A stretch of 62,633 nt of DNA from Polyangiaceae bacterium (GTDB taxonomy: Bacteria > Myxococcota_A > Polyangia > Polyangiales > Polyangiaceae), in assembly GCA_009780955.1 (NCBI GenBank), contig WQZB01000017.1:1-62633 (forward strand). The letters run 5' to 3'. This document shows positions 1 through 62,633 of the stretch, piece after piece. The notes under the pieces were generated by a model. That model did no database searches. It saw only the letters and a program-made list of their open reading frames with translations, and was not told the DNA's origin. The translations under genes and the position numbers were made by a program. The first letter of the stretch is position 1. Each line of letters starts with the position of its first letter.

Positions 1-325
1 CCCAGTCTGGAGCGAGTGCGAACCACGGCGCATCGGGCATCTCGGGCATGCGTTCCCGACGCCAACCTGCAATGTCGGGAACGAGAACGTCGGCACCAAA
101 ATGAAGCTCGGGTTCGTCAAGAAGGATCCAGCCGCCGGGGCCGCCCTTGCCGCGGTCGAACGGTGCGATGAGCTCACCTCCGAGGATGGACGTGGCCCGG
201 GCGTGGCGCGATGCCGGGCGCGGAAAGGCGTAAAGCACGCCATGAAGAATTTCACCGACCATGTTCGGTGGTAGCGCTTCGAGATCCGCGTAGGTTGCAG
301 GTAACGGACTGCGTTTTGCGACCAT
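1..325 (-). CDS. Uma2 family endonuclease (partial, 3' end off window)
   Basis: The minus strand reads from an ATG at 325 to the window edge without a stop, giving about 108 residues. It opens MVAKRSPLPATYADLEALP and continues with a GEILHG stretch, an FPRPASRHARA segment and a PDIAGWRRERMP segment. These match the Uma2 (DUF820) PD-(D/E)xK nuclease-fold family, which is common in multiple copies in cyanobacteria and some Myxococcota and has no settled role. The last third is missing only because the window ends. It lies 34 bp downstream of the tsaD stop on the same strand, so it may be co-transcribed. Family call is fairly sure; function is unknown. Confidence 0.75.
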   Translation of the reverse strand, partial: MVAKRSPLPATYADLEALPPNMVGEILHGVLYAFPRPASRHARATSILGGELIAPFDRGKGGPGGWILLDEPELHFGADVLVPDIAGWRRERMPEMPDAPWFALAPDW

Positions 326-359
326 GCGCGAGAAGATAGCACCACCGATAGAAAGCGGG

Positions 360-1436
360 CTAACGCGGTCCTCGTCCTTTTCGTGTCATGCGCGGCAACG
401 ACGTCGTGCTCGTTGCAATCAAATCCCACCCATCGCGCTCGCCGCTCACTAGGCGCATAAGGCCTGCGTAGGCAATCATGGCGGCGTTGTCCGTGCAGCT
501 TGCAAGTTCTGGAAGCACGGCGATCATGCCGTGCTTGGAAGCAAGCTCGTATGTGCGCGCGCGAAGCTCGCGGTTTGCGGCAACACCGCCACCGAGCACC
601 ACGTGGGTTACGCCCTCGCGCATCGCGGCGGCGACAAGTTTTTTTGCAAGCACCGACGTTACCGCAGCTTGAAACGACGCGCAGATGTCGGCCAAACTTT
701 CTTCGGTTTTCGGTGCTCCGTGGTCATGCACAAGTTGGCTGATTTGGGTTTTGATTCCCGAAAAGCTGAATTCGAATGAGCGCGTGCTAGCCATGGGCAC
801 CGTGAAAGGCACGGCGTGCGGGTTGCCTTTCTGCGCGAGCATGTCGATGAGAGGACCGCCCGGGTAGCCAAGGCCGAGCAGCTTGCCAACCTTGTCGAAC
901 GCTTCGCCGGCGGCATCGTCGCGTGTTGCGCCGAGTTCGCGCATTTGCCGCGCATGCGGCCCGTCAACTCGATAGATCGCCGTGTGACCACCCGAGGCGA
1001 GCAGCGCAACGAATGGGAATTCCGGCGCCTTGGAGCTTGCCGTGCGACGCAAAAACCCCGCGAGCAAGTGCCCAACGAGATGATCGACACCGACCAGAGG
1101 CTTGCCAAGCGACCAGGCAAGCCCCTTGGCCAATTGCACGCCGACAAGCAGGGCGCCGACGAGACCAGGACGATGGGTTACCGCAATGCCGTCGACCTCT
1201 GCGAGCGTGATGGCTGCGCGCGCGAGAGCTTCGCGAACGACAGGCAGGGCGTTTCTTAGGTGGTCGCGCGAGGCGAGCTCGGGAATGACGCCGCCATAAG
1301 GAGCATGCAGCTTTACCTGGCTTTGCACCACATCGGCCAGCACCCGGCCGCTGTCGTCGACAATGGCGGCTCCTGTTTCGTCACACGAAGACTCAATCCC
1401 GAGAATATGCACTGGTTTGTTTAAGGAGTTGAGCAA
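360..1436 (-). CDS. tsaD: tRNA N6-adenosine threonylcarbamoyltransferase TsaD
   Basis: 358 residues, the usual length for bacterial TsaD (Kae1/Gcp/YgjD family). In the cytoplasm it transfers the threonylcarbamoyl group onto A37 of tRNAs that read ANN codons, working with TsaB and TsaE. Visible signatures are ILGIESSCDETGAAIVD at the N-terminus, a metal-site segment VDHLVGHLLAGF near residue 120, the ASGGH nucleotide-binding segment, and the C-terminal LGGGVAANRELR and CTDNAAMIA motifs. The start codon overlaps the 3' end of the upstream lipoprotein gene by 16 bp, suggesting translational coupling. All key motifs are present. Confidence 0.96.
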   Translation of the reverse strand: MLNSLNKPVHILGIESSCDETGAAIVDDSGRVLADVVQSQVKLHAPYGGVIPELASRDHLRNALPVVREALARAAITLAEVDGIAVTHRPGLVGALLVGVQLAKGLAWSLGKPLVGVDHLVGHLLAGFLRRTASSKAPEFPFVALLASGGHTAIYRVDGPHARQMRELGATRDDAAGEAFDKVGKLLGLGYPGGPLIDMLAQKGNPHAVPFTVPMASTRSFEFSFSGIKTQISQLVHDHGAPKTEESLADICASFQAAVTSVLAKKLVAAAMREGVTHVVLGGGVAANRELRARTYELASKHGMIAVLPELASCTDNAAMIAYAGLMRLVSGERDGWDLIATSTTSLPRMTRKGRGPR

Positions 1437-1960
1437 GGCACTTGCTCTTTGGACAGCGCAAAAACGCCGAACAGGGGTTCGTTCGCGCCGCCTTCGACCT
1501 CGCTTGGCTCGGGTGATCCTGGTGCGCCGCGCAGCAGCCTGACCTCGACACCGGTTGATTGCATGAGCGATACAATGACCATGATGTCAGCTGGCCCCGA
1601 TGTGGGCGTGGCTGCGTAAATGAGATTATTTTCTCGGCCTTCGCCGAAAGAAAGCGTGGAAAGCGGATCGTGCCATAGCTGGGGAATGGGGCGCAGCGGC
1701 GTTTGCGCGAAAAGCCCGTCGGACGTGGAAACGAAGCCAGGTGCATCTTGCAAGTGATCGGCATCGAGAGTGATGCACATGCGCACATCGTCCGCGAGGC
1801 CCGCGCGAACGAAGCTGCCTTGCACGATGGGGCCTTGGAAACTGCCACTGCCCGTTGAGAACCGCGACATGTCTCGACACCCGCTTGCGAGGCCGAGGGC
1901 GATCACGGCGACTATGACAGCGAGCCATCGAACAAGCATCCGAGCGGCTCCCCTTATCAT
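1421..1960 (-). CDS. small predicted lipoprotein
   Basis: 179 residues. A basic N-terminus and hydrophobic stretch (residues 5-25) end in a lipobox-like LASGC, so it is probably exported and lipid-anchored. The rest has no domain I recognise; it is rich in Ser, Gly and Pro with a fairly low charge. It is sandwiched between the big TPR-HEAT gene (4-bp ATGA overlap upstream) and tsaD (16-bp overlap downstream). The three therefore form one tight transcription unit, but the lipoprotein has no obvious link to tRNA modification. Function unknown. Confidence 0.7.
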   Translation of the reverse strand: MIRGAARMLVRWLAVIVAVIALGLASGCRDMSRFSTGSGSFQGPIVQGSFVRAGLADDVRMCITLDADHLQDAPGFVSTSDGLFAQTPLRPIPQLWHDPLSTLSFGEGRENNLIYAATPTSGPADIMVIVSLMQSTGVEVRLLRGAPGSPEPSEVEGGANEPLFGVFALSKEQVPCSTP

Positions 1961-4900
1961 TTCTCGCCGCGGATGCTTTGTGCCGTCTGCCGAACGCGAG
2001 GTTCAGGATCGCGATCGGCCATGACGCTTGCAATTTGTCGGGCTGCTGCCTTGTCGTAACTTGCCATCGCCACGAGCGCGGCCTCGCGCACGAGCGCGTA
2101 AGGTTCTTTCGTGGTTGCTTCTCGAAGCGCTTTCGTTGCACCTTCCGACGCGCCTCGCGCGCCAAGTCTTCCGAGAGCTTGTGCGGCCGCCACGCGAATC
2201 GCCCACGTTGGATGCGCTGCAAGGATCTTCGACGCGGCAGAAAGTGCGCGCGCGCTTGCATGATTTCCAATCGACGCCAGGGCAACGCGCGCAACGCTTT
2301 CGTTCGGATCGAGCGCGGCGTCGGCCAACGTGTTTTCGGCTGGTTCGGACGTCGAGTGCGCGAGCACGCCGAGCGCGCGCAAGCGAACCGTAGGATCAGG
2401 GTGGCGTGACAGCTCGATGATGCTTGGTTCGAGCGCGCTGGCTATCGCGCGCGCCTTGTTGTGTGCAGCCAACGTTTCCGGCGTTGGTTCGCCGGAGACG
2501 AAGGGCAAAAGCGCGCCATCGCCTGCTGCCATGGCGCCCAGGACTGTAAGGGCTCGCTCGTTTGATGTGGCGAGCGCGGCCTCGGCCGCGTGCGCAATCG
2601 GCTCGGCGAAAAGCACGAGCGCCGCTGCCCGATCTTTTTCCGCAAGCGTGCGTGGGATAAAGTTGTCAAGAGCTGATTCGATATCCACGGTGTCGTCGGG
2701 CATGGAAAGCGTGTCGCTTTGGGCGCTCTGGATAACGTGCGGGCTTTGGGTTGCGAGCATGACGAGCGATGCAGCTCCTGCGGCTCGCAATGCCGCGGCG
2801 TTACGTTGTGTGCGCAGCAGTGTCGTCGCGCCCTCGCCGCTTGCCGCGAAGAGCCCATCGGCCATGGCCAAAATGGCCCTTTTTTCGGACCGTGAGTCGC
2901 CCTTTCCGTGACCGATACGTGCGAGGGCAAGCATTGCCATTTGGCGTGGCAAAGGCTCGTCACTTTCTGCAAGTGTTACCAGCGTTGGTGCTTCGCTCGT
3001 GGCGCCAAGCTCGCCGAGCGCGTAGGCAGCGGCCGCTCGCGCCACGCTTCCGGCTTCGAGCGACCGAGCCGTTTGCGCGAGCCGTGCAACGTTCGCCCGA
3101 TCTTTGAGCGTGCCGAGCCCGAGTGCTGCGAAGCCGCGCATGGGTGGTGATCCGTGCTCCACGATGCGTCGCAAAAGAGGCGCTGCCTTGCCATCACCGA
3201 GCTTCGCCACAGCCCACGTTGCGGCAATTGCCACGGGGCCTGTTGCCATGGAGTTCGCAGGCGCACGATCCCGATCGTGCCATGGATCGTGGATTGGGGC
3301 GTGCTTTGGAAAGATGTAGGCTTCATATTTCGGCAAAAGAGCCGTGTCGCGCAAGGCTCCGCATGCAAGCATGGCCCGCGTGCGAAGGGCCGTTTCGGCC
3401 TGGCCCCCTCCCGTGGCAAATGCGAAAAGGGCAGGTCCGGCATTCTTGTTTTGCACGTTGGCAAGCACGTCGATGGCCACGCGTTGGCCCCCCGCGTCGC
3501 CATCGGCGAGCACGTCGAGCAGCGGCTTGATCGCTCGCTCACCGATGCGCGAAAGAGCCGCGCGAGCCTCGACGGCGGCTTGTCCCGTTTGCCCCGCAGC
3601 GTGGCGGCTTTTCTGCACGAATGCAAACGTAAGATGGCTATACAATTGTATAAGCAGGCGCCGATACACTTTTCGCTGCGGGTTGCCAATGGCAAGCGGC
3701 AAAAGCTCGTTCTCGAGGGATTCGAGTGTACCTTTCCCAAGATTGATTTGCATGGAGAGGCGCGCGGCGTGCGATACGATGTCTTCGTCGGGGGCCGTAC
3801 GAATGACGCGTCGAAATAGCCTGTCGGCCTCGTCGGTTTCGCCTTTGGCGAGCAGCAAATCGGCGAGTTCCAAATAAACGATGTAAAGCCTGTCGTTCTT
3901 CGCGATGGCCGCGCGAAATTCGGTGATGGCGTGCTCGGTGTCTTGACGCTGGCGGTACATTTCACCGAGCTTTCGGTGGCCTTCGGCATCGTCGGGATTG
4001 AGTTCGACGGCGCGTGCGGCATAGCGAATGGCGTCTTCGTCGAGGTACATTTGCGCGGCATATTGCGCCATGCGTTGGTAGAGCTCGCGCGCGCGCTTCG
4101 GTTCGACCGTGGCGAGCTTTTCGAGCGTTGCAATGGCCTCGCGGTGCTTGTTCTGCTGCACCAAAGTGCGTTCGAGTGCAAGGTAGCTTTCAACATCACC
4201 GGGAGCTGCGATAATCACTTTGCGCAGCGTGACTTCGGCATTGGCGAACTGGCGAAGGCGAATTTGCACCTCGGCGAGCATGCGCCCCGCTTCCAAGTCA
4301 GGCGGGCTAGCGGCAAACTTCCGTTCTAGCGGCCCGACCTGAGCATCGAGCACGCGCTCGAAGCCCCAGAGTGTCACGGTGCGCTGGCGTGCTTCGCGCT
4401 CGAGCCCGTGGTCGCCGTTTTTCGTGGCAACGGCCGCGAGATCTTGCCAAATCACGCGCGCTTCGCGGTAGTTTTTTGCGCGCTCGAGGGCACCGGCGAG
4501 TTGCTTGCGAAATGCAACATTTGCGGGCTCGAGCTGCACGGCCTCGCGGTACGAGGCGAGCGCGTCGGGGACCATGTCGTGCTCGAGGTACACATCGCCA
4601 AGGGCGGCGAGCGCGCGGGCCTTCGGGGTGATCGTGGTGAGAATTCGCTTCCAGGTTTGCACGGCAAGGGGCTTATTGCCTTCTTGGAAGTAGTGGTCGC
4701 CAAGATCGGTGAGGTGGCCGGGATCGCTCGTGCCGATTTGCGTCAAGCGCGTGAGCACTTTGACGGACCTGTCGCTCTCGCCAATTCGTGCGTAGAAATC
4801 GGCCAAGCGCGAGAGAATTTCTTCGTCGCTTCCTCCGCGCGCCTCGAGCTCACGGAGAAGCTTGGTGGCGCGCGCATGATCGCCGCGCTGCATCAGCGCT

Positions 4901-6132
4901 TCGCACTGGTCGAACACGAACTGCGGATTGTGTGGCGCGGCTCGAATCAGCGCATCGTATTCGGCAATGGCCTTGTCGAGATCCCCTTCGGATTGCATCA
5001 GACGAATCATTTTGAGACGCAGGTCGATCTGCTTTGGATTCGATAAAAGGGCTTTTCTGTAAACTTCAATTGCTTGTTTGCTGTTGCCGGTTTCTTCGTA
5101 AAGGGCTCCAAGCAATGCCAACCTTTGGAAATCGGTCGGGTGTTCGCCTTCGAGTTGCTGAATAAGAATCGGCAACGTTTGATCGGCTCGGTAAATTTCG
5201 GCGATGGTTTCGTAAATCTCGCCACGAACGGCGGCCTCTTGGCCAGAAGCTTGGAGGGCCTTTTTCAGCGAGGCGAGGGCCTCGACGTTTTTGTGAGCTT
5301 TCGCTTGCGCCTTGCCAAGATCTTTCAAAGCGGGTGCGAGCGCGCGGTTGTCGCCTGCGGCCGCTGTAACGAGCTCTTTGAATTCGGCCTCGGCTCGGTC
5401 GTATTCGGCACGCTGAAAGAGCTCGCGCCCAAGCTCGCCGCGCACAAATAAACTCGAGGGTCGCATTTTCACGACCTCGGTGTGGCGCGCTTTGGCACTT
5501 ACGAAATCTTTGTCGTCGAGTGCTAGCAGCATGAGCGTGCGAAGGGTTTGCTCTTTGTCTGCGGGCGTAGTCTGGAGTATAAGGGCTTGCTCGTAACGCT
5601 TTTTCGCGCCCGCGTGATCGCCGCGATCTTGAAGCAGCCGCGCAAGCGATACGATGGCCGCACTCTCGGTGCTTTTGAGCAAAATGGCTTTTTCGTACGT
5701 TTTGATGGCCTCGTCGGTGTGCCCGTCGAATTTGTAAATGCCTGCGAGCGCTACGCTCGAGGCGTATTGCTCTGGGCCGGGCTGGGCTGCGCGCGCTTCA
5801 AAGTCTTTGACGAGGTTGACGAGGTTTCCGTCTTTGTCTCGGTAAAGTTGCGCGAGGCGCTGCAAAGGAAACGACGCGCCAGGCTGGGTGAGAACAATTC
5901 TCGTGTATTTTGCAATTTGCGCCGTTGGCGAGGCTGGTGGCGCTGCCTGCGCTTGGGATCGCGTGGCTGCGCCGCCCGTGTGGCTGGAGTGACTGGGCTG
6001 CGCGCGCCCGCCGGCAGGCTTGTGGCGTCCGCGCGGGTCGAAATCTTGTCCGCGTGCTGGCAGCACGACGAGCCAAGCGGCGAGCGTGAAACAACCAAAG
6101 CAACCAAAGAGCGTGAACGGGCGAAGCTGCAC
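1957..6132 (-). CDS. large secreted TPR-HEAT repeat protein
   Basis: 1391 residues. An N-terminal signal sequence ends near PARGQD (residues 22-30) and is followed by a low-complexity Pro/Ala linker. From about residue 75 to 800 there are many tandem TPR units, with recurring patterns such as LARLLQDRGDHAGA and LGEMYRQRQDTEHA. From about residue 850 to the end there are HEAT/PBS-type helical repeats (LGTLKDRANVARLA; ALGRLGARGASEGA). Such proteins act as scaffolds for protein contacts, here presumably in the periplasm or at the surface. No enzymatic motif is seen. It is the first gene of the tsaD unit, with a short divergent gap to the PD40 lipoprotein gene. Confidence 0.8.
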   Translation of the reverse strand: MQLRPFTLFGCFGCFTLAAWLVVLPARGQDFDPRGRHKPAGGRAQPSHSSHTGGAATRSQAQAAPPASPTAQIAKYTRIVLTQPGASFPLQRLAQLYRDKDGNLVNLVKDFEARAAQPGPEQYASSVALAGIYKFDGHTDEAIKTYEKAILLKSTESAAIVSLARLLQDRGDHAGAKKRYEQALILQTTPADKEQTLRTLMLLALDDKDFVSAKARHTEVVKMRPSSLFVRGELGRELFQRAEYDRAEAEFKELVTAAAGDNRALAPALKDLGKAQAKAHKNVEALASLKKALQASGQEAAVRGEIYETIAEIYRADQTLPILIQQLEGEHPTDFQRLALLGALYEETGNSKQAIEVYRKALLSNPKQIDLRLKMIRLMQSEGDLDKAIAEYDALIRAAPHNPQFVFDQCEALMQRGDHARATKLLRELEARGGSDEEILSRLADFYARIGESDRSVKVLTRLTQIGTSDPGHLTDLGDHYFQEGNKPLAVQTWKRILTTITPKARALAALGDVYLEHDMVPDALASYREAVQLEPANVAFRKQLAGALERAKNYREARVIWQDLAAVATKNGDHGLEREARQRTVTLWGFERVLDAQVGPLERKFAASPPDLEAGRMLAEVQIRLRQFANAEVTLRKVIIAAPGDVESYLALERTLVQQNKHREAIATLEKLATVEPKRARELYQRMAQYAAQMYLDEDAIRYAARAVELNPDDAEGHRKLGEMYRQRQDTEHAITEFRAAIAKNDRLYIVYLELADLLLAKGETDEADRLFRRVIRTAPDEDIVSHAARLSMQINLGKGTLESLENELLPLAIGNPQRKVYRRLLIQLYSHLTFAFVQKSRHAAGQTGQAAVEARAALSRIGERAIKPLLDVLADGDAGGQRVAIDVLANVQNKNAGPALFAFATGGGQAETALRTRAMLACGALRDTALLPKYEAYIFPKHAPIHDPWHDRDRAPANSMATGPVAIAATWAVAKLGDGKAAPLLRRIVEHGSPPMRGFAALGLGTLKDRANVARLAQTARSLEAGSVARAAAAYALGELGATSEAPTLVTLAESDEPLPRQMAMLALARIGHGKGDSRSEKRAILAMADGLFAASGEGATTLLRTQRNAAALRAAGAASLVMLATQSPHVIQSAQSDTLSMPDDTVDIESALDNFIPRTLAEKDRAAALVLFAEPIAHAAEAALATSNERALTVLGAMAAGDGALLPFVSGEPTPETLAAHNKARAIASALEPSIIELSRHPDPTVRLRALGVLAHSTSEPAENTLADAALDPNESVARVALASIGNHASARALSAASKILAAHPTWAIRVAAAQALGRLGARGASEGATKALREATTKEPYALVREAALVAMASYDKAAARQIASVMADRDPEPRVRQTAQSIRGEK

Positions 6133-6258
6133 GCGTCAAGCATAACGTAGACTTGCGGCGCGCGGCGCGCAGCGGATTGGCCCAAGCTGTGCGTGTTGAC
6201 TTTTCGGGTGCTCCTGCTTCTATGGAAGGCCTTGATTCGTGGGGCCTGGGGTCTTGAC

Positions 6259-7440
6259 ATGAAAAGAAGAGACAGCTCTCGATGCGCGCCGAATCGCACC
6301 ACGCAGCAGCGCGTCGTGCGCCCGGTCATTGGGTTCGGGGCGGCGAGTGTTGCGGGCTTGATTTTGTTTGCGTGCTCTGGAGTAGATTTCCCGCTGTACC
6401 AATTCCCAACCGGCAACGACGCGGCAGAGAACAGTAGCGCAGGTGACGAGCCGCAATCGGACGCCGCGGGTGCATTCGACGCGGGCAGTGAGGCGGCCGC
6501 CGACGACGCATCCGACGCATCCGACGCAAGCGACGATGCGGATGCCGGCGCCGTCGTTGTCCAAGCGTGCAGTGCACTCACGCCGTTTACGAACGTGTCC
6601 AAGTTGGCTGGGATCAACACGGACGATCTCGACGAGATTGCCCCAAGGCTCACGGCAGACGAGAAAACGATTGTGTTTGCTCGCTACGATGTTCCGAACA
6701 CGGATGCCATAAACCTTTACACGGCCACCCGCGCTTCGCGCGATGACGACTTCGGCGCGGCAACACTCGTTGTTGGGCTTGGGGGAGCCGGGACGAACGG
6801 AGATCCGCAGTTTTTCGGCGATGGCAGTAATAATATCCTATTTGCGTCGAGTCGCCAAAGCGATCCTCCGGATTTTACTAGCAACCCTCCGATTTTTTTC
6901 CGTGCACAGAAGAACAACGACACCTTTGAGAACGTCACGCAGGTTTTCCCGGGCTCGACGGCAGACGGCTGGCGTCCTTTCCTGACGAGCGATGGCAGCG
7001 AGCTTTTCTTTGGAGGTGACAACGGGGCCGGGGGTGCGCAGATTTATCGGAGTTTGGCGGACGGCAAGGGTGGCTTTTCCGCCCCCGCCCCCGCACTCGT
7101 TGCCGGGATCGCCGCTGTCGCGCCGTATTCCGACAACGCTCCGGTGCTGAGTCAAGAAGCGCAAACGATGTATTTTGCATCGGAACGCTCCCCGGCACCA
7201 GGTGCCAGCGTCCTCAATATGCATATTTATGTTACAACGCGATTGAATACGAATGATCCGTTTGACGGAAATCCGGTACGAGCAAGGGTCGATGTCATCA
7301 ACGGGGTGGTCGAAAACTTGGATTTCGACGAGTGGCCAGGTTGGCTTTCGACCGATGGTTGCAGGCTGTATTTCGACACGAACAGGGGGGACGGGAACAA
7401 CTTCGAATACGACATCTGGGTCGCCACGAAAACCGAGTAG
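6259..7440 (+). CDS. PD40 (WD40-like beta-propeller) lipoprotein
   Basis: 393 residues from the ATG at 6259. An in-frame upstream ATG at 6193 also exists, but the 6259 start gives a normal KRR-type signal peptide ending in a lipobox-like LFACSG. A long Ala/Asp/Ser low-complexity linker follows (about residues 60-95), a style common in myxobacterial surface lipoproteins. The body carries PD40 repeats such as APRLTADEKTIVFAR, GSNNILFASSRQ, RPFLTSDGSELFFGG and EAQTMYFASERS, predicted to fold as a beta-propeller. It probably sits on the outer membrane; the ligand is unknown. The stop TAG is followed directly by TAA and a palindromic repeat pair. Confidence 0.8.
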   Translation: MKRRDSSRCAPNRTTQQRVVRPVIGFGAASVAGLILFACSGVDFPLYQFPTGNDAAENSSAGDEPQSDAAGAFDAGSEAAADDASDASDASDDADAGAVVVQACSALTPFTNVSKLAGINTDDLDEIAPRLTADEKTIVFARYDVPNTDAINLYTATRASRDDDFGAATLVVGLGGAGTNGDPQFFGDGSNNILFASSRQSDPPDFTSNPPIFFRAQKNNDTFENVTQVFPGSTADGWRPFLTSDGSELFFGGDNGAGGAQIYRSLADGKGGFSAPAPALVAGIAAVAPYSDNAPVLSQEAQTMYFASERSPAPGASVLNMHIYVTTRLNTNDPFDGNPVRARVDVINGVVENLDFDEWPGWLSTDGCRLYFDTNRGDGNNFEYDIWVATKTE

Positions 7441-7519
7441 TAAAGGGCGGCCACAGAGGGCCGCCCCTACAAAGAATGCGTTTTGTTCGTTGGTAGGGGC
7501 AGGCCTTCGTGCCTGCCCC
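7441..7519. repeat. pair of GTAGGGGC-family palindromes
   Basis: Two short inverted repeats lie head to head: 7441-7470 (arms GGGCGGCC/GGCCGCCC, ending CCCCTAC) and 7493-7519 (GTAGGGGCAGGC/GCCTGCCCC). They are separated by a linker containing GAATGCG and TTTTGTTCG, which recurs beside other copies in the window. The arrangement resembles a REP/BIME pair. Confidence 0.8.
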
Positions 7520-7540
7520 GCCTTGAACTTGAAAGCGGTT
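7519..7540. repeat. degenerate fragment of the GACCGCTTTC element
   Basis: Reading the minus strand gives AACCGCTTTC then AAGTTCAAGGCGG. This is the short form of the MITE-like family (compare 21920-21967) with one AAGTTGACGC unit deleted. It abuts the palindrome pair, so two repeat families lie side by side here. Confidence 0.5.
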
Positions 7541-7582
7541 GGTGTGGGCACGCCTGAGCCCTGAGCGAAAACACCGACAAAA

Positions 7583-7617
7583 ATAAGCCTGTCTTACCCG
7601 GCGCGAAGACGGGCTTG
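7583..7617. other. hairpin upstream of the cytochrome b gene
   Basis: AAGCCTGTCTT and AAGACGGGCTT form an 11-bp arm pair with one G-U pair around a short GC-rich loop, ending about 33 bp before the ATG at 7651. On the minus strand it is followed by a short T run. It could be a weak terminator or a leader structure; no strong case for either. Confidence 0.35.
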
Positions 7618-7650
7618 TCAAGCGCAGGCCTTTTCCTTTAAAAAACGAAC

Positions 7651-8304
7651 ATGTCGACCGCTGCCACTTCGCCCAATCGCGCTGACGCTACCTTTCTGGT
7701 TTCGCGACTCAGCTCGCTGCTCGCCGTGTTGCCCTTGGGCGTGTGGACGGTCGCCCACCTGTGGAATAACCTCGCTGCTTTCCAAGGCGAGGCGGCTTGG
7801 CAGCACGCCGTTACCGAGTACAAGCACCCGTACGCGTTCTTCGCCTCCACGGTTCTTGCGCTTTTGCCTCTCGCGCTGCACACGGTTTGGGGCGTTCAAC
7901 GCATTCTCACGACCAAGCCAAACAACACGAAGTACACCTACTTCGCAAATCTCAAATATCTCCTTCAGCGCCTTAGCGCGATTGGCATTTTGCTCTTTTT
8001 GCTCGCGCACATCACGCTCGCTTTTCTCAAACCTCGCTTGACGACTCACGGCCAAGCCGAGGCATTTTCCGCTCTTGCGCACGAAATGCACCACAATTTC
8101 CCAACGCTTGCCGTTTACGTGCTTGGCATTCTCGGCGTGGCTTACCACCTTGCAAACGGCCTGCATACGTTCTGCATGGGTTGGGGTGTCGTTTCGAGCC
8201 GTGCCGCCTTGAACAGGCTAAACGCTGTTGCCGCCATCGTTTTCGTGTGTCTGCTCGCCATGGGTTGGGGCGCCATATGGGCACTCTACGTTTCCGGCTC
8301 CTAG
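7651..8304 (+). CDS. sdhC: succinate dehydrogenase cytochrome b subunit (SdhC, b558-type)
   Basis: 217 residues with five predicted membrane helices, matching the single-subunit di-haem cytochrome b of Wolinella/Bacillus-type succinate:quinone oxidoreductase. This subunit anchors SdhA and SdhB in the inner membrane and passes electrons to quinone. Candidate haem-ligand histidines lie in TVAHLWNNL, ALHTVWGV, LAHITLAF and AYHLANGLHTF. The flavoprotein and iron-sulfur genes normally sit directly downstream. Here the next genes are LivJ/LivH-like, so the subunit appears orphaned in this window. Family assignment is good. Confidence 0.85.
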   Translation: MSTAATSPNRADATFLVSRLSSLLAVLPLGVWTVAHLWNNLAAFQGEAAWQHAVTEYKHPYAFFASTVLALLPLALHTVWGVQRILTTKPNNTKYTYFANLKYLLQRLSAIGILLFLLAHITLAFLKPRLTTHGQAEAFSALAHEMHHNFPTLAVYVLGILGVAYHLANGLHTFCMGWGVVSSRAALNRLNAVAAIVFVCLLAMGWGAIWALYVSGS

Positions 8305-8340
8305 ACTAGCGCGACACCGTGGCCCTGGTACTTTGTAGGC

Positions 8341-9492
8341 ATGTCTAGGGCGTGTCTGCGAAGTGTCGCATTCGTTCTTGTCGCTGCGATCGTTGCCGCG
8401 AGTGCGGTTGGTTGTGCAAAGAAAAGCGGTAATGACATCAAAGTTGGCGCCTACCTCTCGCTCTCGGGTCCCGACTCGACGTTCGGGACCGATACTCGTG
8501 CTGGCATTGAACTCGCCCTTTCCGAGGTGAACGCCACGGGCGGCATTCAGGGCAAAAAGGTTAGAGTTCTTTACGAGGACGACAAGTCAACGACCCAAGA
8601 GGCCTCGCAGAAGGTTCGGCAGCTCATAGACCGCGACAAGGTCGTTGCCGTGCTTGGCGAGGTTGCTTCGAGCCGCTCGCTTGCTGGTGGTCTTGTGGCG
8701 AACACAAAACGTGTGCCGCTCATCACGCCGTCGTCCACGGCCGTTGAAGTGACGCAGGGACGCGACTGGGTTTTCCGCGTCTGCTTCACCGACGATCAGC
8801 AAGGTCGGGTGGCCGCGCGTTTTGTGAAAAATGATCTCAAAAAAACCAAAGTGGGCATTTTTTTTGCGGCGCAAGATACCTATTCGTCGGGTCTCGCCAA
8901 AAGCTTTCGTGATGAGTTCAAAAAGCTTGGCGGAGAAATAGTTGTCGACAAAGGTTATCAAAAAGGCGAAACGAATTTCACAACGTATCTCAACGAGCTC
9001 AAGGCGAATCACCCCGAGATTGTTTTCGTCCCAAACTACTACAACGAAATGGTTCAAATTGCCCGCCAGGCCAAGCAAGTTGGTCTTCCCGGGTCCACCT
9101 TTGTGGGCGGCGATGGTTGGGACTCGGCGAATCTTCTCGAGGGCGCCGGTGCCGAGCTCGAAGGCGCGTACTTCACGAATCACTACGCACCCGATGTGCC
9201 ATGGGAAAATTCAAAGAAATTCGTCGGCGAGTTTCGTGCAAAATACAAGAATATGCCCTCGAGCCTTGCGGCGCAGGGCTACGACGCTGCGGGGTTGCTC
9301 TTCGACGCCATGCGCCGAGCTCCTGTCCTCACCCCGGAGGCAATTCGCAAGGCCATTGCCGAAACGAAAGATTTCGCCGGCGCAACGGGCACGCTGACTA
9401 TGGATGCGAATCGCAACGCGGAAAAATCTATCGTACTCGTGAAAATCCAAAATAAAAAATTTACGTTTGCCACGCAGGTGTCGGCGAATTGA
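8341..9492 (+). CDS. branched-chain amino acid ABC transporter substrate-binding protein (LivJ/LivK-like)
   Basis: 383 residues. The signal sequence ends in a lipobox-like SAVGCAKK. The mature part is a periplasmic type I binding protein (Peripla_BP_6): VGAYLSLSGPDSTFGTD at the start, a GGIQGKKVRVLYEDDKS segment, and LITPSSTAVEVT near residue 125. It should capture Leu/Ile/Val, or a related amino acid or amide, and hand it to LivH/LivM. It lies 18 bp upstream of the livH-like permease, with which it surely forms an operon. The true substrate cannot be read from sequence. Confidence 0.92.
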   Translation: MSRACLRSVAFVLVAAIVAASAVGCAKKSGNDIKVGAYLSLSGPDSTFGTDTRAGIELALSEVNATGGIQGKKVRVLYEDDKSTTQEASQKVRQLIDRDKVVAVLGEVASSRSLAGGLVANTKRVPLITPSSTAVEVTQGRDWVFRVCFTDDQQGRVAARFVKNDLKKTKVGIFFAAQDTYSSGLAKSFRDEFKKLGGEIVVDKGYQKGETNFTTYLNELKANHPEIVFVPNYYNEMVQIARQAKQVGLPGSTFVGGDGWDSANLLEGAGAELEGAYFTNHYAPDVPWENSKKFVGEFRAKYKNMPSSLAAQGYDAAGLLFDAMRRAPVLTPEAIRKAIAETKDFAGATGTLTMDANRNAEKSIVLVKIQNKKFTFATQVSAN

Positions 9493-9510
9493 AAGCGAGG
9501 GCAGGTCGGC

Positions 9511-10440
9511 GTGAAAGTCTTCGAGGCGCTTATCACCGGGCTTACGCAAGGCGCGATGATCGCGCTCGTCTCGCTTGGCTACACCATGGTTTACGGCGTT
9601 CTCAAACTTATCAACTTCGCTCACAGCGAAGTTTTCATGATGGGTGCTTACTTCGGGCTTTTCCTCATCACGGCTTTTGGTGATTCGCTAGACCCAGTGT
9701 CAGATCCAGTGATGGTGGGCGCCCTCGGCGTCGCGGCCACTTTGCTCGCCATGGTGGGGGCAGCCCTGCTTGGCGTTGCCGTCGAGCGTGTGGCTTATCG
9801 GCCGCTGCGCGGCCGCGGCAATGCTGCGCTTCTTCGCGTCACTCCGTTGGTAACGGCGCTTGGGGTGAGCGTGCTCCTCCAGAACCTCGCGCAGCTCCTG
9901 TTCGGTGCGCGCTATCGGCCGTACCCGCAGCTAATGACGGGAACCTACACGCTTCCAGGTGTGGGCATGCTTGCAAGCTCGCGCGTCGTCATTCTTGTCG
10001 TCACCATTGCCCTGATGATCGCGCTAGAACTCATCGTCAAACGCACCTGGTTCGGCAAGGCTATGCGTGCGCTCAGCGCGAACCAAGAGGCAGCGCGTCT
10101 GATGGGCATTCGCACCTCGCACGTCATCTCGATGACGTTTGCCGTGGGCTCATCGCTCGCAGCGCTCGGCGCCGTGCTCTACTGCCTCGATCAATCGCAG
10201 GTCTACCCAACCATGGGCGTTGTCATTGGCACGCGCGCATTCGTTGCCGCGGTGCTCGGCGGCATTGGCAGCATTCCGGGCGCAATGCTGGGTGGCATGC
10301 TTATCGGCATCATTGGTGAGCTCGTCAAGCTTACCGATTACTCGGGCGGTCAAGACGTGCTTGTTTTTTTCGTGCTTATCGTCGTGCTCGTCGTCCGCCC
10401 GGCGGGTTTGCTGGGGTCCGCCCGCCTCGAGAAGGTGTAG
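9511..10440 (+). CDS. livH: branched-chain amino acid ABC transporter permease LivH-like
   Basis: 309 residues with about eight membrane helices. Signatures are ALVSLGYTMVYGVLKLINFAHSE near the N-terminus, the AYRPLRGRGN segment, and the EAARLMGI coupling loop near residue 190. It normally pairs with LivM and is driven by the LivG and LivF ATPases. None of these follow: the next gene is on the opposite strand. The stop codon TAG (10438-10440) is also the first part of a GTAGGGGC palindromic repeat, so the 3' end of the gene is bounded by that element. Confidence 0.92.
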   Translation: MKVFEALITGLTQGAMIALVSLGYTMVYGVLKLINFAHSEVFMMGAYFGLFLITAFGDSLDPVSDPVMVGALGVAATLLAMVGAALLGVAVERVAYRPLRGRGNAALLRVTPLVTALGVSVLLQNLAQLLFGARYRPYPQLMTGTYTLPGVGMLASSRVVILVVTIALMIALELIVKRTWFGKAMRALSANQEAARLMGIRTSHVISMTFAVGSSLAALGAVLYCLDQSQVYPTMGVVIGTRAFVAAVLGGIGSIPGAMLGGMLIGIIGELVKLTDYSGGQDVLVFFVLIVVLVVRPAGLLGSARLEKV

Positions 10441-10524
10441 GGGCGCGATTCATCGCGCCCTCGGGATTGTCCAATGGGATGGATTCCAAAATGCGGCGGT
10501 CGGGCGCCATGAATGGCGCCCCTA
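10437..10524. repeat. pair of GTAGGGGC-family palindromes
   Basis: The first palindrome (10437-10460, core GCGCGATTCATCGCGC) starts inside the livH stop codon. The second (10500-10524, core GGCGCCATGAATGGCGCC) ends CCCCTAC followed by GAATGCG. The two face each other between convergent genes, a typical place for a REP/BIME-like pair that may slow exonucleases or terminate transcription. Confidence 0.8.
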
Positions 10525-10532
10525 CGAATGCG

Positions 10533-11378
10533 TTATTCAGGATCGGCGGCGGCAACCAGCTGCGCGCTGCTTTCAGGATCGAGATCGCTTGCGATGGTGT
10601 AGCCGATGCCACCTTGCTGCGTGACGGCGACCGAGTAGCCATCGGTTTGACCGACACGGACCTCGGTGGTGCCAACGGCGCGTGGCGCAAGGTGGGCTCC
10701 GCCGACTTGCACGTTGCGTGGATTGTACACGAAGATCGTCACGCGCTGGACGTTGCTACCGTGCTCGAGTTCGTACTGGAGCATGGCCGCGCGTTCGCCA
10801 CCATGCAGGGGAACGAGTCGCCCGCCGACGAAATGCGCGTTCTGCGCCTGCTTGAAGTGCGGGATACGCACCGGTACACCAATGTAGCGTTCAAGTTTTT
10901 GCACCTGCATTGGGTCGGTTTGCTCGGGTGGGAGCGGACGCGAGTGCTGCGCGACGAAATCACGGAGCAACTCGTCGTTGCCAAAGCCTGCGCGCATGTC
11001 GGTTGAGCCCTGGATAACGGGCTGTCTGGCCGCCGAACCCCACGCCAACGCGAGTGCCGCGGCGCTGGCGAGAGGCAACAAAGTGCGCCAGTGGCGGAGC
11101 ATGCCGCGATCTCGTTTTGCGCGGCCTTCGCCATCGATCTCGTTCTGTGCGGTGAGCGCGGCGAGCATGCGATCGCGCACGTTGCTCGGGGCTTGTATGC
11201 GGACGTTCTTCTTCAGCGACTCGCGCATTGCGCGATCGAGCGCAAGCCGCTCGTGGCAGACTTCGCATGCTGCGACGTGATCTTCGACTTCGAGGGTTTT
11301 CACCGGATCGAGCGCGCCATCGAGCAGAGGCTCGAGGAGGCTGATGGTCGGCTTGCAGCTGCAGCTATTGGGGATCAT
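10533..11378 (-). CDS. zinc-finger anti-sigma factor
   Basis: 281 residues from the ATG at 11378, 2 bp after the sigma factor stop. A longer frame to 11438 overlaps the sigma gene and was not chosen. The N-terminus carries a ZAS/zf-HC2 motif, HVAACEVCHERL, whose His-x3-Cys-x2-Cys binds zinc. The start MIPNSCSCKPTISLLEPLLDG fits the same family. A membrane helix (LLPLASAAALALAWGSA, around residue 95) puts the C-terminal half in the periplasm, where it could sense an envelope signal. It should hold the upstream ECF sigma factor inactive until that signal arrives. The periplasmic domain is not recognised. Confidence 0.87.
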   Translation of the reverse strand: MIPNSCSCKPTISLLEPLLDGALDPVKTLEVEDHVAACEVCHERLALDRAMRESLKKNVRIQAPSNVRDRMLAALTAQNEIDGEGRAKRDRGMLRHWRTLLPLASAAALALAWGSAARQPVIQGSTDMRAGFGNDELLRDFVAQHSRPLPPEQTDPMQVQKLERYIGVPVRIPHFKQAQNAHFVGGRLVPLHGGERAAMLQYELEHGSNVQRVTIFVYNPRNVQVGGAHLAPRAVGTTEVRVGQTDGYSVAVTQQGGIGYTIASDLDPESSAQLVAAADPE

Positions 11379-11380
11379 GA

Positions 11381-12061
11381 CTACGCCGCGCCTTGCTTGT
11401 TCGCTTTGCGTGCGCGAAACGCCGCGATATTCGTACAATTTTGACTTTGCATGAATTCGGTTGATGAGCCTGCCACGTTGTCGCCCTTAACGATACCGAG
11501 GGCAAGAGCATGATTGTAGAGGGAACGCTGCAAGAGCTTACGCCCGCGGTGCAGGCGGCTCATGACTGTGCCAATGGGGCAGCCCATGATTTGCGCGATT
11601 TCTTCGTAGCTGAATTCTTCGACGTCGCAAAGCATGACCGCGAGCTTAAACTCGGTTGGCAACGCGTCGAGTGCGCGCTGCACTTCGCCCTCGACAATGG
11701 GAAGGAGAGCCTGCTGCTCCGCGTCGCGCAGCTGGCGCATGGTTGACGCGCTCACCCAACCGTCGACCAGCGGATCGGCGTCGGGGCCTTCAAGAACAGC
11801 GCGTTCGAGCCCGCCGCGCCGGTACTTGTTGATGAACGTGTTCGTAAGAATGCGAAAAAGCCACGCTTTGAGGTTGGTGCCGGCGTGAAATTGATCGCGC
11901 GCCCGCAATGCCTTGAGCAGTGTGTCTTGGACGAGGTCTTCGGCTTGGGCCGGGTTGCGCGTGAGCTTGCACGCGACACCATAGAGCGCATCGAGATGGC
12001 TGACGGCCTCGTCTGCGAAACCATCGACTTTTTTCTTCTTTTCCGTAGTCAAGGAGCTCAT
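11381..12061 (-). CDS. ECF-subfamily RNA polymerase sigma factor
   Basis: 226 residues. Region 2 is clear: [14 protein letters not shown] for contact with core and the -10 element, then [17 protein letters not shown]. Region 4 follows with [44 protein letters not shown], a helix-turn-helix for -35 recognition. The protein directs RNA polymerase to a small set of stress or envelope genes, usually including its own operon. It is co-transcribed with its cognate anti-sigma factor directly downstream. The last 30 residues are a Ser/Asn-rich tail beyond the usual end of the family. Confidence 0.93.
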
Positions 12062-12121
12062 CGGTGCGTTCGGTAGCCTTTCGTCGAGGCCAACAGGTAT
12101 CGAGAGGACCCTATTCCGATT

Positions 12122-12164
12122 GACCGCTTTCGATTTGACGCGATCTCTTTTTTGGTGCCTGCGG
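12122..12164. repeat. half copy of the GACCGCTTTC element
   Basis: GACCGCTTTCGATTTGACGC followed by GATCTCTT and GGTGCCTGCGG matches one end of the 123-bp element at 24808-24930, read in reverse. The other half is missing and is replaced by a GTAGGGGC palindrome, suggesting that one family inserted into or recombined with the other. Confidence 0.7.
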
Positions 12165-12165
12165 C

Positions 12166-12191
12166 TAGGGGCGTATGGCCATACGCCCCTA
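12166..12191. repeat. perfect 26-bp GTAGGGGC-family palindrome
   Basis: The 26-bp stretch equals its own reverse complement: TAGGGGCGTAT, GGCC, ATACGCCCCTA. Its right end supplies the TAG stop codon of the phaR gene on the minus strand (12189-12191). Confidence 0.85.
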
Positions 12192-12854
12192 CTGCTTTTG
12201 GAGCGATTTTAGCTGCTCTTCAAGCTCGTCGACTCGCGTGGTGAGGCGACGGACCTCGTGCTGAAGTTGCTGCCACGGCAGAATGTTCGGAACCACAGCT
12301 CTCACGCGATCGTCGATTCGATGTTGCCAGTCTTCAAGCGTTTCCTTGGCCTGGTCAACGAGGCTTGGCTTCGGGGGCGCACTTGGAGCAGGAGCCGCAA
12401 CGGTTTCGGCTGCTCCACGATCGACGACGGCAGAAGGCGGCGGCGCTGGTTCGCCCGCTTTTGCTCCTGGAATGAGCCGGCCGATTGGGCCTTCGCGCAA
12501 ATCGCTAAGCACCCTTTCGGTCTGCTGGATAATGAGCTCTTTCAGCGTTTGAAGCGGAACGCTGCGGCTGGTTTTGGCCTTTTGCTTTTGCTCTTCGTAG
12601 ATGATTTGCGCCAGCGTGACCTCGGTGAGGTCTTGCTTCGTGTTGTTGTCGATGATTTGCACTTCTTCGCCGGTGCGAACCAACTCTGCAATTTGCAACA
12701 AAGTGACGTACCGGCTGTCTTGGGTGTCGTAAAGCTTACGGTTCGAATATCTCTTGACAATGCGGCGAGGGCGATCATTGCCTGCAGTTGCCGTTGACGA
12801 GGCTGGGGTGTCGGGAAGGTTGCTGTCCACAGATAAATCCTCAGCTTCTACCAT
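12189..12854 (-). CDS. phaR: polyhydroxyalkanoate synthesis regulator PhaR
   Basis: 221 residues from the ATG at 12854. The PHB/PHA accumulation regulator DNA-binding domain is unmistakable near residue 35: [17 protein letters not shown], then an [21 protein letters not shown] stretch (part shown). The middle is a Pro/Ala linker. The C-terminus ([14 protein letters not shown]) is a short coiled coil of the type used by granule-associated proteins. PhaR represses phasin genes and binds PHA granules, although related proteins also occur in species without granules. The TAG stop lies in a palindromic repeat. It is divergent from the ABC ATPase gene, sharing a short promoter gap. Confidence 0.9.
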
Positions 12855-12876
12855 ACACAAATTTAGGCGCACCACC

Positions 12877-13722
12877 ATGCCGCGCACTTGGCCGTGTACT
12901 TCTTTGGCACTCCGAAACGTGACTGCGTCTTATGACGCTCGCAAGAATGAGAGCGCGCAGCTCCGCGACATCGAGCTCGAGGTGCACGCCGGTGAGCTTG
13001 TGGGTGTGCTTGGTCCAAATGGGGCAGGCAAGACCACGCTCGTTCGCGTTGCGTCAGGGTTGCTCGAGCCAACGCGCGGCGAGGTCCTTCTGCTTGACGA
13101 GCCGGTGCGCGACCCAGCCTCTGGGCGTGCCCATGCGCGTGTTGCGCGATCGCTTGCCGTTGTTGAGCAGATGCACGATCTCCCCCTTGGTTTTACGGTG
13201 CGCGAGGTGGTGGCCATGGGACGTGCACCCCATCAGGGCGCGTGGATGATTCTCAGTGACCAAGACGCGGCCATTGTCACGAGCGCGATCGTTCGCTGCG
13301 ATCTCACCGAGCTTGCAGACAGGCCCGCGCATGCTCTTTCTGGCGGCGAGAAGAAGCGTGTGGCCATTGCCCGTGCGCTTGCGCAAGAACCGAAAGTGCT
13401 TTTGCTCGACGAGCCAGGCGCGTTTCTCGACGTGCGCCACCAGATGGATCTTTACGAGCTAATCGCCACCGAAGTGAAAGAGCGGAAGCTAGCGTGCCTT
13501 GTCGTCATGCACGATCTCAACGTTGCATCCGAGTTTGCCGATCGCGTGGTGCTCATGAAAAACGGGCGCATTGTATCGCAGGGGCGCGCGACCGAAGTAA
13601 TGACATGGCGCACGCTCAAAGACGTATTTGATGCCGACATTTGTTGCGGCATCCATGATCCTACCGGCACGCGCTTTTTTCTGCCCGTACGACCCACGCG
13701 CGCCACACGTGAAGGTGGCTAA
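12877..13722 (+). CDS. ABC transporter ATP-binding protein, FecE/BtuD-like
   Basis: 281 residues from the ATG at 12877. It has a complete nucleotide-binding domain: Walker A LGPNGAGKTTLVR, signature ALSGGEKKRVAIARAL, Walker B VLLLDEPGAFLDVR and H-loop VVMHDLNVASEF. The closest family is the iron-siderophore/haem/cobalamin import ATPases (FecE, FhuC, BtuD, HmuV). The partner permease and binding protein are not adjacent, so the substrate cannot be assigned and the subunit may serve a transporter encoded elsewhere. It is convergent with the TlpA-like gene, with a 4-bp overlap of stop codons. Confidence 0.88.
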   Translation: MPRTWPCTSLALRNVTASYDARKNESAQLRDIELEVHAGELVGVLGPNGAGKTTLVRVASGLLEPTRGEVLLLDEPVRDPASGRAHARVARSLAVVEQMHDLPLGFTVREVVAMGRAPHQGAWMILSDQDAAIVTSAIVRCDLTELADRPAHALSGGEKKRVAIARALAQEPKVLLLDEPGAFLDVRHQMDLYELIATEVKERKLACLVVMHDLNVASEFADRVVLMKNGRIVSQGRATEVMTWRTLKDVFDADICCGIHDPTGTRFFLPVRPTRATREGG

Positions 13723-14300
13723 AGAACGCGTCGGACGAGTCGTTCCAGCTCCGCATCGCTGGTTACGCCACGGCGAACAGCGACGACTTTTCCTTCCTTG
13801 GAAACGAGGATGAGCGTGGGAAGGTTGTCGACGTTGTATTTCTGCGCGATGGCATTGTCCTCGTCTGAAACGATGGGAAAGCCAATGGCGCGCCGCACGA
13901 CAAGGTCTGCGGCCAAGCCTGGCTTGTCGGATGTGTTGACGCCGACGACGACAAGGCCCCTGTCTTTGAAACGTGCGGCAAGCCCATTGATGATCGGCAG
14001 CTCGACCTGACAAGGAGGGCACCACGTTGCCCAGAAGTCGAGTAACACTGGGCGGCCGCGCAACGCCGCGAGATTCAACGATGCCTGCCCAGGGCCTTCT
14101 GGGCCATTGGCAATGACGGCAGCGGTGAAGTCGGGCGCATCAACGGCAGGCCCTTGGTTTTCGCAGCTGTGTGTTATGCGAGAAGTGGCCGCGAAACCTG
14201 CGCCAAGCACGATGACCATGAGCACCACCCGCCCGAGGCCAGACTTGCTAGGCGCGCGGAGGGCGATGTCGGGTCGCGTGGTCGATGCGTCTTGGTTCAT
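13719..14300 (-). CDS. TlpA-family membrane-anchored thiol-disulfide oxidoreductase
   Basis: 193 residues from the ATG at 14300. An N-terminal membrane anchor (LGRVVLMVIVLGAGFAAT) is followed by a thioredoxin fold in the periplasm. The active site is FWATWCPPCQVELP, with a CPPC motif, and the cis-Pro segment is NLPTLILVSKEG. Such proteins reduce disulfides for cytochrome c maturation or other periplasmic substrates, fed by CcdA/DsbD. No cytochrome c biogenesis gene is nearby, so the target is open. The longer upstream frame to 14348 looks untranslated. Confidence 0.9.
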   Translation of the reverse strand: MNQDASTTRPDIALRAPSKSGLGRVVLMVIVLGAGFAATSRITHSCENQGPAVDAPDFTAAVIANGPEGPGQASLNLAALRGRPVLLDFWATWCPPCQVELPIINGLAARFKDRGLVVVGVNTSDKPGLAADLVVRRAIGFPIVSDEDNAIAQKYNVDNLPTLILVSKEGKVVAVRRGVTSDAELERLVRRVL

Positions 14301-14374
14301 CCCGATTCTCGCCCCATAGCACGCGCATGCGTTGCGCGCCCAAGGCACCGTAGGCTAACGTAGACCGACGCTCG

Positions 14375-16303
14375 ATGAGCTCTGCTACAGAGCATGCAGG
14401 GGAAGTCACCCACGCCCCGAAAATTCGTGGTTTGGGTGATCTTTCAAAGCTATCGCTTGCGGCGCTCGGTGTCGTCTACGGCGACATTGGCACCTCTCCG
14501 CTTTACTCGCTGAGAGAGTGCTTTTCTGGCGAGCACCGTGTGGAGCCGACACCGGCGAACGTTTTGGGCATCGTCTCGCTCGTCTTCTGGTCGCTGACCC
14601 TGGTTATTGTTGTGAAGTACATGACGTTCGTCATGCGCGCGGACAACCACGGCGAAGGTGGCATCCTCGCGCTGCTTGCGCTTCTGAAGCCAAGGGGCCG
14701 CGCGAAAGAAACTTGGTCTGTTCACGTTTACGTGATGCTCGGTCTGTTCGGCGCCGCGCTACTTTATGGCGACGGTGTCATCACGCCGGCGATCAGCGTG
14801 CTGAGCGCCGTGGAAGGCCTTGGCGCAGGAGGCGCATCTGGTTTTCTCGCGTCGAAGCCGTTCATCGTTGCGCTTACGCTTGTCATTCTCATCATGCTGT
14901 TTCTCGCGCAGCGGCGAGGAACGGCCGGCGTTGGCGTGGTGTTCGGGCCCACCATGCTTGTCTGGCTCGTTTCGATTGGCATCCTTGGTCTGTCGTGGAT
15001 CATCAAACATCCGCGTGTGCTCGTCGCGATTTGGCCAACTTATGCTCTCGATTTCTTCCTCGAGCACGGCTACCACGGATTTCTGATCCTCGGCGCCGTC
15101 GTCCTTTGCATTACCGGTGGCGAAGCGCTTTATGCGGACATGGGCCATTTTGGTCGCAAGCCAATTCGCACAGCATGGTTTTTCGCGGTCTATCCAGCAC
15201 TCATTCTTTGCTACTTCGGCCAAGGTGCGCTCATTCTCGAGCGCGGCAAGGTTGATAATCCGTTTTTCGATATGGTTTCAGGCGCGTGGCGCTATCCACT
15301 CGTTGCCATCGCCACACTGGCCACCATTGTCGCCTCTCAAGCACTTATCTCGGGCGCGTTCTCGCTTACCCAACAGGCCGTTCAGCTCGGGTATTGGCCG
15401 CGTATGACCATCAAGCACACGTCGGGCACGGCTGAAGGTCAGATCTACGTTCCCGAAATCAACACGGGCTTGATGCTTGCGTGTTCGGCGCTCGTACTCG
15501 CATTGCAAGAGTCGTCGAAGCTCGCGGCTGCGTATGGCATTGCCGTCACCGGCACGATGAGCATTACGAGTTTGCTTTTTTATGGTGTTGCACGCCGCTG
15601 GGGTTGGGGCAGGTTTTGGACGATGCTTTTGGTTAGCTGTTTCCTTGTGATCGATCTGTCGTTTTTTACGGCGAACGTAAACAAAATTAGCGAAGGTGGC
15701 TGGTTCCCACTTGCCGTTGGCGTGGGCATTTTCACGCTGATGACGACATGGCACACGGGGCGAGCCAAACTTGGTGAGTTTATTCGCGCTTCGACTTTGC
15801 CAATCAACGTTTTCCTCGACGACCTCGCACAAACGAAGCCTTACCGCGTGAAAGGCACGGCCATCTTCATGACGTCAAACCCCGAAGGTGCGCCGCCAGC
15901 CATGCTTCACCACTTCAAGCACAACAAAGTTTTGCACGAGCAGGTCGTGCTTCTTTCGATCCAAACGTGGCACGTGCCCGAAATCACCACGAGCGGGCGC
16001 ATCGAGCGCATCGTGGATCTGGGCCAAGGTATCTACCAAGTGGTCGCCGCTTACGGCTTCATGCAAACCGCCAATGTGATCGAGCTGCTCGAGCAATGCA
16101 GGGGCGCAGGGCTCGAAACGAATACAGCCGATTCGACCTTTTTTCTCGGTCGCGAAACGTTGCTCATCACCGATCGGCGCGGCATGGCCAAGTGGCGAAA
16201 AGCGCTGTTTTCATTTCTGAGTCGCAACGCGCGCCCGGCCAATGCCTTCTTCTCAATCCCGTCGAATCGTGTGATTGAGCTCGGCACACAGATTGAGCTT
16301 TAG
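14375..16303 (+). CDS. kup: KUP-family low-affinity potassium transporter
   Basis: 642 residues, the usual length of Kup. The membrane part has about twelve helices and carries the family signatures: SLAALGVVYGDIGTSPLYSL near residue 30, GDGVITPAISVLSAVEGL near residue 130, and TGGEALYADMGHFGR near residue 245. A cytoplasmic C-terminal domain of about 150 residues follows. It imports K+ with protons at the inner membrane and usually matters at low pH or under osmotic stress. It stands alone, divergent from the TlpA-like gene. No riboswitch fits in the 74-bp gap. Confidence 0.96.
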   Translation: MSSATEHAGEVTHAPKIRGLGDLSKLSLAALGVVYGDIGTSPLYSLRECFSGEHRVEPTPANVLGIVSLVFWSLTLVIVVKYMTFVMRADNHGEGGILALLALLKPRGRAKETWSVHVYVMLGLFGAALLYGDGVITPAISVLSAVEGLGAGGASGFLASKPFIVALTLVILIMLFLAQRRGTAGVGVVFGPTMLVWLVSIGILGLSWIIKHPRVLVAIWPTYALDFFLEHGYHGFLILGAVVLCITGGEALYADMGHFGRKPIRTAWFFAVYPALILCYFGQGALILERGKVDNPFFDMVSGAWRYPLVAIATLATIVASQALISGAFSLTQQAVQLGYWPRMTIKHTSGTAEGQIYVPEINTGLMLACSALVLALQESSKLAAAYGIAVTGTMSITSLLFYGVARRWGWGRFWTMLLVSCFLVIDLSFFTANVNKISEGGWFPLAVGVGIFTLMTTWHTGRAKLGEFIRASTLPINVFLDDLAQTKPYRVKGTAIFMTSNPEGAPPAMLHHFKHNKVLHEQVVLLSIQTWHVPEITTSGRIERIVDLGQGIYQVVAAYGFMQTANVIELLEQCRGAGLETNTADSTFFLGRETLLITDRRGMAKWRKALFSFLSRNARPANAFFSIPSNRVIELGTQIEL

Positions 16304-16345
16304 GCGAACATCACGATTCCGCGGTAAATTTCGATCGCTACGTCC

Positions 16346-19282
16346 ATGGCGTCTCGCATTCGGTCTTTTGTGCTCATCGTATTCTGCCTGTTCTACGTTG
16401 CAAGTTGGCCGGGTGCTCGCTTGCCACCGCTGCCATCGCGCGGTGCGGCCGCGGTAGCACCAGGCCATCCTGATAGCTACGGCGTGATCGACGTCGTCGT
16501 GCGCGCCGCCGATGGCGACAAGAACACGCTCGAGGGCGCGCGCGTGCGGGCTTTCGCCATGCTCGATGGCCGCGTGCAGGTAGCCGGCGATGTGGTGACC
16601 GACACCCTCGGGCGCGCAACGCTCACCGGCCTTGCCCACGCCGAGCACTGGATTGTCGCAGAAATAGCCCATCGCGCGCGCGCCACGCAAATGCTCGTCG
16701 TTGCTCCTGGCGCGCGCAGCCAACTCGACTTCGATCTTGGCGCCGAGCATGTACTCGATGTTGTCGTACAAACCGACCAAGGCGTGCCCGCTGAGAACGC
16801 GGAGCTCGAAGTGCGCGGCGCCGATCCATTCCCGGTCGGTGGGCGCACTGGCCCGGACGGGCGTGCACGCGCTCTTCGACTCGGCGAAGGGCCGTTCGTT
16901 GTCGTTGCGCGAAAGGCCGGCTTCGAAGAAGTAACGCGACGGAGCGCTCCGGAAGGGCAAGTGTGCACCATCACACTAGGCCGTCAGGGCGCGCTGGTCG
17001 TGAAGGTCATTTCGGAGGCAGGCGAAAGCGTGCAAAATGCACGCGTATGGATCGCATCGCCTGCGCTCTCGGCGGCGCGCGTCGCGGAAACTTCGGAGGA
17101 CGGCGTTGTCCGCATCGGTGGGCTCGACCCCGGCAGCTACGCGCTCAAGGCAACCATGGGCGCGCGGACATCGACTATCGAGCTCGGCATCGCGGTTAGC
17201 CGCGGCGACGACACGAACGTCGAACTAAGACTTGTGCCAGGAATCTTCGTTACCGCGCGCGTTACCGATGGCGCAACCGACGAGCCGGTCAGCAAGGCCC
17301 GCGTTACACTTGCCGAAGCGGGCCTCTCGCCATTTCCGATCGAAGGCCTCACGAATAACGATGGGCGTGTCGTGCTCGGGCCCATCGCACATGGCCCATC
17401 GACTCTGAGCGTGTCGGCCGATGGGTTCGTTACCAAGTCGGCCGTGCATGTGGGCGATCCGCCGCCGTCCGAAATCAGCCTTGCGCTTGCACGCGCAGGC
17501 ACGCTTGTCGGGCGCGTGGTCGATACGCGCGGCTTCCCGGTCGACGGCGCCACGATTCGCGTTATCGGCACCGACATCGACGGCATGCCCATCGATGAAG
17601 ATCCGCTTCGTTCGTCGTTTCGTGAGGCTCACTTCGAAGCCGCACTTGCACCGGTTCGGCCGCTCGTCCCAGCCGGCGAGCTCGGCGTGATGCCCGGACC
17701 CTTGCCCGACACGCCGCGCGGCAACGCCTTCGGACTCGTGTCGATGGCAACAAGCGTCACACCAAGCGAGCCGTGGATAACTTCGCGCGATGGGACATTC
17801 AAGGCAGCACCGGTAACGCCGGGGCGCGTGCGCGTGGTTGTTCGTCACCCGCAATACGTCGAGGCGATGAGCGATGTCGTTGCCCTTGCAAGCGATCGCG
17901 AAGTCAACGTTGACATTGTGCTCTCGCGTGGAGGAGCACTCGAAGGTCGTGTGATCGATTCGCGCGGCTGGCCTGTGGCGGGCGCGCGCGTGACCGCGGT
18001 TGCGATCCGCGGATCGTTCGAGCGAGTCGTGCAAACGGGGACCGATGGATCGTTTGCGCTCGCGTCAGTGCCGGACGCGCTCACAATTCTTGTTTCAAAG
18101 GGCGACGATGAGTCGCTCACAACGGCGCGCACGGAAGTTTCTGTGCCTGACGGCGATCGCAAATCCATCGAGATTGTGCTGCCTGAAGCGCGCGAGCCAC
18201 TTGCCGTTCGAGTCACCGGCGCTTACGGCGTGCCCGTGGATGCCGCGCAAGTTTCCGCAGTGTCGCTCGACCCAGGCGAGGCGCTGCGCACGACGGCGTT
18301 CACCGATGCACATGGTGACGCAGCGCTCGCTTCGGCAAAAGGGCTTTCGCTTCGCGTCGAAGTGCAGGCGCCAGGGTACGCGTCGAAAGTGATTGTGACG
18401 AGCCCCGACACGAGCGAGCTCGATGTGGAGCTCGCGGCCGGCGAAAGCATGGTGGGCGAGGTATGGGCGAACCGCCGCGAAACCATCGAGGGTGCCGAAG
18501 TCGTTCTGCAAACCGAGAATCATGTGTATCATGCACGCACAGATCGCGATGGCGGATTCGTTCTCGGCGATCTGGCTGCAGGCCCAGCTCACCTTCGCAT
18601 TCGTGCAAAGGGGCGCGCGCCCGTGGATCAGGATGTCGTGGTGGTGGACTCCGGCGGGCGCCACCCCACCGACATAGGCAAGTTGGTGCTGCCCGAAGAC
18701 GCCATCATCGAAGGCGTTGTGGTCGATGGCAAAGGCGATCCCGTGCCAGGTGCGCGCGTTGCCAAAGACTCGGTGCCAACCTACTTGCCAAGTGCGGTTG
18801 TTCCTCCTGGCGTGGCCGTGTGCGATGCGCGCGGGCGCTTTCGATTGGGCGAAATGCTCGAAGGCATCGCGGTGCTCGAGGCGTACGCGCCCGATGTCGG
18901 CCGTGGGCGCGCTACCGGCGTACGCGCTCTTTCCGGACATACGACCGACGGCGTAAAAATCGTGCTTGCAACCGATGGCGCAGCTCCGGGCGAGCCGCCT
19001 GCAACGGGAGGAGTGGCCGTGACGCTCGGTGAAACAATCGCCGGTCCACCCGAAATGGACACGCAAGTCGTGGTGGTTTCGGTGTCCGAAGGTTCCGAAG
19101 CAGAGCGAGCGGGGCTTGCGCCAAACGACGTTCTCGTGGAAGTCGGCGGCGCTGCGCCAACGAGCATCGTGGATGCGCGAGCGCGCCTTTCCGGACCGCT
19201 TCATGACGACGTGCTTGTCAAGGTGCGTCGAGACGAACGCATTCTGACGTTGCGCATAGTCCGCGAAGCCGTCACAAAGTAG
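16346..19282 (+). CDS. large exported carboxypeptidase-regulatory-like protein with C-terminal PDZ domain
   Basis: 978 residues with an N-terminal signal/anchor (FVLIVFCLFYVASW). The body is a string of Ig-like carboxypeptidase-regulatory (CarboxypepD_reg) repeats, each with a G-x-V-x(D)-x-G-x-PV-x-GA-x-V pattern, for example LVGRVVDTRGFPVDGA and LEGRVIDSRGWPVAGARV. The last 85 residues form a PDZ domain (VVVVSVSEGSEAERAGLAPNDVLVEVGG). Such proteins are extracellular or periplasmic scaffolds with no catalysis; the PDZ suggests binding of protein C-termini. It is followed 14 bp later by a secreted hypothetical, likely in one operon. A TGTATCATGCA motif lies inside at 18525. Confidence 0.8.
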   Translation: MASRIRSFVLIVFCLFYVASWPGARLPPLPSRGAAAVAPGHPDSYGVIDVVVRAADGDKNTLEGARVRAFAMLDGRVQVAGDVVTDTLGRATLTGLAHAEHWIVAEIAHRARATQMLVVAPGARSQLDFDLGAEHVLDVVVQTDQGVPAENAELEVRGADPFPVGGRTGPDGRARALRLGEGPFVVVARKAGFEEVTRRSAPEGQVCTITLGRQGALVVKVISEAGESVQNARVWIASPALSAARVAETSEDGVVRIGGLDPGSYALKATMGARTSTIELGIAVSRGDDTNVELRLVPGIFVTARVTDGATDEPVSKARVTLAEAGLSPFPIEGLTNNDGRVVLGPIAHGPSTLSVSADGFVTKSAVHVGDPPPSEISLALARAGTLVGRVVDTRGFPVDGATIRVIGTDIDGMPIDEDPLRSSFREAHFEAALAPVRPLVPAGELGVMPGPLPDTPRGNAFGLVSMATSVTPSEPWITSRDGTFKAAPVTPGRVRVVVRHPQYVEAMSDVVALASDREVNVDIVLSRGGALEGRVIDSRGWPVAGARVTAVAIRGSFERVVQTGTDGSFALASVPDALTILVSKGDDESLTTARTEVSVPDGDRKSIEIVLPEAREPLAVRVTGAYGVPVDAAQVSAVSLDPGEALRTTAFTDAHGDAALASAKGLSLRVEVQAPGYASKVIVTSPDTSELDVELAAGESMVGEVWANRRETIEGAEVVLQTENHVYHARTDRDGGFVLGDLAAGPAHLRIRAKGRAPVDQDVVVVDSGGRHPTDIGKLVLPEDAIIEGVVVDGKGDPVPGARVAKDSVPTYLPSAVVPPGVAVCDARGRFRLGEMLEGIAVLEAYAPDVGRGRATGVRALSGHTTDGVKIVLATDGAAPGEPPATGGVAVTLGETIAGPPEMDTQVVVVSVSEGSEAERAGLAPNDVLVEVGGAAPTSIVDARARLSGPLHDDVLVKVRRDERILTLRIVREAVTK
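18525..18535 (+). repeat. palindromic 11-mer TGTATCATGCA
   Basis: Exact match to the window-wide consensus TGYATYATRCA. It lies in a plus-strand gene and reads as codons xTG TAT CAT GCA (V-Y-H-A). Flanking bases G and C extend the palindrome to 13 bp. Confidence 0.7.
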
Positions 19283-19296
19283 GAAGAGGTATTTGC

Positions 19297-20112
19297 GTGA
19301 AGTATGCAGCAGTCTTTGCGGTGTTCGTCTCGATGCTTTTCGTGCACCTCGAGCCCGTCGCCATCGCGGCGCCGAAGCCCCAGCCCATCCTGCGGCTGCC
19401 CATGCTGCCAAGCATTGCGCGTGTAACCTTCGAGCTTGTGCGCGACAAGTCGCAAATGCAGGCTCTCATCGTCGAGGAGGTGAACCTGCCGCGCGGCGAC
19501 TGGCAGGGCGAGCCGCTCGACTTCTACGTGGCTTTTGGGGCGCCGGGCGTTCCGCAAGCCGTCGACGTGCGGATCGTATCCGTCATGGATGGTTTGCTCG
19601 AGGCAGAAAGCGATGCGCTCGGTGAGCCCGTTGCCATCACACGTGCGCCGAGCCGGCCGCCCAACGTGCATTCGCTTCTCGGCCGCGACACCATGGCGGG
19701 CTTCGTTATTCATCTTGGCAAGATTGCGTTCGCCAAAGCGCTTGCGCCGGGCAACATGGCCACGCTGCGCATCCGCTCGCTCGTCTTGCTGCCCGACGTA
19801 CCAAAAGGACAACCTCACACACTCGTCGTTCGGCTTGGCGCTTCGGGCAGCAGTCCGCTGCCAGTGGGTCGACTCTCGGTTCATAACCGTCCGGGCGCAC
19901 CCGTTGTCGCGCGTGCCGAGGCGCGCCTTTGCGGCGCTAGTGCCGATCCGCATCCGCTTGCAGTGGAGATTGCTCCGAAGCCGGCGGTCGCGCTGCCCGC
20001 GCCGCATGCGCCATCTGCCCCACCTGCAATAGGCGGCCCCGAGGCCCCCATAGCCCCGGTGCTTGCCGTGCGCCACGTGACGGACGACTTGTGTGTCGCC
20101 CTCTCTCTCTAA
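19297..20112 (+). CDS. secreted protein of unknown function
   Basis: 271 residues starting at GTG 19297, supported by the AGGAAGAGG ribosome-binding site about 8 bp upstream. The signal peptide is KYAAVFAVFVSMLFVHLEPVAIAA. The remainder is Pro/Ala/Val rich with no recognised domain; segments such as DFYVAFGAPGVPQAVDVRI suggest a beta fold. It lies 14 bp after the PDZ protein gene and ends convergent with the next gene, stops overlapping by 4 bp. It is likely a partner of the upstream scaffold, but its role is unknown. Confidence 0.7.
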   Translation: MKYAAVFAVFVSMLFVHLEPVAIAAPKPQPILRLPMLPSIARVTFELVRDKSQMQALIVEEVNLPRGDWQGEPLDFYVAFGAPGVPQAVDVRIVSVMDGLLEAESDALGEPVAITRAPSRPPNVHSLLGRDTMAGFVIHLGKIAFAKALAPGNMATLRIRSLVLLPDVPKGQPHTLVVRLGASGSSPLPVGRLSVHNRPGAPVVARAEARLCGASADPHPLAVEIAPKPAVALPAPHAPSAPPAIGGPEAPIAPVLAVRHVTDDLCVALSL

Positions 20113-21104
20113 TCCTGACTTGCGCTGTCGCTTTTCATGGCCACGTCAATGAAGATCCGAAGCGCTATCGAGATCATCGTTGCTGGATGATCGGCGACGA
20201 GATCGCGCCGTGCACTAACCTCGATCCCGAACCTTGGATCGGTGTATCCTACACCAAATCCTACGCCGTGAGTTTTCGTTCCGTCGTCGTAGCGGTAGCC
20301 GGCGCGCAGAGGAAGGCAGCCAGCCGCGATGTACTCGGCGCCAAGCATGGCGCGCGCGCGCGTGGTCGAATACGTGGTGAAGTCGAATTGCACATCGCCT
20401 TCGAGCGTTACCATGCCATTCGAGAAGCCAAGGCCGGTGCCGAGCAATACGGGCGCAAGTGACGTTTTCGTGGAGGTTAGGTTGTGACCGCTTACACCGA
20501 GGCGCACGCCCTCAGCCAAAGTGAGCGCGGCACCGGCGTCGAAGGTGAGTTGGTTGAAGATAGGCTTTGTGCTCGTGCCGTCGGAAGCGAGGCTTGCGCC
20601 GAGTGGGCCAGCCGCAGTGCGCTGCATCACACGAAGGTAGCGTCCCGTCATGCCGAGGCTAAATGCGTTGCCGAACAGGTAAGCGAGCGCAAGCCGAAGA
20701 TCGGTCCAACTGCGCTTGATTCCGTCCGGGTCCATTTCGTTCCACGTGCCGCCGATGCCGCCGGCGAGGCGCCCCTTTGAAGAATCGACAACGGCACCTC
20801 CGAAACTTTGTCGTCGTGCCTCGGGGCCGAACGCGGCCAGCCCTTCAAGGTGGTAAACGCGGCTTGCAAGCAGGTTTGCGGGGTTTTTGAAAAGCGCGCC
20901 CGTTGACCCTCCCCAGGCCTCGTCTGCTCCTGCCATTGCAACGGAGCGAGGCTCTTGAATTTCGCCAAGTTCGTAGCCTTGGTCGATGGTGGTTGACGAT
21001 CGATCGGCGTGTGCAGAAGCCGCCGCGGAAGCAACGCCTAGAAACGTTGCCACGGGCACCATCGACTTGCGCCAAGGAATGCAGAAGGAACGCACCGCGC
21101 CCAA
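20109..21104 (-). CDS. putative outer-membrane beta-barrel protein
   Basis: 331 residues with a signal peptide (VATFLGVASAAASAHA). The first mature segment, RSVAMAGADEAWGGSTGALFKNPANL, resembles the start of PorV/FadL-like barrels, where a GG-x-x-A-x-x-x-NPA(N/G)L pattern is typical. The rest alternates Gly and aromatic residues (LAGGIGGTWNEM, VGFGVGYTDPRFGIEVSARRD), consistent with beta strands ending in an outer-membrane barrel. Start at 21104 was kept because it gives a charged N-region; Met at 21062 is an alternative. Function unknown. Confidence 0.65.
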   Translation of the reverse strand: MGAVRSFCIPWRKSMVPVATFLGVASAAASAHADRSSTTIDQGYELGEIQEPRSVAMAGADEAWGGSTGALFKNPANLLASRVYHLEGLAAFGPEARRQSFGGAVVDSSKGRLAGGIGGTWNEMDPDGIKRSWTDLRLALAYLFGNAFSLGMTGRYLRVMQRTAAGPLGASLASDGTSTKPIFNQLTFDAGAALTLAEGVRLGVSGHNLTSTKTSLAPVLLGTGLGFSNGMVTLEGDVQFDFTTYSTTRARAMLGAEYIAAGCLPLRAGYRYDDGTKTHGVGFGVGYTDPRFGIEVSARRDLVADHPATMISIALRIFIDVAMKSDSASQD

Positions 21105-21729
21105 GGTAACAAGCCCGCTTTGACCGGGACAACCTTTCGCCCCCGCCGATGCCGCGGCTTGCTATGGCCCTGCAATTCCTGCAATTTGTGACACTTCGGT
21201 GACTCTTGACAGCCAAAACTCCGAAGATTGCGGCCCGCAGACGACTTGCCGACAAGAACACGCCCCGATTACCTAGCGACCACAAGGACTTACCATCCCC
21301 CGCTGCCACTGCATGGGCATGACGCGATTTTCACAGGTGGTTTACAAGGAATAAAACGAAGTATTATCAATTACTTGCGTCTGATTGAAACAATGGACAT
21401 GACGACGGCAATTCGGCGGTGCTACCTGGTATTCATGAGTCGTCGGGCAGCCGGCGATGAGTGTTTTGAGCACAATGAAGCGGATGACCTAAGAACACCG
21501 AACAGGTTGAAAGGCTGTGTGTTTTCGGCAAGTTCCGAAGTGCCTGGGCTGAATGGCACACGGATCCGCTAGTAACGCAAAGCGTTCCAATGAGAACGAC
21601 CTTTGGTTCGTTCGCAGGGGATCGCGTTGCATTGTAATGGAAATTGGCGAAAAAACCCAGCGGGTAACCTGATAACCTAATTCAGTGCTCTAACTTTTGA
21701 GTTGGGGCAATTCGATCGCAGAGCCAATA

Positions 21730-21770
21730 GACCGCTTTCAAGTTGACGCAAGTTCAAGGCGACGGCGGTG
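21730..21770. repeat. half copy of the GACCGCTTTC element
   Basis: GACCGCTTTCAAGTTGACGC followed by AAGTTCAAGGCGACGGCGG, preceded by TA. It is nearly identical to the first 40 bp of the complete short form at 21920-21967, but the closing GCGGTC arm is absent. Confidence 0.7.
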
Positions 21771-21919
21771 TTTGCATGTGCGAGTTTTGCGAGCTTTCAG
21801 CGTAAAAGTGAGTTGTTTCTTCGGTTATGCAGTTGCCGGCTGGGTGTTCCCGGTCAGCTCTGCGTTTCTCGAAGCGGGGGATGTTCTTCAAGAACCTAAA
21901 GGGTCTTTCTCACATATTG

Positions 21920-21967
21920 GACCGCTTTCAAGTTGACGCAAGTTCAAGGCGGCGGCGAGAAGCGGTC
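21920..21967. repeat. short form of the GACCGCTTTC element, 48 bp
   Basis: Starts GACCGCTTTCAAGTTGACGC and ends GAAGCGGTC, followed by TA. GACCGCTT and AAGCGGTC form a perfect 8-bp stem. The flanks CTTTCTCAC and GTGAGAAAG extend the inverted repeat outward. Confidence 0.75.
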
Positions 21968-22054
21968 TAGTGAGAAAGAGCGGCGCGAATCGCGAGTAAT
22001 GCACGTCGGGGTGGCGTGCATCCGAATTTGCCGCGTTGAATGTCGGTGCGTGGG

Positions 22055-22075
22055 TTTTCCACAGCATGTGGAAAA
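22055..22075. promoter_or_regulatory. inverted pair of DnaA-box-like nonamers
   Basis: TTTTCCACA and TGTGGAAAA face each other with a 3-bp GCA spacer, 52 bp before the dnaA start. Each differs from the classic DnaA box TTATCCACA by one base. The position suits autoregulation of dnaA or part of an origin. Confidence 0.5.
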
Positions 22076-22126
22076 CCTGTGCATGTTGTCTGGCTTTCGA
22101 TCGGCATTGACTGAGAATGGACGGAT

Positions 22127-23581
22127 ATGCATCACAACACGCTCTGGAACGACGCGGTTGCCTTTATTCGCGCCAAATCACCTGCGACCTTCGAGCAGTG
22201 GTTTTCCGGCGTTCAGTTCGATGGCATCACCGACGGCATTGTCAGCCTTCGAGCGCGCAACATATTTGTGCGCGACTGGGTTGACCGGCACTTTTTGCCA
22301 ACGCTTTCGGACTATCTGCGCAGCCAAACAGGCTGGAGCGTGCAGGTGGCATGGAGTGTGGACGGCAATCTCGAGCGGCCTGTGGCGTTTGGCATTGCTA
22401 ATTTGCCTAGCTTGCCCATACGGCCGCGCGCTCTTGCCGCGGTGGGTATGACCGGACCAACTAGCCAAGGCGGCCAAGACAGCGCAACGCGCCCGCCAGC
22501 CTCCTCTGGTCATGGCGCGCATTCACTCAAAGCGGCGCCCAAAACGGTACCGGTCGAGGGGTTGAACCCGAAGAACACCTTTGCGAACTTCGTTGTGGGG
22601 CCATCGAACCAGCTTGCCCATGCAGCGGCCATCGCGGCCGCCGGTGGTGGAGGCCCGCGCTACAATCCCGTTTTTCTGTGCGGTGGCACCGGTCTTGGCA
22701 AAACACACCTCGTGCACGCCGTGGCTCATCGCTTCCAGTCCGAGCAGCCAGGCGCCCGCGTCCTCTATGTGTCGGCCGAGCGATTCGTCAACGAGTTTGT
22801 CCAGTCGGTGCAGGAAGGGCGGATGGCCGAGTTTCGCAGCCGCTTCCGCGACCGGTGCGATCTGCTCCTCGTGGACGACATCCAGTTTCTTGCGTCCAAA
22901 ACGCAAACGCAGGAAGAGTTTTTCCACGCGTTCAACACGCTTCACCAAGCTGATAAGCAAATCATTGTCACGAGCGACAAGTACCCCCAGCAGCTCGAAC
23001 GGATGGAGGAGCGTCTTGTTTCACGCTTCTCGTGGGGGCTCGTGGCCGACATCCAGGGGCCTGAGCTCGAAACGCGCGTGGCCATTGTCCGCAAGAAAGC
23101 CGAGGCCGAGAAGATCGAACTCGAAGGCGAGGTCATTGTACTTCTCGCGCAGTCGATCCGGTCGAACGTGCGCGAACTCGAAGGCACGCTCATTCGTCTT
23201 GCAGCGAAGTCGTCGCTGCTTGGTCATTCGATCGACCTCGACTTCGTCCGTCAAGAGCTTGCCGCCACCGTGAGCCCGCGTGCGAACGAGGCGTGCGTCG
23301 ACGACATCCAACGCATTGTTTGCCATCACTTCAAGCTACGCTCGGGCGATCTGCTTTCGAAAGACCGCCACAAAAGCATCGCGTTCGCGCGTCATGTTGC
23401 GATGTACCTTTGCAAGCATCGCCTCAAGTGCAGCTTTCCGGAGCTTGGTCGCGCCTTCGGCAATCGCGATCACACGACGGTGATGAATGCCGTGCGCAAA
23501 GTCGATCGCTTGCGCTCGTGCGATCCTGGAGTGCGTGCGCATCTAGATGCCATCGAAAAAAAACTCGGCACGTGCGCTTAG
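22127..23581 (+). CDS. dnaA: chromosomal replication initiator protein DnaA
   Basis: 484 residues. Domain I (LWNDAVAFIRAKSPATFEQWF) is followed by a variable linker. Domain III is an AAA+ ATPase beginning at NTFANFVVGPSNQLAHAAA, with Walker A GGTGLGKTHLVHAV near residue 185 and Walker B LLLVDDIQFL. Domain IV carries the DnaA signature FPELGRAFGNRDHTTVMNA, which reads DnaA boxes. It opens the origin and loads the helicase. It is not followed by dnaN as in many bacteria, but by an esterase gene. Confidence 0.98.
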   Translation: MHHNTLWNDAVAFIRAKSPATFEQWFSGVQFDGITDGIVSLRARNIFVRDWVDRHFLPTLSDYLRSQTGWSVQVAWSVDGNLERPVAFGIANLPSLPIRPRALAAVGMTGPTSQGGQDSATRPPASSGHGAHSLKAAPKTVPVEGLNPKNTFANFVVGPSNQLAHAAAIAAAGGGGPRYNPVFLCGGTGLGKTHLVHAVAHRFQSEQPGARVLYVSAERFVNEFVQSVQEGRMAEFRSRFRDRCDLLLVDDIQFLASKTQTQEEFFHAFNTLHQADKQIIVTSDKYPQQLERMEERLVSRFSWGLVADIQGPELETRVAIVRKKAEAEKIELEGEVIVLLAQSIRSNVRELEGTLIRLAAKSSLLGHSIDLDFVRQELAATVSPRANEACVDDIQRIVCHHFKLRSGDLLSKDRHKSIAFARHVAMYLCKHRLKCSFPELGRAFGNRDHTTVMNAVRKVDRLRSCDPGVRAHLDAIEKKLGTCA

Positions 23582-23596
23582 CTGTCGCGGCAGGCC

Positions 23597-24799
23597 TTGT
23601 TGGGCCGAACTGTGCGCTTACTCTTGGTGGTTGACATGGGGGAAGGGACTTGCCGGGCGCCCACGCCGAGGGTGATCCGCGTCGTCGGAGGCTTCGCGCT
23701 TTTTGTAGTGAGTGCATCGTCCGCGTGTGCGGCTGGCCCGAGTGACGAGAACGCGTCGGTAGAGAGCGGTGCTGTCACCGGCGCATCGGTTGATTGCTCG
23801 CAAGTCCAGGTGCTCGGTCTCGGCTCCCCGGCGACGGGAACGCCAGCGCCGAAACTCGTTGGCCGCTACGATATGACCAACCCAGCGGGTCCAAAGTTCG
23901 ACTGGTCGGGCAACACCATCTCGGCGCGCTTCGAAGGAACTGAGGTGAGTGTGGGAATCATGGTGCCGGACGGCCAAAAGAACGGCTTTGTGTTCGAGGC
24001 CACCGTCGACGACTTGTCCCCCATCAAGTTCACCGTGCCGGGCGGACGCTCCTCGTATCGGCTCGCGTCAGGCCTGCCGGCTGGTGTGCACGAAGTTACG
24101 GTGATGCGCAGCAGCGAAGCGCTTGCCGGCACTACCATCTACACAGGCTTCAACCTTGGCAGCCATGGCACCTTCTTGCCGCCCATAGAGCACCCGCGAA
24201 AAATCGAGTTTGTTGGCGACTCCATGACCTGCGGTTACGAGAGCATCTATTTTGCCTACGGCTCGATTACGGCGCGAGCGCTGTCAGCCGACGCCACCAC
24301 GCTGTGCTTTCCGGGCAAAGGCGTTGTGCTCAACTACAGCGAAAGTCCGGGCGATGCCGACGCCAAGACGACGATTCCTCAATATTACGAGCGAACCCTT
24401 GCCACGCAGGCCGAGCCCACGTGGAGCTTTGCCGATCCGGAGCCGCAGGTTGTCGTTCTCAACGCCGGAACGAGCGATTTTCTGCGCGACGTAGACCAAA
24501 ACGGCGTGGCCGACGGCATCGATCTCGATGCATTTTACAACGGTTACTTGGCTTTCGTGCAGTTTGTGCGTGCACGCCGCCCGAATGCACACATCTTTCT
24601 CGCCGTTTCGCCCATGCTGACCGATGAATTCCCGCTTGCGAACGCGCGCAGCAACATGCGCGATGCGCTCGATCACGTGGTCACCACCGTGGCAAGTTCG
24701 GGCGACGCAAAAGTTTATCGCATTGAGTTTGTGGACATGGATCAACGCATGATGGCCGACGAACTCGTCAGCGTGATTCGCGCCGTAACCTGCTGGTGA
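23597..24799 (+). CDS. SGNH/GDSL esterase, carbohydrate esterase family 2-like, with apparent loss of the catalytic His block
   Basis: 400 residues (start 23597, or ATG 23636), with a signal peptide ending near SSACAAG. An N-terminal beta-sandwich segment (FDWSGNTISARFEGTEVSVGI) precedes an SGNH fold with EFVGDSMTCGYES (nucleophile Ser), as in CE2 carbohydrate deacetylases. Block III is VLNAGTSDF. The expected GCDxHP-x-x-x-x-H segment that brings the catalytic His is missing. The sequence goes straight from FVDMDQ to RMMADELVSVIRAVTCW, as if about 20 residues were deleted in frame. Activity is doubtful. The gene ends 9 bp before a 123-bp repeat. Confidence 0.75.
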   Translation: MLGRTVRLLLVVDMGEGTCRAPTPRVIRVVGGFALFVVSASSACAAGPSDENASVESGAVTGASVDCSQVQVLGLGSPATGTPAPKLVGRYDMTNPAGPKFDWSGNTISARFEGTEVSVGIMVPDGQKNGFVFEATVDDLSPIKFTVPGGRSSYRLASGLPAGVHEVTVMRSSEALAGTTIYTGFNLGSHGTFLPPIEHPRKIEFVGDSMTCGYESIYFAYGSITARALSADATTLCFPGKGVVLNYSESPGDADAKTTIPQYYERTLATQAEPTWSFADPEPQVVVLNAGTSDFLRDVDQNGVADGIDLDAFYNGYLAFVQFVRARRPNAHIFLAVSPMLTDEFPLANARSNMRDALDHVVTTVASSGDAKVYRIEFVDMDQRMMADELVSVIRAVTCW

Positions 24800-24807
24800 A
24801 ATTGTTA

Positions 24808-24930
24808 GACCGCTTTCAAGTTGACGCGAGATCGAGGCGGGGCCGAGGAGCGGACCGGAACAGCCTGCTGCGGCTTTGAGGACCGCACCGCAGGCACCAA
24901 CGAAGAGATCGCGTCAAATCGAAAGCGGTC
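24808..24930. repeat. full 123-bp GACCGCTTTC element
   Basis: Left end GACCGCTTTCAAGTTGACGC and right end GCGTCAAATCGAAAGCGGTC are near-perfect inverted repeats, preceded by TTA and followed by TCTA. The interior contains a second complementary pair (CGGACCGGAACAGCC...). It separates convergent genes, and the stop codon of the minus-strand FHA gene is 2 bp away. Confidence 0.85.
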
Positions 24931-24931
24931 T

Positions 24932-27127
24932 CTAACGGCTGGTGCGTTTGAATAGCGATGCGTCCAGCCTCACGCCGCGTGAGGCAAAGTCTGTTGCGAT
25001 GCGTGGAACCACACCGGACGGCGCGAACGTTCCGTCAACCCCGCTTGCGTCGGGCGTGAAAACAAACAAATCGCGCAGTATTAGCCCTTTGGGGCCATCG
25101 TAGGTCAGCTCGGCGATGCGGATCATACGCATGCGACCATCGGCAAATGGCGCAACCTCGATGGCGATGTCGAACGCCTCGCCAACCATCTCGCGAATCG
25201 CGTCGATGGCAACGCCATGGCGATAAAGAACGAGCTGGGCAACGACGCGCGCCACGCCCTGCCGCAGAGACGTTGCCGGAACGGCAGCGAACACGTTCGC
25301 TTCCCCCCTCGTTATCGCGTCGAGTGTGGCGGCCGCCACGGATCCCGTGAGACGACCGACAAGAAGCCTGTCAGGCCCTAGCGCGGCGGCGGCATGCACA
25401 GCCTCTTCGCCGCCCGCCGGCGCGGTGTCCGACGGAAGATTGACGACCTGGGCGCTGCCAACGCCGATCTCTTCGCCGTCGTGAACCACCACCACGTGCT
25501 CGCCCGGTGCACCCGCAGCCGCAAGCGCCGCAAGCGCGGTTGACGTGCACGATGCGCCCGCAACCAAGATGTTGGCGCGTGCATCGACGCAAGCCTCGAG
25601 AAACTGCGCCATGGGTCGCGACAGCGAGTTTTTGTGGACAAGCTCGTCGAGGGTTGTTTCCGCGCGGCGAAGCTTGCGCACGGTCAGCACATGGTTCGAC
25701 GCGAAAGGCGGTGATATCGCGACGAAGGATGCGCGATCGAGGCGCCGTTCGACAACGCTCTCGCCTAGCCGAAGGGATTCGCCGCTTTGATGCACGAGGC
25801 GCGCGATGACTCGCTCGAGTGCCTCTTCGCTGCTGAAGCCAAACTCCTCGGTTACCTCGGTCGCGACTGGGCTGCCGCGCATGGCGAAGACTTGGCCGAA
25901 GCGCACGCAGTGGATCTCGACGACTTCTTCATCGCTCAGCAAAGGCTCAAGTGCGCCGAGCCCAACGAGCTCGCGGTGCGCGTTGTGGCCGATTGATTCG
26001 AGATCGACGTCGTGTGCTTTGCCTTCTTTGCCTTCGTCGCGCATTGCCTTGGCGGCTTCGTTGGCGGCTTGCTCGATCTGCGCTGCCAGGGCATCCGAAA
26101 CGATGGGAGAAGTGCGAAGCGCGGACAGATCGACAGTCTCGGCAACGCGGCCGAGCAGCGTTGTCATGGCGAGGCGTTGCGCGGCTTGCACAGATGGATC
26201 TTTCGGCACGATGCGCCGCACAGGCATGGGTGCACGAGGTGGGCTGATGGCTGCAGGCTCAATGGCCGGGGGGGTTGTGGAAGCAACGGCTCGCGGCGGC
26301 GAGGCTGGCAAGCCTGGCGTAGCCGGCAGCGGTGGTGGCTCTGGGCCACGCCCGGCAGTTGCGCTGGCCGATGATGCTCCAGAAGCTGCTGTTGCTGACA
26401 ACACCGCTGGCGCCGAAGGCGATGGCGCCGATTGTACAGCGCTCGACCGCGAGCCCAATGCAGGCGGCGACGACTGATTCAGCGGCATGGTTGCCGGCCG
26501 CCCAAGAGCCTGGCCGGCCTGACCAGGAAGGGGCGGCACATTGACGAGACGCGGTGACTTCACGCTTTCCTCGAGTTCGTCACCGCGCGTGCCAGGCCGC
26601 GACGCTGGCGACGCGTTCGATGCATGCGAAGGCACGGGAGGAGGCTGGGGCCGCGGGGCAGCTCCTGCTGGAAGTGGTGGCGCCTTCGTAGGTCCGGAGG
26701 CTTGGTTGGGCGACGGCTGCACGTTGTCGCTTTCCCGCGTTGAAGTGTGCATCGATTCGTCATCGATTGGCTCGATGTCCGAGGCCGATGCACTGGCGGG
26801 GCGCCCACGCCCTTCGGACGGCGATGGCTCCGACCCTTCGCCTAGCTCTATCCGGAGCACGAAGTCGCCAATGTAAATTTTGTCGCCTTCTCGAACAACG
26901 GTCGCTTGCGCAATCTTGCGCCCGTTGACGTACGTACCGTTGGTACTTTTCAGATCGGTGAAAATGAAACGGCCATCTCGGAACAGCAGCCGAGCATGGT
27001 GTTTCGACACGTTTCCTTTCGGGAGCATGAGGTCGTTGTTGTGAACACGACCAATGTTGATCTCGCTCTTGTCGAAGCTTTCTGTGCGCTCCGCTCCGCC
27101 TTTTTCGTTGATGACTATCGAGAACAC
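24932..27127 (-). CDS. FHA domain fused to a degenerate CpaF/TadA-type secretion ATPase
   Basis: 731 residues from the GTG at 27127 (reading VFSIVINEKGG), which has an AAGGGA ribosome-binding site and is where FHA-CpaF relatives begin. Residues 1-105 form an FHA domain that should bind phospho-Thr peptides (INIGRVHNNDLMLPKG, VSKHHARLL, STNGTYVNGRK). About 220 Pro/Ala-rich residues follow, then a CpaF/TadA-like fold. The ATPase motifs are gone: Walker A reads GASCTSTA instead of GGTGSGKT, the Walker B region reads PDRLLVGRLTG instead of PDRIIVGEVRG, and the TxHAN box is absent. It is probably a pseudo-ATPase acting as a regulator or scaffold. Confidence 0.85.
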   Translation of the reverse strand: MFSIVINEKGGAERTESFDKSEINIGRVHNNDLMLPKGNVSKHHARLLFRDGRFIFTDLKSTNGTYVNGRKIAQATVVREGDKIYIGDFVLRIELGEGSEPSPSEGRGRPASASASDIEPIDDESMHTSTRESDNVQPSPNQASGPTKAPPLPAGAAPRPQPPPVPSHASNASPASRPGTRGDELEESVKSPRLVNVPPLPGQAGQALGRPATMPLNQSSPPALGSRSSAVQSAPSPSAPAVLSATAASGASSASATAGRGPEPPPLPATPGLPASPPRAVASTTPPAIEPAAISPPRAPMPVRRIVPKDPSVQAAQRLAMTTLLGRVAETVDLSALRTSPIVSDALAAQIEQAANEAAKAMRDEGKEGKAHDVDLESIGHNAHRELVGLGALEPLLSDEEVVEIHCVRFGQVFAMRGSPVATEVTEEFGFSSEEALERVIARLVHQSGESLRLGESVVERRLDRASFVAISPPFASNHVLTVRKLRRAETTLDELVHKNSLSRPMAQFLEACVDARANILVAGASCTSTALAALAAAGAPGEHVVVVHDGEEIGVGSAQVVNLPSDTAPAGGEEAVHAAAALGPDRLLVGRLTGSVAAATLDAITRGEANVFAAVPATSLRQGVARVVAQLVLYRHGVAIDAIREMVGEAFDIAIEVAPFADGRMRMIRIAELTYDGPKGLILRDLFVFTPDASGVDGTFAPSGVVPRIATDFASRGVRLDASLFKRTSR

Positions 27128-27307
27128 GCGTTCGGTCCCTTTGTCGACGCCTTCAGAAAGCGTCTTGCCGACGGCAAAGCGGACGATGCGTGAAAGCGCG
27201 CAGGCCCGCAATTGAAAGGGATTGTCAGGGACATGCGGCGACGCTGTCAATCAAACGCGCCCGTTTTTCCTCTCCCCAAACAAGAAAGCCATGCACAACG
27301 TGCGCGG

Positions 27308-27496
27308 TTAATCGCCGCTGTGCTCGCGTCGACCCTTCATTTCGGTGGTAACCGTGCCGAGCAACTCGCCAGCTAGCGCAACCACGTCTTTCTCAGAATA
27401 GCCACTCGATCGCAGCTCGCGGTAAATCGTTTTGGCGAAAATCGTGAGCGCGCGGGGGTCGCGCGTTCCAGGAGAAGGATCAAAAGGGAGCGCCAT
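27308..27496 (-). CDS. small conserved-looking protein of unknown function
   Basis: 62 residues from the ATG at 27496. The longer frame to 27604 includes the TGTATTATGCA motif region and is probably untranslated. Residues 15-50 (PRALTIFAKTIYRELRSSGYSEKDVVALAGELLGTVTTEM) look like two amphipathic helices, the size of a small regulatory or adaptor protein. It shares a divergent gap with the polytopic membrane protein gene and lies close behind the FHA-CpaF start. Function unknown. Confidence 0.6.
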   Translation of the reverse strand: MALPFDPSPGTRDPRALTIFAKTIYRELRSSGYSEKDVVALAGELLGTVTTEMKGRREHSGD

Positions 27497-27559
27497 GGCG
27501 TGGCGCGCGTTCAAACACCATGCCACGCGTTGCAATGAGAGTATTCCTGGGAGATTTGC

Positions 27560-27570
27560 TGTATTATGCA
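27560..27570 (+). repeat. palindromic 11-mer TGTATTATGCA
   Basis: Exact consensus match and the only intergenic one, between divergent genes (27496 minus, 27719 plus). Flanking C and G extend the palindrome to 13 bp. Its position would suit an operator. Confidence 0.7.
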
Positions 27571-27718
27571 GTGCGCAAAGCGTAGCCGGTTGCCCAGTTT
27601 TCAATGCCTCACCTATTGGTGCCGAGAAAAAGTTTTCTCACTTGCACGCTTACACGGGCCTGGGAAACATCGGGAACGTCGACGAGCGGCTTCTCTGGCG
27701 AATGCTAGGGTTCGCGCG

Positions 27719-29149
27719 ATGACCGAAGGTGCTGAGCAACGGAACGCGAACGCAACGCGTTTGTTTACGTGGCTGGCGTCCGAAACGCGATCGCGCCGGC
27801 TGCTCGTTGCCTTCGCCATTTGGCTAGTCTGCCTCGCTACATTCGCTCTTCTCGCGGAGAGTCGCCTTTTTTCTCACACGAAATACAATCACTTTGCATT
27901 CCTCGCCGATGCATGGCTCCACGGCCGTCACGACCTTGGAGGCCGGCCGCCCGACTACTCGGAAGGCAACGACTGGGCGCTGTTTCATGGCAAATGGTAC
28001 GTTAGCTTCCCGCCTTTTCCGGCGATGCTCATGCTGCCGTTCGTGGCGCTGGCGCGTGGGCCGGACAATTTCTACGACGGCCAGTTCATCGTTTGGCTCG
28101 CAGGCATAGGCCCCGCCGTTCTTTTCCTTGTGCTCGAAAAGCTGCGTCGCGATCGACAAAGCGGTCGAAGCGAGAAGGTCAATGCTTTCCTTTCGCTGCT
28201 CTTCGCATTCGGCACGGTCTACTTCTTCACGGCGGTGCAGGGCACCGTGTGGTACGCGGCGCACGTTGTTGGCGTTGCGCTGATGGCGCTATTCGTTCTG
28301 GTTTCGATCGATGCCAAGCGCCCCATGCTTGCAGGGGCGCTGCTTGGGTGCATGTTCCTCACCCGCGTGACGACCGTGCTCGTTGCCGTTTTTTTTGTGT
28401 TCGAGGCACTTCGTGCGTCATACATACATCCGTGCCATGATGCGCCGCGCGAGCTGAGCGAAGTAGCCGAGCAAGGGCCTTTTTCCGCCCGCCTGCTCAC
28501 GGTATTGCGCGATCTCGACAAGGGCGTGCTCGCGCGCACAATCGCTCTTTTTTCCATCCCCGTGATGGTGGCGATCGCGTTTGCGTCTTATTACAACTTC
28601 GCGCGCTTCGGCGACGCCAGCCCAACGGCGTTCGGCCACGAATACTTGCAGGTTGGCTGGCTACGTCGCATCCAAACCTGGGGGCTTTTTAGCTATCACT
28701 ACCTTGGGCGTAACCTCGCCGTGATGCTTGCCGGCCTTCCCTGGCTCAGACCGCCGACTACGACGCATGTGGCGTTTGGCGGCGTGCCTTTCAAAATCAA
28801 CGGCCATGGCCTTGCGCTTTGGTTCACAAGCCCGTTTTATCTTTGGCTCTTGTGGCCAGCGCGCAGGCTCGATTGGCTCGGCGTTGGCGCGCTGCTCGCA
28901 GCACTTGGCCCGCTCCTCGTGAACCTGCTCTACCAAAACAGCGGGTGGGTTCAGTTTGGCTACCGCTTCTCGAACGACTACGCCATTTTGCTCTTCGTGT
29001 TGCTTGCCATGGGTGGGCGCCAGTTTGGCAAAGCCTTTTGGCTTTGCGCTGCGTGGGCGGTTGCCTGGAACTTTTTCGGCGCCGCAACCTTTGAACGTAC
29101 AAGCATGTATTACGCATACGACGCCGATCACGTTTACCAGCCCGATTGA
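27719..29149 (+). CDS. polytopic membrane protein, possible glycosyltransferase (GT-C type)
   Basis: 476 residues from the ATG at 27719; the longer frame to 27566 is less likely. Ten or more hydrophobic helices are predicted. An extracytoplasmic loop after the first helix carries conserved-looking polar residues (NHFAFLADAWLHGRHDLGGRPPDY), the layout of GT-C membrane glycosyltransferases such as the PMT/ArnT or GT87 families, where an early-loop Asp is catalytic. The call rests on topology and loop pattern, so the activity is uncertain. It could modify lipid-linked sugars or proteins at the inner membrane. Confidence 0.6.
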   Translation: MTEGAEQRNANATRLFTWLASETRSRRLLVAFAIWLVCLATFALLAESRLFSHTKYNHFAFLADAWLHGRHDLGGRPPDYSEGNDWALFHGKWYVSFPPFPAMLMLPFVALARGPDNFYDGQFIVWLAGIGPAVLFLVLEKLRRDRQSGRSEKVNAFLSLLFAFGTVYFFTAVQGTVWYAAHVVGVALMALFVLVSIDAKRPMLAGALLGCMFLTRVTTVLVAVFFVFEALRASYIHPCHDAPRELSEVAEQGPFSARLLTVLRDLDKGVLARTIALFSIPVMVAIAFASYYNFARFGDASPTAFGHEYLQVGWLRRIQTWGLFSYHYLGRNLAVMLAGLPWLRPPTTTHVAFGGVPFKINGHGLALWFTSPFYLWLLWPARRLDWLGVGALLAALGPLLVNLLYQNSGWVQFGYRFSNDYAILLFVLLAMGGRQFGKAFWLCAAWAVAWNFFGAATFERTSMYYAYDADHVYQPD

Positions 29150-29179
29150 TTCGGTTGACGAAGTCGAGGCGGTCGGCGT

Positions 29180-29207
29180 GTAGCGGCGCAGCATGCTGCG
29201 CTGCTAC
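29180..29207. repeat. palindrome of the GTAG...CTAC family
   Basis: GTAGCGGCGCAGC and GCTGCGCTGCTAC flank an ATG centre. It lies between convergent genes and contains the TAG stop codon (29204-29206) of the cyclophilin gene. Confidence 0.75.
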
Positions 29208-29989
29208 CGCTTTTTGTCATCGCGCGATACGGTAACGCTCTTGATTGTCACCGGTGTCGTGGGCTTGTCCCTCGGGTCTGTTGGCACGCTCGCAATGTCG
29301 TGAACGACACGCGTGGGCTCGCATTCTCCGAAGATTGTGTAGTTGCCATCGAGGTTCGGGGCCGCGGCGTCGGTGATGAAAAACTGCGCGCCATTGGTGT
29401 TCGGACCGCGGTTTGCCATGCAAAGCAAACCCGCGCGGTCGTGTTTCGCGCCGGCCCAGATTTCGTCTTTGATAACGTAACCGGGCTCACCGGTTCCGTT
29501 GCCCTTCGGATCGCCCCCCTGAATCATGAAGCCTTTGATTACCCGGTGGAAGGTGGTGCCATCGTAGGCGGGCTTGTTCACCCATTGGCCCGAGCTTGGC
29601 TCTTTCCATGTGCGCTTGCCTGTTGCTAGGCCTATGAAGTTCGCGACCGTGATGGGCGCCTTGTCGTCGTACAAGCGACACTGCAATGTGCCCTTCGACG
29701 TGTCGATTGCTGCGACGATGGCGCCCGAGCCTTTGAGATCTTTCGTGGCTTCGGCAAGCGTGAAGTTCCCACCATGCGGATCGCCACCTGGCGTTGCCGC
29801 AGCAGTCTGCGTGGCCGCTGGCGTGCTGTTTGGAACAGCGCTGTGTGCCGCCGCCACCCCCGTAGCGTTTGTCGCGTTTGCCGCGCTTTTCTGCGGAGGC
29901 TCGGGTTCAGGAGGCGACTGCTTGCAGGCCGCGATGGCGAACGCAGCAGCAACGGCGCAGACGCACAAGTCGATCGAGATCGGGCGCAT
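29204..29989 (-). CDS. cyclophilin-type peptidyl-prolyl cis-trans isomerase, lipoprotein
   Basis: 261 residues. The signal sequence ends in a lipobox-like IAACKQ, followed by an Ala/Pro/Thr linker to residue 90. The catalytic cyclophilin domain then shows FIGLATGKRTW, TTFHRVIKGFMIQGGDP, GYVIKDE and MANRGPNTNGAQFFIT, which include the active-site Arg and Gln. It should speed proline isomerisation in proteins folding in the periplasm or outer membrane. Its stop codon is part of a palindromic repeat. A 123-bp repeat sits just upstream of its start, in the presumed promoter region. Confidence 0.92.
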   Translation of the reverse strand: MRPISIDLCVCAVAAAFAIAACKQSPPEPEPPQKSAANATNATGVAAAHSAVPNSTPAATQTAAATPGGDPHGGNFTLAEATKDLKGSGAIVAAIDTSKGTLQCRLYDDKAPITVANFIGLATGKRTWKEPSSGQWVNKPAYDGTTFHRVIKGFMIQGGDPKGNGTGEPGYVIKDEIWAGAKHDRAGLLCMANRGPNTNGAQFFITDAAAPNLDGNYTIFGECEPTRVVHDIASVPTDPRDKPTTPVTIKSVTVSRDDKKR

Positions 29990-30019
29990 GATAAGGCCGT
30001 CTTCCTAGCACACCGCTAG

Positions 30020-30142
30020 ACCGGTTTCGATTTGACGCGATTTCATCGTTGGCGGCTGCGGTGCGGTCCTCAAAGCCGGAAGAGGCTGTTCCGGTCCGCT
30101 CCTCGCCGACCGCCTCGAACTCGCGTCAACTTGAAACCGGTC
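30020..30142. repeat. full 123-bp GACCGCTTTC element flanked by TA on both sides
   Basis: Left end GACCGGTTTCGATTTGACGC and right end GCGTCAACTTGAAACCGGTC. TA dinucleotides at 30018-30019 and 30143-30144 look like a target duplication. Relative to other copies, both arms carry the same change (CGC to CGG and GCG to CCG), so pairing is kept. The right TA plus C forms the TAG stop of the DUF192 gene. Confidence 0.85.
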
Positions 30143-30714
30143 TATGGTTGGTGTGCAGCCGCTGGAAGGCGGACCCTTTGCCCCTCGCGCACCCCGTGCC
30201 TTTGGGCATATCCGCCGTTCACTTCAAGTACGAACATGGACGGCTTGCCGACTGCGCGCGCGGTGTCGGTGAGCGGCTCGGCGTTTTCGACGATGCCGAC
30301 AATGCTGCCGTCTTCGTCGATGAACATCATGTCGAGGGCTATGCATGTATTATGCATCCAAAACATGTGCTCGCGCCGTTCCCCAAGAAAGAAAAGCATG
30401 CCGTGGTCTTCAGCCATCTGGCGGCGGTACATGAGGCCACGCTCGAGATCGCGTGGCATTACCGCCAGCTCCACATCAACTTGCGGGCGCCCTGGCGCGT
30501 CGAGCAGCACCACGCCACCGGTGGGCAGGCTCGCTTGTCCTTCAACATCGGCCGGACATTGCGCAGCCAAAGGCGGGTAGCTCAAAGCTCTGTCTGCGGT
30601 GGCAGACGGCGCCGTTGCGTGGACAGGCGGCGTGGGCTCGGGCGGCGCGCGGTTGCACGAAACGGCGGCAATGGCGACAAAAAGAGGCAAAACACTAGCA
30701 AACACTCGTTTCAC
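30142..30714 (-). CDS. DUF192 family lipoprotein
   Basis: 190 residues from a GTG at 30714 (start VKRVFASVLPLFVAIAAVSC), which gives a clean lipoprotein signal. The upstream extension to 30834 runs through a probable terminator and was rejected. The DUF192 domain spans about residues 75-185: ERGLMYRRQM, HGMLFFLGE, FWMHNTCIALDMMFID and FVLEVNGGYAQRHGV. The family norm is FWMKNT; here Lys is replaced by His exactly where a TGTATTATGCA motif falls. Family function is unsettled, and proteins of this type are often exported. The stop is provided by a repeat. Confidence 0.82.
   Translation of the reverse strand: MKRVFASVLPLFVAIAAVSCNRAPPEPTPPVHATAPSATADRALSYPPLAAQCPADVEGQASLPTGGVVLLDAPGRPQVDVELAVMPRDLERGLMYRRQMAEDHGMLFFLGERREHMFWMHNTCIALDMMFIDEDGSIVGIVENAEPLTDTARAVGKPSMFVLEVNGGYAQRHGVREGQRVRLPAAAHQP
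30346..30356 (+). repeat. palindromic 11-mer TGTATTATGCA
   Basis: Exact consensus match within the DUF192 gene. On its coding strand it reads xTG CAT AAT ACA (M-H-N-T). Flanking A and T extend the palindrome to 13 bp. Confidence 0.7.
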
Positions 30715-30771
30715 GCAGCCACTTTTGCACGGAACGCCGCGGTGCGGCGGGTTGCTGACGCGAACGTAGAG

Positions 30772-30826
30772 ACAAAAAAGAAGCACCGCGCTCCGGCTCG
30801 GGGGGGAAAGCCTCAACGCGGTGCCA
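30772..30826 (-). terminator. candidate intrinsic terminator
   Basis: On the minus strand, arms GCACCGCG and CGCGGTGC (8 bp, perfect) enclose a GC-rich loop and are followed by TTCTTTTTTG. It lies about 180 bp beyond the HMG-CoA lyase stop and just before the DUF192 start, so it likely ends the purF/HMG-CoA lyase transcript. Confidence 0.6.
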
Positions 30827-31003
30827 CTCCCCATTTAAGCGAGGTTCGTGCCAATCTAAATACTTGAAATGACGTATATCACCGAGCAATCTATTACGCG
30901 CTAAAATTGCGCATCGAAACGATTTGAGTCAAATGTCGCAGTTCGATAAGCGACAAATTTTCACGTGTTATGACGTGGTTACGCGTCAACCAGATCAGCT
31001 AGG

Positions 31004-31954
31004 TCAGGCGCGTAGACTGCGGATCCCAGCGCGATGAACTTTGCCCGGCAGCGCGCGCCCAACAATGCTTTCCGCGGCCCGCGCCGCTTCGACGAGCCGT
31101 TCGAGGTCAATGCCCGTGCCGATACCCATTCCGTGCAGCATGTAGACGAGATCTTCGGTGGCGACATTGCCAGCAGCTCCTGGCGCGTACGGGCAGCCCC
31201 CTAGCCCGCCAACCGCCGCGTCGAAATGGCGAATTCCGAGTTCGAGCCCGACGACGATGTTCGCGAGCGCTGTTCCGCGTGTATCATGCATGTGCATGGC
31301 AATCGCCGAAAGGGGCAACACGCCCAAAGCCCGCTTGATGATCTCGCGCGTACGCTTTGGCGTGCCCGCGCCAATCGTATCGCCGAACGAGATCTGGTAG
31401 CAGCCCATGTCGAAAAGCTTCTTGGCGATGGCAATGGACCGTTCGGGTAAAATGTCGCCTTCGTATGGGCAGCCCCAAACCGTAGAAACATAGCCGCGAA
31501 CGCGCATGCCGGCTTCGCGCGCCGGGCCAATGGTTTGTTCGAATGCGGCAAGCGATTCGTCGATCGTTTTGTTGATGTTTTTCTTGTTGTGGGTCTCGCT
31601 GGCGCTCACAAAAACAGCAATCTCTTTTATGTTTGCTTTTTTTGCGCGCTCGAGGCCCTTAGAATTTGGGCAAAGGGCGCTCAGTGTCACCGGTGGCATG
31701 GCTCGCTCGCGCAACGTTTTGGTGAGTTCGTCGGCGTCGGCGAGCTGGGGAATCCACTTCGGCGAAACGAAACTCGTGATTTCAATTCGCTCGAGCCCAG
31801 CAGCCACCAAGGCATCGATGAGGCGCACTTTGCCTGAAAGTGGAACCGTTGCGCTCTCGTTCTGCAAGCCGTCGCGCGGCGAAACTTCGTAAAGGCTTAC
31901 CCGATCGGGAACGAACGCCAACGGATCGGACGCGTTGTGCGAAGGCGTACTCAT
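31004..31954 (-). CDS. mvaB: hydroxymethylglutaryl-CoA lyase
   Basis: 316 residues from the ATG at 31954, 8 bp after the purF stop. It splits HMG-CoA into acetoacetate and acetyl-CoA in leucine breakdown. HMGL-type TIM-barrel motifs are present: YEVSPRDGLQNE near residue 20, VWGCPYEGDI, ISFGDTIGAGTP, the metal-binding MHMHDTRGTALAN, and the family Cys in GGLGGCPYAPGAAGNVATED. Other leucine-pathway genes are not next to it. In myxobacteria this enzyme family also links to isovaleryl-CoA metabolism. A TGTATCATGCA motif lies at the HMHDT codons. Confidence 0.94.
   Translation of the reverse strand: MSTPSHNASDPLAFVPDRVSLYEVSPRDGLQNESATVPLSGKVRLIDALVAAGLERIEITSFVSPKWIPQLADADELTKTLRERAMPPVTLSALCPNSKGLERAKKANIKEIAVFVSASETHNKKNINKTIDESLAAFEQTIGPAREAGMRVRGYVSTVWGCPYEGDILPERSIAIAKKLFDMGCYQISFGDTIGAGTPKRTREIIKRALGVLPLSAIAMHMHDTRGTALANIVVGLELGIRHFDAAVGGLGGCPYAPGAAGNVATEDLVYMLHGMGIGTGIDLERLVEAARAAESIVGRALPGKVHRAGIRSLRA
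31280..31290 (+). repeat. palindromic 11-mer TGTATCATGCA
   Basis: Exact consensus match inside the HMG-CoA lyase gene, where the coding strand reads xTG CAT GAT ACA (M-H-D-T) at the metal-binding segment. Confidence 0.7.
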
Positions 31955-31962
31955 TCGACGTT

Positions 31963-33576
31963 TTATACGGCCGATAGCCGGCGTTTGCCGTTCGACATTG
32001 TGCCCTCTTGGGGGGGCGCAAATGGGATTGCGTAGCGACCGCTGAAGCACGCATGGCAATAGTGTCCGGCGTCAGAGCCCCCTGACGAGTCGCCAATACG
32101 TGTGACAGCTTTGAGCATGCCTTCGATCGAGAGATAGCCAACCGAGTCGGCCGTGACGTAGCGGGCAATCTCGTCGATGCTGTGGCTCGAGGCGATGAGC
32201 TCGCGCCGTGTTGGTGTGTCGATGCCGTAGTAGCAAGGCCACTTGGTTGGCGGGCTCGAGATGCGCAAGTGCACCTCGCTCGCGCCCGCATGGCGGACCA
32301 TTTTGATGATCTTGCGTGAGGTTGTTCCGCGCACGATCGAGTCGTCGAGAACGACGACGCGCTTGCCGCGAAGAATGGGTTCGACCGGATTGAGCTTCAG
32401 GCGAACGCCGAAGTGGCGGATGGTCTGCTGCGGCTCGATGAAAGTGCGCCCGACGTAGTGCGACCGGATGAGGCCCATTTCGAATGGAATTCCAAGTGCG
32501 CCGGCATAACCGATGGCTGCTGGCACACCCGAATCAGGCACGGCAATCACCACATCGGCTGCGGCGGGGCGCTCTTTCGCGAGCGTGCGCCCAAGCTCTT
32601 TGCGTACCTCGTAGACGCTGCGGCCGTTCAGACTCGAGTCGGGGCGTGCAAAGTACACATATTCGAAGATGCAATGCTGCGCTTTTTGTGGGTTAGGCAA
32701 GCGAAGGCTGCGCATGCCGTCGCCGTTGATGACGAGCATCTCGCCGGGCTCGATGTCGCGCACGTACTCGGCGCCAAAGAGGTCGAACGCGGTCGGTTCG
32801 CTCGCAATGACATATGCCTCGTGGCGTGGCACAACGCCAAACTCGCTATCGCCAGCGCGTGATCGTGCCATTGGCGTTGCGGTTGCCAAAGCCAAAAGGC
32901 TATTTTTTTTCCGCCGTGATTTCCCGTCGCCAAGAAAGCGGCCTAAGCATAACGGGCGAATCCCGCGTGGATCGCGCACGGCAACCACGGTGTCGGTGGT
33001 GAGAAACAGAAGCGAGTAGGCACCTTGCACGTGTCCAAGGGCGCTCATGATGCGATCTTCGATGGCGATTTCTTGGCTGCGCGCAACGAGGTGAACGAGC
33101 ACCTCGGTGTCGGACGTAGACGAAAAAATGGAGCCGCTTGCCTCGAGCGTTGCGCGCAGCTCGTCTCCGTTCGTAAGGGTGCCATTGTGGCAGACTGCAA
33201 GCGATCCGCGTCCGGAGTCAACCGCGAAAGGCTGGGCATTGCGAATATGTGAGCCGCCCGCGGTGGAGTAACGAACGTGGCCGATGGCGATGTGTCCTGG
33301 CAGCTTTTTTAGTTGCGCGGCATCAAAAGCTTCCTGCACGAGTCCCATGGCGCGGTGAGCGTACATGCCCTCACCGTCGCTCGTGACGATGCCCGCGGAT
33401 TCCTGGCCGCGGTGCTGAAGTGCGTGCAGGCCGAGGTAAGCAATGTTGGCTGCTTCCGAATGGCCAAAAACCGCAAAAACACCGCATTGGTCGTGGAAGT
33501 GATCGCCCTTGACGTAATCTGAGGCGGCGGGCAATGCCCTGGACGTTGGATCAACCACGGTGAGATAACGGCGCAT
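31963..33576 (-). CDS. purF: amidophosphoribosyltransferase
   Basis: 537 residues. It makes phosphoribosylamine from PRPP and glutamine, the first step of purine synthesis. A propeptide of about 31 residues precedes the N-terminal nucleophile Cys ([20 protein letters not shown]). The glutaminase half carries [11 protein letters not shown] and IGHVRYST. The C-terminal phosphoribosyltransferase half has the PRPP loop [16 protein letters not shown]. All catalytic features are intact. It is the first gene of a two-gene unit with HMG-CoA lyase (8-bp gap), a pairing with no obvious metabolic logic. A short MITE-like repeat lies upstream. Confidence 0.97.
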
Positions 33577-33629
33577 TCAGATGACACGCAAACTAGCACG
33601 ACTGCCCGACGTCCTTCTGGCAGTAGGCG

Positions 33630-33675
33630 AAACCGCTTTCAGGTTGACGCGAGATCGAGGCGGCGTCTAGCGGTC
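33630..33675. repeat. short form of the GACCGCTTTC element, 46 bp
   Basis: GAAACCGCTTTCAGGTTGACGC ... CTAGCGGTC followed by TA (left arm slightly diverged; 20-bp core quoted in part). Its right end provides the TAG stop codon (33675-33677) of the minus-strand membrane protein gene. Confidence 0.7.
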
Positions 33676-34430
33676 TAAGGCTTTATAAAGCCCGGGTACG
33701 AGGCTGTGATGCTCAACTTATATTGGCTGTGCCGGTGCGCGAGGGCATCGAGCGGTGCCGTGTGAAGCTTTGCCTTCACCTCGGCCAAACAAGCGCTGAC
33801 AAGCTTGGCATTGTTGAATGTGCGGCCATCTTTGGGCGTATAAACGAAGATCGATTTTCTCTTGAAGCTTACCTCGAGGGCATAAGCAATCGCGCCACCG
33901 CCGGCGTCGGGTGGAACGCACGTTGCGCTCTCGCTCACGGCTTTGGTAAAGGATTTTTCAAGCTCGACGATGTGGTCGCATGGCTCGACCGGCAACTTTT
34001 TGTTGGCGCCGGGATTGTGACAAGCAACGACTTTCACGTCGGAGATAACGGGCTTCGATTGGGCGCTGCTCTCGACCGATGGCGCCGGAATGGTTGGAAT
34101 CGTTGTTGGAATGGCGGCGGTGCTTTCTCCTGCCGGCGTCGTAATTGGCTGCGCGCGCGGCCTTCGCCAAAGGTAAAGCGGAATCATCACGAGCACGAGG
34201 CCAAGACCGAGTGCAACGATCACTTGTAAGCGTGCTGGCCTGTCGGCATAGCTGCTTAAGTTCGCGCGTGATTCAAAACGTGGCTCGGACGGCGGCGACG
34301 ATCGGAGTGAATCGCGCGGGCCGCGCGATGCAGGGGCCGCGGGAGCCGTTGGAAAAGTGCGCGAAGACGGTGGCGAAAACTCCCCCGATGAAATGCTTTG
34401 CCGGTTTGGCTTCGGCGACGAAGCAGTCAC
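33675..34430 (-). CDS. single-pass membrane protein of unknown function
   Basis: 251 residues. A Ser/Pro-rich cytoplasmic N-terminus (1-70) precedes one membrane helix (LQVIVALGLGLVLVMIPLYLW) and an Ala/Thr/Pro linker. The C-terminal domain of about 110 residues has three cysteines (VVACHNPGANKK, VEPCDH, ATCVPP) and a predicted alpha-beta pattern (AYALEVSFKRKSIFVYTP). The layout resembles TonB-like or FHA-kinase partner proteins of myxobacteria, but no family is recognised. Its stop codon is made by the end of a repeat element. Confidence 0.65.
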   Translation of the reverse strand: MTASSPKPNRQSISSGEFSPPSSRTFPTAPAAPASRGPRDSLRSSPPSEPRFESRANLSSYADRPARLQVIVALGLGLVLVMIPLYLWRRPRAQPITTPAGESTAAIPTTIPTIPAPSVESSAQSKPVISDVKVVACHNPGANKKLPVEPCDHIVELEKSFTKAVSESATCVPPDAGGGAIAYALEVSFKRKSIFVYTPKDGRTFNNAKLVSACLAEVKAKLHTAPLDALAHRHSQYKLSITASYPGFIKP

Positions 34431-34462
34431 AAGTTTAGCATAGCATGACTGCGCATTGCGTT

Positions 34463-34608
34463 AGAGCATGTTTACCAGCCGTCGCGAGCGAATCGAGGCT
34501 ATGGCGGAGCGCGAGGAGCCCGCGTAAGCGTACGTTGTGGTACGTGCGCAGGCACCGCAGCGCCCAACCGACGCATCGATTCGCGCAGCAGGCTGGTAAA
34601 CATGCTCT
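34463..34608. repeat. 146-bp palindromic element, copy 1
   Basis: Perfect 18-bp terminal inverted repeats AGAGCATGTTTACCAGCC/GGCTGGTAAACATGCTCT. Inside, GCGAATCGA pairs with TCGATTCGC and a GCGC arm pairs with GCGC. The central region (GAGGAGCCCGCGTAAGCG, CGTACGTTGTGGTACG) is almost identical to copy 2 at 48185-48329. It adjoins a GACCGCTTTC element by 2 bp. Confidence 0.85.
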
Positions 34609-34610
34609 TA

Positions 34611-34708
34611 GACCGCTTTCAAAACGCATTCGTAGGGGCGCAGCATGCTGCGCCCCTACAGCGCGCCGCAGCCGCCAACGAAGAGATCGCGTCGACTTGA
34701 AAGCGGTC
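34611..34708. repeat. GACCGCTTTC element interrupted by a GTAGGGGC palindrome
   Basis: 98 bp with TA on both sides (34609-34610 and 34709-34710). Left end GACCGCTTTC, right end GCGTCGACTTGAAAGCGGTC. The interior is partly replaced by a palindrome at 34632-34659 (GTAGGGGCGCAGC/GCTGCGCCCCTAC). The right end supplies the stop of the FHA kinase gene. Confidence 0.85.
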
Positions 34709-36441
34709 TACGGATCGACGAGCGAACGCACGTTCATGCCTGGTTCATAACGCGCAATGGATGGGACAAGGTCGAGCCCGTCTGGGAGCATGCCTTGCAC
34801 CTGGCCAACAACCTGTTCGACGAGGTTGCGCGCTTCGGGAAGCCCTGGCCCAATCATGCAAACGGCAAAGCGCAAGGGTCCGGTTCGCCCGCCGGTTACT
34901 GCAATGAGCGAGAGCAGGAGCATGTCGGTTAGCTCGATCACGCGAGTTGCGGCGCGCCGGAACGCGAGCATCTCGAGGATGGTTGGCCTGTCGGATGCGA
35001 GCCGATTCGGCGCGCGGATTTCATAGCGCGCAATGCTGAGCGGCTGCTCGACCCAGTCGGCGAAAGCCGCTTCGTCGTCGAGCGCTCGGACGAAGTAGTC
35101 GCGCAGGAGCATTCCGGTGAGCCCATCGCGATGCGCGAGGTATTGACGCGCGCGCTTGTGATGAGGGCTTTCACGCTGGAAGCTAACGAGCTTGAGGCGC
35201 AGCTCGCCGATCTGGAATTCACCGCCGTGCATAAGGTTCACAACCTTTTTGCGCTCGTAGGTGTGCTCGACGTAAGTGCCGTTGGTGGAACCAAGATCTT
35301 CGATGGCCCAGGTGCCCGACTGCCAGCGCGCGTTCGCGTGGTGGCCGCTTACCGTGGCTTCGGGCACCACGATGTCGACATCGGTGCGGCGGCCAATGGA
35401 AAGCTGCGGGCGCTCGAGCGAGATGAGCTCGCCCACGAACTCGGGCGCGTTCGTTGCGAACGTTGCAAGAAGTCCTTGCGAGCCAGGCACGAATTGGCCC
35501 TGGGTATTGCGGCCTGGAGGCGGTCCTGGATCGAGCCTTTCGCGTGGAACTTGTACTGGGTTCGTTGTGAGTTGAACCGGGTTGAAAAATCGCAGATGGC
35601 GCGCAGGCAAGCGCTGTTGAGGATCGTCGGCGAGGCACCGGAAAATCTGCTTGATTTCGTCGACGCTCAGCCCTGCAGGCACATCGAACATGATTTGCTG
35701 GCGCATTGGCTTGGCGCGAGGTTTGAACCCCGGCTCGGGCACGCGGCATGTCCACATTTCCCAAAGTGTGAGACCGAGCGCGTACAAGTCGTCTTCGATG
35801 GATGCGCCGCCGGAGCGAATGCGCTCGGGAGCCATGTAATTCGGCGTACCGCCGTCGGGCGGCGAGCCAGGCCGACGAGCAGACAGGCGCGCGCGCTCTT
35901 TGGCGAAGCCGAAGTCAAGAACCACGGCCTTGCCAATGGAACCGTCCGGGTTCGACGTGACCATGACGTTGCCTGGTTTCAGATCGCCGTGCACCAGGCC
36001 GCCCGCGTGGATTGCAGCAACGCCCTGACAAACGTCGGAAGCGATGCGCCGAAACTCGTCGGAGGTGTAGCCGCCGTGGGCCTTTTTCCTGCGAATGTGG
36101 GTATGGAGCGTCTGGCCCGTGATGTGCTCCATAACGAGGATTGGCCCGTAAACCGACGGCGCGAGATCGTGAACGCGGCAGACGTACGGGCTCGATACCG
36201 AGCGAGCAAGTATGAGTTCTTGGCGCAGCGCCTCGTCGTCGCCTGGCATTCGCGCTTCTTCGCGAACGATTTTCAGGGCGACCGGCTGCTGCGTGGCACG
36301 GTCATAGGCGAGAAACACCTCGCCCATGCCTCCTTTGCCAAGGCTTTGTCGGATCTCGTAGCGGTCGTTGATAACGGAACCGTGTGAGATCGGGGGCGTC
36401 GTGCTGCGCTGCGGCTCGGTCATTGACCCTGGTGGGGACAA
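34708..36441 (-). CDS. Ser/Thr protein kinase with FHA and degenerate GGDEF-like domains
   Basis: 577 residues. The Hanks-type kinase domain (about 28-290) has LGKGGMGEVFLAYD, catalytic Lys in VALKIV, HGDLKPGNVMV (HGD for HRD), DFGFAKE and YMAPERI. The FHA domain (about 345-430) has LSIGRRTDVDIVVPEATVSG and STNGTYVEH. The last 140 residues resemble a GGDEF fold (HRDGLTGMLLRDYF) but lack the GG(D/E)EF loop, so no cyclic-di-GMP synthesis is expected. No membrane helix is seen, so it should be cytoplasmic. Its stop codon falls in the repeat at 34611-34708. Confidence 0.9.
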   Translation of the reverse strand: MSPPGSMTEPQRSTTPPISHGSVINDRYEIRQSLGKGGMGEVFLAYDRATQQPVALKIVREEARMPGDDEALRQELILARSVSSPYVCRVHDLAPSVYGPILVMEHITGQTLHTHIRRKKAHGGYTSDEFRRIASDVCQGVAAIHAGGLVHGDLKPGNVMVTSNPDGSIGKAVVLDFGFAKERARLSARRPGSPPDGGTPNYMAPERIRSGGASIEDDLYALGLTLWEMWTCRVPEPGFKPRAKPMRQQIMFDVPAGLSVDEIKQIFRCLADDPQQRLPARHLRFFNPVQLTTNPVQVPRERLDPGPPPGRNTQGQFVPGSQGLLATFATNAPEFVGELISLERPQLSIGRRTDVDIVVPEATVSGHHANARWQSGTWAIEDLGSTNGTYVEHTYERKKVVNLMHGGEFQIGELRLKLVSFQRESPHHKRARQYLAHRDGLTGMLLRDYFVRALDDEAAFADWVEQPLSIARYEIRAPNRLASDRPTILEMLAFRRAATRVIELTDMLLLSLIAVTGGRTGPLRFAVCMIGPGLPEARNLVEQVVGQVQGMLPDGLDLVPSIARYEPGMNVRSLVDP

Positions 36442-36538
36442 TCCCCTCGTGTGCCAAGGGTCGTCGATTCTCCGGAATCGCGCAACCCCAGAAAGGCGGG
36501 CTTCTTTAAGATGTACGTTTCAAAGCTTCAAACAATTT

Positions 36539-39337
36539 TCAGATAATCTTGTACTTCTCGCAATTCTCGTAGGCCGCAGCGAGCGCTGCGTCGATCATGT
36601 CGACGTTGGTACCGCCGGCTTGAGCCATGTCGGGGCGGCCGCCACCTGATCCGCCGAGTAGCTTCGCAATGGGGACAATGAGCTCATGGGCATTGTAACG
36701 ATGGCTTAGTGACTTGGACACGGTGCAAACGAGTTGCGCTTTCGGCCCATTGACCGAACCAAGCAAGACGATGGCGTCGCCGAGCTTGTCGCGAAGCTTT
36801 TCGGCGAGCTCGCGCAGCATGGCACTGTCTTTCGCATCGACCTTCTCGGCGAGAACTTTGCCAAAGGGCATTGTGCGCGCACGTGCGGCGAGATCGTTGA
36901 TGGTGCCCCCGCCCGAGCCGCCGCCTGTGCTGCCCATGACGAGCTGCCTTTTAGCGTCGGCAAGATCTTTTTCGAGTTTTTTCACTTCGCCCAAGAGTTT
37001 TTCAATCTTTTCGGGAAGCTCATGCGGCGCCGCTTTTACCAGGCGCGCGGACAACTTCACCGATTCTTCGAGCTTGCGAACGTAACCAAGCGCATTCATT
37101 CCGGTTGCGGCTTCAATGCGCCGGACTCCGGCAGCAATGCCGCTATCAGACAGGATTTTGAAAAGGCCAATTTCGCCGAGGGTGCGCGCGTGGGTTCCGC
37201 CGCACAATTCGACCGAGTCTTTTGTCATGGTGAGCATGCGCACGACATCGCCGTATTTTTCCTCGAAAATCGCCATTGCGCCGCGCTTTCGCGCTTCGGA
37301 CTGCGAGAGCACTTCGGTGACAACGGGGGCGTCGAGCAAGATCTTTTGGTTGACGAGATCTTCAATGGCTTGGATTTGCTCGGGCAACAGCGCCGCTCCC
37401 GACGAGTAGTCGAAGCGCAGGCGATCGGGACCGACGAGCGAGCCTTTTTGCGTTGCGGCTTCGCCCACGACTTGGCGCAGCGCCCAGTGCAAAAGGTGTG
37501 TGGCCGAATGGTTGCGGCGCGTTGCCGTGCGAAGGGCATGGTCGACTTCGAGCGAGACCACGTCGCCCACGGCGACTTCGCCCTCCTCAACCTCGCCGAG
37601 GTGAACCACGAGACCGGCAAGCGGTTTTTGTGCATCATGCACACAAATGACGAGGCCGTTTTTTTCGTGATTGTGATTGCGGATCGTGCCTTTGTCGCCG
37701 ACCTGGCCGCCCGACTGCGCGTAGAATGGCGTGGCATGGACGACGATGGCAACCTTGTCGCCTTTGTGCGCGCGGTCTGCGGCTACATCGGCACGCTCGT
37801 GGCCCTTTGCGATGAAAAGCACCCTGCCTTCGCCTTGCTCGCGATCGTAGCCTGTAAATTCCACGCTTGGCATGCTTGCCGTTGCTTGACCTGTGTGACC
37901 GCCCGCATCTCTGCGCACGGCCTCTAGCGCTGCGCGGAAAATGTCTTCCACGGCTTCTTCTTCGAGCTTGGAGCCTTCGCTGCGAGCGCGCTGCTCGGTC
38001 ATGGCCTTTTCGTAGCCAGCAACATCGATGTGCAAATCATGTTCGCGCGCAATGACCTCGGTAAGATCCATGGGAAAGCCGTACGTGTCGTAAAGCTTGA
38101 AGACAAAGTCGCCCGACAGAACACCACTGCCCGCTTCGCTGGTGCGTGTTGTGCGTGAGATTTCCTCGTCGACCAACTTCAAACCGCGCTCGAGAGTTTC
38201 GCGGAAGCGAATTTCCTCGCGCTCGGTGGCGCTGGCAAGGAACGCCTTGCGTTCGAGGAGCTCTGGGTAAAAGTGGCCCATCTGCGCGACGACTTCGAGC
38301 GCAAGGTCGTGCAAAAATGGCTTTTGTATGCCAAGGCGGTGACCGTGCCGAATCGCGCGGCGCATGACGCGGCGAAGAACGTACGCGCGGCCGGTGCGGT
38401 CGGGCGTGATTCCTTCGGCCATGAGAAACGCCGTCAAGCGTGCGTGATCGGCCATGACGCGCATGGACACATCATCGGCGCTTTGCGTGCCGTGGTAGCT
38501 TTTGCCTGCGATGGACGCGGCCTTGTCGACCAGGGCGCGGAGCAAGTCGGAATCGTAGTTGCTCGTTTTGCCTTCAAGCACACTTGCGATGCGCTCGAGC
38601 CCGGCGCCAGTGTCGACGCAAGGCTTTGGCAAAGGCTCTAGCTTGTAGACGGCTTGTTCGACCTCGGAGCGGAAAAACTGCATGAAAACGAGGTTCCAGA
38701 TTTCCATCCAGCCTTGGCCGTCGGGCGTGGGTTCGCGGCCGAACGATTCGAGTGTGGGCTCGCCGTTGCCGGTGAAGTAGTGCAGCTCCGTGCATGGGCC
38801 GCACGGTCCCGTGTCGCCCATTTGCCAAAAATTGTCGCCAGGCGCGCCGGGAATTTGGATGATGCGTTCGTCGGACAAGCCCGAGACCTTGCGCCAGATC
38901 GAGCGCGCTTCGTCGTCGGCTGCGATGCCTTCGGCACCGCCGAACACCGTGACGATGAGCCTATTTTTCGGTACGAGCCACTCTTTGGTGACAAGCTCCC
39001 AGGCAAAAGCAATCGCGTCGTCTTTGAAATAGTCGCCGAAGCTAAAGTTGCCGAGCATCTCGAAGAACGTGTGATGCCTCGCCGTTACGCCGACGTTTTC
39101 GAGATCGTTGTGCTTGCCCGAGATGCGAATGCACTTTTGGCTGGAGGTGGCGCGCGTGAAGGGCTTTCGATCTTTGCCCGTAAAGACGTCTTTGAACGGA
39201 ACCATGCCCGCGTTCGTAAACATCAAGGTAGGGTCGTTGCGAGGAACGAGCGGCGCCGACGCGCAAACTGTGTGGCCTTTGCCTTTGAAAAACGACAAAA
39301 ACGAAGAGCGAACCTCCGACGCGGTCTTCAAGCTCAT
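36539..39337 (-). CDS. alaS: alanyl-tRNA synthetase
   Basis: 932 residues, a normal length. The class II catalytic core is N-terminal (NAGMVPFKDVF, HHTFFEMLGNFSFGDYFK, MRRAIRHGHRLG). The editing domain has the zinc-binding HSATHLLHWALR (HxxxH) and CGGTHARTLGEIG (CxxxH) that clear mischarged Ser/Gly-tRNA. A helical linker and the DHHA1 C-Ala domain (GSGGGRPDMAQAGG) complete it. It charges tRNA-Ala. It lies 8 bp after a glycosyltransferase gene, convergent with nothing nearby, and contains a TGCATCATGCA motif at VHDA (37631). Confidence 0.98.
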   Translation of the reverse strand: MSLKTASEVRSSFLSFFKGKGHTVCASAPLVPRNDPTLMFTNAGMVPFKDVFTGKDRKPFTRATSSQKCIRISGKHNDLENVGVTARHHTFFEMLGNFSFGDYFKDDAIAFAWELVTKEWLVPKNRLIVTVFGGAEGIAADDEARSIWRKVSGLSDERIIQIPGAPGDNFWQMGDTGPCGPCTELHYFTGNGEPTLESFGREPTPDGQGWMEIWNLVFMQFFRSEVEQAVYKLEPLPKPCVDTGAGLERIASVLEGKTSNYDSDLLRALVDKAASIAGKSYHGTQSADDVSMRVMADHARLTAFLMAEGITPDRTGRAYVLRRVMRRAIRHGHRLGIQKPFLHDLALEVVAQMGHFYPELLERKAFLASATEREEIRFRETLERGLKLVDEEISRTTRTSEAGSGVLSGDFVFKLYDTYGFPMDLTEVIAREHDLHIDVAGYEKAMTEQRARSEGSKLEEEAVEDIFRAALEAVRRDAGGHTGQATASMPSVEFTGYDREQGEGRVLFIAKGHERADVAADRAHKGDKVAIVVHATPFYAQSGGQVGDKGTIRNHNHEKNGLVICVHDAQKPLAGLVVHLGEVEEGEVAVGDVVSLEVDHALRTATRRNHSATHLLHWALRQVVGEAATQKGSLVGPDRLRFDYSSGAALLPEQIQAIEDLVNQKILLDAPVVTEVLSQSEARKRGAMAIFEEKYGDVVRMLTMTKDSVELCGGTHARTLGEIGLFKILSDSGIAAGVRRIEAATGMNALGYVRKLEESVKLSARLVKAAPHELPEKIEKLLGEVKKLEKDLADAKRQLVMGSTGGGSGGGTINDLAARARTMPFGKVLAEKVDAKDSAMLRELAEKLRDKLGDAIVLLGSVNGPKAQLVCTVSKSLSHRYNAHELIVPIAKLLGGSGGGRPDMAQAGGTNVDMIDAALAAAYENCEKYKII
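37631..37641 (+). repeat. palindromic 11-mer TGCATCATGCA
   Basis: Exact consensus match in alaS; coding strand xTG CAT GAT GCA (V-H-D-A). Flanking bases extend the palindrome to 15 bp (TGTGCATCATGCACA), the longest of the set. Confidence 0.7.
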
Positions 39338-39345
39338 GGAGCGAT

Positions 39346-40614
39346 TTATTTAGCACGGACCGGGCTGGCGGTTTCGCCAACCAGCTCGGCGTAAAGGTCG
39401 TCGTAGGCGCGTGCAACCACTTCGGGGGTGTAATATGTATTATACATTCGTTTGCCTTCGCGGCCCACGGTGAGCGCGGCATCTTGGTTGGCAACGAGCT
39501 CGATCACACGTTCGGCGAGCGCGTGGGTGTTGCCAGGGTCGACCATGGGTGCAAAGCGAAGCGCTTCGAGCGGCCCGCCGCGTGCGACAACAATCGGAAC
39601 GCCGAGTGCCATGGCCTCGAGCAGCACCAGTGGCAAGTCGACCTTGCCGTACAGGTCGTCAACGGGAAAGGCCACGACCGATGCGAGCGACAAGAGATCA
39701 TGCATGCTCGATACTTCGCCCAAGTGGTACACTTTCGAGCTTACGCCGTAGCGATCGAGATCTCGCTCGACGCGCTTCTGGGCGTCGGCTGCTGCTTTCG
39801 TTTTCTTGCGGCACGCGAACACAATGGTTGCTTGGGGCAAGGCGCGCGTAATGGCTGGCGCGGCTGCGGCAACGGTTTCGGCACCGCGCGAAACTTCGTA
39901 GTCGCCTGGGTAAAGAACGACCGGGCCGTTGCCAATACCGTAGCGCGCGCGAACGAGCTTACTTTCGTCGTCCGAGAGTTTCTTTGGGGCGCGTGCGCAT
40001 GGCGGTATGACGCGAAGGACGTTGGCTGCAACGCCGGCAGCAAGCAACCTGCCGCGCGTGTGCTCGGAAAGCGCGACGACGATGTCGCCGAAGACCAAGC
40101 GGGAAGCGCCGTGCAAGCTTCTGGGGGCGCTTGCAACCGTTTGCACGACTTTGCCTCGCCACCCAACTGTCTGCCTCGCCACTTTCGCCAAAAGCGCCAC
40201 GCTCGACGACAGAGGATTCGGCGCGAAAACAAAGTGCCATGTGTCGAGCGGATCACCGAACAGCAGCCGAAGTGCCACACGCGCGTTCGCCGTGGCTGCT
40301 GGCGCGAACCGGCCGGTATCGCGATATACGGGTTCAACGTTGACGCGTGAACCCAACCCGCTTTCGATTTGACGCGATCTCTTCGTTGGCGGCTCCGGTG
40401 CGGTCCTCAAAGCCGAAGCAGGCTGTTCCGGTCCGCTCCTCGCCGACCGCCTCGAGCTCGCGTCAACTTGAAAGCGGTCTTCTAGTGTGGTCATGACTGT
40501 GGGGCGTGCGCGAACGAGATTGGCCGCAATGTCGCGCGTGAGGTTTTTCGAGCCGTCGTTCCACGGCGGCACCAGTGGTTTCGACACAAACAAAACGCGT
40601 AATTCAGCCACCAC
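39346..40614 (-). CDS. GT4-family glycosyltransferase with an in-frame repeat insertion
   Basis: 422 residues (start GTG 40614 or 40611). The C-terminal half is a standard GT-B nucleotide-sugar domain: PVVLYPGDYEVSRGAETV, VYHLGEVSSMHDLLSLASV, PLVLLEAMALGVPIVVARGGPLEA. The acceptor half starts LRVLFVSKPLVPPWNDGSKNL. Residues about 45-87 do not belong to the family: they are encoded by a GACCGCTTTC repeat (40356-40479) that keeps the frame open and adds about 42 residues (RFQVDASSRRSARSG...). The enzyme should transfer sugars to a lipid or polysaccharide acceptor; activity with the insert is uncertain. A TGTATTATACA motif lies at 39436. Confidence 0.85.
   Translation of the reverse strand: MVAELRVLFVSKPLVPPWNDGSKNLTRDIAANLVRARPTVMTTLEDRFQVDASSRRSARSGPEQPASALRTAPEPPTKRSRQIESGLGSRVNVEPVYRDTGRFAPAATANARVALRLLFGDPLDTWHFVFAPNPLSSSVALLAKVARQTVGWRGKVVQTVASAPRSLHGASRLVFGDIVVALSEHTRGRLLAAGVAANVLRVIPPCARAPKKLSDDESKLVRARYGIGNGPVVLYPGDYEVSRGAETVAAAAPAITRALPQATIVFACRKKTKAAADAQKRVERDLDRYGVSSKVYHLGEVSSMHDLLSLASVVAFPVDDLYGKVDLPLVLLEAMALGVPIVVARGGPLEALRFAPMVDPGNTHALAERVIELVANQDAALTVGREGKRMYNTYYTPEVVARAYDDLYAELVGETASPVRAK
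39436..39446 (+). repeat. palindromic 11-mer TGTATTATACA
   Basis: Exact consensus match in the glycosyltransferase gene; coding strand xTG TAT AAT ACA (M-Y-N-T). Flanking A and T extend the palindrome to 13 bp. It is the only copy with both half-sites TGTAT/ATACA. Confidence 0.7.
40356..40479. repeat. GACCGCTTTC element inside a coding sequence
   Basis: About 124 bp; ends ACCCGCTTTCGATTTGACGC and GCGTCAACTTGAAAGCGGTC. The internal sequence matches the elements at 24808 and 30020. The reading frame of the glycosyltransferase runs straight through it with no stop. Confidence 0.85.
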
Positions 40615-40641
40615 GCGTGGCTTCTACCATGCGCACGCGCC

Positions 40642-41481
40642 TTAGTTCGCAAGAGCGACGATGGAGGAACCTACGGTCGACATGGCGCTTTCCACCGCGT
40701 GACCAACGGCTTGGTGCTGAAGTTCGGGCAGAGCCTCTTGGCCGGTGCGCGGGTCACCAGTTGCCGACGCGGTGCCGCTCGCTGTGGCGCAGAGGACATG
40801 TTGCGGAACTTTGCGGATGGACAAATCGACCTGGGCCGAGACTGTGACGCCACCGTCTTTTGCTGTCGACTGCGTCAGGCGCGTGAGGCTTGCATCGATG
40901 AGCAGCACGGGGATTCGCTTTGCCGAGGCGCGCTTGATGAGCGCGTTGTTGGTCACGTCAACGACGACCGCGCCTTGAATCGTGGTCGCCTTTGCGCGCG
41001 CCGCCTGCTTCATGACAGCATCGAGATCGGCAGAACCTATACCGGTGTTGTTGCGCATGGCGCCAAGCTCAACAACGTACTTGGCGCGATCGATTTCTTT
41101 TGCACTGGGCGTGACAAAGCCTTTCGAAGCGCCGCTCGTGCGAAGCTTGTCGACGGTTTCTTTCATTGCCGCCTTCACCCCCGCAACGCTTTCGCTTTTC
41201 ATGGCTTGCTCGAGCGCGGGAATTGCCGCCACATCGCCGATGTTACCGAGCGACACAGCACAAGCGACGCGTACGGCCGGGTGGGTGTCACGCAAGCATT
41301 GCTCGAGGGCAGTGCGTGCCGAAGGCCCCGAGCGGCCAAGCCGCAGCGCTGCCTGCACGCGAACGCGGAAGTCGCTTGCCGTGAGCTCTGAATCTTGCGA
41401 GGCCGACAGGCTCGCGGTCGACAGTGCGAGAGCGACGAGCGCCGCGCCAAAAAGACGCGAAACGAAAGATCGAGAATGCAC
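40642..41481 (-). CDS. secreted HEAT-repeat protein
   Basis: 279 residues from a GTG at 41481; a TTG eight codons further upstream also exists. The signal peptide is SRLFGAALVALALSTASLSA. Residues 25-100 contain HEAT/PBS-like repeats (FRVRVQAALRLGRSGPSARTAL, VRVACAVSLGNIGDVAAIPAL). The C-terminal 150 residues are a separate domain that I do not recognise (AKYVVELGAMRNNTGIGSADLDAVM, KRIPVLLIDASLTRL). A periplasmic location is likely and the function is unknown. It lies 27 bp upstream of the glycosyltransferase on the same strand. Confidence 0.7.
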   Translation of the reverse strand: MHSRSFVSRLFGAALVALALSTASLSASQDSELTASDFRVRVQAALRLGRSGPSARTALEQCLRDTHPAVRVACAVSLGNIGDVAAIPALEQAMKSESVAGVKAAMKETVDKLRTSGASKGFVTPSAKEIDRAKYVVELGAMRNNTGIGSADLDAVMKQAARAKATTIQGAVVVDVTNNALIKRASAKRIPVLLIDASLTRLTQSTAKDGGVTVSAQVDLSIRKVPQHVLCATASGTASATGDPRTGQEALPELQHQAVGHAVESAMSTVGSSIVALAN

Positions 41482-41662
41482 CTCGGCCTGTTCCCCGTGT
41501 CGCAATAGGAAAAGAAAACAGCCAATGCATCAAGCAAAAGCAACGCCAACGAAGAGCCACGACACGACAAACTGCTCTCGTTTGGACAATTAACAATGTG
41601 TAACTCACGTCAGCGATGTGCACGATCCATTTTTGGGCAATCACAATGGCTGTCAGCCATTG

Positions 41663-43294
41663 TCACACGATGCGCGCAACGCGCTCCCATGTGGCAAGCT
41701 GTGCGGCTTCGCCAAAGTGTACGGGCGCAGGCTTGGTACGCAGACCTGCAATCAGCGCCTTGGGTGCGGGCGCCTTTCTCCATTGAGCGCCCTGTTTCGC
41801 GGATGCCATTGGCAGGCGCCCCATTTGCTCGATTTCGTAGTCCACGGCAGAGACTGCATCTTCCATTCGTGATGTCCGGTCCATCACTTTGCCATCAAGT
41901 ACGATTTCCCAGCATTTGCCGCTAGTCGCGCGCTTTTGCACCGTAACCTCGCAAAGCTGTCCTTCTTTTCGCAGAAAGTGCAGCCCAACGCCGAAGCGAC
42001 CAAGTGAAAACCACGCATTTTTCGAGATGGCGCGCACTTCGTCGTCGGTCGTCAAAGTAAGCGGGTCGAAGCTTCTGGCGCGATCTTGAATTTCCGGCAA
42101 TGTCACCGCGCCCGCTTCGAGTGCGAAGCCAGGGCGGTCAAAGACAATTTCATCCCAAATGCGCTTCGCGCGGCTCACGTCGTCGCCGCGCAGATCGACA
42201 TCGCGCGGCACACCAAAAAGCGACGGCAGCGTGCAAAGGCTAAGGTTCGAAGTGTCTACGAAGTCGAGAATGAGGCAGTCTTTTTTCTCTGGCGAAAGAC
42301 GGGTGCCGCGCCCAACGCACTGCGCGTAGAGCCCGGCCGACCGTGTGGGGCGGGCCATTGCGATGCACGCAACGCCGGGATCGTCAAAGCCCTCGGTAAG
42401 TACGCCCACGTTCGTGATTGCGTGAATGCGGCCAAGTCGAAAATCGTGGAGCGCATTTTTGCGCGCGTCGCTTCTCATCGCGCCGTGGACAACGCCGGCC
42501 GGCACGCCGACGGCGTTCAGCGCATGCGCGAGGTGCCGCGCGTGGCGCACCGTCACGCAGAATGCGATGGTTCGGCGATCGCGTGCGAGCTCCTGGATGG
42601 ATCGCGCAACCAAAGCGTTGCGCTCTTCGATGTCGATGGCTTCGGCGAGCTCGTCATCGCGGAAATCGGAGCCGCCAGCCGACAGATTGCGAAGATCGCC
42701 CGTTGTTGCGATGCGGAAGCCTCGTAAAGGGCAGAGATACCCGTCTTCCACCATTTCGGGCAGCGTTCGGGCATACACGATCTCTTCGAAAACATTGTCG
42801 AGCCCCTTGCCGTCGCCGCGCTCGAGTGTGGCGGTGAAACCAAGGAGCGTGCCCGAAAAGCAGTCGTCAAAAACGCCAAGCTGGCGAAGGACGCGAAGGT
42901 TGTCGCCCGACGCGGCGTGATGACATTCGTCGTAAACAATGAGCCCGATGTCGCGATCGCGAATTATGCGTGCAAGGCGGTGTTCGTGAAGGGATCGAAT
43001 CGAACAAACGAGAACCTTGGCGCTATCCGAAGCGCGGGCTTGGCCACGCTCGATGGTAACAACCGCCTCCCCGCCCAAAGCGCTGCGGACTTTTTCGCTC
43101 GCTTGCGCCACCAGCTCTTCGCGATGCGCGAGCACAACGACGGGCCGCCGCGCAATCTTGGCAAGGTGCGAGAAAATGACAGTTTTGCCAGCGCCCGTGG
43201 GCAAGCTTATGACCATGCGGCGCACACCGCGGCGCCGCGCAGAAATCACGGCTTGGATGGCATCGTGTTGGTAAGGTCTGAGCGTGACAGCCAC
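41663..43294 (-). CDS. superfamily 2 DEAD/DEAH-box helicase
   Basis: 543 residues. Helicase motifs are in order: Q-like LRPYQHDAIQAV, I SLPTGAGKTVIFSHLA, II VYDECHHAAS, III LLGFTATLERGDG, V ITNVGVLTEGFDDP and VI YAQCVGRGTRLSP. This is the SSL2/RadD-like group that acts on DNA, often in repair. A C-terminal region of about 190 residues lacks a known domain. The start overlaps the 3' end of dapE by 49 bp, a long overlap, so the two are translated from one message. Confidence 0.9.
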   Translation of the reverse strand: MAVTLRPYQHDAIQAVISARRRGVRRMVISLPTGAGKTVIFSHLAKIARRPVVVLAHREELVAQASEKVRSALGGEAVVTIERGQARASDSAKVLVCSIRSLHEHRLARIIRDRDIGLIVYDECHHAASGDNLRVLRQLGVFDDCFSGTLLGFTATLERGDGKGLDNVFEEIVYARTLPEMVEDGYLCPLRGFRIATTGDLRNLSAGGSDFRDDELAEAIDIEERNALVARSIQELARDRRTIAFCVTVRHARHLAHALNAVGVPAGVVHGAMRSDARKNALHDFRLGRIHAITNVGVLTEGFDDPGVACIAMARPTRSAGLYAQCVGRGTRLSPEKKDCLILDFVDTSNLSLCTLPSLFGVPRDVDLRGDDVSRAKRIWDEIVFDRPGFALEAGAVTLPEIQDRARSFDPLTLTTDDEVRAISKNAWFSLGRFGVGLHFLRKEGQLCEVTVQKRATSGKCWEIVLDGKVMDRTSRMEDAVSAVDYEIEQMGRLPMASAKQGAQWRKAPAPKALIAGLRTKPAPVHFGEAAQLATWERVARIV

Positions 43295-44388
43295 GTGTGT
43301 AAGATCCGGTAGCTTTCGAACACCAGACCAAGATCGGTCGACTCATTCGTCTGGTGGGCTTGCGCGTTTTCGCCGGGCCCGAAATTGATGGCGGGTATGC
43401 CAAGAGCCGCAAATCGCGCGACGTCCGTCCACGCCTGTTTTGGTTCCACGCTGCGCGCGCCAGCCAGGGTAAGCCTTTGCACGAGGGGGTGGTTGTCGGC
43501 GGGACGCGCGCCAGGCGACACATCGGTAAACTCGACGCGGGTCGCGCCCCCCGCCGTGCCAACCAGCGCGAGCACGTCTTTCTGCGCTTGCTCCGTCGAA
43601 GTGTCTGGCGCGAAGCGGTGGTTGATGTTGAGCGAGAAGGCATCTGGAACGATGTTGCGACCACGGCCGCCGCTCGCGAGCGTGACAGTGGTTATGGTTC
43701 GGTAAATATGCCCTTCGACGCGATGTTCGATGGGCCGGAGCTCGCCGAGCTTTGCCAACAAACCCGCAGCCTTCGTGATGGCGTTGTCGCCCTCCCACGG
43801 GCGAGCGCTATGCCCCGTTTTGCCAAGGAACCGTACGGTTGCATGAATGGAACCGCAGCAGCCCACGTGAACCTTGTTGTCGGACGGCTCGAGGCATACG
43901 GCAAGATCAACGTTGCGGAGGTCGGGATCTCGCTCGATCACGAGGCCAAGCTCGTTGTCGGCAAAAGGGCCTTCTTCGCGCGCATAAAAAACGAGCGTGA
44001 GATTGCAGCCTACGAATTGGGTGGCCGTTTCGGCCAAGACAATCATAACGGACAGGCCGCTTTTCATGTCGGCCGAGCCGGCGCCGTAGCAACGACCGTC
44101 TTCGACGCGACAAGGGCCGTTTTCCGTTTGCACGGTGTCGAGGTGCCCGACGAGCGCAACATGCGGACGGCGTGGCCCGTACTTTCGAACCAGCGGCACA
44201 ACGATGGAATTTCCGTAGCGTCGGATACGTGCTGCAAGCGGCAAGCGCGTCAGGCGTTCTTGCACGGCATCGCAAAGAGCGCGCTCTTCACCGGTGGGCG
44301 ATGCAATCGAACAAAGCCAAAGAAGCGTTTCTTCGAGCACCACAGACATGGGCATGCGCATGTCCACGGTTGTGCGCGAAATGCTCAC
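43246..44388 (-). CDS. dapE: succinyl-diaminopimelate desuccinylase (DapE, M20 family)
   Basis: 380 residues from GTG 44388, backed by a GGAG ribosome-binding site 7 bp upstream. It should hydrolyse N-succinyl-LL-diaminopimelate in lysine and peptidoglycan synthesis. Di-zinc M20 residues are present: LVGHLDTVQTENG, GSADMKSGLSV, FYAREEGPFADNELG, CLEPSDNKVHVG and the last His in GENAQAHQTNESTDL. The actinobacterial-type DapE resembles it most; a related acyl-lysine hydrolase is the main alternative. It follows ndk by 29 bp and overlaps the helicase start. Confidence 0.85.
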   Translation of the reverse strand: MSISRTTVDMRMPMSVVLEETLLWLCSIASPTGEERALCDAVQERLTRLPLAARIRRYGNSIVVPLVRKYGPRRPHVALVGHLDTVQTENGPCRVEDGRCYGAGSADMKSGLSVMIVLAETATQFVGCNLTLVFYAREEGPFADNELGLVIERDPDLRNVDLAVCLEPSDNKVHVGCCGSIHATVRFLGKTGHSARPWEGDNAITKAAGLLAKLGELRPIEHRVEGHIYRTITTVTLASGGRGRNIVPDAFSLNINHRFAPDTSTEQAQKDVLALVGTAGGATRVEFTDVSPGARPADNHPLVQRLTLAGARSVEPKQAWTDVARFAALGIPAINFGPGENAQAHQTNESTDLGLVFESYRILHTWLSRSDLTNTMPSKP

Positions 44389-44417
44389 CGTTATTCTCCG
44401 TCAAATTTTTCGTCACT

Positions 44418-44849
44418 TTAGCTCGCGACGGGAGCGACTTTGTTTGCCGCGAAGAAGTAGGCAATTTCGATGCGCGCGTTTTCGAGCGAATCAGACCCAT
44501 GAACAGCATTTTCGCCGACGCTGGTGCCGTAAAGCTTACGAATCGTGTTTGCGTCGGCCTTCGCGGGATCGGTTGCGCCCATGACTTTGCGATAGTGCAT
44601 GACGGCGTTTTCGCGCTCGAGCACAACGAGAAAAACTGGCGATCGAATCATGAAATCGACCAGCTCGCCGAAAAATGGGCGTGCCCGATGCACGGCATAG
44701 AAGCCTTCAGCTACCGGGCGAGTAAGCTGCACGCGCTTGCACGCGAGGATTGAAAAGCCAGCTTCTTCGAGCAGGGCGAGGATCGCGCCCGCTTTCTTCT
44801 TTTCAACGGCATCGGGCTTGATGATGCAAAGGGTGCGTTCGACGGACAT
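44418..44849 (-). CDS. ndk: nucleoside diphosphate kinase
   Basis: 143 residues from the ATG at 44849, typical for NDK. A much longer open frame runs upstream to 45347 but overlaps sucD in another frame and is spurious. It equalises NTP pools by phosphate transfer through a phospho-His. Signatures are [18 protein letters not shown] at the start, the substrate segment [18 protein letters not shown], and the active-site [12 protein letters not shown]. It sits 23 bp after sucD, which makes NTP, so the pairing is metabolically sensible and common. Confidence 0.97.
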
Positions 44850-44872
44850 CACTTTTCTCCCAAAGCTCCGAG

Positions 44873-45796
44873 CTACTTCATCATTGATTGCAGCGTGGAA
44901 GCCATGTCGCTCGGCGTTGGCGCAACTTTCGCCCCTGCCTTGGTGAGCGCCGCGATTTTCGCCGCCGCCGTGCCCTGGCCGCCGGAAATGATCGCGCCGG
45001 CGTGGCCCATTCGCTTGCCAGGCGGCGCTGTTACGCCCGCGATGAACGCAGCGACAGGCTTGGTCATCTTCGCTTTGATGAATGCCGCGGCGCGCTCTTC
45101 GGCGCCGCCGCCGATTTCGCCAATCATGATGATGCCGTGAGTGTTGGGATCGTTTTCGAAGAGTTCGAGCACGTCGACGAAGTCCATGCCGCTGACCGGA
45201 TCGCCGCCAATGCCAATGCCAGTGGACTGGCCAATGCCAAGCGCGGTTAGCTGACCTACGGCTTCGTAGGTGAGTGTGCCAGACCGCGAGACAACGCCAA
45301 TGTGACCTGGCCTGTGAATGTGGCCGGGCATAATGCCGATTTTGCACTCGCCCGGTGTGATGATGCCAGGGCAGTTCGGGCCGATGAGTCGCGGGATGCT
45401 TTTGCCCTGGTTACGGCGCTCGGCTTGCTTGGCTTCGAGCACGCGCCGGACGCCGAGCATGTCGATGACAGCAATGCCTTCCGTGATGCAGACAACGAGG
45501 TCGAGATCGGCATCGAGGGCTTCAAGAATCGCATCGGCTGCTCCCGGCGGAGGAACGAAGATGACGGTCGCATTGGCGCCCGTTGCTTTTGCCGCCTGGC
45601 TGACCGTGTCGAACACCGGCACTTTTGCGGTGCCAGCGGGTGCATTGTGCACGAATGTTTCGCCGCCTCGCGTGGGCGTGACACCGGCCACGACGCGGGT
45701 GCCGTATTCGATCATCTGCTTGGCATGGAATGATCCCGCGCCGCCGGTGATTCCTTGGACAATAAGCCTCGTGTCTTTACCGACCAAGATGCTCAT
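44873..45796 (-). CDS. sucD: succinyl-CoA synthetase alpha subunit
   Basis: 307 residues. With SucC it converts succinyl-CoA, ADP/GDP and phosphate to succinate, ATP/GTP and CoA in the TCA cycle. The CoA-binding Rossmann domain starts [22 protein letters not shown]; the ligase domain has the phosphohistidine segment in [13 protein letters not shown] and GNPCPGI-type loop [22 protein letters not shown] (split here for length). The start overlaps the sucC stop by 4 bp (ATGA), so the subunits are translationally coupled. Confidence 0.98.
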
Positions 45797-47001
45797 CGTG
45801 CACCTCCGGAAACAGCGTTGACGATTTTCTGCGCGCCATCCGCCATGGTTGTGGCGGCCGTGATGGCAAGGCCGCTATCGTTCAAAATTTTCCGACCGAG
45901 CTCGACGTTCGTGCCTTCGAGGCGAACGACGAGCGGCACCTTGAGCCCGAGTTCTTTTGCAGCAGCCACAACGCCGAGCGCGATGACATCGCACTTCATG
46001 ATGCCACCGAAAATGTTGACGAAGATGGCCTTTACCTTCGGGCTTTTTAGGATCATGGTGAAGGCTTTGGTGACTTGCTCTTGCGTGGCGCCGCCGCCAA
46101 CGTCGAGGAAGTTGGCAGGGGCAACGCCGCGGCTTTCACCGGCGTGCTTGATGATATCCATCGTGGCCATGGCAAGGCCCGCGCCGTTGACGAGGCAGCC
46201 AACGTTGCCGTCGAGCGATACGTAGTTGAGGCCTGCACTTTTTGCTTCGAGTTCGACCGGGTCTTCCTCGGCGTCGTCGCGAAGATCGCCCCAAATTTTG
46301 TGGCGGAAATCGGCGTTGTCGTCGAAGTTGACTTTTGCGTCGAGCGCCACGATGTCGCCATTTCGGAGAACCGCGAGTGGGTTGATTTCGAGCAGCGAAC
46401 AGTCTTCTTTGACGAACGCTTCGTACAGCGAACTCATGAGGCGAACGAACTTGGCAACGGTGTCTTTGCCGTGCTGCATGAGGCTGAGACCAAAGGCCAG
46501 CTCGCGCGCTTGGTAGGCCGAAAGACCAACGGCTGGGTCGACGTGGACTGTGAGAATTTTCTCTGGTGAGTGCGCGGCAACTTCTTCGATTTCCATGCCA
46601 CCTTCCGTGGATGCGATGAAGGCGATGCGGCGGCGATCGCGGTCGACGAGCGCGCTGAGATAAAGCTCGCGGACCATGTCGAGACCTTGCTCGATGTAGA
46701 GGCGGCGCACCTTCTGGCCTTCAGGGCCAGTTTGATGCGTGATGAGCTGCATGCCGAGGATTTTCTCGGCGAGCTTTCTTGCTTCCGCGGCGCCGCCTTT
46801 GGCAACCTTCACGCCGCCGCCTTTTCCACGGCCACCAGCGTGAATTTGCGCTTTTACGACAACGACTTGGTTGCCCGTTTCCGCGATGAGTTTTTTGGCG
46901 GCTGCTTCCGCCTCATCAACGGTGAATGCAGGATAGCCTTTAGGAACGGGTACGCCGTATTTGGCGAAGACCTGTTTGCCTTGGTACTCGTGGATCTTCA
47001 C
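45793..47001 (-). CDS. sucC: succinyl-CoA synthetase beta subunit
   Basis: 402 residues. The N-terminal ATP-grasp domain opens [20 protein letters not shown] and contains [21 protein letters not shown], which binds the nucleotide. The C-terminal ligase domain has [17 protein letters not shown] and [13 protein letters not shown]. Nucleotide choice (ATP or GTP) is not clear. The gene is preceded by a strong terminator belonging to mdh, so sucCD-ndk-dapE-helicase probably have their own promoter in the 169-bp gap. Confidence 0.98.
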
Positions 47002-47018
47002 GGCGCGGACGGTACCAG

Positions 47019-47059
47019 AAAAAAAACCGCCCGGGCGCGAGATTCACGCGCCCGGGCGG
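47019..47059 (-). terminator. strong intrinsic terminator after mdh
   Basis: A perfect 13-bp stem (CCGCCCGGGCGCG with CGCGCCCGGGCGG, 7-nt loop) is followed on the minus strand by eight T residues (47026-47019). It sits between the mdh stop (47171) and the sucC start (47001) and should separate their transcripts. Confidence 0.85.
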
Positions 47060-47089
47060 CTGTTATTCACGACGCAACGCGTTGCAGAC

Positions 47090-47164
47090 GTGGGGCACCC
47101 ACAAGGGGTGCCCCTACAGCCAACAAAACGCATATTCGTAGGGGCACCCCTTGTGGGTGCCCCA
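47090..47164. repeat. pair of GTAGGGGC-family palindromes
   Basis: 47090-47117 (GGGGCACCC/GGGTGCCCC, ending CCCCTAC) and 47139-47164 (GTAGGGGCACCCC/GGGTGCCCC) face each other across a CAACAAAACGCATATTC linker. They lie in the mdh 3' region. Confidence 0.8.
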
Positions 47165-47170
47165 TATTCG

Positions 47171-48109
47171 TTAGCTCTTTTTCACGACATCGACGATGCC
47201 CTGAACGCTCTTGGCGCTCTTGGTGAGCATGGCTTTCTCGTCGTCGGTGAGGGGGATCTCGACGACTTTCTCGACGCCTTTGCCGCCCACGATGCACGGC
47301 ACGCCCATGAAAAGATCGCGATAGCCGTATTCGCCGTCGAGGTAGGCCGCGCAAGCGAGCAGGCGCTTTTGATCGAGCAAGTAGGCCTCGGCCATGGCAA
47401 CAGCGGCTGTTGCGGGCGCGTAGTACGCGCTGGTGCCCATGAGCGCCAGAACTTCGCCGCCGCCTTTGCGGGTTCGGTCGACGATGGCAGCAATTTTGTC
47501 TTTGGCAATGAATTGCGTTGCCGGCACGCCATGAATGGTTGTCATCGACAGAACTGGGACCATGTCGTCGCCGTGGCCGCCAAGAACCATCGACCGCACG
47601 TCCTTGACGCTGACGCCCGCTTCACGCGCGAGAAAGAGCTGAAAGCGAGCCGAATCGAGCACACCCGCCATGCCGGCAACCATGCCTTTCGGGCAGCCCG
47701 TGACGCGCTTGTACTCGTAGACCATGGCGTCGAGCGGATTCGAAATGACGATGACGAAAGCGTTTGGACAATGTTTCTTCGCGTTGTTTGCGACATCGCG
47801 AATGATGGGAAGGTTGATGGCGATGAGGTCGTCGCGCGACTGCCCAGGCTTGCGGGGGATGCCAGCTGTGACGATGAGAACGTCGGCACCTTCGAGATCG
47901 GCCCATTTGGCCGTGCCGCGAACGAATGAGTCGTAGCCGAGAATGGCGCCGTTCTGTTCGAGATCGAGCGCTTTGCCTTTGGCAAAATTTTCTTTTGGTG
48001 CAATGTCGAAAAGATAAACGTCACCGAGCTCGCGATTCGCGCATAGGCGGGCGAGCTCGCCGCCGATGTTGCCAGCACCAATGAGTCCGATCTTTTTGCG
48101 GGTAGGCAT
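47171..48109 (-). CDS. mdh: malate dehydrogenase (LDH-like type)
   Basis: 312 residues from the ATG at 48109. It oxidises malate to oxaloacetate with NAD. The dinucleotide fold begins KKIGLIGAGNIGGELARL with Asp at the end of beta-2 (YLFDI). The specificity loop GIPRKPGQSRDDLI carries the Arg typical of malate rather than lactate enzymes, and the catalytic His is in LGGHGDDMVP. It belongs with sucCD downstream as a TCA-cycle block, but a terminator separates them. The in-frame upstream extension runs towards the 146-bp repeat and is unlikely to be translated. Confidence 0.96.
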   Translation of the reverse strand: MPTRKKIGLIGAGNIGGELARLCANRELGDVYLFDIAPKENFAKGKALDLEQNGAILGYDSFVRGTAKWADLEGADVLIVTAGIPRKPGQSRDDLIAINLPIIRDVANNAKKHCPNAFVIVISNPLDAMVYEYKRVTGCPKGMVAGMAGVLDSARFQLFLAREAGVSVKDVRSMVLGGHGDDMVPVLSMTTIHGVPATQFIAKDKIAAIVDRTRKGGGEVLALMGTSAYYAPATAAVAMAEAYLLDQKRLLACAAYLDGEYGYRDLFMGVPCIVGGKGVEKVVEIPLTDDEKAMLTKSAKSVQGIVDVVKKS

Positions 48110-48184
48110 GGAGAGATCCTTTCGCCGTCTGGGCCGAGCCCGGAGGTGCACGCCGTCATATCACATAGGCATCGATTGGGGATG

Positions 48185-48329
48185 AGAGCATGTTTACCAG
48201 CCGTCGCGAGCGGCGCGAGACCAAGGCGGGCCCGAGGAGCCCGCGTAAGCGTACGTTGTGGTACGTGCGCAGGCACCGCAGGGCCCAACGACGGCATCGC
48301 GTCGCGCAGCAGGCTGGTGAACATGCTCT
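48185..48329. repeat. 146-bp palindromic element, copy 2 (145 bp)
   Basis: Ends AGAGCATGTTTACCAGCC/GGCTGGTGAACATGCTCT. Internal arms differ from copy 1 but stay paired: GCGGCGCGA with TCGCGTCGC (one G-U), and GGGCCC with GGGCCC. The central loop is conserved. It lies between mdh and the aminotransferase gene. Confidence 0.85.
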
Positions 48330-48332
48330 GAG

Positions 48333-49664
48333 TCAGTCGATGGCTCCCAGGGCTTCGCCCACCGCGTCAAACAGCGTGTCGAGCTCTTTGCGCGTGGTGA
48401 TGAAAGAAGGCGAAAATTGGAGCGTGTCGCCGCCGAAACGCACGTAAAAGCCTTTCTTCCACAAGCGCATGGCCGCTTCATACGGTCGCACGATGCCATC
48501 TCCGCCTCGTGCGGCGAGCTGCAGTGCGCCCGCAAGACCGCAGTTGCGAATGTCGACCACATGGCGTGCGCCGCGAAGGCCGTGGATGGCGTTCTCGAAG
48601 TGCGGAGCGAGCTCGCCAGCTCGAAAAACGAGGTTTTCGCGTGCCATGATCTCCATGGTGGCAAGGGCCGCCGCGCACGCCACCGGGTGCGCCGAATAGG
48701 TGTAGCCATGCGCAAACTCGATTGCGTACGGCGGGGTTTTTTGATCCATGAACGTGTCGTAAATTTCGCTTTTCGCGATGACGGCGCCCATGGGAATGGC
48801 ACCGTTGGTGATTTGCTTGGCCACGTTCATGATGTCGGGCACGACGCCAAAGTAGTCGGCGCCAAACATTTTGCCGGTGCGCCCAAAGCCGGTAATCACT
48901 TCGTCGAAGATGAGCAGAATGTCGTGCCGATCGCAGATTTCGCGCAGGCGTTGCAGGTAGCCAACGGGCGGAACGATGACGCCGGCGGAGCCCGACATGG
49001 GTTCGACGATGACGGCCGCAATATTCGATGCATCATGCAACTCGATGAGCCTCAGCAACTCGTCGGCGAGCTCGACGCCTTTTTCGGGCATGCCACGGCT
49101 GAATGCGTTGCTAGGCAAGAGCGTGTGGGGAAGGTGATCGACGTCCATGAGTGCGCCGAAGTCGCGGCGGTTTCCACCAATGCCGCCAAGGGCTGTGCCG
49201 CCAACGTTGACGCCGTGGTAGGCACGCGCCCGGCCAATGAGCTTCGTTTTCGTTGGCTTGCCTCGAAGGCGATGGTAGGCGCGCGCCATTTTGATCGATG
49301 TGTCGGCGCTTTCGGAGCCTGAGTTGGTGAAAAAAACATGGTTTAGCCCCGCGGGCGTAAGCTTCGCGATCGTGTCGGCGAGCTGAAACGAGAGACGATG
49401 GCCGTATTGGAAGCCCGGCGCGTAATCGAGCGTGCCTAGCTGGTGCGATACGGCGTCCTGGATTTCTTTGCGCGCGTGACCGGCGCCGCAGCACCACATA
49501 CCCGAGAATGAATCGAAAATTTTGCGGCCGCCGTCGTCGGTGAACGTGTTGCCTTCGGCTGCAACGATGATGCGCGGATCTTTGTGAAAGGCACGGTTTG
49601 CCGTGGTTGGCATCCAGTGCGCGCGCAAGTTGAGATCGCCTGTGGCAGTGCGAAGCTGACTCAT
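48333..49664 (-). CDS. class III aminotransferase, omega-amino acid:pyruvate type
   Basis: 443 residues from the ATG at 49664; the longer frame to 49916 overlaps the M20 gene. A PLP enzyme with the class III features: GMWCCGAGHARKEI, FFTNSGSESADTSIKMAR, AYHGVNVGGTALGGIGGNR, LLIFDEVITGFGRTG (Asp for the pyridine N), and Lys in NVAKQITNGAIPMGA. The best match is beta-alanine/omega-amino acid--pyruvate transaminase. It may feed beta-alanine or putrescine-derived amines into central metabolism. It contains a TGCATCATGCA motif at LHDA (49029). Confidence 0.9.
   Translation of the reverse strand: MSQLRTATGDLNLRAHWMPTTANRAFHKDPRIIVAAEGNTFTDDGGRKIFDSFSGMWCCGAGHARKEIQDAVSHQLGTLDYAPGFQYGHRLSFQLADTIAKLTPAGLNHVFFTNSGSESADTSIKMARAYHRLRGKPTKTKLIGRARAYHGVNVGGTALGGIGGNRRDFGALMDVDHLPHTLLPSNAFSRGMPEKGVELADELLRLIELHDASNIAAVIVEPMSGSAGVIVPPVGYLQRLREICDRHDILLIFDEVITGFGRTGKMFGADYFGVVPDIMNVAKQITNGAIPMGAVIAKSEIYDTFMDQKTPPYAIEFAHGYTYSAHPVACAAALATMEIMARENLVFRAGELAPHFENAIHGLRGARHVVDIRNCGLAGALQLAARGGDGIVRPYEAAMRLWKKGFYVRFGGDTLQFSPSFITTRKELDTLFDAVGEALGAID
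49029..49039 (+). repeat. palindromic 11-mer TGCATCATGCA
   Basis: Exact consensus match in the aminotransferase gene; coding strand xTG CAT GAT GCA (L-H-D-A). Confidence 0.7.
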
Positions 49665-49731
49665 GCAAAACACATCCTTCCTGCTTCCATAATGAAAGCG
49701 GGAACAATACGCTCGAGCGTCGACTCGCGCG

Positions 49732-50820
49732 TCAAAAAATCGATCGAAACAGATCGCGAGCCTGGGCAAGCTCACCCAACGACACCCACTCGCCTGGGCC
49801 ATGCGCCTGCGCAATGTTGCCTGGTCCGACAACGACGGCGTCGATGCCGCTTGCTGCGAGAACCGCGGCCTCGGTCCAGAAACCAAGATCGATGGGAGGG
49901 TGCGCGCATGGTCCAAGCAGGCGCTCGAACGCGACGATGTTTTGCGTTGCGAAGGGGGCGTTGTTTCGGATGAAAATCACGCGCGCTAAAGGTTCGATGC
50001 TGCCTACGAGCGCTTCGAGCTCGGCGCAGATTGCGGGAGCCTTGGTGCCTGGTGCGGGCCGCAGCGACACGAGCAGACGCGCGTGGGTTGGAATGACGTT
50101 GAACGCCGTGCCGCCACTCATTTGCGCGACATTCATGCATGTTCCCTGAAAACCAGGAGGACCTAGTAGCGAATGACGCTTTGCCCATCCGTCGAGCGCG
50201 AGAGCAACCTTTGCAAGCGTTACGAGCGGCGCGGGCGTTGCGTCCGCAAGAGACGAATGCCCGCCGGGCCCCGTGACCTCGACCTCGAAGGCAATGAGGC
50301 CGCGATGACGAACGCCGAGGTGCAGGTTCGTTGGCTCGCACACGATGGCATGGGTGAGGCCTTCGCGAAGAGGACTTTTGACGAAGGCGCGCATGACAAC
50401 GCCGCTGTACTCTTCGTCACCGGACAACAAGATGCCCGTGTTGGTAGGTTTTTTTTCGGCGAGCGCCGCGAGGATGGCTGCCATCGCGCCTTTCGTGTCA
50501 GCGGCGCCGAGAGCGCAGAGCCGCTCGTCGTGAACGACTGCCGAAAATGGGTTGCTTGCCCAGCTGGCGTTCGGCGCAACGGTGTCGAGGTGTGCGTTGA
50601 CAAGAAGCTTTGGCGAACCGAAGCGCGCATAAACGTACGATGCAGCCTTGCCATCGCCGCGAGGCACATCGCCTACGGTGACGCTGTCAGGGCCTCGCTC
50701 GCGGAGAAGCACCGCGAGACGGTCGGCGAGCGCGCGCTCGTTTCCGTCCGCGAGATCGGTGCGGAAAGAGACAAGCTCAGTAAGAATGGCGACCGGATCG
50801 TTCGACGGATGGCTGCTCAT
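49732..50820 (-). CDS. M20-family metallopeptidase (ArgE/DapE/CPG2 group)
   Basis: 362 residues. Di-zinc peptidase or deacylase with all ligands: LLVNAHLDTVAPN, LGAADTKGAMAAIL, LSGDEEYSGVV, CEPTNLHLGVRHRG and the late His in GNIAQAHGPGEWVS. A dimerisation domain sits between. It could be acetylornithine deacetylase, a carboxypeptidase G2 relative or another amide hydrolase; the substrate cannot be told from sequence. It is only 3 bp downstream of the lipoprotein stop and 67 bp upstream of the aminotransferase, so the genes may act on one amino-acid pathway. Confidence 0.8.
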   Translation of the reverse strand: MSSHPSNDPVAILTELVSFRTDLADGNERALADRLAVLLRERGPDSVTVGDVPRGDGKAASYVYARFGSPKLLVNAHLDTVAPNASWASNPFSAVVHDERLCALGAADTKGAMAAILAALAEKKPTNTGILLSGDEEYSGVVMRAFVKSPLREGLTHAIVCEPTNLHLGVRHRGLIAFEVEVTGPGGHSSLADATPAPLVTLAKVALALDGWAKRHSLLGPPGFQGTCMNVAQMSGGTAFNVIPTHARLLVSLRPAPGTKAPAICAELEALVGSIEPLARVIFIRNNAPFATQNIVAFERLLGPCAHPPIDLGFWTEAAVLAASGIDAVVVGPGNIAQAHGPGEWVSLGELAQARDLFRSIF

Positions 50821-50823
50821 GGC

Positions 50824-51576
50824 TTATTGGCAAGTCGGGCTGTTTGGCGCGAGGTTCTCGCACCCGGCGCTCTCTGTGCTGGTTTGGACGATGATTTGGC
50901 GAAGCTCGTAGAGGCGGCAGTTTAGCGTGTTGCCGCTGCTCGGGCCTTCGGGGCCTTCGCCGCCGCCGTCGGCATTGGCTTGCTCGTAGTCGAATGCGGC
51001 GCATGCCGTGGCGCACGCAGGCAGCGAGTCGTATGGCGGCACACCAGCCTCGGATAGCTCGGAGAGCCCGGTGTCGGGGAAGCACACGGTGGACGCGAGC
51101 TGGCAGAACGAAGTGCAGCGATCGCCGCAAGTTCCGCCGCCGAATGGACCGGCTGCAAGGCAATAGGTTATGGCGTCTGTGAGGGCAGGGCTTCCAGCAT
51201 AGAATTGCCGGCACGCGAGCGAATTGTTGTTCGTGTCGCCCGCCTTGCCGTCGGGCATGTGCGCGCAGAACTTGAGGCATTCGTATTCCGATTCGTATTG
51301 CGCGGCGTCGCCCTGGCAGTTGTCCATGACAAGTTTGCAATAGTGGTCGCACCGTGGCGGGAGAGCCGGTGTGCCTGCATCGCCATCGCTCGAGCCGCCG
51401 TCGGGAGCGTCGACGACCCCACCATCACGACGGGGCGAAGCGTTGTCGCCGGCGTTGTCTGAGTTGTCTGGTGCGGGCGTGGTGGTGTGGGAGCACGCCG
51501 CCATACCGCCCGACGTGACAACAGAGAACAAGGCGCACAAAACAAAAAAGCGCTGATAAGACGGGACCAAACGCAT
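50824..51576 (-). CDS. cysteine-rich lipoprotein of unknown function
   Basis: 250 residues from the ATG at 51576. The signal sequence FFVLCALFSVVTSGGMAACS ends in a lipobox. An Asp/Asn/Gly-rich linker follows. The mature part has at least a dozen Cys in paired spacings (CDHYCKLVMDNC, YECLKFCAHM, CGDRCTSFCQLASTVC), a pattern of extracellular disulfide-bonded repeats often seen in myxobacterial outer-surface proteins. No family recognised. It is divergent from the FHA-sigma54 gene, with a gap of 69 bp that must hold both promoters. Confidence 0.7.
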   Translation of the reverse strand: MRLVPSYQRFFVLCALFSVVTSGGMAACSHTTTPAPDNSDNAGDNASPRRDGGVVDAPDGGSSDGDAGTPALPPRCDHYCKLVMDNCQGDAAQYESEYECLKFCAHMPDGKAGDTNNNSLACRQFYAGSPALTDAITYCLAAGPFGGGTCGDRCTSFCQLASTVCFPDTGLSELSEAGVPPYDSLPACATACAAFDYEQANADGGGEGPEGPSSGNTLNCRLYELRQIIVQTSTESAGCENLAPNSPTCQ

Positions 51577-51645
51577 GATGAGGTCACGGCTTGCATGCAT
51601 TCCGCTTGCTGAATTTTGGGGAGGCCGTGATAGAAGCACGAACCT

Positions 51646-52974
51646 GTGGATGCTACCGTTGTAGCGAAAGGCCGGCTACAGGTTCGAGGCGGCAGTGTGA
51701 AGTTGACTTGGGGCCAAGCCAACAAGCCGTCGATTGAAATCGGTCCCGAGCCTCAGGTTGTCGGGCGCAACGAGGCTTGTGACCTGGTGGTTGACGACCG
51801 CAAAGTAAGCGCCGTGCACCTGGAGCTCATTGCTACCGAGCACGGCGTGCGCGTTCGCGATCTCGGTTCGCGAAACGGTACCTACATCAACGATGCGCGC
51901 ATTGGCGAAGTGTACCTCACCAAGCCTACGACAATCACGGTCGGTGACTCAGCCATTGCTTTCAGTCCTGCGGAGCCCGAGCACGTCAATGTTCCAGAGG
52001 TTGCGCAATTTGGACCTCTCGTTGGCGTCAGCGCGGCCATGCGAGGGGTTTTCGAGCGCTGTCGCAAAGCGGCGCCTACCGACCTCACGGTTCTCATTCT
52101 TGGCGACACAGGCTGCGGCAAGGAACTCGTGGCGCAAGCCATTCATCAGGCAAGCGCCCGCGTGCACAAGCCATTCGTCGTGGTCGATTGCGGTGCCATC
52201 CCGCCAAGCCTTGCAGAAAGCACGTTGTTTGGTCACGAGCGCGGTTCGTTCACGGGGGCCGTCGACAGGCGTATCTCGCCGTTCGTCGAAGCGGACGGCG
52301 GCACCATTTTCCTCGACGAGCTCGGTGAGCTGCCCATCGATGTGCAGCCGAAGCTACTTCGAGCGCTTGCCGAGCAGCGCATCAAGTCCGTTGGTTCGAA
52401 CACGTACCGCCCCGTCAATGTCCGTGTCATTGCAGCGACCCGTCGCGATCTCGTTCGCGAAGTCAATGCCGGCACATTCCGAAGCGACTTGTACTTCCGC
52501 GTTGCACAGCTCCGAATCGAGCTGCCGCCGCTTCGCGAACGCCTCGAAGACATTCCATCGCTTGTCCGCAAAATGATTGGTGATTTGGGCGACCCAAGCG
52601 CCAACGATCGCGTCACCACCGACTCGCTCGAGCGCCTCATGCGCCACGACTGGCCAGGCAACGTTCGCGAGCTGCGTAACGTCATTGCCGTGGCTCTTGC
52701 CTTTGGCAAAGAGGGTCCCATCGATTTGGCGCAGCACCTGGTGCCGCTCGTTTCCGGGAGCGCCTCGACACCCACGCGCGGACGCACCTTTCAAGACGCC
52801 AAGCGCGAGGTGCTTGCCCGATTCGAACGCGAGTATTTTACTGCGCTTTACGCCGAGTGCTCGGGCAACGTGAGCGAAATCGGCCGGCGCGCCGCGATGG
52901 AACGCGCGCATGTTCGTGGCTACCTCCGCCGTCACGACATTGGCGACATCATGAAGAAGTCCAACGATTCCTGA
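51646..52974 (+). CDS. FHA-domain sigma54-dependent transcriptional activator
   Basis: 442 residues from GTG 51646. The N-terminal FHA domain (PQVVGRNEACDLVVDDRKVS, LGSRNGTYINDARIG) replaces the usual receiver domain, so activity should be set by Thr phosphorylation. The AAA+ domain has Walker A LGDTGCGKELVAQAI, the sigma54-contacting loop GSFTGA (Ser variant of GAFTGA), Walker B-like DGGTIFLDELGELP and the arginine-finger region. A Fis-type helix-turn-helix ends it (NVSEIGRRAAMERAHVRGYL). The kinase gene 0.8 kb downstream is the obvious partner. Confidence 0.93.
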   Translation: MDATVVAKGRLQVRGGSVKLTWGQANKPSIEIGPEPQVVGRNEACDLVVDDRKVSAVHLELIATEHGVRVRDLGSRNGTYINDARIGEVYLTKPTTITVGDSAIAFSPAEPEHVNVPEVAQFGPLVGVSAAMRGVFERCRKAAPTDLTVLILGDTGCGKELVAQAIHQASARVHKPFVVVDCGAIPPSLAESTLFGHERGSFTGAVDRRISPFVEADGGTIFLDELGELPIDVQPKLLRALAEQRIKSVGSNTYRPVNVRVIAATRRDLVREVNAGTFRSDLYFRVAQLRIELPPLRERLEDIPSLVRKMIGDLGDPSANDRVTTDSLERLMRHDWPGNVRELRNVIAVALAFGKEGPIDLAQHLVPLVSGSASTPTRGRTFQDAKREVLARFEREYFTALYAECSGNVSEIGRRAAMERAHVRGYLRRHDIGDIMKKSNDS

Positions 52975-53009
52975 GCCGCGCTCATGTAACGTTGATCTCG
53001 GGTAACTTC

Positions 53010-53747
53010 GTGAATCATTTTGTAACTCGTGGGCTCACATTCTTTTTGGTAGCCATTCTCGCGTTGGCGTCGGCGTCCCTCATCAAACACGATCCTCGTT
53101 TTGCGCTCGTCGTGGTCACCGTCCTTGTTGGCTTGGCCGTGCCAACGTGGCTTTCGCGGCGACGCATGCGTGCGCTCTTGCTTTCGGGCGACGTTCAGCA
53201 GGTTCTCGGCATGTGGCAAGGGTCGCTTCAGCGCGTCACGTGTCCGGAAACGATGGCGCCGCTTCTTACGGCTACGGCGTATGCCGCGTACGGCTTCATC
53301 GATGCCGCGCAGCATTCGCTCGAGCGGGCCGTGCGCGGACCCGCCTGGGACGCTGCGATGGAACAGCGCCTCTTTGTCGAAGCTCTTCTCGACGTTTACG
53401 TTGGTGAGCGCCAGCGCGCTCTTTCGAAGGCTGCCGAGCTCGAAGGAATGCCGCTTCCCCCGGCCAACTTCTGGATGAAACGCAAGATTGCCCTGCTTCG
53501 TCGTGGCGTGTCCGCGCTCACGCGAGCTTTCGCACACGCAAGCCAAAGGTCGGACGAGAAAATCCTTCGCAATGCCGCAAGCGCATCGCCGCTCGTTCAT
53601 TGGGCCATGCACTACGCCCGGGCCATCGTGCTCGTTGATGCAGGCCGCAAGACCGAAGCGCTCAACGCCATTGCTCGGGCACCGTCCTGGCCGGAAGAAA
53701 GCGCCTTTCATGCCTTCCACTCCGAGCTTCTGAGCGCCGCAAAGTAG
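53010..53747 (+). CDS. membrane-anchored helical-repeat protein of unknown function
   Basis: About 245 residues from a GTG at 53010; the exact start is uncertain, as the open frame extends back over the activator gene. Two membrane helices (LTFFLVAILALASASL, ALVVVTVLVGLAVPTWL) precede a soluble helical region of about 180 residues with a TPR-like pattern (ALLDVYVGERQRALSKAAELE, HYARAIVLVDAGRKTEALNAIARA). It sits 13 bp before the kinase gene and may be its regulator or substrate. No family assigned. Confidence 0.65.
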   Translation: MNHFVTRGLTFFLVAILALASASLIKHDPRFALVVVTVLVGLAVPTWLSRRRMRALLLSGDVQQVLGMWQGSLQRVTCPETMAPLLTATAYAAYGFIDAAQHSLERAVRGPAWDAAMEQRLFVEALLDVYVGERQRALSKAAELEGMPLPPANFWMKRKIALLRRGVSALTRAFAHASQRSDEKILRNAASASPLVHWAMHYARAIVLVDAGRKTEALNAIARAPSWPEESAFHAFHSELLSAAK

Positions 53748-53760
53748 ATCGGCTATTCTC

Positions 53761-55617
53761 GTGGCTATGCCCGCGGGCACCGACAAAAAGTCCACGCACG
53801 CACCGATGCTCGCGAAGTACGAGCTATGCGAAGAGCTCGGGCACGGAGGCATGGCCACTGTTTACCGCGCGCACGATCCACGCCTTGCGCGCGACGTTGC
53901 CATCAAGGTGCTGCACCCGCATCTCAAAGAAAGTGGCGAAATCGCTCATCGCTTTGCTGTCGAGGCGAAAGCCGTTGCGAAGCTTCGCCACCCGAACATC
54001 GTCGAAGTGTTCGACGTGTCGGCACCGAACGACGCGGAGCAGTACATTGTCGTCGAGCTCGTTCGCGGCGAAACGCTGCGAGCTGTGCTCGATCGCGAGG
54101 GTTCGCTCCCGCCGGAAATCGCCGCAGCCCTTGGTGCAGAAATTCTCGCGGCGCTCGGGCATGCGCATGCCGAAGGCGTGGTGCATCGAGACGTGAAACC
54201 GGAAAATGTTCTCGTTGAGCATCGCGCGGCAATCGCGAAAGGCGCGAACAGGCCGGCAACTTTAAGCGTCAAGCTCACCGATTTTGGAATTGCGAAGCTC
54301 ATTGGCGTGCAAGGTGTCACCTCGACCGGGCAGGTGCTTGGCAGCCCGGCGCACATGGCGCCCGAGCAGATCGAGGGCGGTGAGGTCGATGGGCGCGCCG
54401 ACGTTTTTGGCGTTGGCGTGCTTCTTTACGAATGCATGGTTGGGCATCGGCCATTCGAAGGCGCGAACCCGGCGCAGGTTCTTCGCCGTGTGCTCGACGG
54501 ATTTTACGCAAGCGCCGAAAGCGAAAAAGCCACGATTGGCAAGGTGTGGAGTCAAATTCTCGATCATGCACTCCATCGCAACGTTGGTGCGCGGTTCGTA
54601 GACGCGCTCGCCATGCACGCGGCCATCGTCGCCGAGCTTACGCGCGTCGGTTTTGGCAATGGGCGCGAAGAGCTCGAGGCCTATTTCGACGATCCCAAAG
54701 GGTATTCGTCCAAGCATTCGCAACGGCTCATCGCAAATCTTTGTGCCCTTGGCAGCGAGGCTAGCAAGCGCGGCGACGCCATTGCGTCGGCAGGCGATTA
54801 CAATCGTGCGCTTGCGTTGGCGCCGGACGATCCGGAGCTGCTTCGAATCGTGTCGACCATGCATCGCGCCGAGGCAAGAGCGCGTTGGGTGCGTCGCGCA
54901 CTGCCTTTTGTTTTTGGTGTGGTGCTGCTCGGTGTGAGCGCTTTGTTCGTGGCGCGTGCGCTGCGTGCCGGACCTTTACCCCCAACGGCGGTGAAAACCA
55001 CCGACCATGCCGTGCACAGCCCTTCGGCTTTGCCTTCGCATGGTGAGGCAAACGCCGAGTCGTCGGCAAGCGAGGCAAACGAAGCGTTGCCGACGCCGTC
55101 CGGGCCCACGCCTCCTGCGATTCCTGCTCTCCACAGGCGCGGCGCGGTTTCTGCGGCTGCTGTGGCGGCCAAAGGCAAACACAGGTTGCTGTTTCGCAGC
55201 GTTCAACCGCCGGCAGGTGTCTGGGCGAGCCTGGATGGCGCGCAAGCGTTCGAGGTGACATCCGGCCTGTCAGTCAACATTTCGAACGAGCGCCACACGC
55301 TTACACTTTCTTGCAAAAATCCGTTCTCAGAGAGCGATCTCTGCGAAGTGGATGTGCGAGCGATCGAGCCGAGCGAAATCGATCAAACCATTTTTGTTCG
55401 ACTCAAAATTCTACCGGCTACGCTCATCGTCAACGGAGACGTGACGCACTCGTATCGCGTCGAGCAATGGCCGAGTATGAAAATTTTCGCGGGCCAACCC
55501 GCGTCGATCCCGATGCGCACGGGCTCCGACCGCGTCACGGTAGTCGACAACACCGACAATACGAAGCGCGACGTCAAGCTCGAAGCCGGCGTGCAGGCCA
55601 CTGTATCGTTCAAGTAA
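53761..55617 (+). CDS. membrane-spanning Ser/Thr protein kinase
   Basis: 618 residues (GTG 53761 or ATG 53767). The Hanks-type kinase domain (about 20-285) has ELGHGGMATVYRAHD, DVAIKVL, HRDVKPENVLV, DFGIAK and MAPEQI, all intact. A short helical region follows, then one membrane helix (ALPFVFGVVLLGVSALFVARAL, near residue 385), an Ala/Ser/Pro linker, and a periplasmic domain of about 150 residues with PEGA-like beta pattern (AGVWASLDGAQAFEVTSG). It is likely an envelope sensor that phosphorylates the FHA activator or the adjacent repeat protein. Confidence 0.93.
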   Translation: MAMPAGTDKKSTHAPMLAKYELCEELGHGGMATVYRAHDPRLARDVAIKVLHPHLKESGEIAHRFAVEAKAVAKLRHPNIVEVFDVSAPNDAEQYIVVELVRGETLRAVLDREGSLPPEIAAALGAEILAALGHAHAEGVVHRDVKPENVLVEHRAAIAKGANRPATLSVKLTDFGIAKLIGVQGVTSTGQVLGSPAHMAPEQIEGGEVDGRADVFGVGVLLYECMVGHRPFEGANPAQVLRRVLDGFYASAESEKATIGKVWSQILDHALHRNVGARFVDALAMHAAIVAELTRVGFGNGREELEAYFDDPKGYSSKHSQRLIANLCALGSEASKRGDAIASAGDYNRALALAPDDPELLRIVSTMHRAEARARWVRRALPFVFGVVLLGVSALFVARALRAGPLPPTAVKTTDHAVHSPSALPSHGEANAESSASEANEALPTPSGPTPPAIPALHRRGAVSAAAVAAKGKHRLLFRSVQPPAGVWASLDGAQAFEVTSGLSVNISNERHTLTLSCKNPFSESDLCEVDVRAIEPSEIDQTIFVRLKILPATLIVNGDVTHSYRVEQWPSMKIFAGQPASIPMRTGSDRVTVVDNTDNTKRDVKLEAGVQATVSFK

Positions 55618-55676
55618 GTAGTTCAAGCGACGGCGGCATCGGACGAATCCGTAATCGGTGTAAACTTGTGCGTCCC

Positions 55677-56612
55677 ATGACGCGCGCCTTTCGCTGTCTG
55701 CTCATCACAGCGACGCTTGCCTTGGCGTCGCCCGCGTTCGGGCAAGATCGCGTCGAACTCGAAAAAGCGCGGGCCGCTTACCTTGCACGAAATTATGCCG
55801 ATGCCGAAGAGCGCCTTGGTGCGCTCGTCGACCCGCAGCACGGCCTTCGCGAACCTGGACTTCTTTCGCAAGCGCGCATGTACCTTGCTGCAACGCTTCT
55901 CGCGGACGGCAAGCGCGATGCAGCGCTCGACATGCTCGACAAACTCATCGTGGAAGATCCGTCTTTCGAGCCCGACCCATTAAGTTTTCCGAGCGATGTC
56001 ATCAACACGTTCATCGATGTGCGCGCGGGTCTGCAAGAGCGGCTGCGCGAAGCGGCGCGCAACGCGGCTCGCCTCGAGGCCGAAAAGAAAGCGAAGGCCG
56101 AGAGGGAGCGAGTGCAGCACGAGGCATGGATCGAGCGCGTGAAGGAGATGGCCCGAGAGGACAAGACAACTGTGCGAAACCTTCGGCTGGTGGCATTCGT
56201 GCCGCTGGGTGCTGGGCAGTTTCAAAACCGGCAGCCCGCGCTTGGATGGCTTTTTTTTAGCACCGAGGCCGCCCTTGTCGTTGCAACGGCAGTTACGATT
56301 CCAATGTATTCGTATGCCATTGGTCGACGCGACGACGAGCTTCGCTCAGGCGACATCGAGCAGAAGGCGGGCATTTATAGCGACCGTGCTCGCACCATTC
56401 GAATCGTGAACTTGGGCCTTGTTGGCGGTCTCGTTGCGCTTGCCGCTGCGGGCATCGTGCAAGCCAATGTTGCCTTCGTTGCCGAAAGGGAGGAAACCCA
56501 GAGGCGCCCGTTGCCAGCCTTGTCGCACCTCGTCCCAACGCTCTCGCCTATCGGGCGCGACGACGGTGGATTGGCGGGGATCACCGTCGGTCTTTCAGGC
56601 ACCGTGTTTTGA
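55677..56612 (+). CDS. exported TPR-like membrane protein
   Basis: 311 residues from the ATG at 55677; an upstream GTG at 55669 is out of frame and the long frame to 55311 overlaps the kinase. The signal peptide is RCLLITATLALASPAFGQ. Residues 20-110 form TPR-like helices (YLARNYADAEERLGALVD, YLAATLLADGKRDAALDML). A charged coiled coil follows (AARLEAEKKAKAERERVQHEAWIERV, in part), then two membrane helices near residues 190 and 245. It ends the plus-strand signalling cluster and may be the kinase's envelope partner. Function unknown. Confidence 0.7.
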   Translation: MTRAFRCLLITATLALASPAFGQDRVELEKARAAYLARNYADAEERLGALVDPQHGLREPGLLSQARMYLAATLLADGKRDAALDMLDKLIVEDPSFEPDPLSFPSDVINTFIDVRAGLQERLREAARNAARLEAEKKAKAERERVQHEAWIERVKEMAREDKTTVRNLRLVAFVPLGAGQFQNRQPALGWLFFSTEAALVVATAVTIPMYSYAIGRRDDELRSGDIEQKAGIYSDRARTIRIVNLGLVGGLVALAAAGIVQANVAFVAEREETQRRPLPALSHLVPTLSPIGRDDGGLAGITVGLSGTVF

Positions 56613-56616
56613 TTCG

Positions 56617-56739
56617 GTAGGGGCGTATGGCCATACGCCACTACCCGCACCGCAGGGTCTAACCGCACATTTCGTAGGGGCGGCATTCATGGCGCCCAAC
56701 TGCGGCATTTCCTGAGGGCGCGATGAATCGCGCCCCTAC
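56617..56739. repeat. triple array of GTAGGGGC-family palindromes
   Basis: Three copies: 56617-56644 (GTAGGGGCGTATGG/CCATACGCC), 56674-56700 (GTAGGGGCGGCATTCATGGCG) and 56714-56739 (GGGCGCGATGAATCGCGCCC). They fill the gap between convergent genes. The last one supplies the TAG stop codon (56736-56738) of the M50 protease gene. Confidence 0.8.
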
Positions 56740-57956
56740 ATGGAGAATGGTTCGGGCATGAACAGAAGCACGAACATGACCAGTGTTACGATGGCGATGA
56801 CTTTTCGACCTGTATCGAGCGGGGCGGCGGTCGTCTCAGGGTGATTGAGCAGATCGCTCTGGCGTAAACTTCCGCCTTTTGCCTCCATGGCGATGCAAAG
56901 CGCGAGCCCCCCGAAAAAGGTGACAAGGTAGATGGGATGGTGGTGGTCACGCGCAAGGCTGGCGAGCATCAGCAGGCTGAGTGTTGAAACGATTCGTGTG
57001 CGAATCGAGATTGTGGGGCGCCTTTGCTCGCGCGCCGCTCGAGAGCTTGGTGCGAGCGAGCCGAGGATTGCGAGCATTTGGAACCAGACAATCCAGAACA
57101 TGCTGTTCGCGATGTGCCTGCCCAAGTGGTACATGCCGGCGCTCATGTCTCGCGCGCTGACGTCGCGCGCGAGATGACCAAGGACGACGACGAAGAAGAA
57201 GACGAGCATCGAGCGATGCACGAAGCTTGCGTAGAGGTTTTGTTTGGTTCCGAATAGGGCGTAGGCAACGTGACCGCCATCGAGCTGCCCAACCGGGAAA
57301 AGGTTGATCATGGTCACGAACAATCCGCCCCACGCACCGAACGCTGCTGGCGAAAGCTGGATATCCATGCCCTCGGCAAGAGGTGGCCCAACGAGGCGGT
57401 GAATGAGTTTCATGAGGATGGATTCGCCAAACCACACTGTATCGTCCGACACCGCACCAACGGTCGAGTGGGCAATGCCCCACACGTAGAGGGGAATCGC
57501 GAACAGGAGCCCGGCGAGCGGCCCGGCCGCGCCAATGTCGAGCAGCGCGCGCCGCGTTGCAATGGTGCCCCGCATTCGGATGACGGCGCCCATAGTGCCG
57601 AACGGGCTCAAGATAGGCAGCGGAATGAAGTAGGGCAGCGAAGCTTGTACTTTGTGAATGCGAGCCGCAACGTAATGCCCCAGTTCGTGCGCGACGAGAA
57701 TGCTTAGTAGTGTTGCAGCGAATTCGACTCCACGGGCAATTGCAGAAGGCGAACGGAGCGCGTCAAAGTATTGCGCTCCGATGGTGGTCCACAAGCCGAC
57801 GGTTTCTGAGGGCGCTTCCGAAGGCGCTTTGGCGGGTGCGTCGACACCCAAGTTGCCAATGCCGGTGACGAGCACACTCGCAATGGTTGCGACGAGCAGC
57901 GCTGCGTTGGTGCGCCAGGCGAGCCTGGTTTTCGGTGCGCCTACAGCCTGGCTCAT
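56736..57956 (-). CDS. M50-family intramembrane zinc metalloprotease (site-2 protease type)
   Basis: 406 residues with about seven membrane helices. The zinc site is LLSILVAHELGHYVAARI (HExxH) and the second motif NLFPVGQLDGGHVAYALFG carries the third ligand Asp. This is the large site-2 protease family that cuts membrane-bound regulators or signal peptides. No PDZ domain is visible, unlike RseP. It is the last gene of a run with a 4-bp overlap to the SctL-like gene, and its stop is set by a palindromic repeat. Confidence 0.92.
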   Translation of the reverse strand: MSQAVGAPKTRLAWRTNAALLVATIASVLVTGIGNLGVDAPAKAPSEAPSETVGLWTTIGAQYFDALRSPSAIARGVEFAATLLSILVAHELGHYVAARIHKVQASLPYFIPLPILSPFGTMGAVIRMRGTIATRRALLDIGAAGPLAGLLFAIPLYVWGIAHSTVGAVSDDTVWFGESILMKLIHRLVGPPLAEGMDIQLSPAAFGAWGGLFVTMINLFPVGQLDGGHVAYALFGTKQNLYASFVHRSMLVFFFVVVLGHLARDVSARDMSAGMYHLGRHIANSMFWIVWFQMLAILGSLAPSSRAAREQRRPTISIRTRIVSTLSLLMLASLARDHHHPIYLVTFFGGLALCIAMEAKGGSLRQSDLLNHPETTAAPLDTGRKVIAIVTLVMFVLLFMPEPFSM

Positions 57957-58627
57957 TTGGTGGCGCCTTTCGGTGTCGGAGAGTGCGGGCGCAAGGCGTC
58001 GCGCAGTGCTTCGGCAAGACGCGAGAGCTGGGGTTCGAGCCGGCCGTCGATGCGGCCGAGTTCCGTTTGCACGACGAGCGAGCCACGACCTAGATCGACA
58101 TTCGGCACGACGTCGGCGACCACTGTGCCAAGGGTTGCGAGCGCTGCGCTGAGTGCTGGAACGTCAGCCGGGTTTGCTTCCATGCGAACTTGGCGAGCGC
58201 CGCGCGTCTCGCGCAATGCTTCGGCAGCGAGCAATGCGATGCGTTCGGGTTCGCACTGCAAAGTCTGCCCGACGAGGCGTTCGGCGAGCACCACGGCCAC
58301 TTCGATGGTTCGGTCGATTTCTCGCTCGCGATGCGTTTCTTCCGCTGCTCGAAAGGCGAGCATTTCTGCGGCAAGCTTGGCGATTTCTTTTTCGCGAGCC
58401 TCTTTTGCGGAGTCGGCTCCGATGCGCACGGCCCGCGCCTTCGCCTCTTCAACGATGGCCGTAGCCTTTGCCGTTGCGTCGCCCACGATTTTCGAAGCTT
58501 GATCGTGCGCGTCGACCACCAGCTTGGGAATGCGGCGGCCTGGCGGAGATTGCGGGCGCTTTGAACCTGCTGCTACTGGAGCTTCGGCAAAGGCGCCTTG
58601 GATGACACGCGCACGCTCTATGCTCAT
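57953..58627 (-). CDS. SctL/FliH-like ATPase-regulator (stator) protein
   Basis: 224 residues from the ATG at 58627. It has the layout of the FliH/YscL/HrpE family and V-ATPase E subunits: a long Ala/Lys/Glu coiled coil (KIVGDATAKATAIVEEAKARAVRIG, in part), then a globular C-terminus with LAERLVGQTLQCEPERIALL and DVVPNVDLGRGSLVVQTELGRIDGRLE. In flagella and type III secretion it binds the FliI/SctN ATPase. No other secretion gene is nearby, so it is orphaned here. Overlaps both neighbours by 4 bp. Confidence 0.8.
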   Translation of the reverse strand: MSIERARVIQGAFAEAPVAAGSKRPQSPPGRRIPKLVVDAHDQASKIVGDATAKATAIVEEAKARAVRIGADSAKEAREKEIAKLAAEMLAFRAAEETHREREIDRTIEVAVVLAERLVGQTLQCEPERIALLAAEALRETRGARQVRMEANPADVPALSAALATLGTVVADVVPNVDLGRGSLVVQTELGRIDGRLEPQLSRLAEALRDALRPHSPTPKGATK

Positions 58628-58806
58628 CGGAGCGTGATCTCCGCGGCGGCTGTTGCAATTTCCTGCGTTGCAAAGGCAAGGGCTGCAGCGCGGACAGGCT
58701 TGCGCGTATCGGACAGGTGAGCCACGAACTCGGCGCAAGCGCTTTGTCGCTCTTCGGGCAAGGCAAGGACAGCCTCATTGACGTCCACGCCGATGATCAC
58801 GCTCAT
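58624..58806 (-). CDS. small protein encoded with the SctL-like gene
   Basis: 60 residues from the ATG at 58806. The sequence SVIIGVDVNEAVLALPEERQ and KPVRAAALAFATQEIATAAA shows two amphipathic helices and no membrane segment. It overlaps the SctL-like start by 4 bp (ATGA), so the two are surely co-translated. It may be a chaperone or partner of the SctL-like protein, but nothing in the sequence proves this. Unrecognised. Confidence 0.6.
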   Translation of the reverse strand: MSVIIGVDVNEAVLALPEERQSACAEFVAHLSDTRKPVRAAALAFATQEIATAAAEITLR

Positions 58807-58842
58807 TCCGAGAAAACTTCGCTCCCACACAAGCGATGCAGT

Positions 58843-59763
58843 CTACACCACCCGGAAGCGAGCCGACACGCTACGAGCGTTCGCAACGCTCGCAACGTTC
58901 GCAGTGCCCGGCAAAGCAGATGGTTCGCGTTCGTGCTCGAACGATAAAACACGGCCTTCGCGCACGAGTTTTACCAGGTGCGCCTTGAGGGTGAGCTCGG
59001 CCAACGGCCAGAGATGCATGGGCGTGCCGCTGTAGGACGCGGCAACGAGCTCGGCGACCGTGCCGCCGCGCGGTCCGCATGCAGCGACAGCTTCGTAGAT
59101 TATTTTTTCGCGCTTTTCGCGATGGGCAATGTATTTCAAAAAAAGCGCGGTTGGCTCGTCGATGGGCTCGCCGTGCGACGGCAAAGCAAGGGCGGCATCA
59201 AGGCCCGCGAGTCGCTCGAGGCTGAAAATGTACTTTTGCACGTCGCCGTCGCTTGGTGCGATGAGAATCGTTCCAACGCTTGCCACCATGTCGCCAACGA
59301 CCAGCGTGCGCGCCTCGGGCTCGTGCAAGCACACGTGCCCAGGCGCATGCCCTGGCGTAATGAGCACTTTCCATGTTTCGGGGCGAACGCCATCGAGGAT
59401 GATTTCGTCGCCATCGCAAAGCCTTCGCGTGACGACTGCCTGGGCACTCGCGGCAAGGCGTTCATAGGTTGCATCGTGCACCCAGACGCCTACGCCAAGC
59501 GTGCGCGCAAGCACGTCGAGCCCGGCAATGTGATCGGGATGGTGATGGGTTGTCACGATCGCGACGAGCTTTCGCCCTTGCGAGCCGAACGCGCGGGCCC
59601 ACTCGAGATAAGCGCGCTGCTCGCCTGTATCGGACGCGACCGCCTCGACGAGCAAAACGTCGCGACCACCAAGCGCATAGCAGTTGGTGTGCGTTGCAGG
59701 CGGGAGCGTTGGCACCCTTGCTGCGAACATACTCAGCGTGGGCGAAAGCTCCCTGGGACGCAT
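58843..59763 (-). CDS. metallo-beta-lactamase-fold hydrolase (LACTB2/glyoxalase II-like)
   Basis: 306 residues from ATG 59763, with Met at 59730 as an alternative. The metal site is THHHPDHIAGLDVL (HxHxDH), followed by TPGHAPGHVCLHEPE and VGDMVASVGTILIAP, then the last His in LPSHGEPIDEP. The C-terminal 60 residues form a winged-helix-like region typical of the LACTB2 branch (AELVAASYSGTPMHLWPLAELTLKAHL, in part). It hydrolyses thioesters, phosphodiesters or RNA in different members. It is next to thiolase, which could suggest acyl-CoA work. Confidence 0.85.
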   Translation of the reverse strand: MRPRELSPTLSMFAARVPTLPPATHTNCYALGGRDVLLVEAVASDTGEQRAYLEWARAFGSQGRKLVAIVTTHHHPDHIAGLDVLARTLGVGVWVHDATYERLAASAQAVVTRRLCDGDEIILDGVRPETWKVLITPGHAPGHVCLHEPEARTLVVGDMVASVGTILIAPSDGDVQKYIFSLERLAGLDAALALPSHGEPIDEPTALFLKYIAHREKREKIIYEAVAACGPRGGTVAELVAASYSGTPMHLWPLAELTLKAHLVKLVREGRVLSFEHEREPSALPGTANVASVANARSVSARFRVV

Positions 59764-59773
59764 GCTTGGGTGC

Positions 59774-60958
59774 TTAAATGCATTCGACGACCATGGCCAG
59801 GGCTTCACCGCCGCCAATGCAGATGGCAGCAAGACCCAGTTTCTTGTTCATGTCTTTGAGCGCGTGAAGCATAGTTGTGACAATGCGCGCGCCGCTTGCG
59901 CCAATTGGATGGCCGAGCGCCACGGCGCCGCCGCGCACGTTGACTTTTGCCATATCAATCTTCGAAACTTTCGCGCATACCATGGCGACAACCGCAAAGG
60001 CTTCGTTGATCTCGAACAAATCGATGTCGTCGATCTTCAACCCAAGCTTGGCAAGCGTTGTGCTGATTGCCTTGGCGGGCGCGGTCGTGAACCACTCGGG
60101 TGCGTGCGCCGCGCCGCCATAGCCAACGATGCGCGCCATGGGCAAAAGGTTATGCTTTTTCACCGCGGCTTCGCTTGCGAGAACCAGGGCGCTTGCGCCG
60201 TCGTTGATGGACGAGGCGTTGGCCGCCGTGATGGTGCCGTCTTTCGCGAAGGCTGGCTTGAGGCTGCTGATTTTCGCGCTGTCGCCTTTTGCGGGACCGT
60301 CATCGAGCTTGACCATGAGTGGATCGCCTTTGCGCTGAGGAATCGCAACAGGCGTGATTTCTGCGTCGAAATGGCCTCCTTTTTGTGCAGCGAGGGCTTT
60401 GCGGAAGCTTTCGATGGCAAATCCGTCTTGCGCTTCGCGCGTGATTTCATATTCGAGCGCGCACCTGTCGCCGCACGTACCCATGTGGACGTTCGAGTAG
60501 GGGTCCCACAGCCCGTCGTGAATCATGCCGTCGACGAGCGCGCCGTGGCCCATTCGGTAGCCTTGGCGCGCCTGCATTGCGTAATAAGGCACGTTCGACA
60601 TGGATTCCATGCCGCCGGCAACGACAATGTCTGCATCGCCAAGGGCGATTGTTTTTGCGCCGAAAATCAGCGCTTGCATGCCCGAGCCACACACCTTGTT
60701 CACCGTGGTTGCGGGAACTGCATCGGGCAGAGCTGCGAAGCGCATGGCTTGACGCGCAGGCGCCTGCCCAATGCCAGCCGACAGAACGTTGCCCATGAAC
60801 ACTTCGCCAACGTCGGTGGGTGAAACCTTCGCGCGTTCGAGAGCCGACCGGATGACCGCAGCACCGAGCTCCGGCGCGGATCGCGACGATAGCGATCCGA
60901 GGTAGCTGCCAATCGGGGTCCGGGTTGCCGAAACGATGTAGACAGGGGCGAGCGCCAT
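59774..60958 (-). CDS. acetyl-CoA C-acetyltransferase (thiolase)
   Basis: 394 residues. It condenses or cleaves acetyl-CoA and acetoacetyl-CoA. The nucleophile Cys is in TTVNKVCGSGMQALIFGAK, the substrate His in GGAVALGHPIGASGARI, and NEAFAVVAMV completes the site. The last motif reads CIGGGEALAMVVE where most relatives have CIGGGMG, so the second Cys remains. It could serve PHA synthesis together with the PhaR gene at 12.2 kb, or fatty-acid/leucine breakdown. First gene of the run down to the M50 protease. Confidence 0.93.
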   Translation of the reverse strand: MALAPVYIVSATRTPIGSYLGSLSSRSAPELGAAVIRSALERAKVSPTDVGEVFMGNVLSAGIGQAPARQAMRFAALPDAVPATTVNKVCGSGMQALIFGAKTIALGDADIVVAGGMESMSNVPYYAMQARQGYRMGHGALVDGMIHDGLWDPYSNVHMGTCGDRCALEYEITREAQDGFAIESFRKALAAQKGGHFDAEITPVAIPQRKGDPLMVKLDDGPAKGDSAKISSLKPAFAKDGTITAANASSINDGASALVLASEAAVKKHNLLPMARIVGYGGAAHAPEWFTTAPAKAISTTLAKLGLKIDDIDLFEINEAFAVVAMVCAKVSKIDMAKVNVRGGAVALGHPIGASGARIVTTMLHALKDMNKKLGLAAICIGGGEALAMVVECI

Positions 60959-61019
60959 GGAAGCCTCCTAAAATCGCGAAGTGTGGACGACATAATGCCT
61001 AAGTTGCTATTTTTGTTGT

Positions 61020-61559
61020 GTGAAAAATCACTGGGCTGCCTCGAACTCGCGTCGACTCGAACGCGGTCTTGGTGCTTTGAGCGCGATGCTTGTGGCATTG
61101 GGAGTCGTGGGAGTAGCCGGGCTCCACTGCGGCGGCAGCAACGAGGGCGGCCTCGTGATTGTCGATGGCGCCAGCACTACGAGCGGCCTTGACCGTGCCG
61201 AATGCCCCGATGCCGCGCCAGTGGATGGCGACGAATGTGAGCTTCCTGAAGGCAGCGCGTGCTTTTTTGGGCTCTGCCCGGTGCGTGTTGCACAATGCAT
61301 GCGTGGGATTTGGCATTTGGGGCAAAATGCTCCTCCTTTGCCGGTGTGCCCTGCGGCCCCGCCCGAATCCGCGTCCGATTGCCCGCCGTGCTGGCCGGCA
61401 TCGGTAACATGCATGTACGGCAGCGCGGACTGCTCGGCCGCCGATGCAAGCGTGAATACGGCGGTTGCCTCATGTGCCGACGGCAAGTGGGCCATCGACA
61501 TTCAACCTTGCCGAACGGCACTAGATATTCAAGGTGACGCCGAGCAAAGCGCAGACTAA
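61020..61559 (+). CDS. cysteine-rich lipoprotein with a repeat-derived N-terminus
   Basis: 179 residues from a GTG at 61020. The signal hydrophobic core (LSAMLVALGVVGVAGLHC) ends in a lipobox-like Cys. Residues 9-16 (NSRRLERG) are encoded by half of a GACCGCTTTC repeat (61037-61068), so the true start might be the Met at 61086 instead. The mature part has a dozen Cys (CPDAAPVDGDECELPEGSACFFGLC) and looks like an extracellular disulfide-rich domain. Unknown function. Confidence 0.65.
   Translation: MKNHWAASNSRRLERGLGALSAMLVALGVVGVAGLHCGGSNEGGLVIVDGASTTSGLDRAECPDAAPVDGDECELPEGSACFFGLCPVRVAQCMRGIWHLGQNAPPLPVCPAAPPESASDCPPCWPASVTCMYGSADCSAADASVNTAVASCADGKWAIDIQPCRTALDIQGDAEQSAD
61037..61068. repeat. 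right half of a GACCGCTTTC element inside a gene start
   Basis: GCCTCGAACTCGCGTCGAC followed by TCGAACGCGGTC matches the last 32 bp of the element at 30020-30142. Its left part is absent. Confidence 0.65.
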
Positions 61560-61575
61560 AGCGAAACCTTCTCCT

Positions 61576-61905
61576 ATGGCCGAACCGACTAAATTTTCGA
61601 CGTTTTTTACCACCAACAACCTCAATCGTGACCGTCTTCTCGCGGTTTCACACAAGCTCGAAACCCTTCAGCGCAGCGATCGCGATTTGAAACTCGCACG
61701 TCAAAAGGCCAAGGGCGCCGAGGGCGGCGAGAAAAAAGTCATTGCAAAGCCGCGTTCGGGCCGTCCCGTTACGGAACGCGCGCTCAACGCGGCTTTTGCT
61801 GGCGGCGCAATCAGTGGCCCAACGAAGCAGCGCATTTTGCGCGCGGTCAATTACTTGCTCGAGCAGAAAAAGAAAGACAAGGTCGAGCTCAGGGCGCTTT
61901 TCTAA
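61576..61905 (+). CDS. small basic protein of unknown function
   Basis: 109 residues from the ATG at 61576; the open frame extends 42 bp upstream over the lipoprotein stop. Lys/Arg-rich with helical stretches (RDRLLAVSHKLETLQRSDRDLKLA, in part; AISGPTKQRILRAVNYLLEQKKKDK). There is no membrane segment. The basic C-terminal helix could contact nucleic acid, but this is inference. It probably belongs to the same transcript as the lipoprotein and the nucleotidyltransferase that follows. Confidence 0.6.
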   Translation: MAEPTKFSTFFTTNNLNRDRLLAVSHKLETLQRSDRDLKLARQKAKGAEGGEKKVIAKPRSGRPVTERALNAAFAGGAISGPTKQRILRAVNYLLEQKKKDKVELRALF

Positions 61906-61967
61906 CAGTAGCTTTTTTGAAGCAGTTGGTGCGGGCGCTATGGAAAGGACCTTCAAGTTCACGACCC

Positions 61968-62447
61968 ATGAAGAAGCGCTCCGCGACGAACGAAAGCGGT
62001 GGGAAAAACTCAGCGTCGAAGAACGCCTCGCGGAAGTCGAGCTTCTCAGACAAGCCTTCTTTGCCTTCCAAGGCAAGCCCATTGCCGAACGAATGGAGCG
62101 AGTTTATCGCCTTGTTGTGCGCCCATCGCGTCCGCTTCCTGGTCGTCGGCGGTCACGCACTCGGCGTCATCGGACGGGTTCGCGCAACCAAGGATCTCGA
62201 CATTCTCGTTGAGCCGACGACAACCAACGCAAGGCGTGTTTGCGCGGTACTTGCTGAATTCGGTTTCAAAAAACTCGCCCAGCGCACCGAAGAATTCGCA
62301 ACGCCCGAACGCATGGCAACGCTCGGTCGTGAGCTCCTACGGATTGACCTCATGACGACCAGCACGGGTGTGACGTTCGCACAAGCTTGGCGTGGACGAA
62401 TCGGCGCGATGAATCGCGCCCCTACAACCGACAAATGCAATTCGTAG
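61968..62447 (+). pseudogene. C-terminally truncated nucleotidyltransferase-fold protein
   Basis: 159 residues from the ATG at 61968. After a basic Lys/Ser-rich head it has the nucleotidyltransferase start VRFLVVGGHALGVIGRVRATKDLDILVEP, with a KDLDI metal motif, then VTFAQAWRGRI. Relatives (DUF6036/MNT-like) continue with a segment ending GRPKDLADLE. Here the frame runs into two palindromic repeats after WRGRIG and stops at a TAG belonging to the second one (62445-62447). The gene has therefore lost its last third. The protein may be non-functional. Confidence 0.7.
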
Positions 62448-62470
62448 CGACGCAGCATGCTGCGCCCCTA
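62399..62470. repeat. pair of GTAGGGGC-family palindromes
   Basis: 62401-62424 (GGCGCGATGAATCGCGCC, ending CCCCTAC) and 62443-62470 (GTAGCGACGCAGCATGCTGC...CCCCTAC). They replace the 3' end of the nucleotidyltransferase gene and give it its stop codon. Confidence 0.8.
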
Positions 62471-62534
62471 CCGCTTTCGTGCCGTTGCGCGGATCTTTTT
62501 TTGAACGCGGCTTGCTCAGCATTGCTTTGGGTGC

Positions 62535-62633
62535 ATGCTGAGCAAAGTGAAAAAAACCTTCAGGCAGAACGCCATCAAAAGGCTCGTCGTTTTACTCACC
62601 ACCATCGCGTGTGTGTTGGCCGTGCCGCAAAGC
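62535..62633 (+). CDS. secreted protein, N-terminus only
   Basis: An ATG at 62535 opens a frame of 33 codons that runs off the window. It reads a basic start (LSKVKKTFRQNAIKR) and then a hydrophobic stretch (LVVLLTTIACVLAVPQS), a typical signal peptide. The mature protein is outside the window, so the function cannot be told. Confidence 0.55.
   Translation, partial: MLSKVKKTFRQNAIKRLVVLLTTIACVLAVPQS

What the first reader, a model, noticed from the sequence alone, without database searches (positions are those of the whole stretch)
18525..49039. Over-represented palindromic 11-mer TGYATYATRCA, mostly hidden inside genes
Exact copies were found at 18525, 27560, 30346, 31280, 37631, 39436 and 49029. 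With equal base frequencies about 0.1 is expected in 62.6 kb (62633 x 8 / 4^11), and fewer in GC-rich DNA. Six copies lie in six unrelated genes (PDZ scaffold, DUF192, HMG-CoA lyase, alaS, glycosyltransferase, aminotransferase), always in codon phase xTG YAT NAT RCA. The centre is C or T on the plus strand in all seven, whichever way the gene runs. No copy was found in the first 18 kb or the last 13 kb. This looks like a DNA-level signal, for example sites for a dimeric chromosome-organising or segregation protein or a methyltransferase, rather than a protein motif.
Basis: partly seen in the sequence, partly recalled or inferred. Interest (0 to 1): 0.78.

Follow-up and report, generated by a model that had tools for sequence, protein, structure and literature searches.

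The report
Conserved genome-wide DNA palindrome inside genes
In this bacterium and about a third of the searched members of its family (named relatives are Polyangiaceae, myxobacteria), the chromosome carries roughly two hundred to 2,000 copies of one short mirrored DNA word, many of them held at the same places inside genes even where the encoded amino acids change; it is likely the landing site of a still unidentified paired protein that would organise the chromosome.

Summary
The seven 11-mers are there (0.15 expected) and TGYATNATRCA occurs 150 times in the 4.2 Mb genome. The true core is TGYA-N3-TRCA: 1,108 copies against 140 for the same halves spaced N4. It is not a codon artefact: 231 copies in sampled genes against 28.5 +- 5.1 after synonymous shuffling. 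Of 30 sites alignable to a relative with median 79% protein identity, 20 are at the same position, 10 of them with an amino-acid change. One-mismatch versions are mostly near chance. The halves vary independently, against an RNA hairpin. A/T preferences reach +-10 bp in five of five genomes (+-12 in four). In the family 34 of 108 genomes are enriched. In one complete chromosome density falls with distance from dnaA. Best reading: sites of an unidentified dimeric chromosome-organising protein (0.45). Main rivals: a HIP1-like methylation/repair effect (a candidate methyltransferase is in 33 of 34 enriched but also 44 of 74 other genomes) and a DNA-uptake word. The binding protein was not found.

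The parts
494..504 (.). TGYA-N3-TRCA site TGCAGCTTGCA
   Evidence: core match
1742..1752 (.). TGYA-N3-TRCA site TGCATCTTGCA
   Evidence: core match
5904..5914 (.). TGYA-N3-TRCA site TGTATTTTGCA
   Evidence: core match
7169..7179 (.). TGYA-N3-TRCA site TGTATTTTGCA
   Evidence: core match
9237..9247 (.). TGYA-N3-TRCA site TGCAAAATACA
   Evidence: core match
12687..12697 (.). TGYA-N3-TRCA site TGCAATTTGCA
   Evidence: core match
17031..17041 (.). TGYA-N3-TRCA site TGCAAAATGCA
   Evidence: core match
20243..20253 (.). TGYA-N3-TRCA site TGTATCCTACA
   Evidence: core match
24529..24539 (.). TGYA-N3-TRCA site TGCATTTTACA
   Evidence: core match
32647..32657 (.). TGYA-N3-TRCA site TGCAAAGTACA; conserved letter for letter in G010
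45641..45651 (.). TGYA-N3-TRCA site TGCATTGTGCA; not conserved in G010
58837..58847 (.). TGYA-N3-TRCA site TGCAGTCTACA
   Evidence: core match
59470..59480 (.). TGYA-N3-TRCA site TGCATCGTGCA
   Evidence: core match
61289..61299 (.). TGYA-N3-TRCA site TGCACAATGCA
   Evidence: core match

Best explanation
TGYA-N3-TRCA is a chromosome-wide gapped palindromic DNA site, present 1,108 times in this genome and in large part conserved position by position inside genes, and it is likely bound by a dimeric chromosome-organising protein that has not been identified. Shown: the spacing specificity, the abundance, the DNA-level conservation in the sampled genes, independent half-sites, A/T-rich flanks out to +-10 bp (to +-12 in four of five genomes), roughly proportional presence in coding and non-coding DNA, and strong enrichment in about a third of one family. 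Inferred: each half-site would be read by one subunit of a dimer whose arms or bent DNA path would touch the A/T flanks. The many sites would spread the protein along the chromosome, more densely around the origin, where it would fold, mark or partition the nucleoid in the manner of SlmA, Noc or MatP but with far more sites. Losing a site would be mildly harmful, so the sites would be held by purifying selection that overrides codon choice and even amino-acid choice.
For: Only the N3 spacing is strongly enriched: 261 against 34.8 expected in G000 (N2 39/33.2, N4 33/34.7, N5 47/34.6); 36/1.0 in G021 and 108/3.9 in G022; 143/12.2 in G010. Synonymous shuffle: 231 against 28.5 +- 5.1, largest of 30 shuffles 40; codon-order shuffle 19.0 +- 5.1. 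G000 against G010, 67 reciprocal-best-hit genes: 20 of 30 sites at the same position; T and A third-codon bases inside the motif identical in 47 of 60 against about 19.3 expected. The alaS site is kept with VHDA in one and VQDT in the other and is a perfect site in L079, L080 and L086 too. Half-site variants in G000 are CC 106, CT 119, TT 36 against 105/121/35 if independent; A at -10 and T at -9 are enriched in all five genomes tested, p from 1e-5 to 1e-25. Of 261 sites 231 lie in genes, 23 intergenic, 7 at edges, with 89.2% coding. In complete chromosome G097, site counts in 44 stretches fall with distance from dnaA (Spearman -0.39, p 0.009; N4 control -0.14, p 0.35).
Against: No cognate protein was found. 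A ParB/Noc-type paralogue is not supported: 7 of 10 enriched genomes have a single ParB_N match. No stand-alone Fis-like protein was seen in G000 or G022 (shortest HTH_8 frames 252 and 468 aa; G021 lists frames of 60 and 194 aa that were not followed). Spacing is close to random. One-mismatch sites are mostly near chance, sharper than I would expect of a regulator. Flank match does not predict which sites are conserved (1.45 against 1.7, p 0.50), and A at -12 is not significant in G021 (p 0.57). The gradient rests on one genome, core-gene content was not controlled (only 15 G097 genes could be classed as conserved), and parAB there lies 6.7 Mb from dnaA. Selection on more than 1,000 weak sites one by one is demanding; a biased-conversion process could hold them without it. 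The N2 and N4 controls are also somewhat above the synonymous shuffle (36 against 21.6, 27 against 18.6).
Confidence: 0.45

Rival explanations
1. HIP1-like site: the palindrome is made and kept by a DNA methyltransferase together with methyl-directed repair, as proposed for highly iterated palindromes of cyanobacteria. A conserved N6/N4-type methyltransferase (here MTase-A, L043:3558-4511) would read the site.
For: Elhai 2015 (PMC4390886; abstract and twelve passages seen) reports that HIPs track methyltransferases. G022 has one full-length PF01555 match, 61% identical over 284 residues to a G000 protein. MTase-A relatives (best E <= 1e-90) occur in 33 of 34 enriched genomes; the exception, G107, has a 64%-identical match over query residues 178-313 in a 160-aa frame. 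Among the 31 genomes without a match at that threshold only G107 is enriched. The all-or-none pattern is enzyme-like.
Against: MTase-A is also in 44 of 74 non-enriched genomes, and the association was not corrected for descent. Preferences reaching +-10 to +-12 bp go beyond what I would expect of a methyltransferase (recalled). C5 methyltransferases were not found in 8 of 10 enriched genomes. MTase-A's target is unknown; its nearest named NCBIfam and PDB relatives are distant.
Confidence: 0.22
2. DNA-uptake signal: the word marks kin DNA during natural transformation and spreads by biased uptake and recombination (molecular drive).
For: Mean gaps of 2.0 to 3.2 kb and near-random placement in four genomes, presence inside genes, sharp consensus, conserved positions and patchy distribution among relatives fit what is known of DUS/USS (recalled).
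Against: Known uptake words are asymmetric (recalled); this one is a palindrome with independent halves. No receptor was sought. A search for papers holding 'DNA uptake sequence', 'palindrom' and 'deltaproteobacteria' together found none, which is weak evidence.
Confidence: 0.15
3. Dispersed operators of an ordinary transcription factor, for example of the GntR/FadR type or a LuxO-type Fis helix-turn-helix activator, most of them non-functional.
For: The LuxO box TTGCA-N3-TGCAA (figure-legend passage in PMC3352281) and the FadR site (recalled) share the 4-3-4 geometry.
Against: No intergenic excess: 23 of 261 intergenic where about 11% of the DNA is non-coding. Non-functional sites would not be conserved. 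More than 1,000 copies.
Confidence: 0.1
4. Codon or peptide artefact, or an RNA hairpin in mRNA.
For: The six window genes share a codon phase.
Against: Synonymous and codon-order shuffles; 67 and 121 distinct peptides in the two main phases; half-sites combine at random rather than in complementary pairs, and intergenic copies occur roughly in proportion.
Confidence: 0.02

Closest known systems
HIP1 (GCGATCGC) and alternate HIPs of cyanobacteria
   Same: A palindrome massively over-represented genome-wide, in some lineages and not in near relatives.
   Different: Gapped and degenerate (TGYA-N3-TRCA), A/T flanks, another phylum, no matched methyltransferase shown. Around 500-2500 per Mb for HIPs (passage of PMC4390886) against about 264 per Mb in G000 and about 480 in G022.
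SlmA, Noc and MatP sites (chromosome-organising DNA sites)
   Same: Palindromes for dimers, scattered and often inside genes, distribution related to the replication axis (recalled); density falls away from dnaA in G097.
   Different: Tens of sites in the known systems (recalled) against 1,000-2,000 in the densest genomes; no consistent ParB/Noc paralogue; the protein is unknown.
DNA uptake sequences (DUS/USS)
   Same: Similar density, in-gene placement and sharp consensus (recalled).
   Different: Symmetric here; no uptake evidence.
LuxO box TTGCA-N3-TGCAA
   Same: Same core geometry and nearly the same letters.
   Different: Promoter sites upstream of a few genes; here genome-wide and mostly intragenic, with Y/R tolerance.

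Membership tests
HIP (highly iterated palindrome) | Over-represented palindrome genome-wide, in coding DNA, above codon expectation | tested here: met
   (codon shuffle on a sample of 704 genes)
HIP (highly iterated palindrome) | A methyltransferase specific for the word or its centre is present when the word is frequent | tested here: inconclusive
   MTase-A in 33 of 34 enriched and 44 of 74 other genomes; its specificity is unknown
HIP (highly iterated palindrome) | GCGATCGC or a related ungapped GC-rich palindrome | tested here: not met
   gapped TGYA-N3-TRCA
SlmA/Noc/MatP-type chromosome-organising sites | Palindromic site of a dimeric DNA-binding protein | tested here: inconclusive
   palindrome, independent halves and flanks fit; no protein identified
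SlmA/Noc/MatP-type chromosome-organising sites | Non-uniform distribution along the origin-terminus axis | tested here: inconclusive
   one genome, 44 stretches, Spearman -0.39, p 0.009; core-gene content not controlled, parAB far from dnaA
SlmA/Noc/MatP-type chromosome-organising sites | Cognate gene (ParB-like Noc) present as a second ParB | tested here: not met
   one ParB_N match in 7 of 10 enriched genomes, two or three in G046, G077, G097; TetR-like and MatP-like proteins not tested
DNA uptake sequence | Site-dependent uptake of DNA | not testable with these tools
   needs a transformation assay
DNA uptake sequence | Asymmetric word (recalled) | tested here: not met
   palindrome with independent halves
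Restriction-modification recognition site | Base modification at the site | not testable with these tools
   no long-read data held
Transcription-factor operator | Enrichment upstream of genes | tested here: not met
   23 of 261 intergenic, 7 at edges, coding fraction 89.2%

The most novel reading that the evidence does not exclude
Part of the Polyangiaceae runs an undescribed chromosome-marking system: up to 2,000 individually conserved binding sites written inside coding sequence, strict enough to dictate which amino acids a protein may use (VHDA or VQDT at one alaS position), read by a dedicated dimeric protein that shapes the nucleoid outward from the origin.
Probability: 0.4. Interest if true: 0.85.

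Novelty: new variant of a known kind. Interest (0 to 1): 0.7.

Why it matters
Genome-wide palindromes of unknown purpose (HIP1) are a long-standing puzzle known mainly from cyanobacteria. This looks like a second, independent case in another phylum, with a longer consensus, near all-or-none specificity, site-by-site conservation that overrides protein sequence, and close relatives that lack it. Those contrasts make the question of what makes and keeps such words directly testable by pull-down, long-read methylation and comparative genomics. It also shows a DNA-level constraint shaping protein sequences.

Tried and rejected
Rejected: codon or peptide artefact and RNA hairpin; regional clustering in the window; regular spacing of sites (gaps under 400 bp are rarer than random in G000, 15 against 29.7, near random in G010 and G022, commoner in G021, 10 against 4.9); C5 methylation as the general cause; a consistent second ParB. 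The idea of two dimers on opposite faces, from TRC/GYA flanks one turn apart, is not supported as a separate element: TRCNTGYA alone is at most 1.9-fold enriched (G022, where TRCATGYA is 20 against 5.5). Looking for the cognate gene beside intergenic or clustered sites and beside the 14 extended-consensus matches found in 8 of 12 genomes gave no shared neighbour that I recognised; one gene that looks by eye like the same phosphosugar-mutase-like gene holds the site internally in three genera (L188, L192, L196; family not tested). HTH_8 scan of five genomes, with G021 and G057 scored on 150 of 171 and 150 of 169 candidates, was not discriminating. Splitting genes into conserved and other classed only 6 to 15 genes per genome as conserved and gave no clear result (G010: 0 sites in 11.5 kb conserved, p 0.036; G000, G022, G097 not significant); the 67 gene pairs shared with G010 hold 0.39 sites per kb against 0.30 in all called genes. 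Literature, listings only unless stated: the motif written five ways (one paper, on LuxO boxes, passages seen); over-represented palindromes or motifs with myxobacteria (15 of 191 listed); uptake words (none); HIP1 (10 of 10 and 8 of 9 listed); chromosome-site proteins. None of the listed titles and abstracts reports this motif; the library holds open-licence PMC papers only.
Full report
Observation. The seven TGYATYATRCA copies are at the stated coordinates, with 0.15 expected by shuffling. The window is one contig of a 4,199,173-base assembly. The named Myxococcota relatives of its alaS include Polyangiaceae, Labilithrix and Sorangium. A held relative of the same genus, G010, has a 69,293-base contig C12 carrying alaS, the length of record WQYX01000012.1, Polyangiaceae isolate Emb289P4bin34. 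The genome holds 150 TGYATNATRCA and none of the reversed word.

What the motif is. In 862,633 sampled bases (40 stretches plus the window) the motif occurs 36 times against 1.2-1.9 expected under Markov models of order 1 to 6; other spacings are at chance. The fifth base is tolerant (T to A 15-fold, G 9-fold, C 5-fold), so the core is TGYA-N3-TRCA. It is enriched 261/34.8 in G000, 36/1.0 in G021 and 108/3.9 in G022, with N1, N2, N4 and N5 spacings near expectation (largest departure N2 in G022, 7/3.8), and 143/12.2 in 440 kb of G010. The common codon phase has a simple part-explanation: in the other main phase the centre codon of the narrow motif is TNA, a stop when N is A or G.

Not codons, not RNA. 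Of 261 sites 231 are in called genes, 23 intergenic and 7 at edges, with 89.2% coding; phases are 125, 92 and 14. Shuffling synonymous codons within each gene gives 28.5 +- 5.1 where 231 are observed (N4 control 18.6 against 27, N2 21.6 against 36). The halves carry C or T independently: CC 106, CT 119, TT 36 against 105/121/35 in G000, and close to expectation in four other genomes. A hairpin would favour complementary pairs. One-mismatch sites lie between 0.26 and 1.80 times the shuffled expectation over 33 variant-by-sample combinations, the clearest excess being A4 to G in G000 (141 against 84.0), while perfect sites are 7.8 to 12 times above it.

Extended footprint. A at -10 and T at -9 are enriched in G000, G010, G021, G022 and G097, from four genera: A/T is 63-76% at these positions against 34-40% background. 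The N4 controls that have at least 28 half-sites (G000, G010, G097) show 17-33% at -10 and 43-47% at -9. A at -12 is enriched in four of the five, not in G021 (p 0.57). Against its importance, flank match does not separate conserved from lost sites.

Conservation. Between G000 and G010, 67 reciprocal best hits of at least 55% identity (median 79%) contain 30 alignable G000 sites, of which 20 are sites at the same position in G010; in the other direction 20 of 31. T and A at third positions inside the motif are identical in 47 of 60, against about 19.3 expected from the same genes. Control palindromes are too few to compare: of N2, N4 and N5 together, 4 of 11 were conserved. Ten of the 20 conserved sites have an amino-acid change in the overlapping codons. 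In alaS, of 39 loci aligned, 6 have a perfect site at the position of the window's site: L076 and L156 (both G010), L079 and L158 (apparently one genome), L080 and L086, with the variable letters changed; the other 33 have none there. Among those without it are loci of enriched genomes: L159 (G006) and L160 (G074), which have a site elsewhere in the gene, and L164 (G022), which has none.

Distribution among genomes. In all 108 genomes of the family that the search returned, the N3/N4 ratio is 2 or more in 34 and at most 1.46 in 74; the top values are 28.2 (G039, 2,004 copies), 24.7 (G022, 1,682) and 23.3 (G038, 1,000). In most non-enriched relatives N3 is rarer than N4 (median ratio 0.52); I did not test whether this is avoidance. 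In the 283 phylum genomes, where only the reversed word served as control, the highest counts are in this family; outside it the highest are G333 489/154 and G160 409/364. Some outside genomes have a high ratio on few copies, such as G147 34/2, G345 63/6 and G301 160/24; these were not examined, so weaker cases elsewhere are possible.

Along one complete chromosome. G097 (12.24 Mb in one contig starting at dnaA) was sampled in 40 stretches over 0-7.8 Mb and 4 on the other arm. Counts are 36 in 0-4 Mb and 14 in 4-8 Mb (p 0.0026; N4 11 and 9), and 3, 2, 3, 1 on the other arm; Spearman with distance from dnaA is -0.39, p 0.009. Core-gene content is a possible confounder, and parAB lies at 6.7 Mb, so the origin assignment rests on dnaA.

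Candidates for the reader of the site. PF00145 methyltransferases were not found in 8 of 10 enriched genomes. PF01555 proteins are in all 16 genomes tested; G022 and G039 each list one full-length match, and that of G022 is 61% identical to MTase-A of G000. MTase-A at best E <= 1e-90 is in 33 of 34 enriched and 44 of 74 other genomes: compatible with a necessary but not sufficient factor, or with shared descent. In G000 it lies beside a DrmMI-like protein; in G022 no restriction-like neighbour was recognised by eye. ParB_N: one match in 7 of 10 enriched genomes, so no consistent Noc-like paralogue. HTH_8 proteins are numerous and not discriminating.

Judgement. The palindrome, the independent halves and the symmetric A/T flanks point to a dimeric DNA-binding protein. 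Genome-wide, mostly intragenic, individually conserved sites, denser near dnaA in the one genome mapped, point to a chromosome-level role. The near all-or-none pattern and the MTase-A association keep a HIP-like mechanism open, and density and placement keep an uptake word open. Nothing beyond sequence and comparison has been shown.

Noticed in passing
L043:1228-4511 (G000 contig C5): MTase-A lies directly downstream of a 783-aa Eco57I/DrmMI-like methyltransferase; MTase-A relatives are spread through the family and are a candidate family-wide orphan methyltransferase.
   Followed up: partly
family-wide counts: In most non-enriched relatives TGYA-N3-TRCA is rarer than the N4 version (median ratio 0.52), possibly avoidance; a codon-phase cause was not excluded.
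   Followed up: no
L274 (G097:C1 near 6.7 Mb), L278 (G114:C1 near 5.37 Mb): In two single-contig genomes parAB lies far into the record; in G097 dnaA is at base 1, so parAB would be about 5.5 to 6.7 Mb from dnaA.
   Followed up: no
L056:9086-9195 (G022): A lipoprotein-like gene has 33-bp coding repeats, four successive copies of which each carry a perfect site.
   Followed up: partly
G000 sample: Other odd-length palindromes are over-represented: GGGGC-N-GCCCC 14 against 0.8 and CGAGC-N-GCTCG 47 against 15.1.
   Followed up: no
L029:19894-19911, L167:17376-17393, L174:1695-1712: Overlapping double sites: three half-sites repeated every 7 bp.
   Followed up: no
L044:19224-19598 and L055:14499-15170 (G000): Two predicted ORFs share a similar N-terminal sequence, apparently a dispersed repeat, each next to an intergenic site.
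   Followed up: no
G147, G345, G301 (phylum search): Outside the family a few genomes have many more TGYA-N3-TRCA than the reversed control on low counts (34/2, 63/6, 160/24); a spacing control was not run on them.
   Followed up: no
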